Shown in pieces: positions 1 through 64,000 of a DNA stretch of 64,000 nucleotides; position 1 is the stretch's first letter; each line of letters starts with the position of its first letter. A program made the translations under genes and the position numbers. The DNA comes from Corynebacterium falsenii (GTDB lineage: Bacteria > Actinomycetota > Actinomycetes > Mycobacteriales > Mycobacteriaceae). The stretch is taken from positions 1 to 64,000 of the forward strand of contig NZ_CP083646.1 of NCBI RefSeq assembly GCF_020099275.1. Direction: 5' to 3'. The notes under the pieces are model-generated. The model made no database searches, was not told the origin of the DNA, and saw nothing but the letters and a program-made list of their open reading frames with translations.

Positions 1-275
1 ACCCTATGCGGGCACTCCGTGCCGTCACCGAGCAGCAACTCGCCGACGAAGTGCTACGCCGCATGGAAATGGGAGTTGAACGCGGTGGGGCGCTCGACAC
101 CCCCATCGACGAGCTCGCGACAAAGAGAAAATCGAACACCACCCCCGGTGTCCCTGACGGTGTCTACACTGACGGCACCGTCGAAGAGTGGGATGACACC
201 CTCCCGCACGCGGCGGACTCCAGCCCAGACGAAGACCAACTACGAGAGGAGGAAGGTGCCAGCGACATTCCATGA
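1..275 (+). CDS. C-terminal part of a prophage protein, possibly the lysogeny repressor (5' end outside window)
   Basis: The reading frame is open from the left edge and ends with TGA at 273-275, so only the last ~90 residues are present. They are hydrophilic and end in a very acidic tail rich in Asp and Glu. No DNA-binding helix is visible in this part. The overlap with a downstream ImmA/IrrE-type peptidase is the usual arrangement of a phage repressor followed by its anti-repressor peptidase, which is the only basis for suggesting a repressor. The stop codon lies 17 bases inside the next gene, so the two are translationally coupled. Identity is uncertain. Confidence 0.45.
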   Translation, partial: PMRALRAVTEQQLADEVLRRMEMGVERGGALDTPIDELATKRKSNTTPGVPDGVYTDGTVEEWDDTLPHAADSSPDEDQLREEEGASDIP

Positions 276-642
276 CCTAGAAACCATCGCCTACCACCAC
301 GGCGTCCGCGCCATCACCTGGCACCGCAGCGGCCCCAAAGGTGCGTGGATACCCCACCAGCACCGCATCAGCCTGCGATACGGCATGAGCGACGTGCAGA
401 CCCTATGCACCTTTGCCCATGAGGTCGGCCACGCAATCCACGCCCATCCCCCGTGCCAACCAGGCACCCCCTATGAGGTGAAAGCGGACGAATGGGCTGC
501 GAAAACCCTCATCACCACCCAAGATTACGAGAAGGCCGAAACGCTACACCTCGACCACACATGGCCCCTCGCCCAAGAACTAGGCGTCACCATCGACGTA
601 CTCACCACCTGGAAAAACCTACAATCCCGGAAGGCCTCATGA
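256..642 (+). CDS. ImmA/IrrE family metallo-endopeptidase (prophage)
   Basis: A 128-residue protein with the zinc-protease motif HEVGH at about residue 55, followed by a downstream acidic region (EVKADEWAA) that supplies the third ligand in this family. ImmA-type peptidases cleave or inactivate the phage repressor and so trigger excision. The GTG at 256 is chosen because a strong ribosome binding site (GAGGAGGAAG) lies directly upstream; the longer open frame beginning near position 19 only shadows the preceding gene. The gene overlaps the upstream frame by 20 bases, and its TGA overlaps the next ATG (ATGA), so this is one lysogeny operon. Confidence 0.85.
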   Translation: MPATFHDLETIAYHHGVRAITWHRSGPKGAWIPHQHRISLRYGMSDVQTLCTFAHEVGHAIHAHPPCQPGTPYEVKADEWAAKTLITTQDYEKAETLHLDHTWPLAQELGVTIDVLTTWKNLQSRKAS

Positions 643-1154
643 CCCAACCCCAACAGCCCCAGAACTACCCACAAAACAACGGCCAGCCCCAATACCAACA
701 GCAGCCATACCAGCAGCCACCGAAGAAGCCGTGGTACAAGCGGCTCGGCTGCATCATCCCGCTGGCAATCGTCGCCGTCATGATCCTGCTCGTCGGCGGC
801 TGCATGGCCCTATTCGGCAAAGCAGCCAACGACGTATCCAACGATATGGACAAAGAACACACCATCACCTACAGCGTCGAAGGCGACGCCCAGGACGCGC
901 TGGTGACCTACAACACCGGAGAGTCCAACACAGCGCAAGACAACGGCGTTGCGGCCGGATGGACCAAGGATGTCACGGTCAAGGGCTTCTTCGGTGGATA
1001 CATGTCTGCCACCAACGGCATCAACGATCAGGGCACCATCACCTGCAAGGTGACCGCTAACGGCAAGACCGTGAGCGAAAACACTGCCAGCGGGCCGGGT
1101 GCTTCGGCTTCCTGCAATGCCAGTGCCGATGACATCAAGAAGGCATTCGAGTAA
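639..1154 (+). CDS. MmpS-like single-pass membrane protein carried by the prophage
   Basis: A 171-residue protein with a Pro/Gln/Tyr-rich cytoplasmic N-terminus (residues 1-30), a short basic stretch (KKPWYKR), one membrane helix at about residues 36-56, and an extracytoplasmic domain with a Cys pair. The outer domain (TITYSVEG, GWTKDVTV, ITCKVTANGK) resembles the C-terminal domain of MmpS transport accessory proteins. The ATG overlaps the stop of the ImmA-type gene (ATGA). No MmpL partner is visible. Being in the lysogeny operon it would be expressed in the lysogen and may change the host envelope, which is inference. A strong hairpin follows the gene. Confidence 0.7.
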   Translation: MTQPQQPQNYPQNNGQPQYQQQPYQQPPKKPWYKRLGCIIPLAIVAVMILLVGGCMALFGKAANDVSNDMDKEHTITYSVEGDAQDALVTYNTGESNTAQDNGVAAGWTKDVTVKGFFGGYMSATNGINDQGTITCKVTANGKTVSENTASGPGASASCNASADDIKKAFE

Positions 1155-1176
1155 AAGACCTCGAACAAACGGATAA

Positions 1177-1212
1177 ACGCCCCGCTGGTCCTCGGGAAAG
1201 GCAGCGGGGCGT
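1177..1212 (+). terminator. Hairpin terminator after the prophage lysogeny operon
   Basis: A perfect 10-bp inverted repeat (ACGCCCCGCT with AGCGGGGCGT, 16-base loop) lies 22 bases after the MmpS-like stop and before the integrase. There is no clear T run, so efficiency is uncertain. Confidence 0.6.
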
Positions 1213-1248
1213 CAACGTCTCCGGACAGAAGACAAGGATTGATTCTAC

Positions 1249-2406
1249 ATGGCTATTTCTAAGCGCCAGACCCCCACCGGGAAAACACGGTGGGTAGCCC
1301 GCTACCGCGACCATGCCGGCAAGGAGCACGCCAAGACCTTCACCACCCAGAAGCAGGCGAAAGCCTTCCTCCAGGAGCAGCAGCGCGCACTACGCCGCGG
1401 TGAATGGGTGGACGAGAAGACGGCGCCCACGCTCGCCGAGTACTGGCCTGTGTGGGCTGCGACGGCCACGACGCCGGGTACGGTGAGCGCGCGCGAGCAA
1501 ACGAGGAAGAATTTGGGTTATCTTGAGGGTATGCAGATCACGAAGATCACTCCGAGTGTGCTCCGCGCGTGGGTGTCGCAGCTGCGTACTGGGAGGGACT
1601 GGGTTCCGGGCTGCACTGGGCTGGCCGAGAACACGGTGCGCACCCACTGGTCGCAGCTATCCGGCTGCTTTAACTCCGCTGTGGAGGACGGCATTATCAC
1701 CGCCTCCCCCATGGCGCGGGTGAAGCTGGGGAAGTCGCCCGGGCAGGGCGTGAAGCCAGCGAAGATCCCTGACCTCGAATCGGTGCAGCGCGCGATCAAG
1801 CTCCTGGACTCCACCGGGCGGGATACGCAGGCAACCATGATCATCCTGGCCGCGTCAACGGGCATGCGGGCTAGTGAGGTCTGCGGCCTGCGGTGGGAGA
1901 ACGTCGACCGGCGGAAGGCCGTGGTGCATGTCGTGGAGCAGGCGGCGTCAGCGCATACGCGCAGCCGCGGGGAGCTCGTTGGCGAGGAGCGGTGGGCTAA
2001 GCGGCTGAAAACTCCGACGTCGTACCGGGATGTTCCGCTACCCGCGTCGACTCTGGTGCGGTTGCGGGAGCATCGTTTGCGGCACCCTGCGGCGCCGGGT
2101 GAGCCAATGTTTGTGAGCTCCGTGGGGAAGATGTGGAACACGAAAACTTTGGGTATGGCGATGCAGAAGGTGGGGCTGCGGTTCCACGATCTGCGGCATC
2201 TGTATGCGTCGAATCTGATCCGTCAGGGGCTGGGTGTGAAGGCGGTCCAGGAGATGCTGGGGCATTCGAGTGCGTCGATCACGCTGGATGTGTACACGCA
2301 TCTGTGGGCTGATGAGACGGATCGGGCTCGTGTGGCTGCGGATGATCTGGTGCGGACTTTTTGCGGACTGGGTGACGTCTCGGGTGGGAGTTCTGGCGCT
2401 GTTTAG
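1249..2406 (+). CDS. int: Tyrosine-family site-specific integrase (prophage)
   Basis: A 385-residue phage integrase. The N-terminus (about residues 1-60) is the Arm-type DNA-binding domain, with the pattern K-x-R-W-V-A-R-Y-R-D; residues ~65-160 are the core-binding domain. The catalytic domain shows the first Arg in STGMRASEVCGLRW, the H-x-x-R box in FHDLRHLYAS, a second His in EMLGHSS and the nucleophilic Tyr in LDVYTHLW. All key residues are present, so it is probably active. It catalyses integration and excision between attP and attB. It sits at the prophage edge, and chromosomal eccC sequence begins within about 40 bases of its stop, so the attachment site should lie there. Confidence 0.95.
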   Translation: MAISKRQTPTGKTRWVARYRDHAGKEHAKTFTTQKQAKAFLQEQQRALRRGEWVDEKTAPTLAEYWPVWAATATTPGTVSAREQTRKNLGYLEGMQITKITPSVLRAWVSQLRTGRDWVPGCTGLAENTVRTHWSQLSGCFNSAVEDGIITASPMARVKLGKSPGQGVKPAKIPDLESVQRAIKLLDSTGRDTQATMIILAASTGMRASEVCGLRWENVDRRKAVVHVVEQAASAHTRSRGELVGEERWAKRLKTPTSYRDVPLPASTLVRLREHRLRHPAAPGEPMFVSSVGKMWNTKTLGMAMQKVGLRFHDLRHLYASNLIRQGLGVKAVQEMLGHSSASITLDVYTHLWADETDRARVAADDLVRTFCGLGDVSGGSSGAV

Positions 2407-2460
2407 CGTGGTGACGTGGTGTTTTATGGGGCACTGTGGTTTGTGTTGGAACATCATCGC
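2407..2460. other. Prophage-chromosome junction (attL/attR) inside eccC
   Basis: On the minus strand the EccC-like reading frame is family-like down to about position 2450 (ending ...GSMAMMF) and then turns into unrelated sequence that runs into the integrase gene. The integrase stop is at 2406. The recombination core should therefore lie between these points. Its exact bases cannot be fixed because the other end of the prophage is outside the window. Confidence 0.6.
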
Positions 2461-2634
2461 CATCGACCCGAGCATCATGAGCGGGAAGATGAAGCTGATG
2501 GGGTTCCTCCCCATCCCGGAGAGCACCATCGCGGCGATCATTCCACCCACGGCGACCAGCATGATTGCGGGCATAAGCAGGCGAATGAATGGCTGCTTGT
2601 CTTTCGGCAGCGTGGGTGGTGGTTGAGTCTGCAC
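2440..2634 (-). pseudogene. eccC: eccC, 5' fragment: type VII secretion FtsK/SpoIIIE-type ATPase cut by the prophage
   Basis: EccC is the ATPase of the type VII (ESX) secretion complex. Only its N-terminus is here: a Pro-rich start (QTQPPPTLPKDKQPF), then two membrane helices at about residues 19-38 and 44-60 ending in the family-like LMMLGSMAMMF. The frame then leaves the family and reads into prophage DNA; all ATPase domains are missing. The GTG at 2634 is chosen because AAGGGGG lies eight bases before it. A much longer open frame on this strand reaching to 2038 is an artefact of reading through the integrase gene antisense. The rest of eccC presumably lies beyond the other prophage end. 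Confidence 0.75.
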
Positions 2635-2763
2635 AGTTGTGTCCCCCTTGACATAACCCCAGTGAGGTCCCCTTTTTTTACCCCTTGTGGTGGATAGTGT
2701 GCCACGCCCGGCGGCTTCGCGCATGGGGATCGCGTGCTGCCGGGGTGTGGTCGTGGGGGTTGG

Positions 2764-2786
2764 TCTCTTTTTCTCCCGACGCCACC
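2764..2786 (+). repeat. Dispersed motif copy (T-rich tract + CGACGCCACC), intergenic eccC/eccD
   Basis: Reads TCTCTTTTTCTC then CCGACGCCACC. One of about 21 copies in the window; see findings. Confidence 0.55.
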
Positions 2787-2799
2787 CCACGCCATGCTT

Positions 2800-2805
2800 T
2801 ACACT
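2800..2805 (+). promoter_or_regulatory. Possible -10 element for eccD
   Basis: TACACT in the 251-base divergent region between eccC and eccD, about 80 bases before the eccD start. No convincing -35 is visible. A copy of the dispersed CGACGCCACC motif lies just upstream (2764-2786). Confidence 0.3.
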
Positions 2806-2885
2806 AGCGGCGTATGGGGACATCGCCGGTTGGGTACCGGGCGGTGGCCTTGGGAGGGAATTGTTACCGATGAAAGTGGGGGTTC

Positions 2886-4064
2886 ATGCTCGCGTTGAGC
2901 ATCTCCGTGCCGTCGAAGGGCACAACGATTAACGCTGCGATTGCCGATCACGTTCCCGTGGCGGAGTTGATTCCGCACCTGGTGGAGCCGCAGCCGGGCG
3001 AGCACTGGGTGCTGCACCGCGCGATTGGTCAGGTCCGCCCGGAACACACGCTGGCTCAAGCGGGTGTGCAACCGGGCGAGCTCCTCACCCTGGCGGTGGC
3101 TCAGGCGCCCGCCCCGCCGCAGGAGGCGGTGGAGGAGCTCACCGGCCCGGTGGGGCCCAACCCGGCCACGTGGGTGGCGGCGCTCATCGTCGCACTGTTC
3201 TCCGTGGCATCGGCCGCGGTCTTTGCCGCCCGGACCTCAGGGATCGGCTGGCGCCCGATCGACGTGCCGCAGGTGTTGCCGTGGCACTCCCCCACCCATC
3301 CGCTGATGTCCTCGGCGGTGCTGGGTATCACGGCGCTCGCGGCGTTGGCGTGTGCGGCGGCCTCGCTGCACATCCGGAACTTTCACCTGCTGGCGGCGGT
3401 GTTGGGCTTCGGCGCAGGTCTGCACATCAACGTACTCTGCGCCGCGGTGTGCGCCGCGCTGCTCGTGTGGCGCTCCGGTCCGGTGCGCATCTGGTGCGTT
3501 GTGGTGGCGGTGTTCGCGGCACTGAATGTGTGGCCGGGGTTCACGCTGGCGCTGGCTCTTGTTGCGCTGGCTTATTCCGGCCAGATGGCCATCGGTATTG
3601 CCGGAATTCGTCTGCCGAAGGTTCCCGCCACGGGCGTGTTCCACCCGCCGACGGCCACCCGCGCTGGCGCGGTGGTAGCGGTGCACTCGGCGATCGTCGT
3701 GGCACTGTGCTGCGTGATCCTCGCGTGCGTCGTTCAGATCGCACCGTGGGGTGCTCCGCTGGATGGGTGGACATGTGCGCTGCTCATCGTGCTCGCCGTG
3801 ATGGGGCTCAGCGCCCGATCGACCCGCCCGGTCCACGCCGTGGCGGTGGCCTCGACCAGCGCACTGATCCTGCTGTGGTTGGCGCTGCATGTGCCGTGGG
3901 GTGTGGCGGTCCTCGTGCTGGTGGGATTGCCTGCGGTGCGCATCTCCTCGCCCACGGTCGGTCGCGTCGTTGATTGGATCGAGGCGCTGGCCTTCTGCGC
4001 GGCGATTCCCTTGGCCTTGGAGCAGACTAGTGTTTTCGACGCCATCAGGGGGATCGGCTCGTGA
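2886..4064 (+). CDS. eccD: EccD-like type VII secretion membrane channel protein
   Basis: A 392-residue protein of the EccD type. Residues 1-80 look like the ubiquitin-like YukD domain (LSISVPSKGTTINAAIADH, then LAQAGVQPGELLTLAVA). After an acidic linker come about 10-11 membrane helices from residue ~97 to the end. EccD forms the membrane vestibule of the ESX translocon together with EccB, EccC and EccE. It is divergent from eccC, and its TGA overlaps the GTG of mycP (GTGA), so the two are co-translated. It is shorter than mycobacterial EccD (about 460-500 residues). The codons close to its end contain a copy of the dispersed motif (4031-4046). Confidence 0.85.
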   Translation: MLALSISVPSKGTTINAAIADHVPVAELIPHLVEPQPGEHWVLHRAIGQVRPEHTLAQAGVQPGELLTLAVAQAPAPPQEAVEELTGPVGPNPATWVAALIVALFSVASAAVFAARTSGIGWRPIDVPQVLPWHSPTHPLMSSAVLGITALAALACAAASLHIRNFHLLAAVLGFGAGLHINVLCAAVCAALLVWRSGPVRIWCVVVAVFAALNVWPGFTLALALVALAYSGQMAIGIAGIRLPKVPATGVFHPPTATRAGAVVAVHSAIVVALCCVILACVVQIAPWGAPLDGWTCALLIVLAVMGLSARSTRPVHAVAVASTSALILLWLALHVPWGVAVLVLVGLPAVRISSPTVGRVVDWIEALAFCAAIPLALEQTSVFDAIRGIGS

Positions 4065-5143
4065 TTATCCGACCGGATGGCACGCAGGATTCGTGCCAGC
4101 AGCCCACATTGGGCAGCGCGATTCCCCTGGATGTGGGCCCGGGTGATCCCGTGGCCGACCAGCACGCGCTAGAGCACATTCACGCCCTGACCACCGGGCG
4201 GGATGTGCCCGTGGCGGTGATTGATACGGGGGCATCCGTTCCCGGTGTGACAGGCGATGACAACCACTGCTACCTGCACGGCACCGCCGTGGCGAGCGTG
4301 GTGAAAGCACTGGCACCCGGTGCGGCCGTCACCAGCATCCGGCATGCTCCGCAGACCACGAGCGCCCAGGGCACCGTCGCGGACCTCATTGGCGCCATCA
4401 ACGCGGCGGCGGCTGGCGGGGCGCGGATTATCAACATCTCCATGGTCGCGTGCAGCGGCACGCCCGAGCTCTCCGCAGCACTCCAGCGGGCGATGGAGGG
4501 CGGGGCGCTCGTGGTGGCGTCGACGGGAAATACCGGCCAGTGTGAGCCGGGGACGGTGCCGTATCCGGCCGGTGTGGAAGGTGTGCTGGCGGTGGGCGCG
4601 GTGGAGGATCCGTTCGCGACGGACAGCGCCGATGCCGGGCGCATCCCGGCGCCATACAGTGCGCCGACCTCCGTGGTGGATGTGTTCGCGCCGGGTGGGC
4701 CGGTGTCTGCACAGCTCGCCGTGGGAGGCGCGGGTGGCAAGGTGCACACGATCGTGGGCGATCCGGCGCCGTTTGTTGGCACGAGTTTTGCCGCCCCCTT
4801 CGTCTCTGCCACGGCGGCGCTCGTGTGGGAGCGTGATCCTGGGGCGACGGCGGAACAGGTGCGCTCGATCCTCGTGGATTCCGCCGCCCTCGGCGGCGCG
4901 GTGGGAGACATGGCGGAGCCGCTGCGCGTCGTCGATCCGTTGGCTGCGGTCACCGCGGCGATGGATCAGGCGGGCGGGACCCGCGTGGGTCAGGTGAGCG
5001 AGCAACCGATCCCAAGCGCCGTGGTGGCGGGCCAACCGTGGCACCCAGAACCGGTGAATGTCACGGTGCCGGTGGTGTTGGCGGTGGTCGTTGTTGTGGT
5101 GGCCATCGCCGCCCTGATCGTCCGGGCGCGCTACCGCCGCTAG
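4061..5143 (+). CDS. mycP: Mycosin: subtilisin-like serine protease of the type VII secretion system
   Basis: A 360-residue S8 peptidase. The catalytic Asp is in VAVIDTGASVPG (~residue 50), the His in CYLHGTAVASVV (~69), the oxyanion Asn region in VVASTGNTGQC and the catalytic Ser in FVGTSFAAPFVSA (~245). A single C-terminal membrane helix (about residues 332-354) is followed by a basic tail, as in mycosins. The early Cys in CQQPTL matches the Cys near the mature N-terminus of mycosins, but only ten residues precede it and no signal peptide is seen; an in-frame stop at about 4030 prevents a longer start. It begins at GTG overlapping eccD. Its TAG lies in a CTAG shared with the eccB stop. Confidence 0.88.
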   Translation: MIIRPDGTQDSCQQPTLGSAIPLDVGPGDPVADQHALEHIHALTTGRDVPVAVIDTGASVPGVTGDDNHCYLHGTAVASVVKALAPGAAVTSIRHAPQTTSAQGTVADLIGAINAAAAGGARIINISMVACSGTPELSAALQRAMEGGALVVASTGNTGQCEPGTVPYPAGVEGVLAVGAVEDPFATDSADAGRIPAPYSAPTSVVDVFAPGGPVSAQLAVGGAGGKVHTIVGDPAPFVGTSFAAPFVSATAALVWERDPGATAEQVRSILVDSAALGGAVGDMAEPLRVVDPLAAVTAAMDQAGGTRVGQVSEQPIPSAVVAGQPWHPEPVNVTVPVVLAVVVVVVAIAALIVRARYRR

Positions 5144-6327
5144 GACCTGCCCGATGCGCTGTGGCGAGCGCGCTGCTCCGTGAGCAGACCCGCGTCCGGC
5201 AGCAGGGATAGCGTGTGGAACGTAGTGGGGTGATCCGAGTCAAACCCCAGGGCGCGCAGGTCCTCCTGCGACCCCACGTGGAACCGCTGGCCGGTGTCCG
5301 TGACCAGCACATATCCCCGCTCGGTGCGCAGCGCCGATGTGCCCCTCGGCCCCAGGTAGGCAGGTGGGTTGTCTGCTTCCAGTGTGGTATCGATGCTCTG
5401 GGCTGCGGGCCCGGTGGGTTCCATCAGTCCGGGCTGTCCGGTGCAGACGCGTGGTGGCGTCGCGAATGAACCCACCGATTCCGGAATGCCCGTGAGCAGC
5501 GACGCGCTGGGCTGGGCCATGACCTCGGCCAAGGTGGCGGTGGCGGCCGCGTGGGGTGTCATGGCTTCGGCGAAATCGCGGCGCAGGCCGGTGAGCTCGG
5601 CCACTCCCCCGGCGCCGGTGAGAAACGCGCGCTCGCCGGAGTGGATCACGCGGCCGGCAACGTCGAATGGGGCGGGCAAGCCCGTGAGGCCCGTGGGCAT
5701 GGCGATGTCCGCCGCACGCCGGAAGGCCCCCACCGCGCGGTCCGAGGCCTGCACCGGCGTGGCGCCCAGAGCGCGGGCGCCTTGCGGGTCGATGAGCGCG
5801 CGGGTGGTGCCGGTGATCAGCCACGTCCCAGACGGTGCCGTGAGCACCGCGTGTTCGTGATGAGCAGACGACTCCGTGGCAACCACCGTGCCCGGGTCGC
5901 ACGCCATCCACTCCCGCGGTTCGGCCGGGGCTAAGCCCGGGACGGTGGGAATGCCCATCGGCTCGCCGGTGGGAAACTCCGCGAGCTGCTGGGCGGTGCT
6001 GGTGTGAACCTCCACGGGCTTGCGCAGCACCAGCCGCGCAGAGGCCACGTTGGTGATCGGATGAAAGCGGTCATCGAGGCGCAGGTGGAGCGTGCCGGTT
6101 TCGTCGGCAACCAAGACGGCCGAATCGATGCTCGGCTGGGGCCTCAGCAGCCCCAGCATGACCGCACCGCCGGCGATGAGGCAGTTCAGCAACACCCCGA
6201 CGATCTGCGCACGGCGCTGGCTCCGCAGCGGGTCGTGGGCCATCCTCGGATCGCCGATGACCAGCGCGAGCTCGAGGCGACGCAGCAGAAAATTGAATCC
6301 AGAAACTTGCAAACCGGTGGTGCGCAC
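5140..6327 (-). CDS. eccB: EccB: type VII secretion core membrane protein
   Basis: A 395-residue protein. The N-terminus carries the EccB hallmark (RTTGLQVSGFNFLLRRLEL) at residues 2-20, a single membrane helix at about residues 42-64, and a large outer domain with the repeat-like segments of the EccB fold (ITNVASARLVL; ATPVQASDRAVGAF). Two Cys residues in the outer domain (ACDPGT, RVCTGQ) fit the conserved disulfide. GTG at 6327 is chosen because it places the hallmark at the very N-terminus; upstream codons reach 6558 but show no family similarity. It converges on mycP, and both stop codons use the same CTAG at 5140-5143. It is divergent from the next gene. Confidence 0.85.
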   Translation of the reverse strand: MRTTGLQVSGFNFLLRRLELALVIGDPRMAHDPLRSQRRAQIVGVLLNCLIAGGAVMLGLLRPQPSIDSAVLVADETGTLHLRLDDRFHPITNVASARLVLRKPVEVHTSTAQQLAEFPTGEPMGIPTVPGLAPAEPREWMACDPGTVVATESSAHHEHAVLTAPSGTWLITGTTRALIDPQGARALGATPVQASDRAVGAFRRAADIAMPTGLTGLPAPFDVAGRVIHSGERAFLTGAGGVAELTGLRRDFAEAMTPHAAATATLAEVMAQPSASLLTGIPESVGSFATPPRVCTGQPGLMEPTGPAAQSIDTTLEADNPPAYLGPRGTSALRTERGYVLVTDTGQRFHVGSQEDLRALGFDSDHPTTFHTLSLLPDAGLLTEQRARHSASGRS

Positions 6328-6421
6328 CAGTGATCCCCTCCCCCAAGGTGTGTGTACCCCAGCAGGATAGCGCAGATCGTGTTTCAATGAGGGGCAACTG
6401 ACATGTCTATCCGGGGGGATC

Positions 6422-7381
6422 ATGAACGCAACTACTCTGCGGGCACTGGGGCCTGTCGCTGGCGACGGGTGGGTCGGCTGGGTCGCCGTGGGCACGGTGG
6501 TGGTCGTGCTGGTGGGGGCGGCGGCGCTGCTCATCGTGCTGTCGCGGCGGGATGCCACGCCCGAGCGCGCCTATTTCCGCCTGTACCCCACCCAGGACTC
6601 CCTGTGGGGCGAGCCGGTGAGTCGGCGGATCGACTCCGCCCGGCTTGTCGAGGGGCTAGGGCTTCGGCTTGAGCTGGGGCTTGGACTCGGTTCTGGTTCA
6701 GGCGCGGGTTCGGCAGATCAGGCAGCGTGCCTGGTCGCGGATGTGCCGTGGGGTTTTCCGCGGCGCTCGTCCGGGGCGCATGCTTCCTCCGGCCCCAGCA
6801 CCGTGATCTCCATTCCTGCCGACGCCACCCCGCGCCTCCCCTTCGCCGCCGCCGGCTGTGGGGTCCGCGCCACGGCGATACCGCAGCCGCAAGCGTGGGT
6901 GAGCTTGGGACAATTCCGCCCTCTTCCGCCCGTTGTGGAGGTCCGGCCGAATCCGGGGTGGATGCTGGGGATCTCGCCGGCGGGACATGCGGTGCGCCTG
7001 CACGCCATTCCGGGATCCACGGTGGTGGTTCTTGCCGCGGCTTCGGCGGTTCCGATGGTGCTCAGCGGGATGTGTTGGCCGCAGGATGCGGTCTCGCTCG
7101 TCATGCCCGGTGCTCAGGAGGACAGCGCCTCCTGGCTATCCCGGTGCCGATCCGCCTGGGAGGATGCGTGGGATCCGATGACCACGCGGGTGGTGGTGAT
7201 CCCGGCGTCTCAGCACACAGATGGGCTCGCGGACCTGGGCGCGAAGACAGGCATTGAGGCGGATATTGTGGCAGACGTTGTCGTGTCCATCGATATCACC
7301 AGCGGGCAGGGCACGTTGACCCACCGTAATCACCGCGAGTTCTTCACGCTGGCGCACCAGCCTAGACTCGCCACCCGCTAG
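6422..7381 (+). CDS. Type VII secretion-linked membrane protein in the EccE position (unassigned)
   Basis: A 319-residue protein with one strong N-terminal membrane helix (about residues 19-42), a low-complexity segment of Gly, Leu, Glu and Ser at ~80-100 (GLGLRLELGLGLGSGSG), and a soluble C-terminal half with Val/Ile-rich strands (TRVVVIPAS, ADVVVSIDI). I do not recognise a known domain with confidence. Its position after eccB suggests EccE, the remaining core component of ESX translocons, but mycobacterial EccE has two N-terminal helices and only one is clear here. The TAG at 7379-7381 is part of a CTAG that also supplies the stop of the convergent membrane-protein gene. Confidence 0.6.
   Translation: MNATTLRALGPVAGDGWVGWVAVGTVVVVLVGAAALLIVLSRRDATPERAYFRLYPTQDSLWGEPVSRRIDSARLVEGLGLRLELGLGLGSGSGAGSADQAACLVADVPWGFPRRSSGAHASSGPSTVISIPADATPRLPFAAAGCGVRATAIPQPQAWVSLGQFRPLPPVVEVRPNPGWMLGISPAGHAVRLHAIPGSTVVVLAAASAVPMVLSGMCWPQDAVSLVMPGAQEDSASWLSRCRSAWEDAWDPMTTRVVVIPASQHTDGLADLGAKTGIEADIVADVVVSIDITSGQGTLTHRNHREFFTLAHQPRLATR
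6812..6830 (+). repeat. Dispersed motif copy inside the EccE-position gene
   Basis: Reads ATTCCTGCCGACGCCACCC. A weaker pyrimidine tract than other copies; see findings. Confidence 0.4.
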
Positions 7382-9810
7382 TTGGAGCTCTGGTCCTGGA
7401 AGTCGAACTGGGTGGCGCTTCCCGACCGCCCGGCGGCGTCGGTGGCACGGGCCTTCTGAACGTCCGCCTCGGCGGCGGCACGGTCCCACTTCTGCGGGCG
7501 CGGGAACAGCGAACCATTCCGGGGTTCCAGCGGCGGCAGCGGATCGGGGGAATCGTTTTCTGCCCGGATGGCCTTGAGCTCGGCGTCGGTGAATGCTGCA
7601 TTGACGGCGAAGATGACCGTGTTGCCGGCCTTGTACACCGGGGTGACGCCCGGCGCGAACCACAGCCCCTCGGTCTGGGCCGGAATGTCCTTCTGGAATC
7701 CCCAGATCGGCGGCGGCGAGACCACGATGTAGGTGACTCCCAAGTCCTTGGCCGCGAAGTCCACGGCGTTGGCGTACTCCGGACGGTCGCCCGGCATACC
7801 CGCGCCGATGAGGTTCGGATTCCACATCATGAAGTTCGTGTTCGATGTGGGATCCACGCTGGGCCACAGGTAGTGGCGGTGCAGAGCCGGCAGCGCTTCG
7901 AGCGGGTACATCCAGCCGGAGCCCTCGTTCGGGTTGTTCGCAATCACGCCGTCGTAGGCGTGCGGCTGTTGAGACAGCCACTGGTAGGCCTCGATCTCGT
8001 CCTCGTCGATTTGGCGGTATTCTCGCGACGCAGCCACGCCGAACCAGTACACCGCATCCTTCGAACTTTGAGTGACATTGACCAGCACGATGGCCACAAC
8101 AACGGCTGCTGCCGTGCCCACCACGGTGAACGCCCGCGATGTCTTGCGCCACTTGTGCTGCTCGATGTTCTCCTTCGCCTCCAGCCAGCCGCCGAAGACA
8201 AGGCGAATGAGGGCCGCGATGGGCACTGCGGCGAACACCGCGAGCAACAGGGCGACGGGCAGGATGAGCCGGTGCGTGGTGTTGTAGTGCAGGGATCCCA
8301 CGGCGCCGGCGAGGTCGCCGACGATTCCGCTGAAGTGCTTCACCGAGTGCACCGCCACCACGGCGAAGGCCAGGTACGCCAGGGGTGCCCAGATGTTGCG
8401 ACGCCAGAAGATGAGAATCAGCCCGCCCGCGGCTGCCAGCCACAAAAGCCACCACTGGATGCCGAAGTCCGCCGCGTGGCGGGTCTGGAGTTCCAGCACC
8501 ATCTTCCAGGAATGCCAGCGGTCAAAAGGTTGCTCGTCGCTGAAGGCTTGAACTTCGCTGGCCAGCCCCAGGCCCTCAATGAACTGGGGAGCCACCAGGA
8601 GCAGAGTGATGAGCAACGCCGCGGCCATGTAAGCCACGTCGCGGACACGAGCCACGGCACCGCGGCCGAAGCGGTTGGATACCTTCCACACCGTCTCCTG
8701 CCCCTTCGTGGCGGGAACCCAGAGGCGGTAAAACAGCCACCAGCTGGCCACGAGCATTCCCACGACCGTGACCACGGACGGGTGCATCATGCCCGCACCG
8801 GCCAGTGCGAGGCCCGCGGGCAGGATGAACACCGGCCGCGAAGGAACCATCATGAACAATGCGGCGCAGATGCCCACCATGGCGATGCCAGCGAGGTACG
8901 GCCATGCGCCCACGTAGTAGCCGATGTAGAACAGGGCCACGATGCCGGAGCAGATGATCGCGGCGAAGGCCGCAGTGAGCGCAGCAGTGAAGCTGCGACG
9001 GCCGATGACCATCCACCCCAGGAAGGCCGCGGAGATCGGCAAAGCCACGCCCGGCAGCACCAGGCTAGTGACGTTGCTGGCCACCACGGGGCTGACCCCC
9101 GTGAAGGACTGGAAGAAGAATCCCATCACGTGCCACGCGGTGGGATAAAACAGCGAATCCTGGGTTTCGTAGTTCTGCAGCGGCCCCATCAGCGTGGACG
9201 AGCCGATGCCGGTCTCCATGATGTAGCGGATCGCGGAAGCGTGCCATAGGGAGTCCCAGCCCTGGAACACGTTGGCCAGGCCGTCCGGGGCTTCCTCCAG
9301 GTCGGTAAAGGCGCGGTGCAGGATCAGGGAGGCGCCGGTGATGACGCCGGCCAGCGGCACGATCCACGCCGGGTCGGCCATTCCGCCGCGGCGGCGGGGA
9401 GAGGTCCACCAACCGCGGATTCGCTCCCACCGGGTGCGAGTCACTGCTACGTCAGCACCATCGGCGGCATCAGAGGTCGAGGGATCCGTGGTGGCGTCGG
9501 ATGAAGAGGATGATGAGCGAGAAGAAAAGACGCGGGAGAACCGGGCGCGCCACCGAGCGCGCGAAAAGGCGATGCGCCACAGCAGACACAGCACGCAGAA
9601 AATGATGGTGCCCACGATGAGAGAGGTCTTTGTGACGGCCGTGCCATTGCGGCCGTAGATGTATGCCAGCGTGGAAAACACCCCGGCCGTGATCGGCAGG
9701 CTGGCGCTGATCGCCCACGGCAGGCGCAACCCTGCGCACCATCCGACCAAGGTTCCGGGCACCATGAACACCGCGATGGCGGTGAATACTGCTGTCCAGG
9801 CGCTGATCAT
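7378..9810 (-). CDS. Large polytopic membrane protein, DUF6541-like (possible GT-C-type glycosyltransferase)
   Basis: About 810 residues with 14 or more hydrophobic helices over the first ~600 residues and a soluble C-terminal part. A Ser-rich linker after the third helix contains SSSSSSDATTDPST. The architecture resembles DUF6541 proteins found beside truA in corynebacteria; a GT-C glycosyltransferase-like role in envelope building is inference and no catalytic residue was identified. ATG at 9810 is preferred because it starts directly with a membrane helix (MISAWTAVFTA) and AAGGAG lies 13 bases upstream; GTG at 9894 is the alternative and would add 28 residues. It lies 160 bases after truA, probably in the same transcript. 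It shares a CTAG stop with the facing gene. Confidence 0.6.
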   Translation of the reverse strand: MISAWTAVFTAIAVFMVPGTLVGWCAGLRLPWAISASLPITAGVFSTLAYIYGRNGTAVTKTSLIVGTIIFCVLCLLWRIAFSRARWRARFSRVFSSRSSSSSSDATTDPSTSDAADGADVAVTRTRWERIRGWWTSPRRRGGMADPAWIVPLAGVITGASLILHRAFTDLEEAPDGLANVFQGWDSLWHASAIRYIMETGIGSSTLMGPLQNYETQDSLFYPTAWHVMGFFFQSFTGVSPVVASNVTSLVLPGVALPISAAFLGWMVIGRRSFTAALTAAFAAIICSGIVALFYIGYYVGAWPYLAGIAMVGICAALFMMVPSRPVFILPAGLALAGAGMMHPSVVTVVGMLVASWWLFYRLWVPATKGQETVWKVSNRFGRGAVARVRDVAYMAAALLITLLLVAPQFIEGLGLASEVQAFSDEQPFDRWHSWKMVLELQTRHAADFGIQWWLLWLAAAGGLILIFWRRNIWAPLAYLAFAVVAVHSVKHFSGIVGDLAGAVGSLHYNTTHRLILPVALLLAVFAAVPIAALIRLVFGGWLEAKENIEQHKWRKTSRAFTVVGTAAAVVVAIVLVNVTQSSKDAVYWFGVAASREYRQIDEDEIEAYQWLSQQPHAYDGVIANNPNEGSGWMYPLEALPALHRHYLWPSVDPTSNTNFMMWNPNLIGAGMPGDRPEYANAVDFAAKDLGVTYIVVSPPPIWGFQKDIPAQTEGLWFAPGVTPVYKAGNTVIFAVNAAFTDAELKAIRAENDSPDPLPPLEPRNGSLFPRPQKWDRAAAEADVQKARATDAAGRSGSATQFDFQDQSSN
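9488..9510 (-). repeat. Dispersed motif copy inside the DUF6541-like gene
   Basis: On the minus strand: TCCTCTTCATCCGACGCCACCAC. It encodes SSDATT in a Ser-rich linker. Confidence 0.5.
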
Positions 9811-9970
9811 GAAAAGGGAGTCGCTCCTTGCGAGACGTGCGGGCGGCAGCAGCGCAAAGGCTGACTCTGCCGACCGCAGTGAGGGTAGGTTCACCGATAG
9901 GTTACTCGCGTGTACGACAACAACCGAAGTAGCTCGTCCTCGGCATGTCCTGACCGTGGCGGAAGGTGGC

Positions 9971-10837
9971 CTACTTTCCCAGCTCGGACGTGTCCCGCAT
10001 GGCCCGGGTAGTGTGCGCGCGGGCGAGGAGGTCGGCGTCCGCCGGGTAATCCACGCGCACCAAATTCAGTCCCTCGGCAGGAGCCACGGGGACCAGCGAG
10101 CTGCGCCGATCCTCCTCCAACAGCTCGGCGGTGAAGCCGGTGTCGCGCTTGCCCTCCCCCACGGTGAGCACCGCGCCCACGAGGGAGCGGACCATCGACC
10201 AGCAAAAAGCATCTGCGGTCACGTGCGCCTCGTAGGTCTGCGGCTCGCTGGAGGTCGAGACATCGACCCAACGGAATTGCTGCAGCTCCCGGATCGTCGT
10301 GGCGCCCTCGCGGGCCTTGCAGAACGCGGCGAAGTCGTTGAGTCCCACCAGCGCATCGCTGGCGAGCTGAACCTTATCGAGGTCGACCGGGTGGCGCCAC
10401 CGTGCGGTATCCCGAGCGCGGACGGGCCGGGGCCCCGGCGCAAACGTGGTCACGCGGTAGACATAGTGGCGACGCAGCGCGGAGAAGCGGGCATCAAACC
10501 CCTCCGGGGCGGCCGATGCCCCGTGGAGCCGGATATCGGGTGGCAACATGCGGGCGAGGCGACGCACTAGATCCTCCGGGGCAGTGAGGCTGCGCTGGGT
10601 GAATGTCTCTGCGGGCAGATCAACGTGCGCAACCTGCCCATCCGCATGCACGCCAGCATCGGTGCGGCCGGCGACCACGAGCGTGGCCGGGTGGCGGCAC
10701 ACCAGGGACAGCTTCTCCTCCAGCACCCCAGCGACGGTGCGCAGTCCCTCCTGGGTGGCCCAGCCGTGGAAATCGGTGCCGTCGTAGGCGATGTCGAGGC
10801 GAACGCGAACCATCTGCGCGGGGTTACTCTGCGCCAT
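9971..10837 (-). CDS. truA: tRNA pseudouridine(38-40) synthase TruA
   Basis: A 288-residue TruA. It isomerises uridines 38-40 in the tRNA anticodon stem. The catalytic Asp is in [17 protein letters not shown] (about residue 70), and the fold-typical [17 protein letters not shown] opens the protein. ATG at 10837 is chosen because GCGGAG lies five bases upstream; it overlaps the end of the DUF998 gene by 14 bases. A later ATG (10813, [10 protein letters not shown]) is possible. truA downstream of rplQ is common in actinobacteria; here about 6.4 kb of other genes separate them. Confidence 0.95.
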
Positions 10838-11624
10838 GTGCTCCGCGATCTCGGCTGTCCTTCGCAGCATGCTGCTGGCTAGCTTCGATGACCGCGGCGT
10901 CGCGCTCGGCATTGCGGTCAGCGCGGCGCATACGGGCCGCGTTGGCCGTGGGGCGCAGCTTCGTCTGGTACAGACCCACGCCGAGGACCACCATCCAGAT
11001 CATGAGGATGTCGAACAGCATCCGGTCGACCACGCCCTGCCATTCGCCCACTAGCAGCGCCAGCAGCGGCCCGCCGATCGCGAGAACCAGCAGCACCATG
11101 CTCGTGGTCAGCAGCCCACCCGGCAGGATCGGCCGGTGCTCGGCCACGTACTTCTTTTTATCCTTCGACGCCACCACACCGGCCTTATCCTGGATCGTCT
11201 TGGCGATCGCGGCGCCAGCGGCAACGATGAGGAAGAAGCCCTGCACGAGCGCGGCGGTGTTGTGTACCGTCTCGTTGACGTTGAGCGGAATAACGCCCGC
11301 CACAGCGGCGGCGATGCCGGCGAGGATCAGTGACGCTCCGGCGAGCCGGGCCAGCCGCTGGGCGATGAGCACCGCGCCCACCGTAACCATGAGGATCGCG
11401 GCGATAACGAGGCCGCCGTTGAACCAGAGGTGGCCGGGGCTGCAGATGTAGCGGGAGCCGTAGGAGTTTTGATACAGGTCGCACTGGCTCACGCCAAGGT
11501 CGCCGATGAGGTTGTACTGCAGGGAGTACGAGCCTTGCCACTGGACGGTGGCGAGTGCTTGGCCGATGAAGTAGATAAGACCACTGAGTACGGCCAGGAT
11601 TCCTGCGGTTTTCCGTGCTGTCAT
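10824..11624 (-). CDS. DUF998 family integral membrane protein
   Basis: A 266-residue protein with six or more membrane helices. It carries the DUF998 pattern early on ([12 protein letters not shown] followed by [15 protein letters not shown]). The C-terminal ~40 residues are charged and cytoplasmic. The function of the family is unknown. AAAGGA stands eight bases before the ATG. The end overlaps truA. A copy of the dispersed motif inside the gene (11151-11180) encodes the segment [10 protein letters not shown] in a loop between helices. Confidence 0.75.
11151..11180 (+). repeat. Dispersed motif copy inside the DUF998 gene
   Basis: Reads CTTCTTTTTATC then CTTCGACGCCACCACACC on the plus strand, antisense to the gene. 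One of the strongest copies. Confidence 0.55.
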
Positions 11625-11732
11625 GTCGGTGATCCTTTCTCACATGCTTGGCCGAAGCGCGCTGCGTGATAACCCTTCTACCTGCAGCTTACTCCAGAGC
11701 CCGTGTGCCCTCCCCTGTCGGTCGGGGATGGC

Positions 11733-11754
11733 TGTGGGCGTCGAGAATAAAGAG
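11733..11754 (-). repeat. Dispersed motif copy upstream of the DUF998 gene
   Basis: On the minus strand: CTCTTTATTCTCGACGCCCAC, within the short gap between the M20 stop (11757) and the DUF998 start. The core is imperfect (GCCCAC). Confidence 0.4.
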
Positions 11755-11756
11755 AC

Positions 11757-13010
11757 CTAGCGGTCCAACCGGGCGAAACGATCGAACACGGCCGTGCCGA
11801 TGATAAGGGCGCGCTCGTCCATCATGAAGGCCGGGTGGTGCAGATCGGCTTCGGGGCCCTCGGCATCCCACACGCCGAGCCGCAGGTAGATGCCGGGGAT
11901 CTCCTCGGTGTACCAGCCGAAGTCCTCGCCACCGGAGGACTGTGCGGCCTCGCCCACGCCCTGCTCGCCGAGCACGTCGGTGACGGCGCGGGCGGCAATC
12001 TCGGCGCAAGCGTCGTCATTGACCACGGGCGGCACGCCCTGGATGTAGTTCACGTCTACGTTCACGCCGTACGGCTCGGCGATGGCGCGGATGGCCGGCG
12101 GGATGAGCTCGGGCAGCTCGGCCCAAGTATCGCGGCTCGCAGACCGCACGGTGCCCACGAGGGTTCCCTTAGCGGGGATGACATTCGGCGCGCCGGAGCC
12201 GGCCATGATCGAGCCCCACGTCAGCACGGTGCCGGAGCGCGGATCGATGCGGCGATCCACCACCTGGGCGATGCCGGTGGCCACGGTGGACAGGGCGTAG
12301 ACGATGTCGCCGGTCTCGTGCGGGCGGGCGGTGTGGCCACCACCTGCGGTGAGGGTGACTTCCAGGCGGGCGTTGGAGGAGGTGATGGCGCCGGCGTGCA
12401 CGCCCACGTCGCCGACCACGCGGTGCGGATCACAGTGCAGCGCGACGATGCGATCGACGTTGTCCACCGCACCATCCTTCACGCAGTCCACAGCACCGCC
12501 GGGCATCTGCTCCTCGGCGGGCTGGAAGATGAGACGCACGGGGTGCGGCGGCGGGGTTTTCGACAGCAGGGTGGCCGCGCCGAGCAACATGGCCGTGTGG
12601 GCATCGTGGCCGCAGGAGTGGGTCACGCCGGGGTTGGTGGAGGAGAACTCCAGGCCGGTGTCCTCGTCCATGGGCAGCGCGTCAATATCCGCGCGCAGGG
12701 CGACCTCGATGGGAGAGGTAGCGCCGTCCGCGGCGGGGATGTCGCAGGTCAGGCCGCTGCCGAAGGAGAAGCGGCGGACCTTGAAGCCCAGGCCGGTGAG
12801 GATCTTCTCGATGTAGTCGGTGGTCTCGTGCTCTTGGTAGCTGAGCTCGGGGTTTTGGTGGATGTGGCGGCGCCAGGTGCTCAGGTTGTCCAGCAGTTCC
12901 TGGTCCACGCCGGCGTAGTCGCATGCGGCCTTCCAGGCTGCGGCTGCGGCGGCGACGGCATCGGTGGCGGTGTTGGTGGTGTCAGTGGTGTCAGTGGTGG
13001 GGTTATTCAT
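11757..13010 (-). CDS. M20D-type metallo-amidohydrolase (N-acyl amino acid / peptide hydrolase)
   Basis: A 417-residue zinc amidohydrolase of the hippurate hydrolase/IAA-amino acid hydrolase group. The family pattern HQNPELSYQEHETTDYI follows a Thr/Asp/Ala-rich N-terminus. Metal ligands appear in CGHDAHTAMLLGAA and FQPAEEQMPGGA, with His residues in ALHCDPH and a late LHHPAF. Substrates of this group are N-acylated amino acids, for example released acyl-peptide products; the exact substrate cannot be told. AAAGGA precedes the ATG, which overlaps the end of the upstream S9 peptidase by 8 bases. The two enzymes may act in sequence on peptides. Confidence 0.9.
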   Translation of the reverse strand: MNNPTTDTTDTTNTATDAVAAAAAAWKAACDYAGVDQELLDNLSTWRRHIHQNPELSYQEHETTDYIEKILTGLGFKVRRFSFGSGLTCDIPAADGATSPIEVALRADIDALPMDEDTGLEFSSTNPGVTHSCGHDAHTAMLLGAATLLSKTPPPHPVRLIFQPAEEQMPGGAVDCVKDGAVDNVDRIVALHCDPHRVVGDVGVHAGAITSSNARLEVTLTAGGGHTARPHETGDIVYALSTVATGIAQVVDRRIDPRSGTVLTWGSIMAGSGAPNVIPAKGTLVGTVRSASRDTWAELPELIPPAIRAIAEPYGVNVDVNYIQGVPPVVNDDACAEIAARAVTDVLGEQGVGEAAQSSGGEDFGWYTEEIPGIYLRLGVWDAEGPEADLHHPAFMMDERALIIGTAVFDRFARLDR

Positions 13011-15198
13011 GGAAAATCCTTTCGCAGAATGTCAGCACGCGTTGTGCCATCTTGTAGCGGTTGGGCAGGCGTTCGAACTCGTGGCCTTCGTCTTCAAAGT
13101 GCAACAGTTCGGTCGGCACGCCGTGAGCCGCCAGCACGCCCATGCCTTGGTAGGCCTCGGAGATGGGAACATTGGAATCGAGTTCGCCGTGGATAAACAG
13201 CACGGGAACGGTGACCTTAGATAGCTGCCGCAGTGGTGATGCTTGTCGCAGCAAATGCCGGTCGAGGTTGGGATCGCCGTACTTGGGCTGCGCTGCAGCA
13301 GCGATCCACGGGTTGGTGTCTCGGTAGAAGGTTTCGAGGTCCGTCATGCCACAAGCCGCCACGCCTCCGGCCCAGCGGCCGAGGTGCCGGGTCATGGAGG
13401 CGTGGACAAGGTAGCCGCCGTAGGACCGACCCATGATGATCGCGCGTTTTTCGTCGGTGATGCCCGCAGAGATGAGGTAATCCAGGGAGTCTTCGGCGTC
13501 GTCGATAGCGGCGAAGCGCCCGTAGCGATCGTCGGCCTGGGAGAACCATCGTCCCCGCCCAGCCGACCCGCGCACGTTAGGTTGGAATACGGAATAGCCA
13601 GAGGCAGCGAGCTTGCGCAGCACGTTGTTGTAGTCGGGCCGCGATTGCCCCTCTGGGCCACCGTGGAAGTACACCACAGTGGGAGCCGGCTCGTCATGAT
13701 CGCGCCCTACGGCGCGGTACAGCCATCCGGAAAGCCGCATGCCGTCCCGAGCTGTGTAGTTGTGTAGCTCGGGCACAATCTCTGTCTTTTCCCACACGGA
13801 GAGCACGGGCCGGCCACGCTCGTCGCGTGGGCGGTTGTCGAGGGTGGTCGCGCCATCCTCTCCTTCGCTCGCATCGTTACCCAGCGCGGCGGTAGCGACC
13901 TGAAACTTGTCCCCCACCCAGCTGCCCGCTGCCACGTCGTAGAGTACAACGCGTGGCGGAAACTCGGGGCCAGAGACAGTGACGGCTAGTAGGTTGCCGT
14001 CCGCCGTTAGAGACGGGTCAGTGGCAATGAGCGACGGTAACTCGGGAACGGCAATCACCTTCGCCCCCTCGTCGGTAAGCGAGACGATTTCGAGGTCGCA
14101 CCAGCCCTCGTTGTTCCACAGCACGGCCAGGGTGGAGCCGTCGGAAGACACGGTGAACTCCTCGAGGTCTGCGTCCTCGCGCTCCATGAGCACTTCCATG
14201 TGGTAGCCGTGATCATGGGGAGTGAGCTGCAGGAGGCGGAAGCGCTTGGCGCTGTGATCGCTGCGCACGAGACAGTAGTGAGAGCGGCCTACGGGGATGA
14301 CACACCCCTGATCGGTCGTCGAGCCGTTGTCTACGGGCATGAGAGGCTGCCATGTGCCATCCGAATCCACGGCCAAAAGCTCACGGTTGCCGCGCGATCC
14401 CACGCGGAACAGCGACTTTTCGTTCCGAGAGTGCACCAGCGCGCCACCGGTGCGCCGGTCAACAACTTTCGTCTCCCCTGTCACGGGGTCGAAGAGGCGG
14501 CCTTCCACGGTGCCATCGTGGTCGTAGGCGCTCACGGCCACGTAGTCGTCTTCCCAGCTCACCAGCTCGACGGTCTTGTAGGCTGCCAGATCCACCATGT
14601 AGGCGTTCGGGTCGTCCGGGTTGGTGGTAACGAACCAAATCTGCTCGTGGTCACCACCGTCGGGCGAGACTTCGCAGGCCAGCCACGTCCCGTCCGGCGA
14701 GTACAGCACGCGTCGCACACCTCCCTTGATGGGGAGGTTGACTTCGCGTTCCTGGCCGGGGATGGGCTCCCCGTTGGCGTCGAGTGGGATCTGCAGTGCA
14801 AAGGGGTAGCGTTCCTGCTCGACCACGATGCAGGCCAGCAGAGAACCGTCCGGCGACAGGGCGGGCGCGCGCACGTAGCGTTCCGCCGACCACAGTCGCT
14901 TGCGCTCCGAGAAGTCCTTGGCGGCTTCCTCGGGGTCGATTTCGTACCGAACCATGTGCTCTGACAGTGCAGAAAGATCCTCTTTGCTCACAGATGACGA
15001 TCCTAGTTCCTGCTCCGGCCATCCGGTGAGGGGGCGAGCTGCAAACCGGCTAAAGTGCCGGTAATCGGTGTTGAATTCGTGCAGGGTAAGGGTGTCCGGG
15101 TCACTGTTGACGGGCGGCTGGTCGATCCTCGCCGCCCCGTGCTCGGTCACCGGCCTTGGTTCCGGCTCCCCGTTGGGGTCCTTGTTGACATCACTCAT
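13003..15198 (-). CDS. S9 family prolyl oligopeptidase-type serine peptidase
   Basis: A 731-residue protein: an N-terminal beta-propeller with WD-like blades (for example PDGSLLACIV, PDGTWLACEV) up to about residue 430, then an alpha/beta-hydrolase domain. The catalytic Ser is in MGRSYGGYLVH, the Asp in HGELDSNVP and the His in DEGHEFERL. No signal peptide is seen, so it is probably cytoplasmic and cleaves short peptides or acyl-peptides. It overlaps the M20 gene downstream and starts 57 bases after the ATP-grasp stop, so the three minus-strand genes likely form one transcript. Confidence 0.92.
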   Translation of the reverse strand: MSDVNKDPNGEPEPRPVTEHGAARIDQPPVNSDPDTLTLHEFNTDYRHFSRFAARPLTGWPEQELGSSSVSKEDLSALSEHMVRYEIDPEEAAKDFSERKRLWSAERYVRAPALSPDGSLLACIVVEQERYPFALQIPLDANGEPIPGQEREVNLPIKGGVRRVLYSPDGTWLACEVSPDGGDHEQIWFVTTNPDDPNAYMVDLAAYKTVELVSWEDDYVAVSAYDHDGTVEGRLFDPVTGETKVVDRRTGGALVHSRNEKSLFRVGSRGNRELLAVDSDGTWQPLMPVDNGSTTDQGCVIPVGRSHYCLVRSDHSAKRFRLLQLTPHDHGYHMEVLMEREDADLEEFTVSSDGSTLAVLWNNEGWCDLEIVSLTDEGAKVIAVPELPSLIATDPSLTADGNLLAVTVSGPEFPPRVVLYDVAAGSWVGDKFQVATAALGNDASEGEDGATTLDNRPRDERGRPVLSVWEKTEIVPELHNYTARDGMRLSGWLYRAVGRDHDEPAPTVVYFHGGPEGQSRPDYNNVLRKLAASGYSVFQPNVRGSAGRGRWFSQADDRYGRFAAIDDAEDSLDYLISAGITDEKRAIIMGRSYGGYLVHASMTRHLGRWAGGVAACGMTDLETFYRDTNPWIAAAAQPKYGDPNLDRHLLRQASPLRQLSKVTVPVLFIHGELDSNVPISEAYQGMGVLAAHGVPTELLHFEDEGHEFERLPNRYKMAQRVLTFCERIFHE

Positions 15199-15255
15199 GG
15201 GCTGCTTTCCCTGTCGCGTCCCTGTGGTCTCGCCTGAGGTATCGCTCGGGCGGGG

Positions 15256-17085
15256 TCACTCGTCGATGACGGCGGGGCCTTCCTCGCCCTCGTCGACCAG
15301 CGCGCCGGCCGGTGGCACGGCATCTCCCCAGCTCACGGGTTTGCGCAGGATCCAGGTGTCCTTGCCGCCACCGCCGCGAGAACTGTTGACGATCAGCGAT
15401 CCCGCCGCCGCCGTGCGGGTCAGTCCCGCCGGCACGGTGAATGCTTCGAGGTTTTTCGCGTAGCTGCTTCCTGCTCGCTCGTCTCCGTCGTCGGTGTGGC
15501 CTTGTTTATCCGACGCCACACCGCTGTCCGCCTGGTGTGCCGCTGCGGGGCGCACGTGGACAAATGCCCGAAGGTCCACGTGGCGGGGGTGAATGGTCAT
15601 CTCACCGTTCGTGTCCGCACCGTACGTGGGCAGGGTGGAGAGGCGAACCACGTCTTGGGCGATGAACTGCTCGGGTGTGTCCTTGAGCTCTTGGGCGCGC
15701 TTCTCCAGTTCCTCGGCCGTGCACTCCGGGCCGATGGTGATGCCGTTGCCGCCGTAGCCATCCACGGGCTTGACGACGACCTCGTTGAGTCGACCGAGCA
15801 CCGCGTCGACCTCACCGGGCTTGTGGCACAGGCAGGTCGGCACTTGGTCGAGGAGGGGCTCCTCGTCGAGGTAGAAGCGGATCATCTGTGGGACGTAGGC
15901 GTAGATGGCCTTGTCGTCTCCCACGCCGTTACCGAAGGCATTGGCGAAGGCGAGGCGGCGGTTCTGCAGCGCGTCCTCAAGGCCTGGGCCCAGCACCTCG
16001 CCGTTGAAGCCGGTGGCGCCGAAGAGGGTGTCGCGCTCGATGCGGATGTAAACGACATCGAGGGGGTGCGCGTCGCCGGCATCGTCCTGGTAGTGGAGGT
16101 AGCCGTCGATGATCGCGAGCTTGTCCGGCGTCAAAATGGGGCAGTCGATGAGCTCGGCGATACGGCGGTGCTCGAACCATGCGGAGTCGGAGTCGCCGAT
16201 GGATAGCACTGCCATTGCGGGTTCGTTGGGGTTCTTGCCGTTCTCCGGGGCGGAGGCAGCGAGGGTATCCCGGATCATGTCGAAGGCCTCGGCCGGATCG
16301 TGCATGTCGTAGCCCTCCATGACGTCGTCATAGAGCTTGCGGGTGATGCGGCGCATGGAGTGGGAGAAGGCGATGCCGGAGGGAACGCGCAGGTTGTCTT
16401 CGAGCACGAACCAGCGGCCCTCGTCGGTGCAGACGAGATCCATGCCGCAGATGTGGGCGCGGACGGACCCTGGCGGCTGCAGGTAACCGGAGTCCTCATA
16501 CCCGGGTGCTCGTTGGAGGTCGAACTCGTCGATGATGCCCGCTTCGACGATCTTCTTCTCGCCGTAGACGTCGTCGAGGAAGGCGTTGAGAGCGCGGGCG
16601 CGCTGCTCGAGGCCTTCGGAGAGGAACGTCCACGTCTCGTCGCTGACGATGCGGGGGACGAAATCCATGGGGAATACCTGGGGCTCGTCCTCTCCGGTGG
16701 CGCGGAAGGTAATGCCTTCCTCGAGCTCCATGCGCTCTGCTGCTGCCTGGCGGTCATGCAGATCGCTGAGGCCGATCTCGGCGAACTTCTCCATGGCGTA
16801 GGCGTACCGCGGGCGGGGCACGCCGTCCGAGAATAGGGCCTCGTCCCACAGCATTGCCGAGGGAGAATCGGGCGTGTAGGCCGCGAAGAGGTTGGCATCG
16901 GTCGAGGGTTCCGCTTCCGCGTCGGGGTCGTACGTAGGAAGCGTCTCCTCGGACAGTTCGGCAGTCACGAGGGGGCTAGGCGCATCGTTGGGCGCTGCGA
17001 ATTCCTCGGCTTCGGTGATATTGCCGGTGACGGTCGGAGCAGCATCAGTCGCGGTGTAGTTGGTGTCATCTTGAGTGGGGCACAT
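15256..17085 (-). CDS. Circularly permuted ATP-grasp type 2 protein (DUF404/DUF407)
   Basis: A 609-residue protein. After an acidic, disordered N-terminus (~75 residues) comes the permuted ATP-grasp body: RPRYAYAMEKFAEIGL, VLEDNLRVPSGIAFSH, VVYIRIERDTLFG, FANAFGNGVGDDKAIYAYVP and the nucleotide loop VKPVDGYGGNGI. Members are predicted amide-bond ligases and are often next to an alpha-E protein and a transglutaminase; neither is here. Near the C-terminus an insertion (ASDKQGHTDDGDERAGSS) interrupts a family-conserved stretch and is encoded by a copy of the dispersed motif. There is no ribosome binding site; a TATTAT box eight bases upstream suggests a leaderless mRNA. Confidence 0.85.
   Translation of the reverse strand: MCPTQDDTNYTATDAAPTVTGNITEAEEFAAPNDAPSPLVTAELSEETLPTYDPDAEAEPSTDANLFAAYTPDSPSAMLWDEALFSDGVPRPRYAYAMEKFAEIGLSDLHDRQAAAERMELEEGITFRATGEDEPQVFPMDFVPRIVSDETWTFLSEGLEQRARALNAFLDDVYGEKKIVEAGIIDEFDLQRAPGYEDSGYLQPPGSVRAHICGMDLVCTDEGRWFVLEDNLRVPSGIAFSHSMRRITRKLYDDVMEGYDMHDPAEAFDMIRDTLAASAPENGKNPNEPAMAVLSIGDSDSAWFEHRRIAELIDCPILTPDKLAIIDGYLHYQDDAGDAHPLDVVYIRIERDTLFGATGFNGEVLGPGLEDALQNRRLAFANAFGNGVGDDKAIYAYVPQMIRFYLDEEPLLDQVPTCLCHKPGEVDAVLGRLNEVVVKPVDGYGGNGITIGPECTAEELEKRAQELKDTPEQFIAQDVVRLSTLPTYGADTNGEMTIHPRHVDLRAFVHVRPAAAHQADSGVASDKQGHTDDGDERAGSSYAKNLEAFTVPAGLTRTAAAGSLIVNSSRGGGGKDTWILRKPVSWGDAVPPAGALVDEGEEGPAVIDE
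15501..15522 (+). repeat. Dispersed motif copy inside the ATP-grasp gene
   Basis: Reads CTTGTTTATCCGACGCCACA on the plus strand. Antisense it encodes VASDK within an apparent insertion. Confidence 0.55.
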
Positions 17086-17093
17086 AAAACCCG

Positions 17094-17099
17094 ATAATA
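17094..17099 (-). promoter_or_regulatory. -10 box for a leaderless start of the ATP-grasp gene
   Basis: TATTAT on the minus strand, eight bases before the ATG at 17085, with no ribosome binding site between. The upstream 100 bases are AT-rich compared with the rest of the window. Confidence 0.45.
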
Positions 17100-17230
17100 G
17101 GTGACAATTCTGCGTTATTTATGAAGATAGTGTTTCCGCAATGTGAATTCCACGATTTTTGATTCGCTGCATATTTTCTAATGAAAACTATTGCCATTCT
17201 TTTGCGCTATCCGCGGCGGGCAACGCAAAA

Positions 17231-17263
17231 CGGGGCGCATTCGCGAACAGCGAATGCGCCCCG
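17231..17263 (-). terminator. Rho-independent terminator after rplQ
   Basis: A perfect 14-bp stem (CGGGGCGCATTCGC with its complement) and five-base loop, followed on the minus strand by TTTTGCG. It closes the rpsM-rplQ transcript. Confidence 0.85.
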
Positions 17264-17285
17264 TGGAGAGGGGAGGTAGTGGGAC

Positions 17286-17849
17286 CTACTTCTCCTCAGC
17301 GTCCTTAGCCTCAGCAGCTTCGTCAGCCTCTGCGGCGTCGGCCTCAGCCTTGGCGTCAGCGTCGGTTGCGGTGTCAGCCTCAACCTCAGGAGCGTCAGAC
17401 TTCTCAGCCTCGGTTGCCTCAGCAGACTCAGCCTCAGCAGCCTTCTTGGACGCAGCGGCGCGGGTAGCGCGCTCTGCCTCGGTGGAAGCCAGCGGCTCGG
17501 TCACCAGGGAGATCTGGGAGATCGGGGCGTTGTCGCCCTTACGGTTCTCCAGCTTGATGATGCGGGTGTAGCCGCCGGGACGATCGGCGAACTTCTCCGC
17601 CAGATCGTTGAACAGGTAAGCAACAACTTCCTTGTTCGGGATCAGCTTCAAGACGTTGCGACGGTCAGCCAGGGTGCCGCGCTTAGCCTTGGTGATGATC
17701 TTCTCGACGTAGGGACGCAGCAGCTTGGCCTTAGCGTCCGTGGTCTTGATGGCGCCGTGCTCAATCAGCTGAGCAGCGAGGTTGGACAGGATCTTCTTCT
17801 GGTGGGAAGCAGAACCGCCAAGGCGGGCGCCCTTCTTTGGGGTAGGCAT
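17286..17849 (-). CDS. rplQ: 50S ribosomal protein L17, with a long acidic tail
   Basis: A 187-residue L17. The first ~120 residues are the conserved protein ([37 protein letters not shown]). The last ~60 residues are an Ala/Glu/Asp-rich extension of low complexity (AEAEAD-type repeats) not found in E. coli L17, although actinobacterial L17 often carries one. It follows rpoA closely and ends at a strong terminator. Confidence 0.97.
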
Positions 17850-17892
17850 TTCTTCTCCTCGTGTGGATGTTTATTGAGCGCTGTTAAGCGAC

Positions 17893-18906
17893 TTACTCCG
17901 CGATGTCCTCGCCCTCGGTATCAATGAATTCACCGGTCTCGGCGTCGTAGCCTTCGATGTCATTGATGTCGAATCCCTCGGGGGCGTCCTTCAGGCCCAG
18001 ACCCAAGCCGGCGAGCTTGACCTTCACCTCGTTGATGGACTTCTGGCCGAAGTTGCGGATGTCCAGCAGATCGGACTCCGTGCGAGCGGCCAGCTCACCA
18101 ACAGTGTGGATCTCCTCGCGCTTGAGGCAGTTGTAGGAGCGAACGGAGAAGTTCAGGTCCTCGATCGGCATGCTGTAGGCAGCGATGTGCTCGCTCTCCT
18201 GCGGCGACGGGCCGATCTCGATACCCTCAACCTCGTAGTTGAGCTCCTGGGCCAGGCCGAACAGCTCCACCAGGGTCTTACCCGCGGATGCCATGGCATC
18301 GCGAGCGGTGATGGAGTTCTTGGTCTCCACGTCCAAGATCAGCTTGTCGAAGTCCGTGCGCTGTTCCACACGGGTGGCCTCGACCTTGTAGCTGACCTTA
18401 AGAACCGGGGAGTAGATCTGATCGACCGGAATGCGACCGATTTCAGAAGAAGCACTTGCGGCGGGCACGTAGCCACGGCCACGCTCCACAACCAGCTCGA
18501 TCTCCAGCTTGCCCTGCTCGTTCAGGGTAGCGATGTGCAGGTCCGGGTTGTGGACCTCAACACCAGCCGGGGGCATAACGTCAGCGCCGGTAACTTCGCC
18601 TGCACCTTCCTTGCGGATGTACATGGTGACGGGCTCGTCCGAATCGCTGGACAGCACCAGGGACTTGATGTTCAGGATGATGTCGGAGACATCTTCCTTG
18701 ACACCCGGGATGGTGGTGAACTCGTGGAGCACACCATCGATGCGCAGAGACGTCACTGCAGCTCCGGGGATGGAAGACAGCAGCGTACGGCGCAGGGAGT
18801 TACCCAAGGTGTAACCGAAACCGGGCTCCAGTGGTTCGATGACGAACCGGGAACGCGACTCATCGATGTATTCCTCAGTAAGCGCTGGGCGATGAGAGAT
18901 GAGCAT
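17893..18906 (-). CDS. rpoA: DNA-directed RNA polymerase subunit alpha
   Basis: A 337-residue alpha subunit. The N-terminal domain (assembly; [23 protein letters not shown]) spans about 1-230. The C-terminal domain (about 245-320) contains the helix-hairpin-helix region [19 protein letters not shown] and [13 protein letters not shown] that binds UP elements and activators. An acidic tail ends the protein. It sits in the usual rpsD-rpoA-rplQ order. Confidence 0.98.
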
Positions 18907-18997
18907 TGTGAAAACTTCTCCTTTTCGGCGACCGCTATATGACGCCGGTAGAGGGAAACCGCTTCCGGGAGTGGAAGACGGTGCGGAAAGTCAACTA

Positions 18998-19603
18998 CTA
19001 CTTCGAGTAGAGCTCGACGATCAGCTGCTCCTGCAGCGGAATGTCGATCTGAGCGCGCTCGGGCAGCTGGTGCACGAGGATGCGCAGGGTGGACGGAACA
19101 ACCTGGAGCCACGCCGGAACAACGGCGTCGACCAGACGCTCCTGAGCCTCTTCGAACCACAGCATCGAGCGGGACTTCTCGCGCACGTCGATGATGTCGT
19201 ACTGGGAGACCTGGAAGGAAGGCACGTTGATCTTCTTGCCGTTCACGGTGAAGTGACCGTGGGAGACAAGCTGACGAGCCTGGCGGCGGGTGCGTGCCAG
19301 ACCTGCGCGGTACACAACGTTGTCGAGGCGGGACTCCAGCAGGATGACCAGGTTGTCACCGGTCTTGCCTGCCTGGCGGTTAGCCTCGGCGTAGTAACGA
19401 CGGAACTGCTTCTCCAGCACGCCGTAGGTGTACTTTGCCTTCTGCTTTTCCTGCAGCTGCAGGAGGTACTCGGACTCCTTGATGCGAGCGCGGCCAGCCT
19501 GTCCCGGAGGGTACGGGCGGCGCTCGAAGGAGCTGTCACCACCGACGAGGTCGACGCGGAGGCGACGGGACTTGCGGGTTGCGGGGCCGGTATAACGAGC
19601 CAT
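18998..19603 (-). CDS. rpsD: 30S ribosomal protein S4
   Basis: A 201-residue S4. The N-terminus (ARYTGPATRKSRRLRVDLVG) lacks the zinc-binding Cys cluster of some S4 forms. The S4 RNA-binding domain is in the middle (ARTRRQARQLVSHGHFTVNG). It nucleates assembly of the small subunit body and may repress its operon. Confidence 0.98.
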   Translation of the reverse strand: MARYTGPATRKSRRLRVDLVGGDSSFERRPYPPGQAGRARIKESEYLLQLQEKQKAKYTYGVLEKQFRRYYAEANRQAGKTGDNLVILLESRLDNVVYRAGLARTRRQARQLVSHGHFTVNGKKINVPSFQVSQYDIIDVREKSRSMLWFEEAQERLVDAVVPAWLQVVPSTLRILVHQLPERAQIDIPLQEQLIVELYSK

Positions 19604-19628
19604 GAGTTAATCCCTATCCTTTCTTGTC

Positions 19629-20033
19629 TTAAACGCGGCGACGCTTCGGGGGGCGGCAGCCGTTGTGGGGCTGCGGGGTGACATCAGCGATGGTGCCAAC
19701 CTCGAGGCCTGCGGTGGACAGAGAACGAATGGCGGTCTCACGGCCGGAGCCCGGACCCTTGACGAAAACGTCAACCTTCTTCATGCCGTGCTCCATTGCC
19801 TTGCGGGCAGCGGACTCAGCAGCCATCTGTGCGGCGAACGGGGTGGACTTACGAGAACCCTTGAAGCCGACGTGGCCGGAAGAGGCCCAGGAGATGACGG
19901 CACCATTCGGGTCTGTGATGGACACGATGGTGTTGTTGAAGGTGGACTTGATGTATGCGTGGCCGTTGGCCACATTCTTCTTGACGACGCGACGGCCAGT
20001 ACGGCGGCCGCGTGCACTCTTCGGAGCAGCCAT
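19629..20033 (-). CDS. rpsK: 30S ribosomal protein S11
   Basis: A 134-residue S11 ([21 protein letters not shown]-terminal [15 protein letters not shown]). It is part of the platform of the small subunit. The gene lies three bases from rpsM and 25 from rpsD in a single operon. Confidence 0.98.
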
Positions 20034-20036
20034 GTA

Positions 20037-20405
20037 TTACTTCTTCTTTCCTGCGATCGTCTTCTTGGGACCCTTACGAGTACGTGCATTGGTCTTGGTG
20101 CGCTGACCGCGAACGGGCAGGCCGCGACGGTGACGCAGACCCTGGTAGGAGCCGATCTCGATCTTGCGACGGATGTCGGCCTGCACCTGGCGGCGGAGGT
20201 CACCCTCGACCTTCCAGGTGTTCTCGATGACGTCACGCAGAGCAGACAGCTGCTCGTCGGTCAGATCCTTGGAACGAAGGTCAGGAGAGATGCCGGTCTT
20301 TTCCAGCAGCTCCTTGGAACGGGCGGGGCCGATTCCGAAAATGTAGGTCAGTGCGACCTCCATGCGCTTTTCGCGTGGCAGGTCAACACCAGCAAGGCGT
20401 GCCAT
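20037..20405 (-). CDS. rpsM: 30S ribosomal protein S13
   Basis: A 122-residue S13 ([40 protein letters not shown]). It contacts the P-site tRNA and the large subunit. It is the first gene of the rpsM-rplQ cluster. 243 bases separate it from infA, and no rpmJ (L36) frame is seen there, so a promoter probably lies in that gap. Confidence 0.98.
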
Positions 20406-20648
20406 ATGGCAGTTCCTTCCGGTTCAGCGGCGGTTTTCTCCACACTCGTCCCTGAATATCCTTGCTGCCACGGTCTTACCGGAAAACTTCCCAAAAACTC
20501 GTTTGCAGCATTCTCCCCTGAACAGGAAGAAACCAACACGCTGACAATCAACGCGTTGGACGGAGGGCTCCAGCCGCCGCGGCCGGAGGTAGTGGCCGGT
20601 GGCACATCAACTGTGCGCTGCCGGTTTGGATGTGTGGAGGCTTACGTT

Positions 20649-20870
20649 TTACTTGTAGCGGTAAACGATGCGTCCGCGAGTCAGGTCGTAGGGAGACAGC
20701 TCCACCACAACCCGGTCCTCGGGGAGGATACGAATGTAGTGCTGGCGCATCTTGCCTGAGATGTGGGCCAAAACCTTGTGGCCGTTATCCAGCTCGACAC
20801 GGAACATCGCGTTCGGCAAGGGCTCGACAATGCGACCCTCGACCTCGATGGCGCCTTCCTTCTTTGCCAT
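20649..20870 (-). CDS. infA: Translation initiation factor IF-1
   Basis: A 73-residue OB-fold protein ([40 protein letters not shown]). The ATG at 20870 is chosen because GTGGAGG lies just upstream; an in-frame ATG three codons earlier is less likely. IF-1 blocks the A site during initiation. Confidence 0.97.
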
Positions 20871-21059
20871 ATCCTCCACGTTTCCCCAGCGTATGCACGC
20901 CAGTTGGGTGATCGTTTGCTACTGCGATGCGATCCTCATTCACCGGCTGGCCCCGTCAGGGCAGCCGAAAAGATCAACACCAACGGTCAACTCTACACGC
21001 GACCTGCGATAACGCAAAATTCTGGCATCGAGAAAAAGAAGGCGAACCACCGGACAGCG

Positions 21060-22271
21060 TTAGCTGGACACCTCGGAGCGCACCTGCGAATCGCTCTTGC
21101 GGAGCTCACCGCGGGCGAGCTTGTTGACGGCCAGGGCGATAGCGCCGTCCCCGGTGACGTTACACGCCGTGCCGAAGGAGTCGATGGCGATGTAGGCGGC
21201 GATCATGAGGGCCACCTGGCCGTCGTCGAAGCCAAGCTGGGACTGCAGCAGGCCCACCGCGGCCATGATCGCACCGCCAGGCACACCGGGAGCCGCGACC
21301 ATCATGATGCCCAGCAGGAAGATGAAGCCCATGGCCACGCCCGGGGACATGTCCAGGTTCGTCATGTAGACGATCGAGAACGCAAACAGCGCGATCTTCT
21401 GCATGGAACCGGACAGATGCACCGTGGCACACAGCGGGACCACGAAGTCTGCAACCGACTGGGTCACGCCGTTCTTGCGGACAGCCTTCAGCGTCACCGG
21501 GATCGTGGCGGCAGACGACGACGTGCCCAACGCGGTGAAGTACGCCGGAAGCATGTTCTTCAGTGCAGTGAACGGGTTGATGCGCGCGTACGCGCCCACG
21601 AGCAGGTACTGGATGAGCAGCACAACCCACGTCATGATCGTGGCCAGCACCAGCACCTTACCGAAGGCGGTGAGCGTGGTCTTAAGGTTGCCGTTCATGC
21701 CCATCGTTAGGAACACACCGAAGATGTACAGCGGCAACAGCGGAATGATGAAGCGCTCGATGACGCGCATCACCACGTCGCGGAGCTCCTCAGCGCCACT
21801 TTGCAGCGTGTTCGCGCGGATCGCGGCCATCGCGATGCCCACCGTGAAGGCCAGCAGCAGCGCGGACATGACCTCCAGCGGCGCCGGCATATCCACCTTG
21901 AAGTACGGGGAGATCGCAGCCTCCTCGATGTCCACGGCCTTCACCATCGAGGTGCCCTTGAGCAGCCACGGGTACACGGCCTGGGATACGCCGAAGGCGA
22001 TGAGGCCGGAGATGACCGTGGATACGTAGGCGATGCCGGCGGTGACACCCAGCCACTTCCCCGCCCCATGACCGAGGCTGGCGATCGCAGGGGTGATCAG
22101 GGCGAAGATCAGCACTGGGACGAAGAAGCCCAGGAAGCCGCTGAACAAGCCGTTGAAAGTGGCGAACACGCGGGCGAGCCACTCCGGGAAGAAGAAGCTG
22201 CAGACGATGCCCAGAATGATCGCGATGATGATTTTGAAAAGGAGGCTATGCGTTATACGCGAGAGGTTCAT
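21060..22271 (-). CDS. Dicarboxylate/amino acid:cation symporter (DAACS family)
   Basis: A 403-residue transporter with the glutamate-transporter fold. The Ser-rich re-entrant loop (GTSSSAATIPVT) and the substrate/cation segment (AIDSFGTACNVTGDGAIALA) are both present, as are about eight helices. It should import glutamate, aspartate, serine/threonine or a C4-dicarboxylate with Na+ or H+; the substrate cannot be fixed from sequence. The gene is flanked by infA and map but separated from both by ~140-190 bases, so it is probably transcribed alone. Confidence 0.9.
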   Translation of the reverse strand: MNLSRITHSLLFKIIIAIILGIVCSFFFPEWLARVFATFNGLFSGFLGFFVPVLIFALITPAIASLGHGAGKWLGVTAGIAYVSTVISGLIAFGVSQAVYPWLLKGTSMVKAVDIEEAAISPYFKVDMPAPLEVMSALLLAFTVGIAMAAIRANTLQSGAEELRDVVMRVIERFIIPLLPLYIFGVFLTMGMNGNLKTTLTAFGKVLVLATIMTWVVLLIQYLLVGAYARINPFTALKNMLPAYFTALGTSSSAATIPVTLKAVRKNGVTQSVADFVVPLCATVHLSGSMQKIALFAFSIVYMTNLDMSPGVAMGFIFLLGIMMVAAPGVPGGAIMAAVGLLQSQLGFDDGQVALMIAAYIAIDSFGTACNVTGDGAIALAVNKLARGELRKSDSQVRSEVSS

Positions 22272-22415
22272 GGCCGTGAGATATCCTCTATGATTCGTCA
22301 GTTAACCGGTCAAGGTGGTCTCACCCTACCGCGTGTACTGCGGATTCTTATAGCCGTGTGGTACCCCCGGCCGGTGCCGCGGGGCCGTTGAGTACCGCTG
22401 TTTCAGTATCGCTGT

Positions 22416-23210
22416 TTAGTACCGCGGCGTAAGGATGCGCGGTCCGCCCTTCGTGGCGGCCACGGTGTGCTCCCAGTGTGAGGCGTAGGATCCGTCCTCG
22501 GTCACTACGGACCACTCGTCCTCGAGCACGATGGAATCCGCTGTGCCGAGCGCCAGCATCGGTTCGATGGCGAGCACGGAGCCTTCCTGGATGATCGGCC
22601 CCTTGCCCGGCCGACCCTCGTTGGCGAGGTATGGGTCTTCGTGCATGGTGTGACCGATGCCGTGGCCGCCGTACCCGTCGACGATCCACAGGTCAACGCC
22701 GAACTTCGCCTCGGCCTTCTCGGTGGCTTGCTCGAGCGCCCAGGATACGTCGGTGAGCCGGTTGCCCGGGACCATCGCCTTGAGTCCTTCCATGAGCACC
22801 CATTCGGTGGCGCGGTTGAGCTTGTCGTGCTCGTCGCTGATCTCGCCGATGCCGAAGGTCCACGCGGAGTCGCCCACCCAGCCCTGGTAGGTGGCGCCGC
22901 AGTCGATGCTCACGAGGTCGCCTTCAGCGAGGACCACGTCCTTGCTGGGGATGCCGTGGACGATCATTTCGTTGACGCTGCTGCAGATCGACCCGGGGAA
23001 TCCGCCGTAGCCCTTGAAGGTGGGGACGGCTCCGGCGCTGCGGATCACGTCCTCGGCCACCTGGTCGAGCTCGAGAGTTGTCACGCCGGGCGCGGCGGCC
23101 TTCTTCACCGCCTGCAGCGCACGGCCGACGATCTCGCCTGCGGCCTGCATGGCGTCCAATTGCTCGGGGGTTTTCGCGGGGATCTGCTTCTTTGTTTTCC
23201 GGAAGCCCAT
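22416..23210 (-). CDS. map: Methionine aminopeptidase, type I
   Basis: A 264-residue M24A peptidase. The metal ligands are visible: Asp in DLVSIDCGATYQGWVGDSAW, His in GHGIGHTMHEDP, and Glu in LAIEPML and EDEWSVVTED. It removes the initiator methionine from new proteins. ATG at 23210 starts MGFRKTKKQIPAKTPEQ; upstream codons to 23273 are not family-like. A strong hairpin upstream separates it from adk-secY, and a copy of the dispersed motif lies 37 bases before the start. Confidence 0.96.
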   Translation of the reverse strand: MGFRKTKKQIPAKTPEQLDAMQAAGEIVGRALQAVKKAAAPGVTTLELDQVAEDVIRSAGAVPTFKGYGGFPGSICSSVNEMIVHGIPSKDVVLAEGDLVSIDCGATYQGWVGDSAWTFGIGEISDEHDKLNRATEWVLMEGLKAMVPGNRLTDVSWALEQATEKAEAKFGVDLWIVDGYGGHGIGHTMHEDPYLANEGRPGKGPIIQEGSVLAIEPMLALGTADSIVLEDEWSVVTEDGSYASHWEHTVAATKGGPRILTPRY

Positions 23211-23246
23211 TGTGTCCTTCCTCTGCGGGGATTCGTAGTGGATTGT

Positions 23247-23270
23247 TCTTCTTTGTTTTCGACGCCACCC
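23247..23270 (+). repeat. Dispersed motif copy in the adk/map gap
   Basis: Reads TCTTCTTTGTTTTCGACGCC followed by ACCC. A strong copy that is intergenic and next to a terminator stem. Confidence 0.55.
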
Positions 23271-23276
23271 CACCCG

Positions 23277-23313
23277 CGAAGCCCCCGCCGGACGAGGTCC
23301 GGCGGGGGCTTCG
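23277..23313 (-). terminator. Hairpin terminator after secY-adk
   Basis: A perfect 17-bp stem with a 3-base loop (CGAAGCCCCCGCCGGAC and its complement), between the adk stop (23352) and the map start. There is no marked T run on the minus strand. Confidence 0.7.
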
Positions 23314-23351
23314 TTCTTGCTGCCACGGGTGTTATCGGGGCGCCGCGGGGA

Positions 23352-23897
23352 TTACTGGTCCAAGGCGTCCAGCGTGGTGGTGCTGATGTCTTCCACGGTG
23401 CCTTCTGCGTCGATGTTGAGCAGGATGTCGGCGTAGTGGTCGATCAGAGGAGCGGTCTGATCGCGGTAGACCTGCAGGCGGGTGCGGATGGTCTCCTCGT
23501 TGTCGTCATTGCGACCGCGGGCGAGCATGCGCTCCACCACAACGTCCTCGGAAACGACGTAGTTGATCACGGCATCGAGGGAGTGGCCGCTTTCCTTGAG
23601 CATCTCTTCGAGCAGCTCTGCCTGCTCGATGGTGCGGGGGAAGCCGTCCAGAAGGAATCCGTCGGCAGCATCCGACTGGCTGAGGCGATCGCGAACCATG
23701 TTGGCGGTGACGGAGGTGGGAACGAGCTTTCCAGCGTCCATGTACTCCTGGGCTTCCTTGCCCAGGTCGGTGCCGCGGCTGATGTTGTCACGGAACAGGT
23801 CACCGGTGGAGATGTGCGGGACCTTGAGGGAGTCGGAGAGCAGGGAGGCTTGCGTGCCCTTGCCAGCGCCGGGAGGGCCGAGAAGAACTAGTCTCAT
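23352..23897 (-). CDS. adk: Adenylate kinase
   Basis: A 181-residue short-form adenylate kinase: P-loop [16 protein letters not shown], the AMP-binding [10 protein letters not shown], and [16 protein letters not shown]. The long zinc/LID insertion is absent. It converts ATP + AMP to two ADP. Its ATG overlaps the secY stop (ATGA), so it is translationally coupled to secY. Confidence 0.97.
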
Positions 23898-25222
23898 TTC
23901 AGGAATCCTTCGTAGTTAGCTTGCATCATCTGAGATTCGATTTGCTTGATCGTGGTCAGAGCCACGGACACAAGAATCAGGATGGCAGTACCGCCGAATG
24001 GCATCTGGGAGCTGCCTCCAGCACCTGTCTGAACACCCATGTTAATCAAAATGTTCGGCAGGATGGCGATCAGAGCCAGGTAGACGGAACCGACGACCAG
24101 CAGACGATTCATTACATATCCAAGGTACTCCGCCGTGGGACGGCCGGGGCGAATACCAGGGATGAAGCCACCGTACTTCTTCATATTGTCTGCCTGATCG
24201 TAGGGATCGTACTGCACGGAGACGTAGAAGAAGGAGAAGAAGATGATCAGCAGCACGTAGATAACGATGTACTGCCAAGCAGCAGGGTTGGAGAGCACAG
24301 CAACGACGTTGCGGTTCCACCAGTTGTCCTGAGCTGCGCCGGCGCTGCCGGACTGAATGATCTGCGTGATGAGGATCGGGACGGTCAGCAGCGAGGACGC
24401 GAAGATCACGGGGATCACGCCTGCCTGGTTGACCTTGAGCGGCAGGTAGGTGGACGTCTCACCGTACTGGCGGCGGCCAATCATGCGCTTTGCGTACTGC
24501 ACGGAGATACGGCGCTGGCCCTGCTCCATGAACACCACGCCGACGACGAGCAGCAGCACGCCCACCACCACAGCGGCGAAAACGAATCCGCCGGAGTTGG
24601 AGAGGATGTTGGCGCCCTCTGCCGGCAGTGCGGTGGCGATGCCGGCGAAGATCAGCAGGGACATGCCGTTACCGATGCCGCGGTCGGTGATGAGCTCGCC
24701 CATCCACATCAGCAATACAGCACCGGAGGTCATGATGAGCACCATGGTGGTGAGGCCGAAGACACCCACGTTTTCCTTGAGTACCGGAACACCCTGGCCG
24801 AGGAGCTGCTGACGGTCAGCCAGTGCCACAATGCCCGCAGATTGCAGCAATGCCAGAGCCACGGTGAGATAACGGGTGTACTCCGTCATCTTGGCTTGGC
24901 CGGTCTGGCCTTCCTTCTTGAGCTGCTCGAACTTCGGAATCACCACGGTGAGCAGCTGCACAATAATGGATGCCGTGATGTAGGGCATGATGCCCACGGC
25001 GAAGATCGATAGACGCAGCAGCGCACCACCGGAGAACAAGTTAATCAGCGAGTACATCGCCGAGTTGTTCGTCAGATCTTCGACCTGCTTGGTGATGAGT
25101 GCGTAATCGATACCGGGGGTCGGGATTTGAGCTCCGATTCGGTACAGAACGATCAGCGCGATGGTGAAAAGCAGCTTCTTGCGAAGATCCGCGTTCCGGA
25201 ACGCCGAGACTATGGCGGACAA
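23894..25222 (-). CDS. secY: Preprotein translocase subunit SecY
   Basis: A 442-residue SecY with ten membrane helices. It begins [20 protein letters not shown] after a TTG start, with AGGAGG five bases upstream; ATG codons further upstream (25333) lead into unrelated sequence. Conserved loops include [20 protein letters not shown] and [18 protein letters not shown]. It forms the protein-conducting channel with SecE and SecG. It is separated from rplO by 365 bases with a terminator, so it has its own promoter. Confidence 0.97.
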
Positions 25223-25587
25223 ACTAGCCTCCTGGTTTGGGTGCCAGCCACAGCCATGGTGAGTAGTTGACTCTCTTTGGTGCAAGCTGCGGACTGATGT
25301 ACAACCTCCGAATCCTATCAGCACCACCGGCAATGAGAAAACTTTTAGTCGCGTAAGCGCCCGCTACTGCACATTTCGTCGACACCTGAACTTGGCTCCA
25401 CCGCTCTGCTCCTCCTGGATCTTCGGCATCCTCGGGCAATTCGGGATCACTTCTGTGTGCCAAGAGACTAGTTATCGGGGGCGCACCCATGTGGGGCATA
25501 AAAAATCCCCGCCCACCGAAGTGGACGGGGATGAACTGTGCAGCATCACAGTGCGACTATCGAATGCATCGATAGCGCTGAGGTGTA
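25223..25587. other. Gap between rplO and secY
   Basis: 365 bases without a gene. It holds the rplO-operon terminator (25500-25532) and, nearer secY, presumably the secY-adk promoter; no clear -10/-35 pair was picked out. Confidence 0.6.
25500..25532 (-). terminator. Rho-independent terminator after rplO
   Basis: On the minus strand ATCCCCGTCCAC, loop TTCG, GTGGGCGGGGAT, then TTTTT. One mismatch in a 12-bp stem with a clear T run. Confidence 0.9.
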
Positions 25588-26034
25588 TTACGCCTCGGTG
25601 GTGGTGCCGCCAGCGTTCTCGATCTTCTCCTTAGCGGAGCGGGAGAACTTGTTAGCGGTGACGTTCAGCTTCACGCTGATGTCGCCGTCGCCGAGGATCT
25701 TCACCGGCAGCTTGGGGCGAACCAAGCCAGCGGAGACGATGTCTGCGATGGTGACGTCGCCACCATTGGGGAAGGCCTTCTCCAGGTCGGAAACATTCAC
25801 AACCTGGAAAGGAACCTTCGCCGGGTTCTTGAAGCCCTTGAGCTTCGGCAGGCGCATGTGAAGTGGCATCTGGCCACCTTCGAATGCGGCCGAAACCTGC
25901 TTGCGGGCCTTGGTGCCCTTGGTACCACGACCGGCGGTCTTACCCTTGGAGGCCTCACCGCGACCCACACGGGTCTTCGGCTTGTTGGCGCCCTTGGCGG
26001 GACGGAGGTCGTGGAGCTTGATTGGATCGCTCAT
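25588..26034 (-). CDS. rplO: 50S ribosomal protein L15
   Basis: A 148-residue L15 ([40 protein letters not shown]). It is the last gene of the rpsH-rplO block and lies five bases from rpmD. Confidence 0.98.
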
Positions 26035-26039
26035 AATTC

Positions 26040-26225
26040 CTACTCCCCTGCCACTTCTTCAACCTTGACCATGTGGCGCACGGTGTTGATCTGACCGCGG
26101 ACGACCGGGGTGTCCTCGCGAACAACCTCTTGTCCGATGCGCTTCAGGCCAAGGGAACGCAGCGACTCACGCTGCTTCGGCTTCGTTCCAACAGTACCCT
26201 TTAGCTGGGTAATCTTCAGTGCCAT
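26040..26225 (-). CDS. rpmD: 50S ribosomal protein L30
   Basis: A 61-residue L30 ([31 protein letters not shown] end, here [15 protein letters not shown]). It lies between rpsE and rplO with gaps of three and five bases. Confidence 0.97.
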
Positions 26226-26228
26226 GGC

Positions 26229-26876
26229 TTAAGCCCCCTGTCCTGCAGCACGTGCGCGCAGCATAGCGGCAGGTGCAACTTCATCGAGAGACTTGCCGCG
26301 GCGTGCAGCAACCTCTTCTGGGCGAACCAGCTGCTTCAGGCCAGCAACGGTGGCGTGAACCACGTTGATGGCGTTGTCGGAGCCGAGGGACTTGGACAGG
26401 ATGTCCTGCACGCCTGCGCACTCCAGAACCGGGCGGGCAGCGCCGCCGGCGATCACACCGGTACCGGGGGCAGCGGGCTTCATCATGACGATGCCTGCTG
26501 CGGCCTCACCCTGAACCGGGTGAGTGATGGTGCCGTTGATCATGGGCACGCGGAAGAAGTTCTTGCGAGCTTCCTCCGCGCCCTTCTGGATTGCGGCGGG
26601 AACTTCCTTGGCCTTGCCGTAGCCAACGCCCACCATGCCCTGACCATCGCCCACGATGACCAGTGCGGTGAAGCTAAAGCGACGACCACCCTTGACAACC
26701 TTGGACACGCGGTTGATGGTCACCACGCGCTCGATGTACTGGTTGCGCTCGTCCTGCTGCTGGTTGCGACGATCGTTGCGGCCACCACGGTCGTTGTTGC
26801 GGTGGTTGCGATCGTTGCGCTCGTTGTTGTCGTTGTTCTCGGCGGAGCGTCCGCCGTTACGGTCACGTCCCGACAT
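26229..26876 (-). CDS. rpsE: 30S ribosomal protein S5
   Basis: A 215-residue S5. The N-terminal ~45 residues are an unusual Asn/Arg/Asp-rich low-complexity extension ([20 protein letters not shown]). The double-stranded RNA-binding domain follows ([20 protein letters not shown]). GGAAGGA stands seven bases before the ATG at 26876; a GTG one codon upstream is possible. S5 is involved in decoding accuracy. Confidence 0.97.
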
Positions 26877-26916
26877 CACGCGTTCCTTCCGTTGGTGTTG
26901 TTAATGGTGTTGATCA

Positions 26917-27327
26917 TTAGAACTTCAGACCACCTTCGCGAGCGGCGTCGGCCAGAGCGGCGACGCGGCCGTGGTACTTGTAGCCAGCGCGGTCGAAGAC
27001 CACAGCTTCAATGCCAGCAGCCTTGGCGCGCTCGGCGATCAGCTGACCAACCTTGGCACCGCGTGCCTTCTTGTCGCCCTCCATGGCGCGCACGTCGGCT
27101 TCCATCGTGGACGCTGCGACCAGGGTGTGGCCTGCAGTGTCGTCGATGACCTGTGCGCTCATGTGGCGGGAAGAGCGGTGCACCACGAGACGCGGGGTCT
27201 CGGGGGTACCGGAAAGGGTCTTGCGGATACGGAAGTGACGGCGTGCGCGTGCATCGCGACGGCGGGTGGAGATGTCCTTGCCCACCGGGAGACGCTTGCC
27301 GGACTTGTTGGATGCAGTGTTGCTCAT
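26917..27327 (-). CDS. rplR: 50S ribosomal protein L18
   Basis: A 136-residue L18 ([40 protein letters not shown]). It binds 5S rRNA. Its start overlaps the rplF stop by one base. Confidence 0.98.
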
Positions 27328-27863
27328 TACTTACCCGTCTTTCCGACCTTGCGACGGATCTGCTCACCCTCGTAGCGGATGCCCTTACCCTTGTAAGGAT
27401 CATCCTTGCGGAGGCGGCGGATGTTCGCTGCGATCTGGCCGACCTGCTGCTTGTCAATACCGGTGATGGAGAACTTGGTGTTTCCGTCAACCGCGAACGT
27501 CACACCTTCCGGTGCTTCGATCAGGATGGGGTGAGAGTAGCCCAGAGCGAACTCCAGGTTCTTACCCTTAAGCTGCACACGGTAACCAACACCGAAGATT
27601 TCCATCTTGATGGTGTAGCCCTCGGTCACGCCCACGACCATGTTGTTGATCAGGGAGCGGGACAGGCCGTGCAAAGAGCGGTTCTTGCGGTGATCATCGG
27701 GGCGGGAGACAACGAGCTCGTTGTCTTCCTGTGCCACGGAGATCGGAGCCGGAATATCCTGGGTCAGGGAACCCTTCGGGCCCTTGACCTCGACACTCTG
27801 GCCATTGATGGTGACGGTGACGCCAGAGGGAACGGCCACCGGTGCCTTGCCAATACGAGACAT
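27327..27863 (-). CDS. rplF: 50S ribosomal protein L6
   Basis: A 178-residue L6 ([40 protein letters not shown], here [20 protein letters not shown]). It lies 15 bases after rpsH in the same operon. Confidence 0.98.
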
Positions 27864-27877
27864 GGTTAGACCTCCTC

Positions 27878-28276
27878 TTACCAGACGTAGGCGAGGACTT
27901 CTCCGCCCACGCCCTTGTTGTTGGCCTCACGGTCGGTCAGCAGGCCCTGAGAGGTGGAGATGATAGCCACACCCAGGCCGCCGAGAACCTTCGGCAGATC
28001 GTTGGACTTTGCGTAAACGCGCAGACCCGGCTTGGAAACGCGGCGCAGACCGGCGATGGAACGCTCACGGTGCGGGCCGTACTTCAGCTCGATGTCCAGC
28101 GTCTTGCCAACCTTGGCGTCATTGACGGTGTAGTCAGCAATGTAACCTTCCTGCTTCAAGATCTCGGCGATGTTGGCCTTGATCTTGGAGGAAGGCATGG
28201 AGACAGAATCGTGGAACGCGTTGTTGGCGTTCCGCACGCGGGACAGCATGTCCGCGATAGGATCAGTCATGGTCAT
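27878..28276 (-). CDS. rpsH: 30S ribosomal protein S8
   Basis: A 132-residue S8 ([40 protein letters not shown]). It is the first gene of this minus-strand block; the rpsN (S14) gene often found upstream is absent. ATG at 28276 is used, and an in-frame ATG two codons later is possible. Confidence 0.97.
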
Positions 28277-28727
28277 GTTTGGTGACCTAGTGCCTTTCTT
28301 GTTGCGGTTCCCATCTCACCCATATCAGTGGCGTGTACCGCGCGCTGATGGCCACTCACGCCGCTCCATGCTCAGTAGCATGGGCCGCTCGCTGCCAGTT
28401 GCCGCACGGCCGCTTGGGGCAAGGGGCCTACAACAAAGTTGATGTACAAGTTCGTTTCCCCACGTCACGCGCGGGGACACACTTCCGTGGTCAAATTAGC
28501 CACAAGAAGACTGAACAAGCCTAGCAACCAGCGCAAACTAGTACAAATCCCGCTCCCCGAACCACTCGGAGCATTCGTTCATTCCGACGCTGGACGATCG
28601 CGACACTGTGGCAACTCGCTGTGATACTGCACTGGACACTGCGGCACAGCGTTGACCGTAAATAATGTAGGCAGCGGTAGGTACTAGACAGTAAGTACTA
28701 GTAGGTAGCAGTAGATAAGGACCCCCA
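28277..28727. other. Divergent gap between rpsH and the DUF6457 gene, with short repeats
   Basis: 451 bases without a gene. On the minus strand it should carry the rpsH promoter. On the plus side a TTGACC at 28653-28658 and imperfect direct repeats of TAGGTACTAG (28678-28687, 28692-28701, 28703-28712) precede the DUF6457 gene and could be a promoter with regulator-binding sites. The function is not known. Confidence 0.4.
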
Positions 28728-29063
28728 ATGGATCAGAACAGCACTAATTCCAGCACCACCGGCGCATCGAATCCGGCCAGCAAGAAGGGAAAAGGCAGCC
28801 CCGAGGAGATGCTCAAAGCCCACGAGTGGCTAGCGCAGGTCGCCGATATCCTTGACCTCCCTCAGGAGGTGCAGCGTGATGGCGTCAAACCAATACTCGA
28901 CCTCACCAAGGACGTGGCGCACAACCGATCACGCCCGTCTGCCCCTGTCACGGCGTTTTTGGTGGGACTTGCTGCGGGACTGAACAGCGCGGACCGGTCG
29001 CCGGAGGCGTTGCAGGAGGCCATCGAGCAGGCCCTCGCCCCCGTCGCCGAAGCCGCCCGCTAA
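28728..29063 (+). CDS. DUF6457 small protein of the formate dehydrogenase/Moco island
   Basis: A 111-residue acidic protein. A Ser/Thr/Asn-rich, disordered first ~25 residues is followed by a helical domain (EMLKAHEWLAQVADILDL; DLTKDVAHNRSRPSAPVTAF) typical of DUF6457, which in actinobacteria accompanies molybdopterin genes, sometimes fused to MobA. AAGGA precedes the ATG. The proximity to fdhF suggests a role in maturation of the molybdoenzyme; this is inference. Confidence 0.7.
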   Translation: MDQNSTNSSTTGASNPASKKGKGSPEEMLKAHEWLAQVADILDLPQEVQRDGVKPILDLTKDVAHNRSRPSAPVTAFLVGLAAGLNSADRSPEALQEAIEQALAPVAEAAR

Positions 29064-29143
29064 GCCCCGGTGAGGTCCCAATCGGGCCACCGGCGCAGGC
29101 ACGAGAAAATTGCTATGACCCTAGGTTGGTGTCGCACGAGGCG

Positions 29144-29149
29144 TATAAG
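29144..29149 (+). promoter_or_regulatory. -10 box for a leaderless fdhF-like mRNA
   Basis: TATAAG, nine bases before the ATG at 29159 with no ribosome binding site between, so transcription probably starts at or next to the start codon. Confidence 0.5.
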
Positions 29150-29158
29150 CTAGTCACC

Positions 29159-31501
29159 ATGACGAGCCTCCAGAACCAGCCCACCGCAGAACGCAACGAG
29201 GCCGGCAACCCGGTTAACCCCACCGCGAACCGGTTTGACCACCCCAAGGTCTCGAAGAAGAAGGACACCGCAGCTGGCTACAGCGCTGTTTTCCACGCGA
29301 TGACGCACGCGGTTCCCAACCGCGGCCTGCTGCCCCTCATCACGATGAACAAGCCGGGCGGCGTGGACTGCCCCGGCTGCGCCTGGCCCGAGCCCGATCA
29401 CCACGACCTGAACATCCAGGAATACTGTGAAAACGGCGCCAAGGCCATCGCGGAGGAAACCACCTCCGACCGAGCTGACCGCGACTTCTGGGCTCGCTAC
29501 ACCATCGAGGAGCTCCGCGAAAAGACCGACCACTGGCTCGGCAAGCGCGGCCGCATCACCGAACCGATGCTCTACGACCGTTCCAGCGGCGACGAGCACT
29601 ACCGGCCCGTGTCCTGGGAGCGCGCCTTCGAGATCATCCGCGATCAGCTCACCACCACCGCGCCGGAAGAGGCCGTGTTCTACACCTCCGGCAAGGCCAG
29701 TAACGAGGCGGCGTACGCCTACCAGCTGCTGGCTCGCCGCATGGGATCGAACAACCTGCCGGACTGTGGCAACCTGTGCCACGAAACCACCGGCACCGCA
29801 CTGAGCGCCACTCTGGGGCTCGGCAAGGGTTCGGTGACCATCGACGACATCCACACCACCGACCTGTTCATTTCGGTGGGCCAGAACCCGGGCACGAACC
29901 ACCCGCGCGGGCTGACTGCGCTTACGCGTTGTAAGGAAAACGGCGGCAAGATCATCGCGATCAACCCCATGCCGGAGGCCGGGCTCATGCACTTCCGCGA
30001 GCCCCAGGAAGCCGCTACCCTGCTGGGCCGGAAGCACAAGCTCGCCGACCAATACATGCAGGTGCGCCTCGACGGCGACCGCGCTCTCTTCCAGGCGGTC
30101 AACAAGGAACTGATCAAGCGAGACGCCCTCGATCACCAGTTCATCGAGCGTTTCACCTCCGGGTTCGAAGAGACGAAGAAGCACCTTCTCAGCCTGGATG
30201 ATCGCGAGCTGGAGGTGGCGTCCGGGATAAGCCGCAAGGAAATCCTGGCGATGGTCGAAAAGATCGTCGACGCCGATACGATGGTCATTTCCTGGACCCT
30301 CGGTGTGACGCAGCACGTGGATGCTGTCGCCACGATCCAGGAGATGGTCAACACCCTGCTGCTCACCGGCAACATCGGCAAGCCCGGTGCCGGCACCGCC
30401 CCGCTGCGTGGGCACTCCAACGTGCAGGGCAACCGGACCGTGGGCATCTGGGAGAAGATGCCGGAGCACTTCCTACAAGCGCTGCAGGATCACTTCGGCT
30501 TCGATGTTCCCCGCGAGCACGGCCACGACACCGTGGATTCCCTGCGCGCCATGCGCGATGGCAAGGTGAAATTCTTCATGTCGCTGGGCGGCAACCTGGT
30601 GCGCGTGGCCTCCGATACGGGCGTGGTGGAGCGCGGCATGGCAGCCAACGAGCTGACCGTGCACCTGTCCACCAAGCCGAATGGTTCGCACGCCTGGCCG
30701 GGCGAGAAGTCGCTGATCCTGCCCGTGCGGGCTCGCACGGATAAGGACATGCAGGCCGGCGGCCACCAGGGCATCACTGTGGAGGATTCGGTGGGCAAGG
30801 TGCACATCTCGTACGGTCACCGCACCGCCAACGACGACCTCGATCTGCGCAGCGAGGTGGACATCATTTGCTCCATCGGCCGCGAGACCTTTGGGGATGA
30901 TTTCTGGCAGCCGATGATCGACGACTACGGCGTGATCCGCGATCACATCGAGGCCACCATTGCCGGATTCGAGGATTACAACCGCAGGCTGGAAAAGCCC
31001 GGCGGGTTCTACCTACCCAACGGCCCGCGGGAGCGCACCTTCAACACCGATGATGGCAAGGCACACATCACGGTGAACCCGGTGAACGCCGTGCAGGTGC
31101 CCGAGGGCCACTTCATGATGAACACGGTTCGCTCGCACGACCAGTACAACTCCACGATCTACGGCCTCAATGACCGTTACCGCGGCATCAAGAACGGCCG
31201 CCGCGTGGTGTTCGTCAACCCGCAGGACCTACGTGAGCAGGGGCTCAAGGATGGCGACATGGTGGATCTCGTGTCCGAGTGGCACGGCGAGGTGCGCCGG
31301 GCACCGAACTTCCGTGTGGTGGCTTACGACCACGCCCGTGGCTGCGTGAGCACCTACTTCCCCGAGGCCAACCAGCTCATTCCGCTGGATCACACGGTGA
31401 AGGGGTCCAACACTCCGGTCTCGAAGTCCACGATCATCCGGATGGAGCCGCTGGGCAAGACTGCCAGCGATATGCCCGAGATGGCCGCTGCGGACAAGTA
31501 G
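29159..31501 (+). CDS. fdhF: FdhF/YdeP-family molybdopterin oxidoreductase (formate dehydrogenase-like)
   Basis: A 780-residue molybdopterin enzyme. The N-terminus has the YdeP-type motif GGVDCPGCAWPEP, with a third Cys in EYCENGAK, instead of the classical four-Cys FeS motif. The active-site region NNLPDCGNLCHETTGTAL, the cofactor-binding PGTNHPRGL and GKPGAGTAPLRGHSNVQG, and a C-terminal molybdopterin dinucleotide-binding domain (GHFMMNTVRSHDQYNSTIYG) are seen. Cytoplasmic, with no Tat signal. A formate dehydrogenase-type activity is suggested by fdhD directly downstream and the FNT channel nearby, but the substrate of this subfamily is not settled. The start is ATG 29159, which appears leaderless. 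Confidence 0.85.
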   Translation: MTSLQNQPTAERNEAGNPVNPTANRFDHPKVSKKKDTAAGYSAVFHAMTHAVPNRGLLPLITMNKPGGVDCPGCAWPEPDHHDLNIQEYCENGAKAIAEETTSDRADRDFWARYTIEELREKTDHWLGKRGRITEPMLYDRSSGDEHYRPVSWERAFEIIRDQLTTTAPEEAVFYTSGKASNEAAYAYQLLARRMGSNNLPDCGNLCHETTGTALSATLGLGKGSVTIDDIHTTDLFISVGQNPGTNHPRGLTALTRCKENGGKIIAINPMPEAGLMHFREPQEAATLLGRKHKLADQYMQVRLDGDRALFQAVNKELIKRDALDHQFIERFTSGFEETKKHLLSLDDRELEVASGISRKEILAMVEKIVDADTMVISWTLGVTQHVDAVATIQEMVNTLLLTGNIGKPGAGTAPLRGHSNVQGNRTVGIWEKMPEHFLQALQDHFGFDVPREHGHDTVDSLRAMRDGKVKFFMSLGGNLVRVASDTGVVERGMAANELTVHLSTKPNGSHAWPGEKSLILPVRARTDKDMQAGGHQGITVEDSVGKVHISYGHRTANDDLDLRSEVDIICSIGRETFGDDFWQPMIDDYGVIRDHIEATIAGFEDYNRRLEKPGGFYLPNGPRERTFNTDDGKAHITVNPVNAVQVPEGHFMMNTVRSHDQYNSTIYGLNDRYRGIKNGRRVVFVNPQDLREQGLKDGDMVDLVSEWHGEVRRAPNFRVVAYDHARGCVSTYFPEANQLIPLDHTVKGSNTPVSKSTIIRMEPLGKTASDMPEMAAADK

Positions 31502-31513
31502 GCCAGCTGCTGT

Positions 31514-32461
31514 ATGGGCAATCGTTTGACGGCGAACAGCCGCGTAACAAAGGTGCGGCTGGAGCCGGCTGCTGAAGGCTCAGTGCAGAACCCGGCGCAG
31601 AACCCGGTGCAGGTCTCGGTGGACACGCGGGCGGACTCCCTGGCCGTGGAGGAACCACTGCAGATCCGCGTGGATGGCGAAGACTTCACCACCACGATGC
31701 GCACGCCTGGCAACGACTTCGAGCTGGTGCACGGTTTGTTGCATGCCGAAGATGTGATTCACGACCGTGATGACGTGGTGACGATGCGCTACTGCGCCGG
31801 GGCCGTGGGCCCTGGTGGGCAGAACACGTACAACACCATCGACGTGGAACTGCGCCGATCGCAGCCATCAGATTCTGCGGGTATCCCCCTACCGCTGCTC
31901 AACCAACCAGTGTTCGACCAGGCCGAGTTCGACCAGCCCACGCAGGGCAACTCCGCCGCGCTTCCCACGCGCAACGTCATCACCACGTCCGCGTGCGGTA
32001 TCTGCGGCACCACGTCTATCGAGGATCTGGTGAAGCGCCGCCGCTACCCCATCCGACCCGTCCGCCCGGAGGCGGAGTTCGTGGTCAGCCTGCCGGAGAA
32101 GATCCGCTTTAGTCAGAAAGCGTTCCGGCGCACCGGTGGAATCCACGCGGCCGGTGCCGTCAGCGGCGATGGCGACGTGCTCCTCGTCAGGGAGGACGTG
32201 GGCCGGCACAACGCCGCCGACAAGGTGATCGGAGCGCTGCTCATGAACGATCAGCTGCCTGCGGAAGGCCTGTACTTGGTCATGACTTCGCGCGCGAGCT
32301 TCGAGCTGGTGCAAAAGGCCGTGCTCGCTGGCTTCTCTGGACTCGTCGCCGTCTCCGCGGCAACCTCGCTGGCGGTGGACCTTGCCAAGGAGACTGGGTT
32401 GTTCCTCACGGGCTTCACCCGCGACAGCCGGTTCAACCTCTACTCGGGCTCGCTGGCGTAG
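31514..32461 (+). CDS. fdhD: FdhD: sulfurtransferase needed for formate dehydrogenase activity
   Basis: A 315-residue FdhD. The sulfur-carrying Cys pair is in TTSACGICGTTSIEDL (about residue 160). It also has FELVHGLLHAEDVI, FRRTGGIHAAGAV and REDVGRHNAADKVIGALL, as in the family. FdhD takes sulfur from a cysteine desulfurase and adds it to the molybdenum centre. The first ~30 residues and a Gln/Asp/Phe-rich insertion near residue 130 are extra. It lies 12 bases after fdhF, so the two are co-transcribed. Confidence 0.93.
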   Translation: MGNRLTANSRVTKVRLEPAAEGSVQNPAQNPVQVSVDTRADSLAVEEPLQIRVDGEDFTTTMRTPGNDFELVHGLLHAEDVIHDRDDVVTMRYCAGAVGPGGQNTYNTIDVELRRSQPSDSAGIPLPLLNQPVFDQAEFDQPTQGNSAALPTRNVITTSACGICGTTSIEDLVKRRRYPIRPVRPEAEFVVSLPEKIRFSQKAFRRTGGIHAAGAVSGDGDVLLVREDVGRHNAADKVIGALLMNDQLPAEGLYLVMTSRASFELVQKAVLAGFSGLVAVSAATSLAVDLAKETGLFLTGFTRDSRFNLYSGSLA

Positions 32462-33029
32462 ACCAACCTTCAGACCTCGGCTGACTCGTCAACCTAGCCT
32501 GAGAAGCACGAGCAAAGGTAGTGAGGTGCAAATAATGATCATCAGAGTCAAGGCCTGGTCCCATTTTTAGGGTCGTTCCTTGCGCTCAATCGCCTAATTC
32601 TTGAGTCAGAACTTCGCGAGCCGTAGGCGCTGGACACCTTACTTCCTGCAGTCATCGGCGATTCCTTTGGGGAAGCTGCAGTTTTTCCTGATCCGGGAGC
32701 ACCACTATCGCCGCCGCTGCTGCCCCCATACGGCGCGTGGCTAGTGCTCCCTGCGAACACGCTTCGCCTCCAGCCCCCTCTTTACCCACGTGGCGGCTGG
32801 CTTCCCAGAAACAGCCCTACCCTGCCCAGAGTTTCCTCATCCTGTTCCCTTGGTACACACCCCAGACTCCCTATGTTGTTAGCAATGAAATCGGGAATCT
32901 CTAACAGCCTTATCCAACAGTCGCTCATTACCTTTCGTCTTCAAGCAGTTGGACAACTCAACCGCCCCAACTGTGAACTAGGCGCCAGAATTCTCTGGTT
33001 GTCTCACCTGCTAGGAAGGGATTCCTTTC
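32462..33029. other. 568-base stretch with no recognisable gene
   Basis: Short open frames occur on both strands (for example 32548-32760 minus, Ser/Gly-rich) but none has a ribosome binding site or family resemblance. The last ~80 bases should carry the promoter of the downstream secreted protein; AGGAAGG stands just before its ATG. The rest is unexplained and may be a decayed gene. Confidence 0.5.
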
Positions 33030-33524
33030 ATGTCAATCATGTCAACCACCCGCACCAAGGCTGCAGCGATCATCGCTGCAACCGCAGTTCTTGCCTCAGG
33101 TGGCGCAGCAACTGCGTGGGCCGCAACCCCCGATGCACAGCAGAGCACCCAGGCCTCCGCTTCGAGTAATGGGAACCAACAGCACCAACACGGACACCAC
33201 AAGGGATTCGGCAACCAAGGAAAGGATAACGCGGAGCTAGCCTCGAAGCTTGGCGTTGACCAGAACACCCTCAACGCCGCGCTGCAGAAGGTTCGCGACG
33301 AACACAAGAACGACCCGAAGCCAGCCAAGGACCAAAACCTCACCCCCGAACAGCACAAGCAGCAAGAGCAGCAACGACGGGAACAGTTCAACAAGGATCT
33401 CGCCGCAGCTCTCAACATCGACCAGAGCAAGGTCGATGCCGCCATGACCAGCCTCCAACAGGAACACCAGGCCGCGCACTCCAACAACGCAGCCCAGTCG
33501 AACCAATCCAAGCAGGCTAGCTAA
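33030..33524 (+). CDS. Secreted Gln/His-rich protein with a duplicated helical motif (function unknown)
   Basis: A 164-residue protein. Residues 1-33 are a signal peptide (basic start, Ala-rich core, cleavage near AWAATP). Then a Gln/Ser/His-rich stretch (QQHQHGHHKG) that could bind metal. Two similar helical segments follow: ELASKLGVDQNTLNAALQKV and DLAAALNIDQSKVDAAMTSL, separated by a Gln-rich linker. This layout recalls small periplasmic or cell-wall helical proteins, but I do not recognise a named family. AGGAAGG precedes the ATG; an ATG nine bases later is possible. A short hairpin overlaps the stop codon. Confidence 0.7.
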   Translation: MSIMSTTRTKAAAIIAATAVLASGGAATAWAATPDAQQSTQASASSNGNQQHQHGHHKGFGNQGKDNAELASKLGVDQNTLNAALQKVRDEHKNDPKPAKDQNLTPEQHKQQEQQRREQFNKDLAAALNIDQSKVDAAMTSLQQEHQAAHSNNAAQSNQSKQAS

Positions 33525-33539
33525 CCTGCTTGCGGTTTT
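33509..33539 (+). terminator. Short hairpin overlapping the stop of the secreted Gln/His-rich protein
   Basis: CAAGCAGG and CCTGCTTG form an 8-bp stem around the TAA, followed by CGGTTTTC. A weak to moderate terminator. Confidence 0.5.
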
Positions 33540-33648
33540 CCCAGTTCATCCACACCGTGCCTGACTCGATCTTTCGAGCGGGCACGTTGTGCGTTCTCCG
33601 GTGTCTCAGCAGATGCTCATGGCAGAGGGAAGGCACGCCTCGGCTATC

Positions 33649-34749
33649 TCACACCCCACTGTCCAGCCACGCGTTGATCCCGCCATCCATGTTGCGCAGG
33701 CCCTCCACGCCCGCCGCCGCGAGGATCTCAATAGCCTCCCGCGAACGCACGCCCGCCGCGCAGTACACCACCACATCGCGTCCGCGCCGCAGCTCGCTCT
33801 TCAGCTCTGCGACCAGCCCCTCGGGCACGTCCTGGCGCAGCCCGCTCAGGGGCACCAGCCGCGCCCCCGGAATGTGGAACGCATCGTATTCGCCCTGTTC
33901 ACGGACGTCTATCAGCAGCTCGCCTTCTTCGTTCGACGCCACCAGCGCCTCCCCCACCTGCACCTCCTCGTGGGTGCTCACGGGCACACTGCCTTCCGGG
34001 GTCGCCAGCTCGATGTACTCCCACCGTCCGCTCATCCCGGAAAGATAAGCGATCACGCCCACCAAGGGCTCGCCCACTCCCCCGAGGATCTTCACGGCCT
34101 CTAAGGCCATCGCGGTGCCGACCACTCCCACGAGAGGCCCCAGCACGCCTGCCTCTGCACAGCTCGGCACAGCCCCCGCCGGCGGGGCTTCGGGGAACAC
34201 ATCCGTGTACACCGGACCATGACCCTGCCAGAAGACGGAGAGTTGGGCGTCGAACCCAAGGATCGAACCCCAGATATGAGGAACGCGTGCACGGGAGCAG
34301 GCCGCGGAGGTGGCGTAGCGAGCGGGGAAGTTATCGGTGCCGTCGAGGACCACGTCGGCGGTGGCGATGAGGTCGTCCGCCGTGGCGTCTGTGATCCGGG
34401 CCTGAACTGCGGTGATGGTGATGTGGCTATTGCGCTGGCGCATCTGCTCGGCGGCGGAGTTTACCTTCAGCTCGCCGATGGCGGTTTCCGTGTGGATGAT
34501 TTGGCGGTGGAGGTTGGAAAGCTCCACGGTGTCGTCATCGATAACGGTGATGTGCCCCACCCCTGCGGCCGCGAGGTACAGCAGCGCCGGAGCGCCCAGG
34601 CCACCGGCGCCGATGACCACGGCATGCGAGCGGGCTAAGCGGCGCTGGGCCGCCATGCCGAAGCCTTCGAGGGTGAGCTGGCGGCGGTAGCGGGCGATCC
34701 ACTGGGCATCGGGTGATGCTGTACTGTTGTCATTATTGTTCTTGCCCAT
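33649..34749 (-). CDS. moeZ: Molybdopterin-synthase adenylyltransferase with rhodanese domain (MoeZ/MoeBR type)
   Basis: A 366-residue fusion. Residues ~15-250 are the E1-like MoeB/ThiF domain: nucleotide loop VIGAGGLGAPALLYLAAAGV, DDDTVELSNLHRQI, and the catalytic-Cys region VPSCAEAGVLGPLVG. The usual MoeB zinc Cys pairs are not evident. Residues ~265-366 are a rhodanese domain with the persulfide Cys in VVVYCAAGVRSREA. It adenylates the C-terminal Gly of MoaD and transfers sulfur to it. ATG at 34749 shares a base with the moaE stop (TAATG). A copy of the dispersed motif falls in the interdomain region. Confidence 0.92.
   Translation of the reverse strand: MGKNNNDNSTASPDAQWIARYRRQLTLEGFGMAAQRRLARSHAVVIGAGGLGAPALLYLAAAGVGHITVIDDDTVELSNLHRQIIHTETAIGELKVNSAAEQMRQRNSHITITAVQARITDATADDLIATADVVLDGTDNFPARYATSAACSRARVPHIWGSILGFDAQLSVFWQGHGPVYTDVFPEAPPAGAVPSCAEAGVLGPLVGVVGTAMALEAVKILGGVGEPLVGVIAYLSGMSGRWEYIELATPEGSVPVSTHEEVQVGEALVASNEEGELLIDVREQGEYDAFHIPGARLVPLSGLRQDVPEGLVAELKSELRRGRDVVVYCAAGVRSREAIEILAAAGVEGLRNMDGGINAWLDSGV
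33922..33944 (+). repeat. Dispersed motif copy inside moeZ
   Basis: Reads GCCTTCTTCGTTCGACGCCACC on the plus strand; antisense it encodes LVASNEEG between the two domains. Confidence 0.5.
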
Positions 34750-35222
34750 TACAGCCCCACCCACACGGTCGAGCCATCCGCCATGTCCTGTTCCTTCCAG
34801 ATCGGTACCTCAGCCTTCACCCGGTCGGCGATCTCCTCAGCGGCGGCGAACGCGGGGCCTCGGTGCGCGGCGGCCACGACCACAGCGAAGGCCAGGTCCC
34901 CGATGCGCAGCGGGCCGGTGCGGTGTGCGGCCCACGCGCGAACCTCGGGATGGCCGGACACCACGGACTCCACCACCTCGCGCATGAAGTCGGTGGCCTG
35001 CGGATGGGCGGTGTAGGTCAGGGCCGTCACGGCCGCGCCGCCATCGTGATCGCGGACGATGCCCTCGAAGGTCACGAGCGCCCCCATGGCTTCGGTGGCG
35101 GTGGTGCGCTTGGCGTCTGCGAGCAGGGGTTCCAGGGGAGCGTCGGTGACTTCGGCGTGCACGACCACGCCGGTCTGCTTGGCCACGTACGCGGGGTCGG
35201 TCACGTGTGCGGGATCAGTCAT
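34749..35222 (-). CDS. moaE: Molybdopterin synthase catalytic subunit MoaE
   Basis: A 157-residue MoaE (ALVTFEGIVRDHDGGAAVTA; AWAAHRTGPLRIGDLAFAVV; AAHRGPAFAAAEEIADRVKA; IWKEQ). The catalytic Lys is in VPIWKEQ. With MoaD it converts cyclic pyranopterin monophosphate to molybdopterin. ATG at 35222 overlaps the moaB stop by 8 bases, and it is coupled to moeZ downstream. Confidence 0.95.
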   Translation of the reverse strand: MTDPAHVTDPAYVAKQTGVVVHAEVTDAPLEPLLADAKRTTATEAMGALVTFEGIVRDHDGGAAVTALTYTAHPQATDFMREVVESVVSGHPEVRAWAAHRTGPLRIGDLAFAVVVAAAHRGPAFAAAEEIADRVKAEVPIWKEQDMADGSTVWVGL

Positions 35223-35718
35223 GGTTCGTGTTCCCTTCCAGCATCGCCACAATGTGCTCGATAAGCGGCTCCAGCACCGCCAGGCCGTCCTTCACGCCCC
35301 CGGTGGATCCCGGCAGGGTCATCACGAAGGTCCGCCCCACGGTGCCAGCCACCCCGCCGGAGAGCACGGCGGTCGGCACGCTCTGCGCCCCGCGGCGGAA
35401 GAACTCCATCATCACGCCCGGCAGTTCCTTGTCCAGGTAGGGGCGCACGGTTTCCACGGTGCGGTCATCCGCGGCCAGGCCGGTGCCGCCGGTGGTGAGC
35501 AGAATGCGCGGCAGCCGCGCAGGATCGGCGAGGCGTTGCCCCAGGTAGCCGGGCATATCCTTATCGGCCACGATGATCGCCTCGGGCACCTCGAAACCGC
35601 GGTCGCGTAGCCACGCTACGGCTAGCGCCCCGGAGCGATCCTCGTACTCCCCGCTCGCCGCGCGGGTGGAGGCAACGATCACCTCGGCTGTGCGTTGACG
35701 ATCCGGCGCACTAGACAC
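35215..35718 (-). CDS. moaB: MogA/MoaB family molybdenum cofactor protein
   Basis: A 167-residue protein. GTG at 35718 is chosen because it overlaps the moaC stop and begins right before the conserved core ([20 protein letters not shown]). The molybdopterin-binding motifs [16 protein letters not shown] and [13 protein letters not shown] are present. Members adenylylate molybdopterin or a related precursor. It is the second gene of the moaC-moaB-moaE-moeZ operon. Confidence 0.92.
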
Positions 35719-36214
35719 TCCAATCCCCCGACTTCCCGCCAGACTTTGCGAGCACGCGCACATACGTGATCTCCGCGTGCTTATCCACGGCCTTGATCAT
35801 GTCGTAAATCGTCAGCGCCGCCGTGGTCACCGCCGTCAGCGCCTCCATCTCCACACCCGTGACTCCCCTGGTCTTCACTGACCCTTTGATCGCCACGGAA
35901 TCCTCGCCGCGCTCAAAGTCGATGGTGATCTTGCCCAGCGGCAGCGGGTGGCACAGCGGGATGATCTCCGGTGTCTTCTTCGCCCCCATGATCCCGGCCA
36001 CGCGCGCGACGGGCAGGGCATCGCCCTTCGGCAGGTCGGCGTCGAAGATCATTCCGATGACCTCCGGTGTCGTGCGCACCGTGGCGGTGGCCACGGCGGT
36101 GCGGGAGGTCTCCTTCTTCTCCGTGACGTCCACCATGTGGGCGGAGCCGTCGGCGCGCACGTGGGTCAGTTCGGTGGGCGAGGTGGGCGCGGTGGGCGAG
36201 GCGGATTCGGGCAT
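35711..36214 (-). CDS. moaC: Cyclic pyranopterin monophosphate synthase MoaC
   Basis: A 167-residue MoaC ([60 protein letters not shown]). The catalytic Lys/Asp residues of the family lie in [10 protein letters not shown]. The first 18 residues are a Thr/Pro/Ser-rich extension. It heads a four-gene minus-strand operon and is divergent from moaD. Confidence 0.96.
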
Positions 36215-36274
36215 GGTTGCTCCTGTTGGACGGCAGGTTTTTCACCCCTACCGTACACGCGCGCGGTGGGTCGC

Positions 36275-36280
36275 TAGGCT
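36275..36280 (+). promoter_or_regulatory. -10 box for a leaderless moaD mRNA
   Basis: TAGGCT, seven bases before the ATG at 36288, with no ribosome binding site. The same box at the same spacing precedes the PPOX gene (40273-40278, minus). Confidence 0.45.
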
Positions 36281-36287
36281 GGTGCTC

Positions 36288-36545
36288 ATGGTTACTATCC
36301 GGTACTTCGCCGCCGCCCGCGCTGCCCGTGGCTCGGCCTCTGAGCAGGTGGAATGGCAGGGTCCCCTGGCGGATCTGCTCGAGCGTCTCGGAGCCGAGCA
36401 CACCCAGCGCACGGCCGGCGGTCTCACGCTGGCGGGGATCTTCCCGCGCTGTTCCTTCCTGCTTAATGGCACCCGGGTGGATGCTGATGCGCAGGTTCAG
36501 CCCGGCGATCAGCTGGACGTTCTGCCCCCGTTTGCCGGAGGTTAG
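36288..36545 (+). CDS. moaD: Molybdopterin synthase sulfur-carrier subunit MoaD
   Basis: An 85-residue ubiquitin-like protein ending in Gly-Gly (VLPPFAGG), the tail that is adenylated and thiocarboxylated. The start (MVTIRYFAAARAARG) is typical. It appears leaderless. It is followed after five bases by the GTG of the mobA-moeA fusion, whose ribosome binding site (GGAGG) lies inside the moaD end. Confidence 0.92.
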   Translation: MVTIRYFAAARAARGSASEQVEWQGPLADLLERLGAEHTQRTAGGLTLAGIFPRCSFLLNGTRVDADAQVQPGDQLDVLPPFAGG

Positions 36546-36549
36546 GCCC

Positions 36550-38379
36550 GTGCTGCATGCCATCATCGTGGCCGGTGGCCGCTCCAGCCGCATGCGCACA
36601 TCGGCGCCCGTGGGCACCCCGGCGAAGCCGTTGTTGGAATTTTTATCCGACGCCACACCCCTGCGCCTCATCGACCACTGCATCGGTAGCGCCCGGGATG
36701 TTCTTCCCGAAGGAGGCCGGTGCGTGGTGGTCGGTCCACCGATGGATTTTCCTGGCAACGTTGAGCGGGTGCGGGAGGAACCGGTGTGGTCCGGCCCGGC
36801 GAGCGCCATCGCCGCCGGGGTGCGCCAGCTCGAGGGGGACGGGGCCCGCGAGCGCGACGCGCGGGTGCTCATCCTCGCCGCCGATGTGGTGAACCCTGCC
36901 GCGGCGATCGCCGCCCTGCTGGAAGCGGCTTCTGAGAACCCCGGAGCACAGGCGTGGGTCGCCGAGGCTGATGGCCACCCGCAGCCGCTGCTCAGCCTGG
37001 TCGATGCCCAGGCCACAGCCGCGGCCTTCGCAGGCGTGCGAGGTGGCTCGATCCGCGCAGTCTTCGACACGCTGGATGTGTGCCCGGTTCCGCTCAGCGC
37101 CGAGGTGTCGCGCGATGTGGATACGTGGGAGCAGGCGCAGGCCGCTGGAATCGGCATGCGCCCCGGCCCGGCTGAGTGGACGAGCGCCCGCGATCGCGTC
37201 GCCGCCGTCGCGGAGCGACTCTACCTGGACAGGACGGCCCGGGCGATACCTATGGCTCCTGGTGTGGGGCGGGTTGTGGCGTCGGATATAGAGTCCCCGA
37301 TGAACGTGCCGCACTACACATCGTCGGCGATGGATGGCTACGCGGTGGCCGGTCCGGGGCCGTGGGAGCTGCTGGCCGAGCCGTCCGAGGGCGTGCAGGG
37401 GCGCAACATCCACCGGACCGGCGGGACGCTGCGCGAGGGCCAGGCGCTGCCGGTGCTCACCGGATCACTGCTGCCGGAAGGCGCGGATACGGTGGTGCGC
37501 AGCGAACATTCCGAGGTCCGCGATGGCGAGTTGCGGCTTCTCGATGGCATCACGGTGCGCACCGGGGCTGATATCCGGCACGCAGGCGAGGAACTGCACG
37601 CCGGAGAGGTCCTGGTGACGCAGGGGACGCTGCTGCAACCGCGGCATCTCGCACTACTGGGCGCATGCGGCGTGGATTCGGTGCCGGCGCTGCCTGCGCT
37701 GACGGTCGATCTGGCTTTCTCCGGCAACGAAGTGACTACCTCTGGGATTCCGGGGCCGGGTGAAGTGCGCGATGCGTTTTCGGGATCGTTCCCGGCGCTC
37801 GTGGAGCAGCTGGGCGGGACGGTGCGCAGTGTCACTCGGCTGCGCGACGATCCGGAGCAGGTTGAGGGATGGCTAGAGTCTGCGGAGGCAGACATCGTGG
37901 TGATTACCGGCGGGTCGGGACACAGCGGCCAAGACTTCGCGCGGCGGTTCATTACGGAGACTGCGGATGTGGTGCTGGCGGAATCGGTGCGATGCGCGCC
38001 GGGGCATCCCACCCTGCTGGCGGCGCGGGAGCGTGGCTCGCGGATCCAGCTCATCATCGGCGCGCCGGGCAATCCGTTGGCCGCGCACGTGGCGCTGCAT
38101 TCTTTTCTGGAACCGGCGCTGGCCGTGGCCAACGGTGGCGAATTCCCGGCGACAGTGCCCTACGTTGTCGGCGAGGCGATCCCGGCGATCACAAAGCAGC
38201 GCACCCGGTTGATCCCGGCGCGGGTGGTGAAGAATACAGAGCGACAATGTACGGCCATCCCCATGACCCGCACCAATTCACACATGCTTAGCGGCTACGC
38301 CCACGCCGACGCGCTACTCGTGGTTCCAGCCACGGGTGCACCAGAGGGCGCAGTGGTTCCGGGGCTGCCGCTGGGCTAG
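36550..38379 (+). CDS. MobA-MoeA fusion: molybdenum cofactor guanylyltransferase plus molybdopterin molybdenumtransferase
   Basis: A 609-residue two-domain protein. Residues 1-205 are MobA-like: nucleotide loop AIIVAGGRSSRM, VVVGPP and LILAADVVNP. Residues ~215-609 are MoeA-like: VASDIESPMNVPHYTSSAMD, GRNIHRTGGTLREGQALP, ADIRHAGEELHAGEVLV and VVITGGSGHSGQDFARRF. MoeA inserts molybdate into adenylylated molybdopterin and MobA adds GMP, so the fusion would channel the last two steps. The MoeA GGVSVG-type motif is altered to GGSGHSG. GTG at 36550 has GGAGG nine bases upstream. SDAT in the MobA part (residues ~35) is encoded by a dispersed motif copy. A second, free-standing moeA lies at 41219-42406. 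Confidence 0.88.
   Translation: MLHAIIVAGGRSSRMRTSAPVGTPAKPLLEFLSDATPLRLIDHCIGSARDVLPEGGRCVVVGPPMDFPGNVERVREEPVWSGPASAIAAGVRQLEGDGARERDARVLILAADVVNPAAAIAALLEAASENPGAQAWVAEADGHPQPLLSLVDAQATAAAFAGVRGGSIRAVFDTLDVCPVPLSAEVSRDVDTWEQAQAAGIGMRPGPAEWTSARDRVAAVAERLYLDRTARAIPMAPGVGRVVASDIESPMNVPHYTSSAMDGYAVAGPGPWELLAEPSEGVQGRNIHRTGGTLREGQALPVLTGSLLPEGADTVVRSEHSEVRDGELRLLDGITVRTGADIRHAGEELHAGEVLVTQGTLLQPRHLALLGACGVDSVPALPALTVDLAFSGNEVTTSGIPGPGEVRDAFSGSFPALVEQLGGTVRSVTRLRDDPEQVEGWLESAEADIVVITGGSGHSGQDFARRFITETADVVLAESVRCAPGHPTLLAARERGSRIQLIIGAPGNPLAAHVALHSFLEPALAVANGGEFPATVPYVVGEAIPAITKQRTRLIPARVVKNTERQCTAIPMTRTNSHMLSGYAHADALLVVPATGAPEGAVVPGLPLG
36640..36660 (+). repeat. Dispersed motif copy inside the mobA-moeA fusion gene
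   Basis: Reads TTTTTATCCGACGCCACACC. In frame it encodes FLSDATP where other MobA proteins continue directly, so it looks inserted. Confidence 0.55.
37273..37293 (-). repeat. Dispersed motif copy, MoeA part of the fusion
   Basis: On the minus strand: GACTCTATATCCGACGCCAC. Sense-encoded as VASDIES. Confidence 0.45.
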
Positions 38380-38396
38380 GTGGTGGAGCGGGGCTC

Positions 38397-39233
38397 CTAC
38401 CCCAATTCGCAACCCAGAGCACCTACTGGCGGCCGGGTATCCGACGGCCACCGGCACTGCGACAGCGGCACATCAATGGTGACCCGTTCACCATCCCGGC
38501 CTGCGTACTGACTCTGTGAAGGGCCATGACTGTAGTCGAGGAGCACTTCATTCGTCTGCCGCGAGCTTTGGCGCTGTCCGTCACCGCTCGTCGCGGTCAC
38601 GGTTTGCGGGCTATCGAGCTGCAGGAAGACGATGTTCGTCCCTGGTAAGACTGAGTTCGGGTAATTGGGATCGTAGGTCGATGCGAACTGTTGCATCGTC
38701 ATGGAGCGAATCACTCCGCTGAAGCGGTGCTGCCCGGGTGCCACTGCGCTGCCCCCGCCGCCCTGAGCCCCCTGGGCTTCCGCGGTCCCATCGCCACCGC
38801 CGGCGACGCCCTTCGCGTAGATGTACACGTGGGCATCATTACCGCCGGTGCAGTGAACCGTTTCTTTCCCTGAGCAGGCCATATCGTAGGTCAACCCGGT
38901 GGACGGGGAGCTCGCAGTCACGGTCACGTCCGTCTTCCCGGTCTTCACCCATTGCCTCACGAACTCACCGTGGACATTCTGCGCGAAGCCTTCGGTGGTG
39001 TTCGCACCCGCGGAAAAGCGGGGATAGTCGCTCTCGGAACGCTGACCTTGAGAGTCCTCGGCCGGCTTCACGCTCGGCGATGGCTTGGAGCTCGAGCTGC
39101 TGCTAGCCGGAGCCGAAGCCCCCTCCCCGCCCGACGACCCGGAATCGCTGCATCCCGCCAGAATCAGCGCCGCCGCACTGAGCGCAGACACTGCCACGAG
39201 CGGGGTATGAAATGGCTTTTCTTTTCCTGCCAT
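38397..39233 (-). CDS. Secreted lipoprotein of unknown function
   Basis: A 278-residue protein. A lipoprotein signal peptide ends in the lipobox LILAGC (Cys at about residue 28), followed by a Ser/Gly/Pro-rich linker to residue ~70. The folded part has two Cys pairs (MACSGKETVHC; SQCRWP...LGCELG) and a Gly-rich loop (GVAGGGDGTAEAQGAQGGGG). No domain is recognised. ATG at 39233 is chosen because GGAGGAA stands seven bases upstream. It converges on the mobA-moeA fusion gene. Overlapping palindromes lie upstream. Confidence 0.7.
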   Translation of the reverse strand: MAGKEKPFHTPLVAVSALSAAALILAGCSDSGSSGGEGASAPASSSSSSKPSPSVKPAEDSQGQRSESDYPRFSAGANTTEGFAQNVHGEFVRQWVKTGKTDVTVTASSPSTGLTYDMACSGKETVHCTGGNDAHVYIYAKGVAGGGDGTAEAQGAQGGGGSAVAPGQHRFSGVIRSMTMQQFASTYDPNYPNSVLPGTNIVFLQLDSPQTVTATSGDGQRQSSRQTNEVLLDYSHGPSQSQYAGRDGERVTIDVPLSQCRWPSDTRPPVGALGCELG

Positions 39234-39263
39234 GGTGATTTCCTCCATTGTGCCTATTCGATC

Positions 39264-39283
39264 GCAATCCGATTGCAACAATC
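39264..39283. promoter_or_regulatory. Overlapping palindromes upstream of the lipoprotein gene (candidate operator)
   Basis: GCAATC-C-GATTGC followed with overlap by GATTG-CAA-CAATC, 31-50 bases before the lipoprotein ATG. The layout suits a dimeric regulator. Confidence 0.35.
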
Positions 39284-39360
39284 TTTCGACGCACACTCTT
39301 CCCCCTTCACTTTAGGCAGAATTCCGCGAAAATCTTTGAATTCTGGCCGACTCGATTTAG

Positions 39361-39384
39361 TTTCCAATGATCGACGCCACCAGC
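39361..39384 (+). repeat. Dispersed motif copy, intergenic
   Basis: TTTCCAATGATCGACGCCAC then CAGC. The pyrimidine tract is weaker, and the core is intact. Confidence 0.4.
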
Positions 39385-39608
39385 CTCCCCTGCACCACAC
39401 CACGTAGGGCTCAAACGTGTGCTCTCCCCCGGGAACGCCGACGAGGCTGCCATTTCACTCGAAGCAGCAGAAGGGCGTTTCGAATCCACCGGGGCTTTTC
39501 CTCGTCCGATGAATACGTCCCCACAATGGTGCACGGAATTCCCAACGGAAAAGCTCACGAACGGCATGCTGAAAATAGCACCGTTGGGCCTGGGATCGGT
39601 CAGCAGCA

Positions 39609-40265
39609 CTAACACCCCCGTTCTTGCTGTTTTCTTGCATCCCTAAGCTCTGCCCGCGCGCTCTGCAGCTCTGCCCGCGCCGCTTCCAGCTCCTCTTTCA
39701 AGGCCCGGATATCCGCCCGGTACAGGTCGATCCGCTCGTCCACCTGCTCTTTGTCCCACCGCGGCTTGATGTGCTTCGTGCAATTGCGATCCGCCGCAAC
39801 CACGTCCACCACCATCGCCCTCAGCACCTTCGAGCGGATCTCCCGATCCCCCAGATCCCGCAGCGTGGCCACCAAATCCGGATCCTCATCCAGCTCCACC
39901 ACCTTTGCGTGCCCGAACACTTTCAGGCGCGTGCGGGTGGGATAGTCAATGAAGAACATCGCCACCCGCCCATCGCGGTCCACATTTCCCGTGGTCACGT
40001 ACTGGTTGTTCCCCGCCATCTCCAACCACCCAAGCTGCCGCTCCCCCAGCACGTGGACAAACCCGCGTGGCCCGCCGCGGTGCTGCACGTACGGCCACCC
40101 AGCGCCGGTCACCGTGGACAGGAAGAAGGAATCCGCCCCGCGAATCAAGGCCAGGTCGGCCGGGTCGAATTCAAACGGTCCGACCCGTTCGGGCAAGGTG
40201 GTGCCGATGGACGCCTGGCGGCGTCGGACGAAAGAATCGTAGGCCAGCTGCTCATAGGTAGTCAC
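39609..40265 (-). CDS. Pyridoxamine 5'-phosphate oxidase-like (PPOX, split-barrel flavin) protein
   Basis: A 218-residue protein. The flavin-binding split barrel covers residues ~35-170 (FFLSTVTGAGWPYVQHRGGP; NQYVTTGNVDRDGRVAMFFI; RLKVFGHAKVVELDEDPDLV). The last ~40 residues form a charged coiled coil with heptad-like Leu/Ala (LKEELEAARAELQSARAELR). It probably binds FMN or F420; the substrate is unknown. GTG at 40265 is preceded by TAGGCT at seven bases, suggesting a leaderless mRNA. Confidence 0.82.
   Translation of the reverse strand: MTTYEQLAYDSFVRRRQASIGTTLPERVGPFEFDPADLALIRGADSFFLSTVTGAGWPYVQHRGGPRGFVHVLGERQLGWLEMAGNNQYVTTGNVDRDGRVAMFFIDYPTRTRLKVFGHAKVVELDEDPDLVATLRDLGDREIRSKVLRAMVVDVVAADRNCTKHIKPRWDKEQVDERIDLYRADIRALKEELEAARAELQSARAELRDARKQQERGC
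40215..40237 (-). repeat. Dispersed motif copy inside the PPOX gene
   Basis: On the minus strand: GATTCTTTCGTCCGACGCCG then CCA. The core has one substitution. Confidence 0.4.
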
Positions 40266-40272
40266 ACACCCC

Positions 40273-40278
40273 AGCCTA
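40273..40278 (-). promoter_or_regulatory. -10 box for a leaderless PPOX mRNA
   Basis: TAGGCT on the minus strand, seven bases before the GTG at 40265, identical in sequence and spacing to the moaD box. Confidence 0.4.
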
Positions 40279-40310
40279 AAACCCAGCCCACGCCCCAGGG
40301 GCCGGTTACG

Positions 40311-41150
40311 CTAATCGCGGTAGCCCTGCGCGCCCGCGTTCTCCCCGCGGTTCAGCCACGCGTACAGCGAGCCAATCAGCACACCACCGCCCAGCAGATT
40401 GCCCAGGAAAGCCATGCCCCAGTTCGTCAGCACATGGGCTGGATCCAGGTGCGGCAGTCCGCCATCGATGGTGAAAAACGACAGCGAGAACAGCGAAAAG
40501 TTCGCGATCAAGTGGTCCAGGCCCAGCACCACGAAGATGCCGATGACAAACTGTGTGAAGAAGAACTTGCCCGCGTAGTCCTTGATCAGCAGGCTGCCCA
40601 CCACGGCCATGTTGACCACGAAGTTCGCGGCCGTGGCCTCGAGGAAGATGCCCGTCGGGGTCTTCGTCAGCTTTCCCTCGGTTAGCGTGCCCAGCAGGTG
40701 ATCCGGCCCGATGCCTCCCAGCTTCGCGGATTGGCCGATGATCACGGCCACGAGAATCGCCCCCACCAGGTTAAACACCGTAGTCACCACGATGATGAGC
40801 AGCGCCTTCGGCCACGAGAGCTCCCGGCGTGACGCCCCGAAGCACATAAACATCATCGTGCCCGTGGCCAGCTCCGCGCCGAGTAGCAGGATCGAGGCCA
40901 GACCGATGAAGAACAGCATCCCGAACACGAACGCGCCCGTACCCGGCGCGACCTTCTCCGCGGCCGCACCGCCCACCGCGGCGAAGGCAGTGCCGAGCGT
41001 CAGATACGCGCCCGCAAGGATCGCCCGCACGCTGTAGCGCGGAAGGTCGTGGGTGAACAGCCCCGTTTTCTTGCGGGCGGCTTTCGTCGCCGCTTCGTTG
41101 AACGCGCCCGCGGGAATCTCGCGCGGCTGGGTGGGGGTCGTCTCGCCCAT
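40311..41150 (-). CDS. Formate/nitrite transporter (FNT) family channel
   Basis: A 279-residue FocA/NirC-type protein with six helices. Family signatures include RAILAGAYLTLGTAFAAVGG, FGMLFFIGLASILLLGAELATG, FNLVGAILVAVI and TNWGMAFLGNLLGGGVLIG. It passes formate or nitrite across the membrane; the fdhF-like gene in the same island favours formate. ATG at 41150 follows GAGGAGAG; the longer frame to 41180 is unlikely. Confidence 0.9.
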   Translation of the reverse strand: MGETTPTQPREIPAGAFNEAATKAARKKTGLFTHDLPRYSVRAILAGAYLTLGTAFAAVGGAAAEKVAPGTGAFVFGMLFFIGLASILLLGAELATGTMMFMCFGASRRELSWPKALLIIVVTTVFNLVGAILVAVIIGQSAKLGGIGPDHLLGTLTEGKLTKTPTGIFLEATAANFVVNMAVVGSLLIKDYAGKFFFTQFVIGIFVVLGLDHLIANFSLFSLSFFTIDGGLPHLDPAHVLTNWGMAFLGNLLGGGVLIGSLYAWLNRGENAGAQGYRD

Positions 41151-41218
41151 GGTTGCTCTCCTCACGTCTGGGCCCGGCATGCCAGTGTTAGCCGTGAGTC
41201 ATTGTAAACGTTTGTGCC

Positions 41219-42406
41219 CTATAACCAGTACGTTTCCACAGATTCGCCCTCCCGAACGAGGGTGTCCGCGGGGATCCGCAGCAGCACCGTCGCCGTCGCT
41301 GATTGCGCCAGCAGATGCGATCCACGCCCGCCGATCGGCCGGGAGCGCAGTGTTCCTTCTTTGTTCTCGACGCCGCCACGCACGAAACACTCCCGCCCCG
41401 CGATGCCCTGCACATCCTCCCCGGCAATGGTGGTGAACGGGGGCTGCGCCTCCCCCAAGGTCGGCGCGACGAACAGGCGGAAACTCACCGCCGTGGACAC
41501 GGGGTTGCCCGGCAGGCAGATCACCGGGGTGTCGCGGAAAGTGGCGAGCCCTTGCGGCCCGCCCGGTTGCTGGCTGACGTGGCCGAACCATCCGCCATGG
41601 GGTTCCAGCACCTGGCGGACGACCTCGAACTTGCCGTGGCTGATGCCGCCGCTGGTGATGATCGCATCGGGGCGGTATTCGCTGATGGCGCTGGTCAGCG
41701 CCGCTTCCAGTGCCTCGGGGGAATCGGAGGTGCTGATGTGTGCGGCCACCTCGATATGGTGGCGGTCGCAGAGGGCGGCGAGCATGGGGCCGTTGGCGTC
41801 TGGGATCTGGGCTGCGCCGCTGCCGCCGATCTCCTCGCCACCGGTGCAGATCACCACTCGGGCGGGCCGCAGCACGGGCAGGTCCTGCACCCCCAGCAGT
41901 GCCGCCGCGCCGACAGTGCGGGCGTTGACGCGGTGGCCTGCGGGGAAGAGCTCCGCACCTTTCGCCAAGTCGCTGCCGGCGCGGCGGATGAACTGCCCGC
42001 GGTCGGTGGCGGGTATTCGGACGTTCCCGCCGGTCACGAACTCGGGTGGGTCACAGCGTTCCACTGGGACGATCGCTGCGGTACCCGCTGGGATGCGAGC
42101 ACCAGTCATGATCGGTGCGAGGTGGGTGCTGATGGCGTCGGGATAAAGACGAGAAGGATCCGCACCGGCGGCGATGGTGGGGCCGACCGGGAAAACCCCG
42201 CCGGACAAGTGTTCTGCGGACAGGGCGTAGCCGTCCATCTGCGAGTTATCGAATGCGGGGGAATCCTGGGGCGCGGCGACTGCGGCGGCGAGGGTGCGGC
42301 CGATCGTGCGGGATGCGGGGAGGGTCACCACGGGGCGCGGGCAGAGCTCGCGGAGTGTGCGGCTGACTTCGGCGAGGTGCTCCTCGGGGGTGCGGGTGTG
42401 GCTCAT
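41219..42406 (-). CDS. moeA: Molybdopterin molybdenumtransferase MoeA
   Basis: A 395-residue free-standing MoeA with the substrate motif SPAFDNSQMDGYALSAEH, ARIPAGTAAIVPVE, GRGQFIRRAGSDLAKGAELF-like segment (TDRGQFIRRAGSDLAKGAEL), IITSGGISHGKFEVV and CLPGNPVSTAVSFRLFV. It is the second MoeA of the window besides the mobA fusion. Its ATG overlaps the modB stop (ATGA), tying molybdate uptake to insertion. A copy of the dispersed motif near its C-terminus encodes the antisense of VENKEGT, and another (42132-42154) lies in the N-terminal third. Confidence 0.92.
   Translation of the reverse strand: MSHTRTPEEHLAEVSRTLRELCPRPVVTLPASRTIGRTLAAAVAAPQDSPAFDNSQMDGYALSAEHLSGGVFPVGPTIAAGADPSRLYPDAISTHLAPIMTGARIPAGTAAIVPVERCDPPEFVTGGNVRIPATDRGQFIRRAGSDLAKGAELFPAGHRVNARTVGAAALLGVQDLPVLRPARVVICTGGEEIGGSGAAQIPDANGPMLAALCDRHHIEVAAHISTSDSPEALEAALTSAISEYRPDAIITSGGISHGKFEVVRQVLEPHGGWFGHVSQQPGGPQGLATFRDTPVICLPGNPVSTAVSFRLFVAPTLGEAQPPFTTIAGEDVQGIAGRECFVRGGVENKEGTLRSRPIGGRGSHLLAQSATATVLLRIPADTLVREGESVETYWL
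41353..41380 (+). repeat. Dispersed motif copy inside moeA (3' part)
   Basis: TTCCTTCTTTGTTCTCGACG then CCGCCACG. A long pyrimidine tract, with the core extended by one CGC. Confidence 0.5.
42132..42154 (-). repeat. Dispersed motif copy inside moeA (5' part)
   Basis: On the minus strand: TCTCGTCTTTATCCCGACGC then CAT. Confidence 0.5.
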
Positions 42407-43314
42407 GATGTCCTTCCTACACTGCTTATTCTGCTCGCTGTGCTCGCCCTACTTACTGCGCTGATCACGCGCACGGCCACCACCGCAGCGATGACGAAGA
42501 GGTAGATGCCCAACAGCAGGATGCAGGCCCCGAGGGCCTGGTCCATGTCGCCGGAGCTCAAGCCCAAGGAGACGAGCAGCGGGATGGTGCGGGATTCCCC
42601 GGCGATATTGCCCGCGAAGGTGATGGTGGCGCCGAACTCGCTGAGGGACCGGGCGAAGCTCAGCACCGCGCCGGTGGCCATGCCCGGCGCGGCCAGCGGA
42701 ATCACGATGTGGCGCAAGGTCTCGGTACGGCTCGCGCCCTCGGTGGCGGCGGCTTCCTCGAGGCGGCGGGGAATGGCGGCTAGGGCGGTGACGGTCGTGG
42801 CGACGAAAAAAGGCAGAGACACAAACACCTGCACCATCATCACACCCAGGGTCGTGTACGCCAGGTGGATACCCACCGAATCCAGCCAACCGCCCACGAT
42901 GCCGCGGCGACCCCAGAAAAAGATCATCGCGAGACCCGAGACCACCGGGGAGAGCACCAGCGGTGCGTACACGAGCAACTGCACGGCGGCCACGGCGGCT
43001 TTCGAAAAGCCCGATAGCGGACCCGATCCGCGGCGGTCCGCCAAGGCGAACCACCGGCGCAGCCACAGCGACAGGGGAAAGCCCAGCACCACGCACACCA
43101 CCGTGGAGACGGTGGCGGTCACCAGCGAGAGCACGAAGGCCTGCCGAGCCTCCTGCGTGCTCACCAGCTGCGGCACCTGCGACCACGGGATCGAGGCGAC
43201 GAGTCCCACCAGCGGTCCGGCCACCACAAGCAGGCCCACCACCGCGAAGGGCAGCAGCCAACGCGGCGTGGCGAGATTGCGGGACTTCACGGACATGGCG
43301 GACGCGACAGGCAT
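42403..43314 (-). CDS. modB: Molybdate ABC transporter permease ModB
   Basis: A 303-residue BPD-type inner membrane permease with six helices. The EAA loop is EEAAATEGASRTETLRHIVI, which docks the ATPase. FARSLSEFGATITFAGNIAG is typical of ModB and CysT/W. It follows modA within ~6 bases and overlaps moeA downstream. The start is ATG 43314; ATG 43296 is possible. No modC ATPase gene follows or is seen elsewhere in the window. Confidence 0.9.
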   Translation of the reverse strand: MPVASAMSVKSRNLATPRWLLPFAVVGLLVVAGPLVGLVASIPWSQVPQLVSTQEARQAFVLSLVTATVSTVVCVVLGFPLSLWLRRWFALADRRGSGPLSGFSKAAVAAVQLLVYAPLVLSPVVSGLAMIFFWGRRGIVGGWLDSVGIHLAYTTLGVMMVQVFVSLPFFVATTVTALAAIPRRLEEAAATEGASRTETLRHIVIPLAAPGMATGAVLSFARSLSEFGATITFAGNIAGESRTIPLLVSLGLSSGDMDQALGACILLLGIYLFVIAAVVAVRVISAVSRASTASRISSVGRTS

Positions 43315-43319
43315 GGCTG

Positions 43320-44207
43320 CTAGGTGGCCGGGGTGAATCCGTAGCGGGCGAGGATCTGCTGGGCGGTGTCCGTGTTCAGCCATTCGGTGAAGGCCTTGGC
43401 GGTGGCGTTGTCCCGGCCGCGGGTGGTGAGCGCCACGGGGTATTGGTTGGGTTCCACGCCGTTGATATCAATGGCCGTGACTCCCTTGTCTGCCTGGGCT
43501 TTCACGTCGGTGGAGTACATAAAGCCGGCATCGACCTCACCGGTGGCGACCTTCGTGGACACACTGGCCACGTTCGGTTCCTCGGAGGGTTTGTCGAGCG
43601 TAATGCCCTTGGCCTCTAGGGCACTGTGGGCGATGGTGCCGCAGGGCACCTGTGGGGCGCAGATCGCCACGCGCTTGCCGGAGAGATCCTCGATGGAGTT
43701 GATGTGCCCCGGGTTGCCCTGCGGCAATGCGAGCACCAGGGTGTTCGTGGCGATGACGTGCGCCTGCGCCCCCTCGAAGTCCTGGGTAGACAGCGCCTTG
43801 GTCATGTTCTTCTGGTTCGCGCTGATGAACACGTCCGCCGGTGCACCCTGCTCGATCTGGCGCACGAGGTCGGAGGATCCGCCGTAGCTCCACGTCAGCG
43901 AGGCATCGGGATAGGCGGCGGTGAACACTGCGGTGAGCTCGTCTCCCACTGGTTTCATCGAGGCGGCCGCGAAGATGGTGGCGGGCCCGGACACGGCGGC
44001 GCGTTCGGCGCTGGCAGTGCTGGGATTACTGCTGCCGTTGCCGCTTTCCTTGCCACTGCCATTGTCCTCGCTGCTGCAAGCCCCGAGCCCCGCGATGGCG
44101 AGCGCCAGCACCGCCACGAGCACGCCGATGCGCAGAATCCACACGAGCAGCTGCCGCTTCTGCGTCGAGGCATCGGTGCGTTGGGGGTTGTCGGGAGTCG
44201 GGGTCAT
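43320..44207 (-). CDS. modA: Molybdate ABC transporter substrate-binding lipoprotein ModA
   Basis: A 295-residue lipoprotein: membrane segment at residues ~20-42 with lipobox LGAC, a Ser/Asn/Gly-rich linker, then the ModA fold (ATIFAAASMKPVGDELTAVF; WSYGGSSDLVRQIEQGAPAD; VFISANQKNM; APQVPCGTIAHSALEAKG; VATGEVDAGFMYSTD). The Ser and Tyr residues that hydrogen-bond molybdate are in place. It is the first gene of modA-modB-moeA, divergent from moaA. Confidence 0.95.
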   Translation of the reverse strand: MTPTPDNPQRTDASTQKRQLLVWILRIGVLVAVLALAIAGLGACSSEDNGSGKESGNGSSNPSTASAERAAVSGPATIFAAASMKPVGDELTAVFTAAYPDASLTWSYGGSSDLVRQIEQGAPADVFISANQKNMTKALSTQDFEGAQAHVIATNTLVLALPQGNPGHINSIEDLSGKRVAICAPQVPCGTIAHSALEAKGITLDKPSEEPNVASVSTKVATGEVDAGFMYSTDVKAQADKGVTAIDINGVEPNQYPVALTTRGRDNATAKAFTEWLNTDTAQQILARYGFTPAT

Positions 44208-44406
44208 GGGGTGGGCGTGTCCTGCCTTGTCTCGGGGTCGTGCCGGGTATCCCTGGCACGGCCATCAGCAACGTGGTCTAGCATGGAAACTCACTCTGGT
44301 GTGAGGTCGTTCGTGTTCCCACTCTATCCAACGCGCGCGACCGATCTACCGACTGTCAGCCCACCCACCATCAGCCCATCGTCGATCCGCAGGAGGTGTT
44401 CCCGCC

Positions 44407-45480
44407 GTGGTATCTCCCACCGCCCCTCGCCTCCTCGCCGATCAGTTTGGCCGCGTCGCCGACGACCTGCGCATCTCCCTGATCGACAAGTGCAATCTGC
44501 GTTGCACGTACTGCATGCCCGCCGAAGGCATGGAGTGGCTGCCCACCGGCGACCTCCTCACCGCCGAGGAAGCCGTGCGCCTCGCTGACATCGGCGTGCG
44601 CACCTTCGGAGTCAAAGACATCCGGTTCACCGGTGGCGAGCCGCTGGTCCGCAAGGACTTAGCGGACATCATCGCGGGAGTGCGCGAGCTGCACCCGGGT
44701 GTCTCCATCGCGCTGACCACCAACGCCCTCGGCCTGGATAAGCGCATCGATTCCCTCGTCCGCGCGGGCCTGACCCGCATCAATGTCAGCCTCGATACGA
44801 TCCGCCGCGACACGTTCGCGACCATCACTCGCAGGGATCGGCTGGACCAGGTTGTTTCTGGTATCGACGCCGCCAGGCGCGCCGGCCTCGCGCCCATCAA
44901 AGTCAACGCGGTGATGATGCGCGGCCTGAACGACGGCCAAGCGCCCGAGCTGCTGCAGTGGTGCCTCGACCGCGACCTTCAGCTGCGCTTCATCGAGCAA
45001 ATGCCGCTGGATGCCGACCGGCACTGGGCCCGCGAGAACCTTGTGAGCGCCCAGGAGATCCGCGATTCCCTGGCCACCCGCTTCGATCTCAGCCCGCACC
45101 CGGCGCCGCGCGGGTCGGCACCGGCGCAGCTGTGGGACGTGCGGCGCACTACAGGCGCCGACACCGCTGCAACAAACGAGACAACAGACACGGAGGTCCT
45201 CGGCCAGGTCGGCATCATCGCCTCGGTGACGGAATCATTTTGCGCTGCGTGCTCCCGCACGCGCATCACCGCCGATGGAAAGATCCGCACCTGTCTGTTC
45301 TCCCAGACCGAAACGGATCTGCTGGGATTGCTGCGTGGTGGGGCGTCGGACGACGAGATCGCCGATACCTGGCAGGCCGCGATGTGGAACAAACCCCGCG
45401 CGTACGGCAGCAACGAGGTGACGCTGAACTCGCCGGAGTACGTACAACCGGAGCGCACCATGAGCGCGATCGGCGGCTAG
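44407..45480 (+). CDS. moaA: GTP 3',8-cyclase MoaA
   Basis: A 357-residue radical SAM enzyme. The first cluster motif is CNLRCTYCMP (~residues 28-37) and the second is FCAACSRTRITADGKIRTC near the C-terminus; RFTGGEPLVRKDL binds SAM. It ends in Gly-Gly, needed for activity. It makes 3',8-cyclo-GTP, the first step of molybdenum cofactor synthesis. The GTG at 44407 follows AGGAGG. It is divergent from modA. Confidence 0.96.
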   Translation: MVSPTAPRLLADQFGRVADDLRISLIDKCNLRCTYCMPAEGMEWLPTGDLLTAEEAVRLADIGVRTFGVKDIRFTGGEPLVRKDLADIIAGVRELHPGVSIALTTNALGLDKRIDSLVRAGLTRINVSLDTIRRDTFATITRRDRLDQVVSGIDAARRAGLAPIKVNAVMMRGLNDGQAPELLQWCLDRDLQLRFIEQMPLDADRHWARENLVSAQEIRDSLATRFDLSPHPAPRGSAPAQLWDVRRTTGADTAATNETTDTEVLGQVGIIASVTESFCAACSRTRITADGKIRTCLFSQTETDLLGLLRGGASDDEIADTWQAAMWNKPRAYGSNEVTLNSPEYVQPERTMSAIGG

Positions 45481-45536
45481 GCTCGGCCACCGCTTTAGGG
45501 GTCTGAACCGGGCCTGAACCGGACTCGTAGCGGGGT

Positions 45537-45542
45537 TATGAT
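45537..45542 (+). promoter_or_regulatory. -10 box for a leaderless nucleosidase mRNA
   Basis: TATGAT, eight bases before the ATG at 45551. No strong ribosome binding site. Confidence 0.45.
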
Positions 45543-45550
45543 CGAGAAGT

Positions 45551-46207
45551 ATGAGCGATCGAGTTAGCCTCCCCACCTCCACCACCACTCCAGAAAGCGC
45601 ATCTCCGGCGCTGCGCGGCACGGTCGTTGCCGGTCGGCCCCTGTTCGTCGTCGCCGTGGCCAGCGAAGCGGCGGCGCTGCCGGAGGACACTCCCGTGGTT
45701 GTCACCGGCATCGGCCGGATCAACGCCACCCTCGTCCTCATCGACGTGCTGCGGCAGTTGGAGCGCATCGGCCAGCTTCCGTCCGAGGTCATCAACATCG
45801 GCACGGCCGGGGCCCTATCCCCCGGCATGTCCGGGGTGTACCGCGTCTCGCGGGTGCTGCTGCACGATTTCTCCCACGCCTCCGTGGCTGCGCTCATCGG
45901 CCACGATGCCTACCCACCGCTGGACCTCGACGGCGAGGAGCAGGTGACGCTCGCCACCGGGGACACCTTCGTGGACGACGCCGAGACGCGCGATGCCCTT
46001 GCACAGCAGGCTGATCTTGTGGACATGGAGGGCTACGCGATCGCACTGGTCGCCCGGCATTTCGAGGTTCCCGTTCAGCTGCTCAAAATCGTCAGCGATT
46101 CCGCCGACGCCGCTGCGTCCGAGACGTGGGGCAGGGACGTTCCGCGGCTCGCGCGCGAGCTCGCGCGCCATGAGCTCGTGGCGAAGCACTCCGAGGACCC
46201 CGAGTAA
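45551..46207 (+). CDS. Nucleosidase of the MTA/SAH nucleosidase / PNP-UDP family
   Basis: A 218-residue phosphorylase-like protein: VVVTGIGRINATLVL, the Gly-rich INIGTAGALSPGM, DMEGYAIALVARHFEVP with the purine/ribose-binding Met-Glu, and KIVSDSAD with the catalytic Asp. A disordered 25-residue N-terminus precedes the fold. It should split adenosine-type nucleosides such as 5'-methylthioadenosine, S-adenosylhomocysteine or 5'-deoxyadenosine. The last is a by-product of MoaA, the gene directly upstream, which would make the pairing meaningful; this is inference. Confidence 0.8.
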   Translation: MSDRVSLPTSTTTPESASPALRGTVVAGRPLFVVAVASEAAALPEDTPVVVTGIGRINATLVLIDVLRQLERIGQLPSEVINIGTAGALSPGMSGVYRVSRVLLHDFSHASVAALIGHDAYPPLDLDGEEQVTLATGDTFVDDAETRDALAQQADLVDMEGYAIALVARHFEVPVQLLKIVSDSADAAASETWGRDVPRLARELARHELVAKHSEDPE

Positions 46208-46262
46208 GACAACCAAAAGACCGCTGAAACTGGTTGCCCGTCGGGTTACTGAGAAGCGCGGA

Positions 46263-46285
46263 CTGTGGTGGCGTCGACTATCTAC
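46263..46285 (-). repeat. Dispersed motif copy, intergenic
   Basis: On the minus strand: GTAGATAGTCGACGCCACCA. It lies between the nucleosidase and the Rv0909-like gene. Confidence 0.4.
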
Positions 46286-46379
46286 TACCATGGTGCGATG
46301 TACCGGGATGGATATATTTTCATCCCCGCGCCTCAACACGGCGCGTGAGTCACCACACAGAGAAAGGACCGTGAGCGCA

Positions 46380-46565
46380 ATGGGCATCATGGACAAGGCT
46401 AAGGAATTCGCCAACAACGAAGAGAACACCGACAAGGTGCTGGATAAGGGCGCTGAGTTCGCCAAGGACAAGCTCGGCCAGGACAAGGCTGACAAGGTCG
46501 ACAAGGCTCGCGACGCCATCGACGACAAGCTGGGCGACAACCAGGGCAACGACCAGCAGCAGTAA
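46380..46565 (+). CDS. Rv0909-like (MT0933 family) small antitoxin-type protein
   Basis: A 61-residue, highly charged helical protein: MGIMDKAKEFANNEENTD, then Lys/Asp repeats (KDKLGQDKADKVDKARDA). The pattern M-G-x-M-D-K-A-K and the repeated K/D helix are those of the Rv0909 antitoxin family. No toxin gene (SRPBCC/Rv0910 type) is adjacent, so it is an orphan and may have another role. AAAGGA lies 11 bases upstream; a GTG at 46371 is the alternative start. A strong hairpin follows. Confidence 0.7.
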   Translation: MGIMDKAKEFANNEENTDKVLDKGAEFAKDKLGQDKADKVDKARDAIDDKLGDNQGNDQQQ

Positions 46566-46595
46566 GAGTCGCAGCAGGCTGCGTCTTTAGCGACA

Positions 46596-46650
46596 CAAGC
46601 CCGCCACCATCACGGTTCCTTAGACGGGAGCCGATGAGGTGGCGGGCTTG
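46596..46650. terminator. Bidirectional hairpin between the Rv0909-like gene and sucD
   Basis: A perfect 13-bp inverted repeat (CAAGCCCGCCACC and complement) with a 29-base spacer, lying between two convergent genes. Confidence 0.65.
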
Positions 46651-46710
46651 CGCTTATTCGGGGAGGGCTATGGAGGTGCTGGAAGAGGCGGGAAAAGGCT
46701 GTAAGCGGCG

Positions 46711-47607
46711 TTAGGCCTCGCCAATCTCCGCGAGCGCCTCGCGCATGAGCTGGCCGGCCTGGGTAGGAGTCTTGCCCACGCGCACGCCAGCCTCCTCGAG
46801 GGCTTGGCGCTTGGCCTCTGCAGTACCGGAGGATCCGCTGACGATGGCGCCGGCGTGGCCCATGGTCTTGCCCTCGGGAGCGGTGAAGCCGGCGATGTAG
46901 CCCACAACGGGCTTCGTGACATTCTCGGCGATGTACTTCGCGGCGTATTCTTCGGCGTCGCCTCCGATCTCGCCGATCATGATGATCGCCTTTGTGTCCG
47001 GATCGTTCTGGAAGGCCTCGATGGCGGCGATGTGGGTGGTTCCGATGATGGGGTCGCCGCCAATGCCAACGCAGGTGGTGAAGCCCAGGTCGGAGAGCTC
47101 GTGCATCATCTGGTAGGTCAGCGTGCCGGACTTGGACACGAGGCCAATCTTGCCGGGCTCACCGGCCGACTCAGCGGGAATGATGCCCGCGTTGGACTGG
47201 CCGGGGGAAATGATGCCGGGGCAGTTCGGACCGATGATGCGAGTGTTAGATTCCTTCGCGAGGGCGAAGAACTCGGCGGTGTCCTTGACGGGCACGCCTT
47301 CGGTGATGACGACCGCAAGGGGGATGTTGGCGCGGATCGCTTCTTCGGCTGCGGCCTTGGTGAACTTGGCCGGAACGAAAATGACGGTGACGTTGGCGCC
47401 GGTGGCGCTCATGGCCTCGCGGACGGAACCGAAGACGGGGATTTCTTGGCCGTCGCGGAAGGTGACGGTCTCCCCCGCCTTCTTCGGGTTGACACCGCCG
47501 ACGATGGCGGAGCCCGAGTCGAGCATGCGCTGCGTGTGCTTCATGCCCTCGGATCCGGTCATGCCTTGGACGATGATTTTGGAATCGCTATCGAGGAAAA
47601 TAGCCAT
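46711..47607 (-). CDS. sucD: Succinate--CoA ligase subunit alpha
   Basis: A 298-residue alpha subunit. The CoA-binding Rossmann motif is [18 protein letters not shown]; the phosphorylated active-site His is in [17 protein letters not shown]. With SucC it converts succinyl-CoA to succinate with nucleotide triphosphate formation in the TCA cycle. It lies 54 bases after sucC. Confidence 0.97.
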
Positions 47608-47661
47608 CTGGGTGTTGTCCTTGCTCTTTTCTTGAGTCCGTGGTCGGGAAACGGGGGCGGT

Positions 47662-48840
47662 CTAGTTGTTGTCTGCAGCCAGTTCCGCTGCTGCGCGCGC
47701 TGCGCTGTCCATGGTGTCTTCGCGCTGCAGGCCGGGCACGTTGGCTTCGTCGAGGATCTGGCGGCCCTTTTCTGCGTTGTTACCGTCGAGGCGAACCACG
47801 AGCGGCTTGGGAGTAATGCCGTCGGCCTCTAGGATGCGGTAGGCCTGCACGATGCCCTTGGCTACCTCGTCGCAGGCGGTGATGCCACCGAAAACGTTGA
47901 CAAACACGGACTTCACTTGGTCATCACCGAGGATGACTTCCAGACCATTGGCCATGACCTCCGCGTTAGCGCCGCCGCCGATGTCGAGGAAGTTGGCGGG
48001 CTTGGGCTGGCCGGGCAGGTCCTCGCCGGCGTAGGCGACCACGTCCAGGGTGGACATGACCAATCCGGCACCGTTGCCGATGATGCCCACGGAGCCGTCA
48101 AGCTTGACGTAGTTCAGGCCCATCTTCTGGGCCTTGAGCTCGAGGGGGTTGACCGCGCTGTGGTCCTCCAGCTCGCTGTGCTCCGGGTGGCGGAACCGGG
48201 CATTGTCATCGAGGGACACTTTGCCGTCGAGGGCGAGGATCTCGCCGGAGGCGGTCTTGACCAGTGGGTTGACCTCAACGAGTGTGGCGTCTTCGCTCGT
48301 GTAGACGTCGTAGAGTTTCTTGAACACGGGGACGAGCTTCTTGACGTCCTCGTCATCGAAACCGGCTTCCTGCGCCATCTCGCGGGCGAGGGTGTCGGTC
48401 ATGCCGTCGAGTGGGGAAAAGTTCCGGCGCACCAAAGCCTCGGGGCGCTCCTTGGCGAGCTGCTCGATTTCCACGCCACCCTCCTTAGAGAGCATGGCCA
48501 TGTAACGGCGCTTCGTGCGGTCCAGGAGTATGGAGAAGTAGTATTCCTCGGCGATGTCGGCGCCCTCGGCGACCATCACCTTGCGCACCACGTGGCCTTT
48601 GATGTTGAGCCCGAGGATCGCATCTGCCGCGTCTGCCGCCTCCTGGGGCGAGTGGGCGAGCTTTACGCCACCTGCCTTGCCACGACCGCCAACCTTGACT
48701 TGAGCTTTGACGACGACGGTCCCGCCGAGTGTGCTGGCGGCCTGCTCTGCTTGGGTAGGTGATGTGGCGACGACGCCTTTGAGGACGGGGACTTTGTGCT
48801 TGTCGAAGAGATCTCGAGCTTGGTACTCGTATAGATCCAC
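47662..48840 (-). CDS. sucC: Succinate--CoA ligase subunit beta
   Basis: A 392-residue ATP-grasp subunit ([80 protein letters not shown]). The GTG start at 48840 has GGAGAA upstream. It precedes sucD in the operon. Confidence 0.97.
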
Positions 48841-48968
48841 GTGGATTCTCCGTTCGTGCTTCAGCGTTGAGGTTCGAGCAGCGGTGAGTGCTGTCTGCGC
48901 CCATCGTATGAGAGTTCGGAGACCGATGTGGGTGAAAGCTCATCTGTGATGTCTTTTCGACAGAGCAG

Positions 48969-49001
48969 GACCCCCGCCAACGAATGACGTTGGCGGGGGT
49001 C
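48969..49001 (-). terminator. Hairpin terminator after the SGNH hydrolase gene
   Basis: A perfect 14-bp stem (GACCCCCGCCAACG and complement) with a 5-base loop, between the SGNH stop (49120) and the sucC promoter region. Confidence 0.75.
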
Positions 49002-49119
49002 CACAAAACGTTTTCTTTGTCAGCTATACGCCTCTGACACTGCCGTAGCTGGGTAATGCGCTGAGGCGATGAGACGCTGAGGCGACGAGATCTAGCGTGA
49101 AGAACCTTGCGTGGAAGGT

Positions 49120-50079
49120 TTAGTACAGCTGGCCGGCGATGATGTCGCCCATGGCGTATTCACCTGCGACCGTCGGGTGGTTCGGCATGGGGCCACGCAC
49201 CGGGTCCTGGAATCCAGCGGTCCAGCGCTGAGCCGGATCGGGCTGGCAGGTGCCGTGGCCGATGCTGGCCTGGTACACGTCGATGAACTTGGCACCGCTT
49301 GCCTCTGCAGCCAAGCGGATGGAGTCGCGCAGACCCTCCTGGATCTTGGTGCCACCCGGAGCCGGGATCGGCACATTCACCGGCACGGGGCCCAGCTGCT
49401 GGTTGAACAGACACAGCTGGTCGTTGGTGGCGTACTCCGGGTAGGAAGCCAGGACAACCTCAGCGTTCGGGGCGACCTGGTGCACACGGTTCACGACATC
49501 CTGGATCAGACCGCGAAACAGAGTGGGGTTGGTGTTGACCTGGCCGGCGAGCACGCTGGCAGTGTCGAACCACTGCACAGTGTCCATACCGCCGTACATG
49601 AGGACGACCTTCTCGGTCTGGGGTGCCAAATCACCGTAGGCGATGGCCGACTCCAGGTACGCCTTGAGCTGAACCATCGGCATACCACCGGTGCCGTTGC
49701 AGGACCAGTCACCCACAGACTTGTTCAGCTTCGCACCAGCAATCTTGGGCCAGTTCTCCATGTCGGTGAGGCAATTAGCCACCCACGGAACCTGACCGGA
49801 CTGCAGACCACGAGGGCCACCCTTGCCGGCATTGGCGGTGAAGGAATCGCCGAATGCCACGATCTGCTTCGGTCCTGCCGGGGGAAGGTTGGAGCTACCC
49901 GCGCCCGGAACCAGGGGCACAGGTGATCCCGGCGCAGGCAGGGCCGGCACAGCGGGGAGCGGGGGCAGAGCGGGGGCAGCGGGCTGAGCAACCGCCGCGG
50001 ACGCTCCGAAACTCATCCCCAAGACGGAAAGAGCCGCTACGGCAGCCACTCGTGCAGAGTGAAAGATTTTCTTCGTCAT
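49120..50079 (-). CDS. Secreted SGNH/GDSL hydrolase (lipase/esterase type)
   Basis: A 319-residue protein: signal peptide (about 1-31, cleavage near AVAQ), a Pro/Ala-rich spacer, then the SGNH fold with the nucleophilic Ser in VAFGDSFTANAG, Gly in MYGG, Asn in NCLTDMEN-type region and the Asp-x-x-His equivalent in PNHPTVAGEYAM. Cys residues (NCLT, WSC, QLCLF, GTCQP) suit an exported protein with disulfides. It probably hydrolyses esters in the mycolate envelope or lipids of the host surface; the substrate is not known. ATG at 50079 starts the signal peptide (MTKKIFHSARVAAVAAL). Confidence 0.85.
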   Translation of the reverse strand: MTKKIFHSARVAAVAALSVLGMSFGASAAVAQPAAPALPPLPAVPALPAPGSPVPLVPGAGSSNLPPAGPKQIVAFGDSFTANAGKGGPRGLQSGQVPWVANCLTDMENWPKIAGAKLNKSVGDWSCNGTGGMPMVQLKAYLESAIAYGDLAPQTEKVVLMYGGMDTVQWFDTASVLAGQVNTNPTLFRGLIQDVVNRVHQVAPNAEVVLASYPEYATNDQLCLFNQQLGPVPVNVPIPAPGGTKIQEGLRDSIRLAAEASGAKFIDVYQASIGHGTCQPDPAQRWTAGFQDPVRGPMPNHPTVAGEYAMGDIIAGQLY

Positions 50080-50335
50080 GACAAATAAAAGTATTATCGT
50101 TTCGACCCCAGGGTCAAGCCGATCGCCGTCCTGATACTCATATTTCCTTAACTTCACTCACAGTTGAGTTCAATATATTTTCATGCACGATGTAATAGAT
50201 TCGTTACATTCTGCTGCTCAGCGGGCATGTTCGATTCCAAAACGGACACGCCGAGGGCAACAATGATGGCCAGATGCCTAGCCAGAGAGTAAGCTCGACC
50301 TAACATCACACATGGGGGTAATTTAGATATATTTT

Positions 50336-50355
50336 CATATATATCGCGACGCCAG
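50336..50355 (+). repeat. Dispersed motif copy abutting an AT-rich element
   Basis: CATATATATCGCGACGCCAG. Joined directly to an ATATATTTTCAT element. Confidence 0.35.
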
Positions 50356-50554
50356 GTGCCTCTACCCTGCCATTCCGATGGTTCTTTCTTATTCCCTCGC
50401 CTCACTGAGGACACCCCCACTACTGCCTCATTTCCCCTCGAAATCCCCGTTAATTCGACGCTGATGCAACGAAGGACTCCCACGACAACTTCTGTCATTT
50501 ACGCCAATTATCAACCCCAGGCCGCTAATACCCTGGAGGCCATCAGCAACGCAA

Positions 50555-50593
50555 AAGGGCCGACCAAGGATTCGTGATCCTTGGTCGGCCCTT
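50555..50593 (-). terminator. Rho-independent terminator after rplE
   Basis: A perfect 17-bp stem (AAGGGCCGACCAAGGAT and complement), 5-base loop, followed on the minus strand by TTTT. Confidence 0.92.
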
Positions 50594-50648
50594 GGCCGCT
50601 CACGAGCTAGCGCTGCCGAACTGCTCGGCCGCACCTAGGTCGTGGCTA

Positions 50649-51218
50649 TTAGTCCTGGTTCTTGCCCTTCTTGAAGGGGAAGCCCAGCTCGCGCAGCAGT
50701 GCGCGACCTTCGTCATCGTTGGTGGCGGTGGTCACCACGGTGATGTTCATACCGCGCGGACGGTCGATCTTGTCCACGTCGATTTCGTAGAACATGGACT
50801 GCTCGGACAGGCCGAAGGTGTAGTTGCCGTGGCCGTCGAACTGCTGATCGGACAGACCGCGGAAGTCGCGAATACGCGGCAGAGCAACGGTCAGCAGGCG
50901 GTCCAGGAACTCCCACATGCGGTCACCGCGCAGGGTAACGCGGGCACCGATGGGCATGCCTTCACGCAGCTTGAAGTTAGCGATAGCCTTCTTCGCGGTG
51001 CGGATCTGCGGCTTCTGGCCGGTGATGAGGGTCAGGTCCTCGATTGCACCGTTGATCAGCTTGGAGTCGCGAGCAGCGTCGCCGACACCCATGTTGACGA
51101 CAACCTTGGTGACGCCCGGGATCTGCATGACATTGCTGTAGCTGAATTCGCCGTTCAGCTTCTCGCGGATTTCCTCACGGTAGCGAGTCTTCAAACGTGG
51201 GGTGTAGTTTTCGCTCAT
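50649..51218 (-). CDS. rplE: 50S ribosomal protein L5
   Basis: A 189-residue L5 ([40 protein letters not shown]). It binds 5S rRNA. It is the last gene of the short rplN-rplX-rplE block; the usual rpsN/rpsH do not follow directly. Confidence 0.98.
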
Positions 51219-51220
51219 CG

Positions 51221-51535
51221 TTAGATGTCCTTCCCGTTACGCTTGGACACGCGGATCTTCTTGCCGTTCTCGTCGAAGCGGTAGCCAACACGGGTTGGGT
51301 TGCCATCGGAATCAACGACCATCACGTTGGACACGTGGATCGGAGCTTCCTGGGTAACGATGCCACCGGACTCAGCGCCGCGCTCCGGAGCGGAGTTAGC
51401 AACGTGCTTCTTGATGCGGTTAACGCCCTCAACCAGGACCTTGTCGCGCTGCGGGTAGGCCTCGATGACCTTGCCCTTTGCGCCCTTGTCCGGGCCGGAG
51501 ATAACCAGTACGGTATCGCCCTTACGGATCTTCAT
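51221..51535 (-). CDS. rplX: 50S ribosomal protein L24
   Basis: A 104-residue KOW-domain protein ([31 protein letters not shown]). It lies directly next to rplN and two bases before rplE. Confidence 0.98.
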
Positions 51536-51907
51536 TTACAGCACCTCCGGAGCGAGAGAAACGATCTTCATGAACTTCTTCTCACGCAGCTCGCGAGCCA
51601 CTGGGCCGAAGATACGGGTACCGCGTGGATCATTGTCGTTTGCCTTGATGATGACAGCGGCGTTCTCGTCGAAACGGATGTAGGAACCATCCGGACGACG
51701 GGTTTCCTTCTTGGCACGTACGATGACGGCCTTGACAACGTCGCCAGCCTTGACGGTGCCACCGGGGGTGGCTTCCTTCACGGTTGCAACGACGACGTCA
51801 CCGATGCCAGCGGAGCGTCGGGTAGAACCACCGAGAACACGGATGACCAGGATTTCCCGGGCACCGGTGTTGTCGGCAACTCGCAGACGCGATTCTTGCT
51901 GAATCAC
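51536..51907 (-). CDS. rplN: 50S ribosomal protein L14
   Basis: A 123-residue L14 ([40 protein letters not shown]). It is the first gene of this block, with its own upstream region because rpsQ is ~3 kb away. Confidence 0.98.
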
Positions 51908-52307
51908 TTGAGTCTCCTCATTGACCTAGAAAAAGATTTGTACTGTGCGTGGGATTACCGACCCGCGCGCACACGGTCTGCGCCCAAAGCATCAACGATG
52001 CTCAGGCAACCTGAAAATTATGCCACCGGGGTGGGCGGAAAACCAAATCACCCCAGTACTGACAAAGTGCAATCGCCGTGCTACCTTGCAGGCATACGCA
52101 GTGCACAACTTCATATCGCATGTCTCGCACGATCGTTGCGATCGGCCATCTCATACCGCCTCACCGGGATGGCCCTCGCCCCGACTGTGCGCGCACTGTC
52201 GCAGTTGTGCGTCGCAGTATTTCCGTGCCCTATGGGTTGCTCCTCGCTCCCCGTAAACAGGGCACATCGCACATCGTTCACCCCTCCTCCTTGAAAAGGA
52301 TATTCCT
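51908..52307. other. Divergent promoter region between rplN and a secreted-protein gene
   Basis: 400 bases without a gene. It must hold the rplN promoter (minus) and the promoter for the small secreted protein (plus, AAAGGA before its ATG). No element was placed with confidence. Confidence 0.5.
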
Positions 52308-52703
52308 ATGAAGATCAAGAACGCCCTGTTTGCGGTCGCCACCGCCGCCAGCATCTCCATCGCCGGTGCGCTCCCCGCCATGGCACAGACCGCCGAAACC
52401 ACCGAGCAGGTCACCGCCCAGCAAGATGCATCCACCGGCTCTGCATCCGGAACCGAAGGCCAGACCCCGAATCAGAACCAGGCCGGCTCGTCCAACTCCG
52501 ACTCGACCGACTCGTCCAACTCCGGTGCCAGCGAGGGCACCACCGGCGAGGCTTCCGACGGTTCCTCCACCCAGGGTTCTGCTGACTTCTTCGGCTGGAC
52601 CGGTAACGAGAGCGGCCTCGACCGTTTCGCAGATGTCGCCAAGCTCATCGGCAGCATCGCTGGCATCATCGGCGCGATCGTGGGCGTGATTGCCCTGCTC
52701 TAA
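52308..52703 (+). CDS. Small secreted Ser/Gly-rich protein with hydrophobic C-terminus (unknown)
   Basis: A 131-residue protein. Residues 1-26 are a signal peptide (cleavage near AMAQT). A long Ser/Thr/Asp/Gly-rich stalk follows (about 27-95; SSNSDSTDSSNSGASEG). It ends with an amphipathic and then hydrophobic segment (AKLIGSIAGIIGAIVGVIAL) that could insert in a membrane, including the mycolate outer membrane. No LPxTG motif. No family recognised. AAAGGA precedes the ATG, and a clear terminator follows, so it is expressed on its own. Confidence 0.75.
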   Translation: MKIKNALFAVATAASISIAGALPAMAQTAETTEQVTAQQDASTGSASGTEGQTPNQNQAGSSNSDSTDSSNSGASEGTTGEASDGSSTQGSADFFGWTGNESGLDRFADVAKLIGSIAGIIGAIVGVIALL

Positions 52704-52729
52704 GGCCCCTCCCTTAATCTCCTCCGGAC

Positions 52730-52769
52730 AACCGGCACGCCTTCCCCGAAGGGCGTGCCGGTTTTTCTT
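52730..52769 (+). terminator. Rho-independent terminator after the small secreted protein
   Basis: ACCGGCACGCCTT pairs with AAGGGCGTGCCGGT (one bulge), followed by TTTTTCTT on the plus strand. Confidence 0.88.
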
Positions 52770-52774
52770 ACGCG

Positions 52775-53866
52775 CTACCTATCCACCTTTGCCACCGCCG
52801 CGGTGATAAGCGGGCTCACCTTCGGCAGCGACCACGCCACAGATAGCGGATTGATCGACGACGTCGCCGCAATGAGCGCATCCCGATCCAACCGCACCTG
52901 CGCACCAGCCTTCACCGCGGGCAGTTCCGCGAATTCCCCCGGCTCGGACGTCACACCGCTCGGTTGCCGGTGCACAATGAGCTGGGAGCTCCCCAGCCCG
53001 CTCAACCGGCTCACCGGTACACTCACCGCTCCCGGGTTGGCAGCCTGGGGCGCACCCTGCGTCACCGCCTTCACTCCCCCATCGACCTGCATACCCAGCT
53101 TCTGGAAATACGTGACAGGCGTGCTCTCCGGCACAAAGACCTCAGCCGTATCAGTCCCTGCCTTCCCCGCAGCGATATAGCTGAACGTCAGCGCCTCCCA
53201 CGAGGTCTGCTGTGCATCCGCGAACTGCTTATTGATCTCCTCGATGAGTGGCCCGCCGCCATGGCGCAGACCTAAGGCACCCGCAACCGTATCGATCTGC
53301 ACCTGCCAGCCAATCCTCCACGTCGACTTCGGATACGCCACCGTGGGCGCGATCGCCTCCAGTTGCGTGTAGTCCTGCTCGGTAATCCCCGAGTTCGTCG
53401 CCAAGATGAGGTCCGGCTCGTAACCCTTCACCGCTTGCGCCACGGACTCCCCCACCGCCCCGCTCGGGGCATCAAACAATGCAGGAAGCTCGGCATCCTT
53501 GCGCATCAGCGCTTCCTTGACCCACGGCAGATAGCCCTCTGGATCCGCGCCGAACTGCTGCTTTTGCATCGCCACCGGAATCACGCCCAGGGCAATCGCG
53601 ATCTCCGCGGAGTCCCGGCCGATCGTCACCACACGGTGCGGCTTGTTCTTCACCTTCGTGGTGCCGAACGCATGGTGGATCGTGGTTGTTTCTCCATCGG
53701 TTCCTTTATTCGACGCCGCACAGCCCGCAATTCCCACCGCCGTCACCGCGGCCAGCACAACGGCGAGCACCCAGCGGACAACGTGGGAGGGTCGGCTGGT
53801 GGCGTCGGATAAAGAGGACGATAAAGAGGACGATAGAGAGGACCCGGAAAAAGGAGAAACAGTCAT
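52775..53866 (-). CDS. Siderophore/iron ABC transporter substrate-binding lipoprotein (FepB/FecB type)
   Basis: A 363-residue lipoprotein. A cytoplasmic Ser/Leu-rich stretch precedes the membrane segment and lipobox VGIAGC (Cys about residue 48). The class III binding-protein fold follows: HHAFGTTKVKNKPHRVVTIG, ALGVIPVAM, YEPDLILATNSGITEQDYTQ, LEAIAPTVAYP. It should bind a ferric siderophore or heme; no permease or ATPase genes are adjacent. ATG at 53866 has AAAGGA upstream. The Ser/Leu stretch is coded by three 12-bp repeats, next to one dispersed motif copy, and a second copy sits at the lipobox region. Confidence 0.85.
   Translation of the reverse strand: MTVSPFSGSSLSSSLSSSLSDATSRPSHVVRWVLAVVLAAVTAVGIAGCAASNKGTDGETTTIHHAFGTTKVKNKPHRVVTIGRDSAEIAIALGVIPVAMQKQQFGADPEGYLPWVKEALMRKDAELPALFDAPSGAVGESVAQAVKGYEPDLILATNSGITEQDYTQLEAIAPTVAYPKSTWRIGWQVQIDTVAGALGLRHGGGPLIEEINKQFADAQQTSWEALTFSYIAAGKAGTDTAEVFVPESTPVTYFQKLGMQVDGGVKAVTQGAPQAANPGAVSVPVSRLSGLGSSQLIVHRQPSGVTSEPGEFAELPAVKAGAQVRLDRDALIAATSSINPLSVAWSLPKVSPLITAAVAKVDR
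53701..53722 (+). repeat. Dispersed motif copy just after the lipobox codons of the siderophore-binding gene
   Basis: TTCCTTTATTCGACGCCGCA. Antisense it encodes CAASNKG. Confidence 0.5.
53796..53817 (-). repeat. Dispersed motif copy near the start of the siderophore-binding gene
   Basis: On the minus strand: TCTTTATCCGACGCCACCAG. In frame it encodes LSDATS. Confidence 0.55.
53808..53843 (-). repeat. Three tandem 12-bp repeats in the siderophore-binding gene
   Basis: GATAAAGAGGAC, GATAAAGAGGAC, GATAGAGAGGAC on the plus strand. They encode a repeated Ser-Leu-Ser-Ser in the cytoplasmic N-terminus; such repeats can change copy number in frame. Confidence 0.7.
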
Positions 53867-53909
53867 CGAGTCCTTTGTACCAACTCGCAGCGAGGGCTTC
53901 GAGCAGGGG

Positions 53910-54725
53910 CTAGGTCTGGGGCGGAGTGCCCACCTCCACCTCGGCGCGGGAGGACAGGGCGAGGCAGCCGCCCAAGGTCGCCACGAACCCCAGCGCCGCG
54001 ACGACACCCAGCCCCGGCCGGATGTGATCACCCAAGAAGGCCAGGCCGATGGCCGAGGGCACGATGGTCTCGGCAGAAAAACTCACGGCGGCCACCGTGG
54101 TGGCGCTACCGCTATCCAGCGCCATGCCGTATGCGACAACCGCGATGATGCCGCCGATGATGAGTGACCAGGCCATGGGCTCCTCGAGGACCCGCCACAC
54201 GTCGTGGGCCGGGATTTCCAGGAGGCGCGAGGCTAGGCCGACGATGGCGAAACCCAGGCCCGAGATCACGGCGAAGACAACCGAGGACTTGCTCAGCGGA
54301 ATGATGATTCCGCACGCAATCGAGGCAAATAGCAGCGCCCGGCCAACCCAGCCGGGAACGTGCGGCGCGGGACCGGGCTCCGCCGAGACGGACAACATGA
54401 TCAGGCCAGCCACCACCACGCCGAGGGCGATGACCTCCGTGCGCCGCAGCTTCTGCTTGAGGATGATCACCGCCAGCACGGCGGTGACCGCCACCGACGA
54501 AGCGGTCGCGGATTCCACGAGGAACAGCGGGAGGTCGCGCAAGGCGGCGAAAGAGGCGATGTAGCCGAGGCCATCGAAGACGAGGCCGAGGGCGAACAAC
54601 CAGCCGGCCAGCGCCTTGTGGACGATGCCGCCCGTGGCGGCGGCAGCGCGCTGCACGCCAATGGCCTGCGCGATGGTGCCGGCGCCGTAAGCGATGGCCG
54701 CGATGAATGCCCCAAAAAGACCCAT
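53910..54725 (-). CDS. DMT/EamA-like multi-pass membrane protein
   Basis: A 271-residue protein with about nine helices, resembling the DMT superfamily: paired repeats around VFDGLGYIASFAALRDLPLF and SATTVAAVSFSAETIVPSAI. It probably moves a small metabolite or ion; the substrate is unknown. ATG at 54725 starts MGLFGAFIAAIAYGAG; upstream codons are not membrane-like. It lies 43 bases before the siderophore-binding gene on the same strand and might be co-transcribed. Confidence 0.75.
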   Translation of the reverse strand: MGLFGAFIAAIAYGAGTIAQAIGVQRAAAATGGIVHKALAGWLFALGLVFDGLGYIASFAALRDLPLFLVESATASSVAVTAVLAVIILKQKLRRTEVIALGVVVAGLIMLSVSAEPGPAPHVPGWVGRALLFASIACGIIIPLSKSSVVFAVISGLGFAIVGLASRLLEIPAHDVWRVLEEPMAWSLIIGGIIAVVAYGMALDSGSATTVAAVSFSAETIVPSAIGLAFLGDHIRPGLGVVAALGFVATLGGCLALSSRAEVEVGTPPQT

Positions 54726-54790
54726 GGTCACTACCCTAGCCCCCGAGGTCGATCGGGGTGGGTCGCGGCTGGGGTGCGGCTGGGGATAGC

Positions 54791-54829
54791 AAAAAGGCAC
54801 GCCCCGGAAAAATTCCGGTGCGTGCCTTT
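54791..54829 (-). terminator. Rho-independent terminator after the S10 operon (after rpsQ)
   Basis: AAAGGCACGC-x-CCGGAA pairs with TTCCGG-x-GCGTGCCTTT, followed by TTTTT on the minus strand. It closes the rpsJ-rpsQ transcript. Confidence 0.88.
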
Positions 54830-54877
54830 CAGGCCGCTATCCGCTAGGCGGATGTTCCAGCACAGAGTGCGGGAAAT

Positions 54878-55156
54878 TTAGCGAGCCTTCTCCACGATCT
54901 CCACGAGACGGAAGTGCTTGTCCTTAGACAGCGGACGAGTCTCTTCGATGCGGACGCGGTCGCCCACGCCTGCGGTCTCGTTCTCGTCGTGAACCTTCAC
55001 GCGCGAGTTGGTGCGCATGATCTTGCCGTAGAGGGCGTGCTGCTTGCGGTCCTCAAGCTCGACAACGACGGTCTTGTTCATCTTGGTCGACACGACGTAG
55101 CCGGAGCGAACCTTGCGAGCGCCCTTTTCCTTCTTAGTCACGTTAGCCTCACTCAT
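54878..55156 (-). CDS. rpsQ: 30S ribosomal protein S17
   Basis: A 92-residue S17 ([40 protein letters not shown]). The start overlaps the rpmC stop (ATGA). It is the last gene of the S10 operon here. Confidence 0.98.
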
Positions 55157-55386
55157 GCTGCGTCACCACCAGGGTTGGTAGACAGCCCGAGCTCACGCTC
55201 GCGCAGGACGGTGTAGATCCGGGCGATGTCGCGCTTGACGACGCCCAGACGACGGTTGTTGGTCAGCTGGCCGGTAGCCATCTGGAAGCGAAGGTTGAAC
55301 AGTTCTTCCTTCGACTCGCGCAGACGAGTGGTCAGCTCTTCGTTGTTGAGCTCGCGGAGCTCATGGGCCGGGATGCCGGTAGCCAT
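55153..55386 (-). CDS. rpmC: 50S ribosomal protein L29
   Basis: A 77-residue L29 ([40 protein letters not shown]). It lies at the tunnel exit of the ribosome. It overlaps rplP by one base. Confidence 0.97.
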
Positions 55387-55802
55387 TAGAACTGATCCTC
55401 CTTCTTAACGATGCGAACCTTGCAGGGCAGCTTGTTGCCTGCGCGGCGAAGTGCTTCCAGAGCCATTTCCTCGTTCGGGTAAGAAATCTCGAACAGGATG
55501 CGGCCCGGCTTCACGTTAGCCACCCACTTCTCCACGGGGCCCTTACCGGAACCCATACGCACGCCGAGCGGCTTCTGGGTCAGCGGACGATCCGGGAAGA
55601 TGTTGATCCACACCTTGCCACCACGCTTGACGTGGCGGTTGATGGCGATACGAGCGGACTCGATCTGACGGTTGGTGATGTAGGTCGGCTCCAGGGCCTG
55701 CAGGCCGTAGTCGCCGAACGTTACGCGGTTGCCGCCCTTGGAAACACCGGTACGGGTAGGACGGTGCTGGCGACGGTACTTAACGCGCTTCGGGATAAGC
55801 AT
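55386..55802 (-). CDS. rplP: 50S ribosomal protein L16
   Basis: A 138-residue L16 ([40 protein letters not shown]). It contacts the A-site tRNA. Confidence 0.98.
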
Positions 55803-55807
55803 GTTTC

Positions 55808-56557
55808 TTAACCCTCCTGCTTCTGCTCTGCGCGCTGGCGACGAGCACCACCGCGGCGCGGACGCTCGCGACGTGCGCCACCGCGAGAGGGGCGATCGTC
55901 ACGTGCGTTCATCAGGCTTTCACGACGGCCGCCGACAACGTCACCCTTGTAGATCCACACCTTGACGCCGATGCGTCCGAAGGTGGTGTGGGCCTCGTAG
56001 GTGCCGTAGTCGATCTCGGCGCGCAGGGTGTGCAGCGGAACGCGACCCTCGTGGTAGCGCTCGGTGCGTCCCATCTCTGCGCCGCCGAGGCGACCAGAAC
56101 AAACGACCTTGATGCCCTTGACCTGAGGCTGGCGCATAGCGCCCTGGATTGCCTTGCGCATAGCGCGACGGAAGGCAACGCGGTTGGTCAGCTGCTCGGC
56201 GATGGACTGTGCCACCAGCTGTGCGTTGGCATCAACGTTCTTAACTTCAAGAATGTTGAGCTGAACCTGCTTGCCGGTGAGCTTCTCCAGCTGGCCGCGG
56301 ATGCGGTCAGCCTCGGAACCACGACGACCGATCACGATGCCCGGACGGGCGGTGTGGATGTCCACGCGGACACGGTCGTGGGTGCGCTCGATGACAACGT
56401 CGGCGATGCCGGCGCGGTCAAGACCCTTGGAGAGGAACTCGCGGATCTTGATGTCCTCAGCGAGGTATTCAGCGTACTGCTTGTCGGCGTACCAGCGGGA
56501 GCGCCACTCGGAAGTGATACCCAGCCGGAGGCCGTGGGGATGGATCTTCTGGCCCAC
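55808..56557 (-). CDS. rpsC: 30S ribosomal protein S3
   Basis: A 249-residue S3: KH domain ([20 protein letters not shown]), C-terminal domain ([20 protein letters not shown]) and a basic Arg-rich tail. The GTG start shares a base with the rplV stop (TAGTG). Confidence 0.98.
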
Positions 56558-56919
56558 TACTGAGCACTTCCCTTCTGGCTCTCGACGACCACGGTGATGT
56601 GGCTAGTGCGCTTGCGGACGGTGAAAGCACGGCCCTGGGCGCGCGGACGGAAACGACGCATCGTCGGACCCTCGTCGGCGTAAGCCTCGGAGATCACGAG
56701 CGTGTCGGGGTCCAAGCCGAAGTTGTTCTCGGCGTTGGCTGCGGCGGAAGCAACAACCTTGGAGACCGGCTCGGAAGCGGCCTGCGGGGCGTACTTCAGG
56801 ATCGCCAGGGCGTCTTCCACAGACTTGCCGCGGATCGTGTCGATCACACGGCGAGCCTTCATCGGAGCAACGCGCACGAAGCGTGCGGTTGCGCGTGCGG
56901 TGTTCACGGTGTCAGTCAT
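56557..56919 (-). CDS. rplV: 50S ribosomal protein L22
   Basis: A 120-residue L22 ([40 protein letters not shown]). Its hairpin lines the exit tunnel and is a macrolide-resistance site in the family. Confidence 0.98.
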
Positions 56920-56921
56920 GA

Positions 56922-57200
56922 TTATCGACGACCCTTCTTGTCGTCCTTAACGTGACCCTTGAAGGTCTTCGTAGGAGCGAACTCGCCTAGCTTGTGGCCG
57001 ACCATGGAATCGTCGATGAACACCGGCACGTGCTTGCGGCCGTCGTGGACCGCAAAGGTGTGACCGATGAAATCGGGAAGAATGGTCGAGCGGCGGGACC
57101 AGGTCTTGATGACCTGCTTGGTGCCCTTTTCGTTCTGAGCGTCCACCTTCGCGAGGAGGTGTTCGTCGACGAATGGGCCCTTCTTCAGGCTACGTGGCAT
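56922..57200 (-). CDS. rpsS: 30S ribosomal protein S19
   Basis: A 92-residue S19 ([40 protein letters not shown]). It lies two bases before rplV. Confidence 0.98.
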
Positions 57201-57216
57201 TCTCTACTACCTCCTC

Positions 57217-58059
57217 TTAGCGCTTCTTGTTCTTGTTGGAGCGACGACGGCGGACGATCAGCTTGTCGCTCGGGCGGTTGGGCTTGCGGGTGCGTCCCTC
57301 AGGCTGACCCCAAGGGGACACGGGGTGACGACCACCGGAGGTCTTACCCTCACCACCACCGTGCGGGTGGTCGACGGGGTTCATCACAACACCGCGGACG
57401 GTCGGGCGCCAGCCCTTCCAACGCATACGGCCGGCCTTGCCCCAGCGGATGTTGATCTGATCGGCGTTGCCGACCTCACCAACGGTCGCGCGGCAGCGGA
57501 TGTCCACGCGGCGGATTTCGGAAGAAGGCATACGCAGGATGGCGTACTTTCCTTCCTTACCCAGCAGCTGGATAGATGCACCAGCGGAGCGTGCCATCTT
57601 GGCGCCGCCGCCCGGCTTCAGCTCCACAGCGTGGATGGTGGTACCGGTCGGGATGTTGCGCAGCGGCAGGTTGTTGCCCACCTTGATGTCGGCGTTAGCG
57701 CCGGACTCCAGGACTGCACCCTGCTTCAGGCCGCGAGGCGCAATGATGTAGCGCTTCTCGCCGTCGTAGTAGTGCAGCAGGGCGATGTTGGCGGTGCGGT
57801 TCGGGTCGTACTCGATGTGAGCGACCTTAGCCAGCACGCCGTCCTTGTCGTTACGACGGAAGTCGATGACGCGGTAACGGCGCTTGTGTCCGCCGCCCTT
57901 GTGGCGGGTGGTGATGTGACCGTGAACGTTACGGCCACCGGTCTTCGACAGCGGGCGCAGCAGAGACTTCTCGGGAGTCGAGCGGGTGATCTCGTCGAAC
58001 TCGGAGACAGAACTCTGGCGGCGACCCGGCGTAGTCGGCTTGTACTTACGAATAGCCAT
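57217..58059 (-). CDS. rplB: 50S ribosomal protein L2
   Basis: A 280-residue L2 ([40 protein letters not shown]). It is needed for peptidyl transfer and subunit joining; the conserved His is in DHPHGGG. Confidence 0.98.
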
Positions 58060-58097
58060 ACTTGTGCTTCCTCTTTACCTTTCGGTATCTGACCGCC

Positions 58098-58403
58098 TTA
58101 GGCGGTAGCTCCACCGAAGATGTCGATCGGATCGCTGCCGGCGACCAGGGTCACCATGGCGCGCTTGGTTGCCTTGCGCTGGCCGTAGCCGGTGCGGGAG
58201 CGCTTGCGCTTGCCCTCACGGTTAGCGGTGTTCACGCTGGCGACCTTCACACCAAAGATCTGCTCGACGGCAATCTTGATTTGGGTCTTGTTGGAGTTGG
58301 GGTTAACCAGGAACGTGTAAACGTTCTGCTCCATCAGGCCGTAGGACTTCTCAGACACGACCGGTGCGAGGATGATGTCGCGGGGATCGGCGATGGTGCT
58401 CAC
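58098..58403 (-). CDS. rplW: 50S ribosomal protein L23
   Basis: A 101-residue L23 ([40 protein letters not shown]). It is the docking site for trigger factor and SRP. The GTG start overlaps the rplD stop (GTGA). Confidence 0.97.
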
Positions 58404-59065
58404 TTAGCCTCCTCCTTGGTCTTATCTGCAGACTTGTCTGCGGCGTTGATGAAGCTGTTCAGTGCCTCGACGGAGAACACAACGTCGTCTGCGTTGAGCA
58501 CGTCGTAGGTGTTCAGCTGGTCCTGCACCAGGGTGCGGACGTTGGGCAGGTTGTTGACGGACTTGCGCGAGGTCAGATCCTCACGGGTCACGACAACGAG
58601 GATGGACTTCCGGTCAGTCAGACGCTCCAGGAAGGAACGTGCTGCCTTGGTGGAAGGCACCTGGCCGGTCACGAGCTCCTCGACCACGTGGATGCGGTCG
58701 TGGCGTGCGCGGTCAGTGAGGGCGCCACGGAGAGCGGCAGCCTTCATCTTCTTCGGGGTGCGCTGGCTGTAGTCGCGCGGCTGCGGGCCGTGCACCGTGC
58801 CACCACCGGTGAAGTGGGGAGCGCGGATGGAGCCCTGGCGAGCACGACCGGTGCCCTTCTGGCGGAATGGCTTACGGCCACCGCCGCGGACATCGCCACG
58901 AGTCTTGGTGGCGTGGGTGCCCTGGCGCTTTGCTGCGAGCTGAGCGGTAACGACCTGGTGCATCAGGGCCACGCTGACCTCTGCATCGAAGATGGAGGCA
59001 GGCAGCTCTACGGTTCCGTTGGTCTTACCGTCAGCGGTGTGGACATCAAGCTTTAGATTGCTCAT
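58400..59065 (-). CDS. rplD: 50S ribosomal protein L4
   Basis: A 221-residue L4 ([40 protein letters not shown]). It overlaps both rplC and rplW by four bases. Confidence 0.98.
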
Positions 59066-59718
59066 GCGTGTGCACCGCCCTTCACTGCGGTCTTGACAAC
59101 GACGAGGCCGCCGTTGACACCGGGTACTGCACCCTTGATCAGGAGCAGGTTGGACTCTGCGTCAACCTTGGCAACCTTCAGGTTCTGCTGGGTAACGCGG
59201 TTGTTGCCCATGCGGCCTGCCATGCGCTTTCCCTTGAAAACGCGACCGGGGGTAGCGGCCTGGCCGATGGAGCCAACGCGGCGGTGAGCAGCCTGGTTAC
59301 CGTGGGCAGCACCCTGTCCACGGAAGCCGTGGCGCTTCATGCCGCCGGCGTAGCCCTTACCCTTGGTGGTGCCGGTGACGTCAACGAACTTCACGTCGTT
59401 GAAGATTTCGACGGTGACGTCCTGGCCGACCTCGTAGCTGGATGCGTCTTCAACGCGGATCTCAGCAACGTGGCGACGCGGGGTCACGCCGGCCTTCTTG
59501 AAGTGACCGGTGCCAGGCTTGTTCACCTTGCGCGGGTCGATCTCGCCGAAGGCGATCTGGACGGCTTCGTAGCCGTCGATTTCCTTGGTACGCACCTGGG
59601 TTACGACACAGGGCCCAGCCTCGACGACGGTCACCGGTACAACGCGGTTCTCCTCGTCGAAGATCTGGGTCATGCCGAGCTTCTTGCCCAGGATGCCCTT
59701 CATCTCAATATCACTCAT
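59062..59718 (-). CDS. rplC: 50S ribosomal protein L3
   Basis: A 218-residue L3 ([40 protein letters not shown]). It nucleates the 3' end of 23S rRNA near the peptidyl transferase centre. Confidence 0.98.
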
Positions 59719-59766
59719 AATTTCTCTCCGCTGCCTTCAGTAAGTAGGACTCTGTATTGGGGTCGC

Positions 59767-60072
59767 TTACTGAATGTTGACGTCAACGCTTGCCGGAAGG
59801 TCGATGCGCATAAGAGCGTCAACGGTCTTCGGGGTTGGGTCGAGAATGTCGATCAGACGCTTGTGCGTACGCATCTCGAAGTGCTCGCGCGAGTCCTTGT
59901 ACTTGTGCGGCGAACGGATGACGCAGTACACGTTCTTTTCGGTTGGCAGTGGCACTGGGCCGACAACACGAGCGCCGGTACGGGTAACCGTCTCGACGAT
60001 CTTCTTGGCAGAAGCGTCGATAGCCTCGTGATCATAGGCCTTGAGCCTGATGCGGATCTTCTGTCCCGCCAC
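59767..60072 (-). CDS. rpsJ: 30S ribosomal protein S10
   Basis: A 101-residue S10 ([40 protein letters not shown]). It is the first gene of the S10 operon and has a GTG start. S10 is also NusE, a transcription antitermination factor. Confidence 0.98.
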
Positions 60073-60648
60073 GCTTGTCCTCTTCCTCAGCGTGTCCGCT
60101 GATTTCTCAGCAGACTGTCACGCCTCTTGTCTTGTCTTAACGCTGTCCGGCCTAAAGGGGCCTGGTCCAGTCGCCAGTTCGCTTTCGGTGTCTTACATTT
60201 ACTTGTCCAGTGCCTTGGTGTGGGCCCATGGAAAATGAACGTCTCGATATGGTCTGGCACGAGGTTTTTCAGCCTCTTGCTGCTATTCCATATTCATCAG
60301 ACACCTGGCTCCCACCTCCCCTATTGCGATGGGGAAGCGTGATCCACGCTAGGAAGGTATCTACCTTCGCTTACTGCCGCTGTTCATTTACCATGCCCCA
60401 TCATCCGGCACCCGCGGTCGGGCGTGTCGGCCTTACCCGCGAAAAGTACCGCACAGCAAAGCCTGCCCCGTTCATCATGACGAGGTTTCTTTACTGACGA
60501 TGGATCATGCTCACTTCACCATCGGCACCCTCTTGCCAGCCCCAATTGTTAATCGGACATGGCTCATGTGCCGTGTTAAAGCAACGTCACGTATCTAACC
60601 ACACTGATCACCCGCCAAGCAAATCACTTTTGGACTATCCTCGGAACC
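60073..60648. other. Promoter region between the S10 operon and the Asp23/Gls24 cluster
   Basis: 576 bases without a gene, divergent on both sides. It must hold the S10 operon promoter with a leader of unknown length and, at its right end, the leaderless asp23 promoter. No attenuator-like hairpin was identified. Confidence 0.5.
60636..60641 (+). promoter_or_regulatory. -10 box for a leaderless Asp23/Gls24 mRNA
   Basis: TATCCT, seven bases before the ATG at 60649, without a ribosome binding site. Confidence 0.45.
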
Positions 60649-61197
60649 ATGACTTCTTCGAACTCAAACACCACAGCACAGCAGACCTCTTCTGTGTCCC
60701 AGAACAACCAGTCCGCCACCAAGAACAACGTCCCGGCCCGTCGCCAGGAGCTCGATCACAACAGCTCCTTGGGTGATGCTGAACTGATCACCGAACAGGG
60801 CAACACCGCTATCGCAGACTCCGTTGTCTCCAAGATCGCTGGCCTCGCTGCTCGCGACGTCACCGGTGTCTACGACCTCGGCGGCGGCGCCACCCGCATG
60901 GTCGGCGCCCTGCGCGAGCGCATCCCGGGCTCCCGCGTCAACGTCCAGCAGGGCGTGTCCGTGGAGGTCGGCGAGCGCCAAGCAGCCGTGGACATCTCCA
61001 TTGTCGCCGAGTACGGCGTTGCCATCCACGAGCTGGCTGAGGCCATTCGCCGCAACATCGTCATCTCCGTGGAGCGCATGACCGGCCTCGAGGTCACCGA
61101 GGTCAACGTCACCGTTCACGACGTGCACCTCCCCGACGAGGAGTACCAGGACGATTCTGAGGAGCAGGAGGAGCGCCCCGCTCCCCGCGTTCAGTAG
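60649..61197 (+). CDS. Asp23/Gls24 family envelope stress response protein
   Basis: A 182-residue protein. A Ser/Thr/Gln/Asn-rich first ~40 residues, then the Asp23/Gls24 domain (~45-160): AIADSVVSKIAGLAARDVTG, SRVNVQQGVSVEVGERQAAV, YGVAIHELAEAIRRNIVISV, TGLEVTEVNVTVHDVHL. An acidic tail ends it. In Gram-positives such proteins form a membrane-associated scaffold anchored by AmaP and respond to envelope or alkaline stress. It heads a cluster of five Gls24-type genes. Confidence 0.92.
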   Translation: MTSSNSNTTAQQTSSVSQNNQSATKNNVPARRQELDHNSSLGDAELITEQGNTAIADSVVSKIAGLAARDVTGVYDLGGGATRMVGALRERIPGSRVNVQQGVSVEVGERQAAVDISIVAEYGVAIHELAEAIRRNIVISVERMTGLEVTEVNVTVHDVHLPDEEYQDDSEEQEERPAPRVQ

Positions 61198-61235
61198 GTG
61201 CTCACCGGCCTCCCGCGTCGGTAGCATTGCTCCTT

Positions 61236-61265
61236 CTTTTCTTTCTTTTCCTTTCGACGCCACTA
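61236..61265 (+). repeat. Dispersed motif copy, intergenic in the Gls24 cluster
   Basis: CTTTTCTTTCTTTTCCTTTC then GACGCCACTA. It has the longest pyrimidine tract of all copies (about 20 bases). Confidence 0.55.
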
Positions 61266-61381
61266 TGCCGCCCCGTGCTCACGCCTGATCACATCTCGCG
61301 TGGGGTCCCCGCACCGGGGTCGGGCGGCGCGCGTCTTTCGGCTATCCGCTACTAATCAACGTCATCAACGATCCAGGACCC

Positions 61382-61816
61382 ATGAACGACTTCCGAAGTG
61401 AACCTGACTACCTCGCCGAACGCCGGCGGGTGATTCGGGATAACCACCCCGACCGGGGAGGTTCGGATGCAGCTCTCATCGCTGCCCTTAATGAGCTCGA
61501 TGAGCAATGGGCCCGCAAACTTCAGCTTCGTAAACAAGTACGTACCCACCGACCATCGTTCATCCCCGAAGATGTGGCGACGCAGGCGGCGGATACGGCC
61601 GGCGAATACATCGACCGCATCTCCCGTGCGACCTCGGGCATCCGGGATAAGAGCGGAAAGATTGTTGCCAACGGTTTCCCGGAGAAACTCGCGCAGCGGG
61701 CGGGCCGGTTGGCCGGAAATATTCGCCACACTGTGACCGACCGCATTCCCTCGGAGTTCCTCAAGGGCTACCGAGGCGGTTCCCACAACAACCGGCACCG
61801 GCGCAAGCCACAGTAA
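61382..61816 (+). CDS. J-domain-like small basic protein in the Gls24 cluster
   Basis: A 144-residue protein. The N-terminus resembles helices II-III of a J-domain, with the HPD motif intact: ERRRVIRDNHPDRGGSDAAL followed by an amphipathic helix (IAALNELDEQWARKL). The first J helix is short. The rest (~45-144) is a basic, Arg/Lys-rich helical region ending HRRKPQ. J-domains stimulate Hsp70 ATPase; whether this one does is unknown. AGGA precedes the ATG. It is placed between asp23 and the DUF2273-like gene, so it likely belongs to the envelope-stress operon. Confidence 0.65.
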   Translation: MNDFRSEPDYLAERRRVIRDNHPDRGGSDAALIAALNELDEQWARKLQLRKQVRTHRPSFIPEDVATQAADTAGEYIDRISRATSGIRDKSGKIVANGFPEKLAQRAGRLAGNIRHTVTDRIPSEFLKGYRGGSHNNRHRRKPQ

Positions 61817-61865
61817 GAACACCATTGGAAACGTTGCCAATTGGCAGCAAGAAGGGATTTTCCCC

Positions 61866-62060
61866 ATGAAGAACGCAACACTCTACGGCCTGCTCATCGG
61901 TTTTATGCTTGCAGTGGGCGCCCTGTGGCAGGGCCTGCTCGGATTCCTCGTTGTCTTGGTTTTCGTGGCTATCGGTGGAGCAATCGGCGCCCACTTCGAG
62001 GGGCGCATTGACCTCCGCGACACCTTCAAGATGAACGGTGGAAACGTCGGCCGCGGCTAG
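61866..62060 (+). CDS. DUF2273-like small membrane protein of the Gls24 cluster
   Basis: A 64-residue protein with two closely spaced helices (about residues 7-23 and 25-43) and a short polar tail (FEGRIDLRDTFKMNGG). AAGGGA stands upstream of the ATG. It matches the small membrane partner usually found between Asp23 and AmaP genes. Confidence 0.8.
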   Translation: MKNATLYGLLIGFMLAVGALWQGLLGFLVVLVFVAIGGAIGAHFEGRIDLRDTFKMNGGNVGRG

Positions 62061-62109
62061 CGCCCGCGCTGTCCACCACGCCGCCGCACACCGCGACAGT
62101 CCCCCCGGC

Positions 62110-62162
62110 CTAGTGACCCTAGAGACACTCTAGTAACACCCTAGTGACACCCTCGTGACACC
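62110..62162 (+). repeat. Tandem 11-bp repeats upstream of the repeat-rich Gls24 gene
   Basis: Five units with consensus CTAGTGACACC (first unit shortened to nine bases): 62110, 62119, 62130, 62141, 62152. The period is close to one DNA helical turn, so copies lie on one face. They end 37 bases before the ATG at 62200. Confidence 0.75.
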
Positions 62163-62199
62163 GGGCCGATCCACAGAGCTTGAACAGGCAGTCACCATC

Positions 62200-63552
62200 A
62201 TGTCTACGCAGACGTACCAACTGAACGCGAAGAGTCTGGAACCGATCGTGCGCCGAGCCGCACTCTCGGTCCCCGGCGTGATTCGCCACACCTCCGGAAT
62301 CAACCGCCTCACCGGGCGGGAGTTTCCCCTGTGCGATATCCAAGAAGACCACCACGGTCCGGGAGCGGAAGCTGTCGAAGATACGCAGGCCGAGCCCGAT
62401 GCGGTACGCGGTTACACCATCGATATGCAGATCGCCGTGCGTTGGCCCAGCCCGGTTAACGCCGTAGCGCAGATGGTGCGCTACACGGTGGCGCAATGGA
62501 TCATCGATTACACCGGCCGCGGAGTAAATGCGATCAACGTTGAAGTCGCCGCAGTAGTGCCCGCCGAGGTCGATCCCAGCATCCCGCAGGAGCGGGTGAC
62601 GCTGGACGACCTGAAGGCCGCGGATCCCCATCCAGACTTGGCGAAGATCATCGCTAATCCCGTGTTGCCCAAGGCTGAGCCGAAAATCAAGGATCACCCC
62701 ATCCGGCGGGAGCTCCGCAACCTCCCAGAGCCGACCGGTCTGCCACTCAAGCAATCCGTGGAGCAGCCCGAGCCGCTCACGCCCTCGGAAGCTCCCATGG
62801 TTCGGCCACTGCCCATCAAGGCCGATCCCCAGGTGGATCCGCTACCGGTCACGATCTTCCCGGAGGTTACTCCACTGCCGGCCCGGCCCGTCGAGATCAC
62901 GAACGTGGTGGATGTCCAGCCCGTGCCGGAGCCCCACGGGCTGGAGCTCACCATTCCCGTCGCTCGGCCTCATGGATTGCCCTACCGCCCGACTCCTCGG
63001 GCTCAAGGTTTGCCGCTGACCATCCCCGTCCAGCGTCCGACCGGGCTGCCGAAGCAGAAGCTTCGCTCCCCCAAAGGCCTTCCGCTCACCATTCCGGTGT
63101 ACCGCCCCACCGGGCTTCCCACTCGCCCAATGCGGGAACCCGAAGGTTTGCCCCTGACCATCGCGGTGCAACGCCCCGGTGGTTTGCCGCAACGGAAGGT
63201 GAGCAAGCCCAAGGGGTTGCCGCTGACCATCCCGGTCTACCGGCCCACCGGCCTACCGCAGCGTCCCGCCCCGATGGCGAATGGCCTGCCCATCACGATC
63301 CCGGTCTTCCCACCGTCTGGTCCGGTGTACCGCCCGATTCCGAAGGCCACCGGGCTCAAGCTGCGTGAGGATATTCCCACACCCGAGGGCTTGCCGACCC
63401 ACACCATCTCCACGCCTGAGGGACTGGCCACCACGGTCACACCCAGCGTGCGCGAGGATCGTGAGCCCATCATTGTTGAAGCCACTCCCGTGACATGGGA
63501 GGAACTCGAGGAGTTCGAGGGGCCGGAGGAGAACAACCATGACCATCGATAA
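62200..63552 (+). CDS. Gls24-type protein with six 23-residue Pro-rich repeats
   Basis: A 450-residue protein. Residues ~1-125 are an Asp23/Gls24-like domain (SLEPIVRRAALSVPGVIRHT; YTIDMQIAVRWPSPVNAVAQ; VNAINVEVAAVV). Residues 130-246 are a Pro/Glu-rich linker. Residues 247-384 are six exact 23-residue repeats of the type GLPLTIPVYRPTGLPxRxxx, each containing two GLP steps. An acidic tail follows. No signal peptide or membrane helix. ATG at 62200 starts at the domain; GTG 62155 lies inside a repeat array and lacks a ribosome binding site. It overlaps the following gene by 14 bases. Confidence 0.75.
   Translation: MSTQTYQLNAKSLEPIVRRAALSVPGVIRHTSGINRLTGREFPLCDIQEDHHGPGAEAVEDTQAEPDAVRGYTIDMQIAVRWPSPVNAVAQMVRYTVAQWIIDYTGRGVNAINVEVAAVVPAEVDPSIPQERVTLDDLKAADPHPDLAKIIANPVLPKAEPKIKDHPIRRELRNLPEPTGLPLKQSVEQPEPLTPSEAPMVRPLPIKADPQVDPLPVTIFPEVTPLPARPVEITNVVDVQPVPEPHGLELTIPVARPHGLPYRPTPRAQGLPLTIPVQRPTGLPKQKLRSPKGLPLTIPVYRPTGLPTRPMREPEGLPLTIAVQRPGGLPQRKVSKPKGLPLTIPVYRPTGLPQRPAPMANGLPITIPVFPPSGPVYRPIPKATGLKLREDIPTPEGLPTHTISTPEGLATTVTPSVREDREPIIVEATPVTWEELEEFEGPEENNHDHR
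62938..63351 (+). repeat. Six tandem 69-bp coding repeats (23 residues each)
   Basis: Units begin at 62938, 63007, 63076, 63145, 63214 and 63283, always with a GL pair. All six are the same length without gaps. DNA identity is moderate, so this is an old, selected array rather than a recent duplication. Confidence 0.85.
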
Positions 63553-64000
63553 TCGGTTTGCCGTAGATTTCGACTCCCTCGGGTCGGAGATCGCCACCAA
63601 AGAGGAAGACCGGGCTCCGGCTAAAGCACCGGTGGCCTCCCCAAAGGCACGCTGGCTCGCAGTCCTGTTCGGCCTACTGCTCATCGCCGTGGCCGTCGTC
63701 ATCGGCCGCGACCTTCTTATCCGCGCCGACCACTTGTCCGGAGACACCTGGCTGCCCCCGGTCTTCGACTGGTTCGGTAGCTTCGACCGCAAGCAGTTCG
63801 CACTCGCGACCGCGATCATTTCGGGGGTCATCGCGCTTCTGCTTCTCATCGCGGTTGTGGCGCCGCGTCGCCGCACGCACATGGAGCTCGATCCCCTCTG
63901 GCTGCGCCCCGTGGACGTCGCTCGCCTCGCCACCTCCACCACGCGTGGGGTGGCGGGTGTTGTTGCTGCCAACTCGGTTGCCACGCGCAAGAAGCTGACC
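63539..64000 (+). CDS. DUF6286/AmaP-like membrane protein of the Gls24 cluster (3' end outside window)
   Basis: The first 154 residues are present and the frame is open at the right edge. An acidic cytoplasmic N-terminus (~35 residues) is followed by one helix at about 42-60, a loop (HLSGDTWLPPVFDWFGSFDR), and a second helix at ~97-115, then a basic segment (PRRRTHMELDPLWLRPVDVA). This two-helix anchor layout is that of DUF6286 and AmaP proteins that tether Gls24 proteins to the membrane. ATG at 63539 lies inside the end of the repeat protein gene (14-base overlap), so they are coupled. Confidence 0.8.
   Translation, partial: MTIDNRFAVDFDSLGSEIATKEEDRAPAKAPVASPKARWLAVLFGLLLIAVAVVIGRDLLIRADHLSGDTWLPPVFDWFGSFDRKQFALATAIISGVIALLLLIAVVAPRRRTHMELDPLWLRPVDVARLATSTTRGVAGVVAANSVATRKKLT

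Follow-up and report, generated by a model that had tools for sequence, protein, structure and literature searches.

A dispersed short word with lineage-specific spellings in Corynebacterium genomes resembles a DNA uptake sequence

The window analyzed here, a stretch of 64,000 nucleotides from Corynebacterium falsenii, carries a short, non-palindromic motif scattered over both strands, within genes as well as between them (Table 1). The initial annotation had described about 21 dispersed copies, and CGACGCC was indeed found at all 21 of the listed places. Ten of these are the exact 10-mer CGACGCCACC, and 11 are variants in which, for example, ATC, GCC, CAC, AGG or ACA follows CGACGCC. The overlooked copy brings the exact CGACGCCACC total for the window to 11, against 0.59 expected and a maximum of 3 in 100 dinucleotide shuffles. 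As previously claimed, CGACGCCA is absent from the prophage part (1-2440), where bare CGACGCC occurs twice (884 and 1469), and from each presumed ribosomal gene, these genes being named by reading their sequences. No Rfam family reached its gathering score within the window.

Table 1. Copies of the motif in the window, with strand and gene context
Positions	Strand	Copy	Context	Remarks
2765..2786	+	pyrimidine tract + CGACGCCACC	intergenic	
4025..4046	+	CGACGCCATC copy	YukD-like gene	against two relatives' DNA, one single-base gap in flank, core gap-free
4513..4534	-	exact CGACGCCACC	antisense, subtilase-like gene	overlooked by the initial annotation (core 4513-4522); gap-free against two relatives' DNA
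5453..5474	-	exact copy	sense, EccB-like gene	
6808..6829	+	exact copy	sense, coding gene	
9490..9511	-	exact copy	sense, DUF6541 gene	
11154..11175	+	exact copy + T-tract	antisense, coding gene	
11734..11755	-	variant CGACGCCCAC + T-tract		
15499..15520	+	CGACGCCACA + T-tract	antisense, ATP-grasp gene	
23248..23269	+	exact copy + T-tract	gap between adk-like gene and next gene	
33922..33943	+	exact copy	antisense, coding gene	
36636..36657	+	CGACGCCACA + T-tract	sense, coding gene	
37275..37296	-	CGACGCCACA	antisense, coding gene	same gene as the 36636..36657 copy
39360..39381	+	exact copy	intergenic	
40217..40238	-	variant CGACGCCGCC		
41356..41377	+	variant CGACGCCGCC + T-tract		
42131..42152	-	variant CGACGCCATC + T-tract		
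46267..46288	-	exact core	intergenic	no clear pyrimidine tract
50335..50356	+	variant CGACGCCAGG		behind AT-rich run; weak member
53699..53720	+	variant CGACGCCGCA + T-tract		
53798..53819	-	exact copy + T-tract of repeated TCCTCTTTATCG unit	intergenic by our own gene calls	
61243..61264	+	CGACGCCACT	intergenic	behind long pyrimidine tract

The genes flanking the copy at 23248..23269 are presumably an adk-like gene and its neighbor, judging from the proteins as read; the matching gap in C. suicordis and C. dentalis holds motif copies as inverted pairs. C. suicordis also has a copy about 25 bp from the place matching 15499..15520 (L061 9742). The protein encoded at 13003-15198, a candidate type VII secretion ATPase, was rejected as such, its Pfam match being to a prolyl-oligopeptidase-type enzyme; it served as an orthologue anchor, a use unaffected by the changed identity.

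The over-representation extends to the whole genome, where CGACGCCACC occurs 381 times (183 forward and 198 reverse, 142 copies per Mb) compared with 61 (29 + 32) for a reversed-pattern control, and TTWTYCGACGCCAC occurs 41 times compared with 0. In a 464-kb sample consisting of the window and 20 stretches of 20 kb each, the motif family provided the top over-represented words after a CRISPR array was masked. The pyrimidine tract held up in this sample, which reaches beyond the window: T makes up 34-57% at each position from -12 to -1 of 87 CGACGCCAC sites, against a background of 18% and only 10-30% at the same positions of 20 sites of the control core CCACCGCAG. The T-rich enrichment is thus real, though a good tract does not accompany every listed copy, AGTAGATAGT standing before the core at 46267 (-) and an AT-rich run at 50347 (+). 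The tract adjoins the core on its 5′ side, and only the CGACGCC spelling shows it clearly. Apart from the tract, the core and a 3′ side that is C-rich and codon-periodic, we found no conserved flank in the sample. Four roles had been offered for the motif, namely a nucleoid or segregation protein site, a Chi-like recombination signal, an uptake signal and a tiny mobile repeat. Uptake tags that mark a cell's own DNA are known from Neisseria and Haemophilus.

Related words are present at hundreds to more than a thousand copies in other Corynebacterium (GCTTNTCGACG, GCTTGCCGATG and TTATTGACGCC, which occur in separate genomes at the thresholds used). Among 151 species genomes, CTTNTCGACG exceeded its control at least 5-fold in 95 and at least 10-fold in 67, with its largest count, 1472, in G135 and its highest ratio in G074 (1294 versus 28). 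CTTGCCGATG reached 157-548 copies versus 0-6 in nine genomes, all outside those 95, and TATTGACGCC reached 140-174 versus 0-4 in six, outside both groups. CGACGCCACC is not exclusive, as 24 of the 33 genomes in which it is enriched at least 4-fold are also CTTNTCGACG genomes. At these thresholds, 32 of the 151 genomes were assigned no word; this and the overlap count against an uptake role. Enrichment depends steeply on the exact spelling: across four genomes, GCTTNTCGACG is 82-fold over-represented when exact, 2.75-fold with one mismatch and 1.2-fold with two. De novo word lists, judged by reading, contained a related word in 21 of 30 sampled genomes and none in the other nine (G014, G018, G038, G047, G067, G083, G106, G127 and G132), despite whole-genome CTTNTCGACG counts of 1178 versus 33 in G018, 175 versus 24 in G047 and 693 versus 51 in G067. 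Outside the genus, none of 229 genomes from 30 other genera reached the 10-fold ratio or exceeded 100 copies per Mb, a density surpassed in 101 of the 151 Corynebacterium genomes; 26 of the 229 did reach 5-fold or more, and this, too, speaks against uptake.

By our own gene calls, the 87 copies in the 464-kb sample comprise 32 in sense orientation, 35 antisense and 20 intergenic, so that no gene-strand preference is seen in the C. falsenii genome. Across the 20 stretches, copies per 20 kb have a mean of 5.65 and a variance of 5.50. This Poisson-like spread over both strands, genes and gaps would suit the sites of a chromosome-organizing or nucleoid protein that came to recognize different words in different lineages, with the T-tract as a possible bend or groove feature. 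We nevertheless consider such a protein an unlikely reader, because no regional enrichment appears in the 20 stretches, 67 of the 87 copies sit in coding sequence, and an essential protein that has many sites would not easily accommodate the respelling of hundreds of them inside one genus.

Rather more improbable, in our judgment, is a self-identity mark for a non-polar intracellular defense, repair or recombination machine that spares or favors tagged DNA. Lineage-specific spellings and equal use of both replication strands would fit such a mark, as would the rarity of CTTNTCGACG in four phages (6 versus 2 for the reversed word in 180 kb). The same phages do contain CGACGCCAC, however (14 versus 4 for its control), and the best-known mark of this kind, Chi, is strand-oriented. 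The phage counts may also speak against uptake.

Replication-strand bias is absent from the motif, with leading:lagging counts of 161:148 over 18 other genomes. Chi-like and KOPS-like roles are weakened because this bias is lacking, and a strand-polar recombination hotspot or segregation signal now seems to us very improbable. The slight lagging-strand excess of CGACGCCAC in C. falsenii (32:45) leans toward one, as does the reverse complement here, GGTGGCGTCG, which is G-rich like some Chi words; against this, other spellings such as GCTTNTCGACG are not G-rich, and core words vary inside one genus.

The initial annotation held that the motif is kept in any reading frame. This is true of the antisense copies, which use all three frames (17/14/4, n = 35), but not of the sense copies, 29 of 32 of which share one frame (Asp-Ala-Thr). 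That preference, together with CTTNTCGACG counts that in many other genera moderately exceed those of the reversed control (median 3.1-fold, n = 229), would be expected if codon usage or base composition produced the motif, an explanation we nonetheless regard as extremely improbable. In 100 synonymous shuffles, 7.2 coding copies were expected (maximum 15), and 47 were observed; the count surpassed the largest synonymous shuffle in all 19 genomes tested, narrowly so in G018 (7 versus 6). Along with the copies found on either gene strand and between genes, this null backs the earlier proposal that DNA, not protein, is what selection or copying acts upon. Elsewhere, coding copies show a sense excess that counts against an uptake signal: 41:10 for CTTGCCGATG, for which the codon null predicts about 2.2 on each strand, 89:64 for CTTNTCGACG and 27:16 in G098. 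Coding copies of CGACGCCA in four relatives number 56 sense and 34 antisense.

When aligned with orthologues, copies look substituted rather than inserted. At ten sites of the window, alignment with the DNA of two relatives was ambiguous (59-78% identity, with six of the ten gapped near the site), so a protein-level test was used instead; sites 4515, 14775, 37277 and 42133 are gap-free at the DNA level where aligned. At the protein level, a usable orthologue was available at 94 of 354 sites, and 97 of the 105 resulting site/orthologue pairs align without a gap. The gap rate of 8/105 (7.6%), compared with 4.4% in control windows, counts against the uptake reading, and residue identity at motif codons is 0.607 versus 0.653, indicating slightly more tolerant positions. 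A tiny mobile repeat inserting its copies, which could claim in its favor the motif's numbers and dispersal, this small excess of gaps and the several gapped DNA-level alignments, is contradicted by the mostly gap-free orthologue alignments and by flanks that lack conservation beyond the features given above, and we give it almost no credence. Neighboring copies within 80 bp form 14 pairs (10 inverted) where about 14.5 are expected. The idea that inverted pairs act as terminators was rejected, as they show no excess and, in those of C. dentalis and C. suicordis, the T-tract is misplaced, on the wrong flank of the stem.

Among the roles offered, an uptake signal fits these data best, the polar roles being weakened and the mobile repeat contradicted. 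On balance, we favor reading the motif as a DNA-uptake-sequence-like self tag of Corynebacterium with lineage dialects, which would imply a receptor, biased uptake and natural transformation in these bacteria. Genes suited to such a process are present: the C. falsenii genome encodes ComEA, ComEC, TadA, T2SSF, TadE-like and helicase proteins, the pilus genes being of the Tad/Flp type. Throughout the 151 Corynebacterium genomes, ComEC is universal and a Tad-type ATPase scores above cut-off in 142; since both genes are nearly universal, their correlation with the motif is uninformative. The drafts G023, G074 and G091 gave no Tad-ATPase match. That G074, with the highest CTTNTCGACG ratio, is among them counts against uptake, its assembly being a 190-contig draft that is 90% complete.

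A fuller version of the uptake model, to which we incline only by a hair, posits a genus-wide system in which a Tad/Flp-linked receptor prefers GCTTNNYGAYGCC or a T-tract-CGACGCCACC relative, spelled differently in each lineage, so that dialect acts as a mating barrier. ComEA and ComEC would bring in one DNA strand, and recombination would then place the tagged copy in the chromosome. If tagged fragments enter more often, point mutations toward the preferred word would spread by molecular drive, and copies would accumulate through substitution wherever genes and gaps tolerate it. A shift in receptor preference might then let the genome drift to a new spelling, giving rise to lineage dialects.

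To our knowledge, uptake sequences are established only in the Neisseriaceae and Pasteurellaceae, both Gram-negative, and we know of no earlier system from a Gram-positive genus. If our reading is correct, Corynebacterium would provide the first known to us, and natural transformation, for which the genus is not known, would be widespread among its species. In a genus of actinobacteria with skin, animal and industrial species, such dialects would suggest that sequence-biased uptake evolved independently; they would give a motive to seek natural transformation in Corynebacterium and may predict which species exchange DNA. Several dialect/receptor pairs would help in finding the reader protein, and adding the word to DNA might aid the genetics of laboratory Corynebacterium strains. 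Even with an intracellular reader, a word of hundreds of sites respelled between congeneric species would be unusual. Among the literature matches listed (titles and abstract openings), we found no such word for Corynebacterium, in keeping with the earlier statement that no described element has this sequence. Nor did any match listed that prints one of six spellings concern Corynebacterium. Titles and abstract openings of the matches listed report no natural transformation for the genus, and this counts against the uptake reading. For the Corynebacterium genomes among those it surveyed for motifs, one study gives CRISPR repeats in its available part (PMC5217627).

Several known systems invite comparison. 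Chi (GCTGGTGG of E. coli) is likewise an over-represented, dispersed short word; unlike Chi, the Corynebacterium motif shows no replication-strand bias and has several spellings in one genus. The Pasteurellaceae USS similarly joins a short core to T- or A-rich sequence, whereas here the T-tract stands immediately 5′ to its core, clearly so for the CGACGCC spelling only. H. influenzae terminators are often built on two USS copies, according to a source available in part; in our data, by contrast, inverted pairs at close range are no more frequent than expected. For uptake words, the available text of PMC1939737 reports a steep fall in the mismatch spectrum, like that of GCTTNTCGACG, and proposes that USS accumulate via point mutation. 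The Neisseriaceae DUS is described in the accessible part of PMC3630211 as a 10-12-bp word with hundreds to thousands of copies, the top over-represented repeat. As in Corynebacterium, related species there have distinct spellings around a shared core, and some genomes lack an obvious word (PMC3630211, in part). The Corynebacterium motif differs in sequence and phylum, its receptor (a ComP-type counterpart) and transformation are conjectural, and its copy numbers are lower than the Neisseria counts in that part of PMC3630211 (142 per Mb; 381 exact copies here, 1472 at most). In Micrococcus luteus, the transformation machine comprises a Flp/Tad pilus with ComEA/ComEC, and the available portions of the sources mention no sequence preference (PMC6370729, PMC8467076). 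The C. falsenii genome holds the same gene classes as this machine.

The initial annotation had listed 21 places for the motif in the window, and the core CGACGCC is found at 21/21. The 10-mer CGACGCCACC has 11 exact copies there (0.59 expected from shuffling), and its abundance holds genome-wide, with 381 copies (183 forward, 198 reverse) on the single contig of 2,677,377 bases compared with 61 for the reversed pattern; the core with part of its tract, TTWTYCGACGCCAC, occurs 41 times in the genome against 0 in the control. In a 464-kb sample comprising the window and 20 spread stretches of the same genome, the tract upstream of 87 CGACGCCAC sites is 34-57% T at -12 to -1 (background 18%), with a pyrimidine at -1 in 86% of sites; on the 3′ side, position +9 is C in 70% of them and position +10 is A or C in 83%. 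The excess is 11.4-fold for exact copies, 1.5-fold at one mismatch and 1.2-fold at two. Copies are spread along the genome in a Poisson-like manner (mean 5.65 per 20 kb, variance 5.50, 20 stretches). The first word count was largely taken up by a CRISPR array in which CCCCGCTCAGGCGGGG is present 73 times. With this array masked, the motif family tops the over-represented words of lengths 8-12 (e.g. TCGACGCCACCA, 27 versus 0.5).

Selection on the motif acts on DNA, as the initial annotation had proposed. When synonymous codons were shuffled among the called genes of the 464-kb sample, 7.2 coding copies of the 10-mer were expected (maximum 15 in 100 shuffles) and 47 were present; the count exceeded the largest shuffle in 19 of 19 genomes, in G018 barely (7 versus 6; G-numbers denote species genomes, L-numbers stretches cut from them). 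By gene calls made within this analysis, the 87 CGACGCCAC sites are 20 intergenic, 32 sense and 35 antisense, the non-coding share of the sample being 13.6%. The frame Asp-Ala-Thr is used by 29 of the 32 sense copies, as expected if copies persist where the protein tolerates them.

Related words are found in 21 of 30 relatives by our reading of de novo counts on sampled stretches. The two named relatives by one conserved window protein, C. dentalis (G071; 74% identity) and C. suicordis (G134; 71%), both have TTTTCGACGCCA at the top of their lists. TTCGACGCCACC heads the list of G010 and GCTTWTCGACG that of G099, with nearby spellings in G022, G042, G089, G105 and G141; CTTCTCGACG stands further down in G102 and G049. 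Other spellings are CTTNNCGACG (G098), TTATTGACGCC (G053), GCTTGCCGATG (G006, G052, G093, G110, G143) and CGACGCC-type words (G058, G065, G147). Two lists held other repeats: GTTTTGCAGAGT, unrelated to the motif (G106, L154-L156; 11 copies in 60 kb), and words such as TGCGGAGGTA (G067, L111-L113; 16-17 copies within 60 kb), which probably mark a further repeat array.

Whole-genome counts in 151 species genomes of the genus separate these dialects. CTTNTCGACG exceeds its reversed control at least 5-fold in 95 genomes, 67 of which reach 10-fold or more; its largest count is 1472 versus 72, and its strand totals are 34,929 forward and 34,921 reverse. CTTGCCGATG reaches 157-548 versus 0-6 in nine genomes, none among those 95, and at most 55 elsewhere; TATTGACGCC reaches 140-174 versus 0-4 in six genomes outside both groups, and at most 26 elsewhere. 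Among the remaining 41, nine, including C. falsenii, carry CGACGCCACC at least 4-fold, and 32 of the 151 reach no word at these thresholds, including C. dentalis despite its de novo word. Overall, 33 genomes reach 4-fold or more for CGACGCCACC, and 24 of these are CTTNTCGACG genomes, probably because CTTNTCGACG often continues into CC. For GCTTNTCGACG in four genomes, the excess is 82-, 2.75- and 1.2-fold at zero, one and two mismatches.

Outside Corynebacterium, in 229 genomes drawn from 30 further genera of its family, the median excess of CTTNTCGACG over the reversed pattern is 3.1-fold (maximum 8.0); 26 genomes reach 5-fold and 0 reach 10-fold. The reversed pattern is thus a lenient control, and the genus stands out more clearly by density and by the 10-fold mark. 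Density is at most 86 per Mb in this outgroup and above 100 per Mb in 101 of the 151 Corynebacterium genomes; among the 95 CTTNTCGACG genomes the median is 252 and the maximum 518 per Mb.

Individual loci are collected below. The inverted pairs in C. dentalis and C. suicordis are not standard terminators, as their T-tracts lie outside the pair, and close inverted motif pairs show no excess over expectation.

Positions of individual features in C. falsenii and two relatives
Feature	Sequence	Position	Remark
Motif copy, single	window	23260	in gap 23229-23360
Inverted motif pair	C. dentalis, L060	3365-3400	gap matching window 23229-23360
Inverted motif pair	C. suicordis, L061	3344-3378	gap matching window 23229-23360
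Type VII secretion locus	window	2886-6327	adjacent YukD-like, subtilase-like and EccB-like genes; presumably ESX-4-like
CRISPR array	L045	G000:C1:865098-869557	C. falsenii genome

From these sequence comparisons we infer, with modest confidence, that the motif is a DNA-uptake-sequence-like self tag subject to biased uptake. The strand of coding copies outside C. falsenii is a point against uptake, which does not predict a sense excess: sense:antisense is 41:10 for CTTGCCGATG (five genomes; about 2.2 each way in the codon null for this group), 89:64 for CTTNTCGACG (eleven genomes), 56:34 for CGACGCCA (four genomes) and 27:16 in G098. The 41:10 excess, counted on CTTG[CG]CGATG in G006, G052, G093, G110 and G143, is not explained by codon use. 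The motif is possibly instead the site of an as yet unnamed DNA-binding protein, or possibly an intracellular self-mark. Insertion of a mobile repeat fares worse. For 354 sites in motif-bearing genes of 22 genomes, partners in other samples (identity at least 45%) were usable for 94, giving 105 site/orthologue pairs, and 97 of these (92.4%) align gap-free over the motif and one residue each side; the gap rate of 7.6% is slightly above that of control windows (4.4%; 95.6% of 2100 gap-free) and far below what insertion would produce. Residue conservation at motif codons is slightly lower than in whole alignments (0.607 versus 0.653). A polar replication signal is made unlikely by near-equal leading and lagging counts, 161:148 in 18 genomes (dnaA was located in C. 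falsenii and 20 others, of which G093 and G132 were excluded; stretches near the presumed terminus were omitted), with 32:45 in C. falsenii.

For the uptake reading, ComEC is present in 151/151 genomes, and the Tad-type ATPase (TIGR03819) is above cut-off in 142, below it in six and absent from three drafts (G023, G074, G091). This near-universality makes a machine available; that it reads the word does not follow. The CTTNTCGACG ratio is highest in G074 (1294 versus 28), which gave no Tad-ATPase match; either part of the genome is missing from this draft or the pilus is dispensable. The C. falsenii pilus locus encodes a DEAH helicase (TIGR03817), a below-cut-off CpaE/Ssd-like match, TadA ATPase, T2SSF, DUF4244 and TadE-like proteins, and ComEA adjoins ComEC away from it. 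G001, G111 and G113 each have two ComEC matches, with the Tad ATPase split in G111, perhaps through breakage or frameshifts in competence genes; CTTNTCGACG is above control in all three (339 versus 44, 256 versus 55, 889 versus 41). Among the literature matches listed, none reports transformation in Corynebacterium. Phage counts come from 180 kb, made up of three phages of C. xerosis plus a 50-kb part of one C. glutamicum phage. CTTNTCGACG occurs there 6 times (33 per Mb) against 2 for the reversed control, but the C. xerosis phages contain 14 copies of CGACGCCAC (control 2 in these, 4 in all four); these counts speak neither for nor against uptake.

The phage, G074 and gap-rate figures lowered our confidence in both the uptake and the genus-wide readings; a genus-wide uptake-sequence system with dialects by lineage would be scarcely better than an even prospect. 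High copy number, DNA-level selection, absence of polarity, growth by substitution, Poisson-like spread, the steep fall with mismatches and spellings that differ by lineage agree as a set with the uptake sequences described for Neisseriaceae (PMC3630211); the motif is a candidate for this class, whose defining property is biased uptake. Micrococcus luteus has comEA and comEC homologues, and its transformation requires Flp/Tad pili (PMC6370729, PMC8467076); uptake-sequence accumulation has been modelled as molecular drive (PMC1939737).
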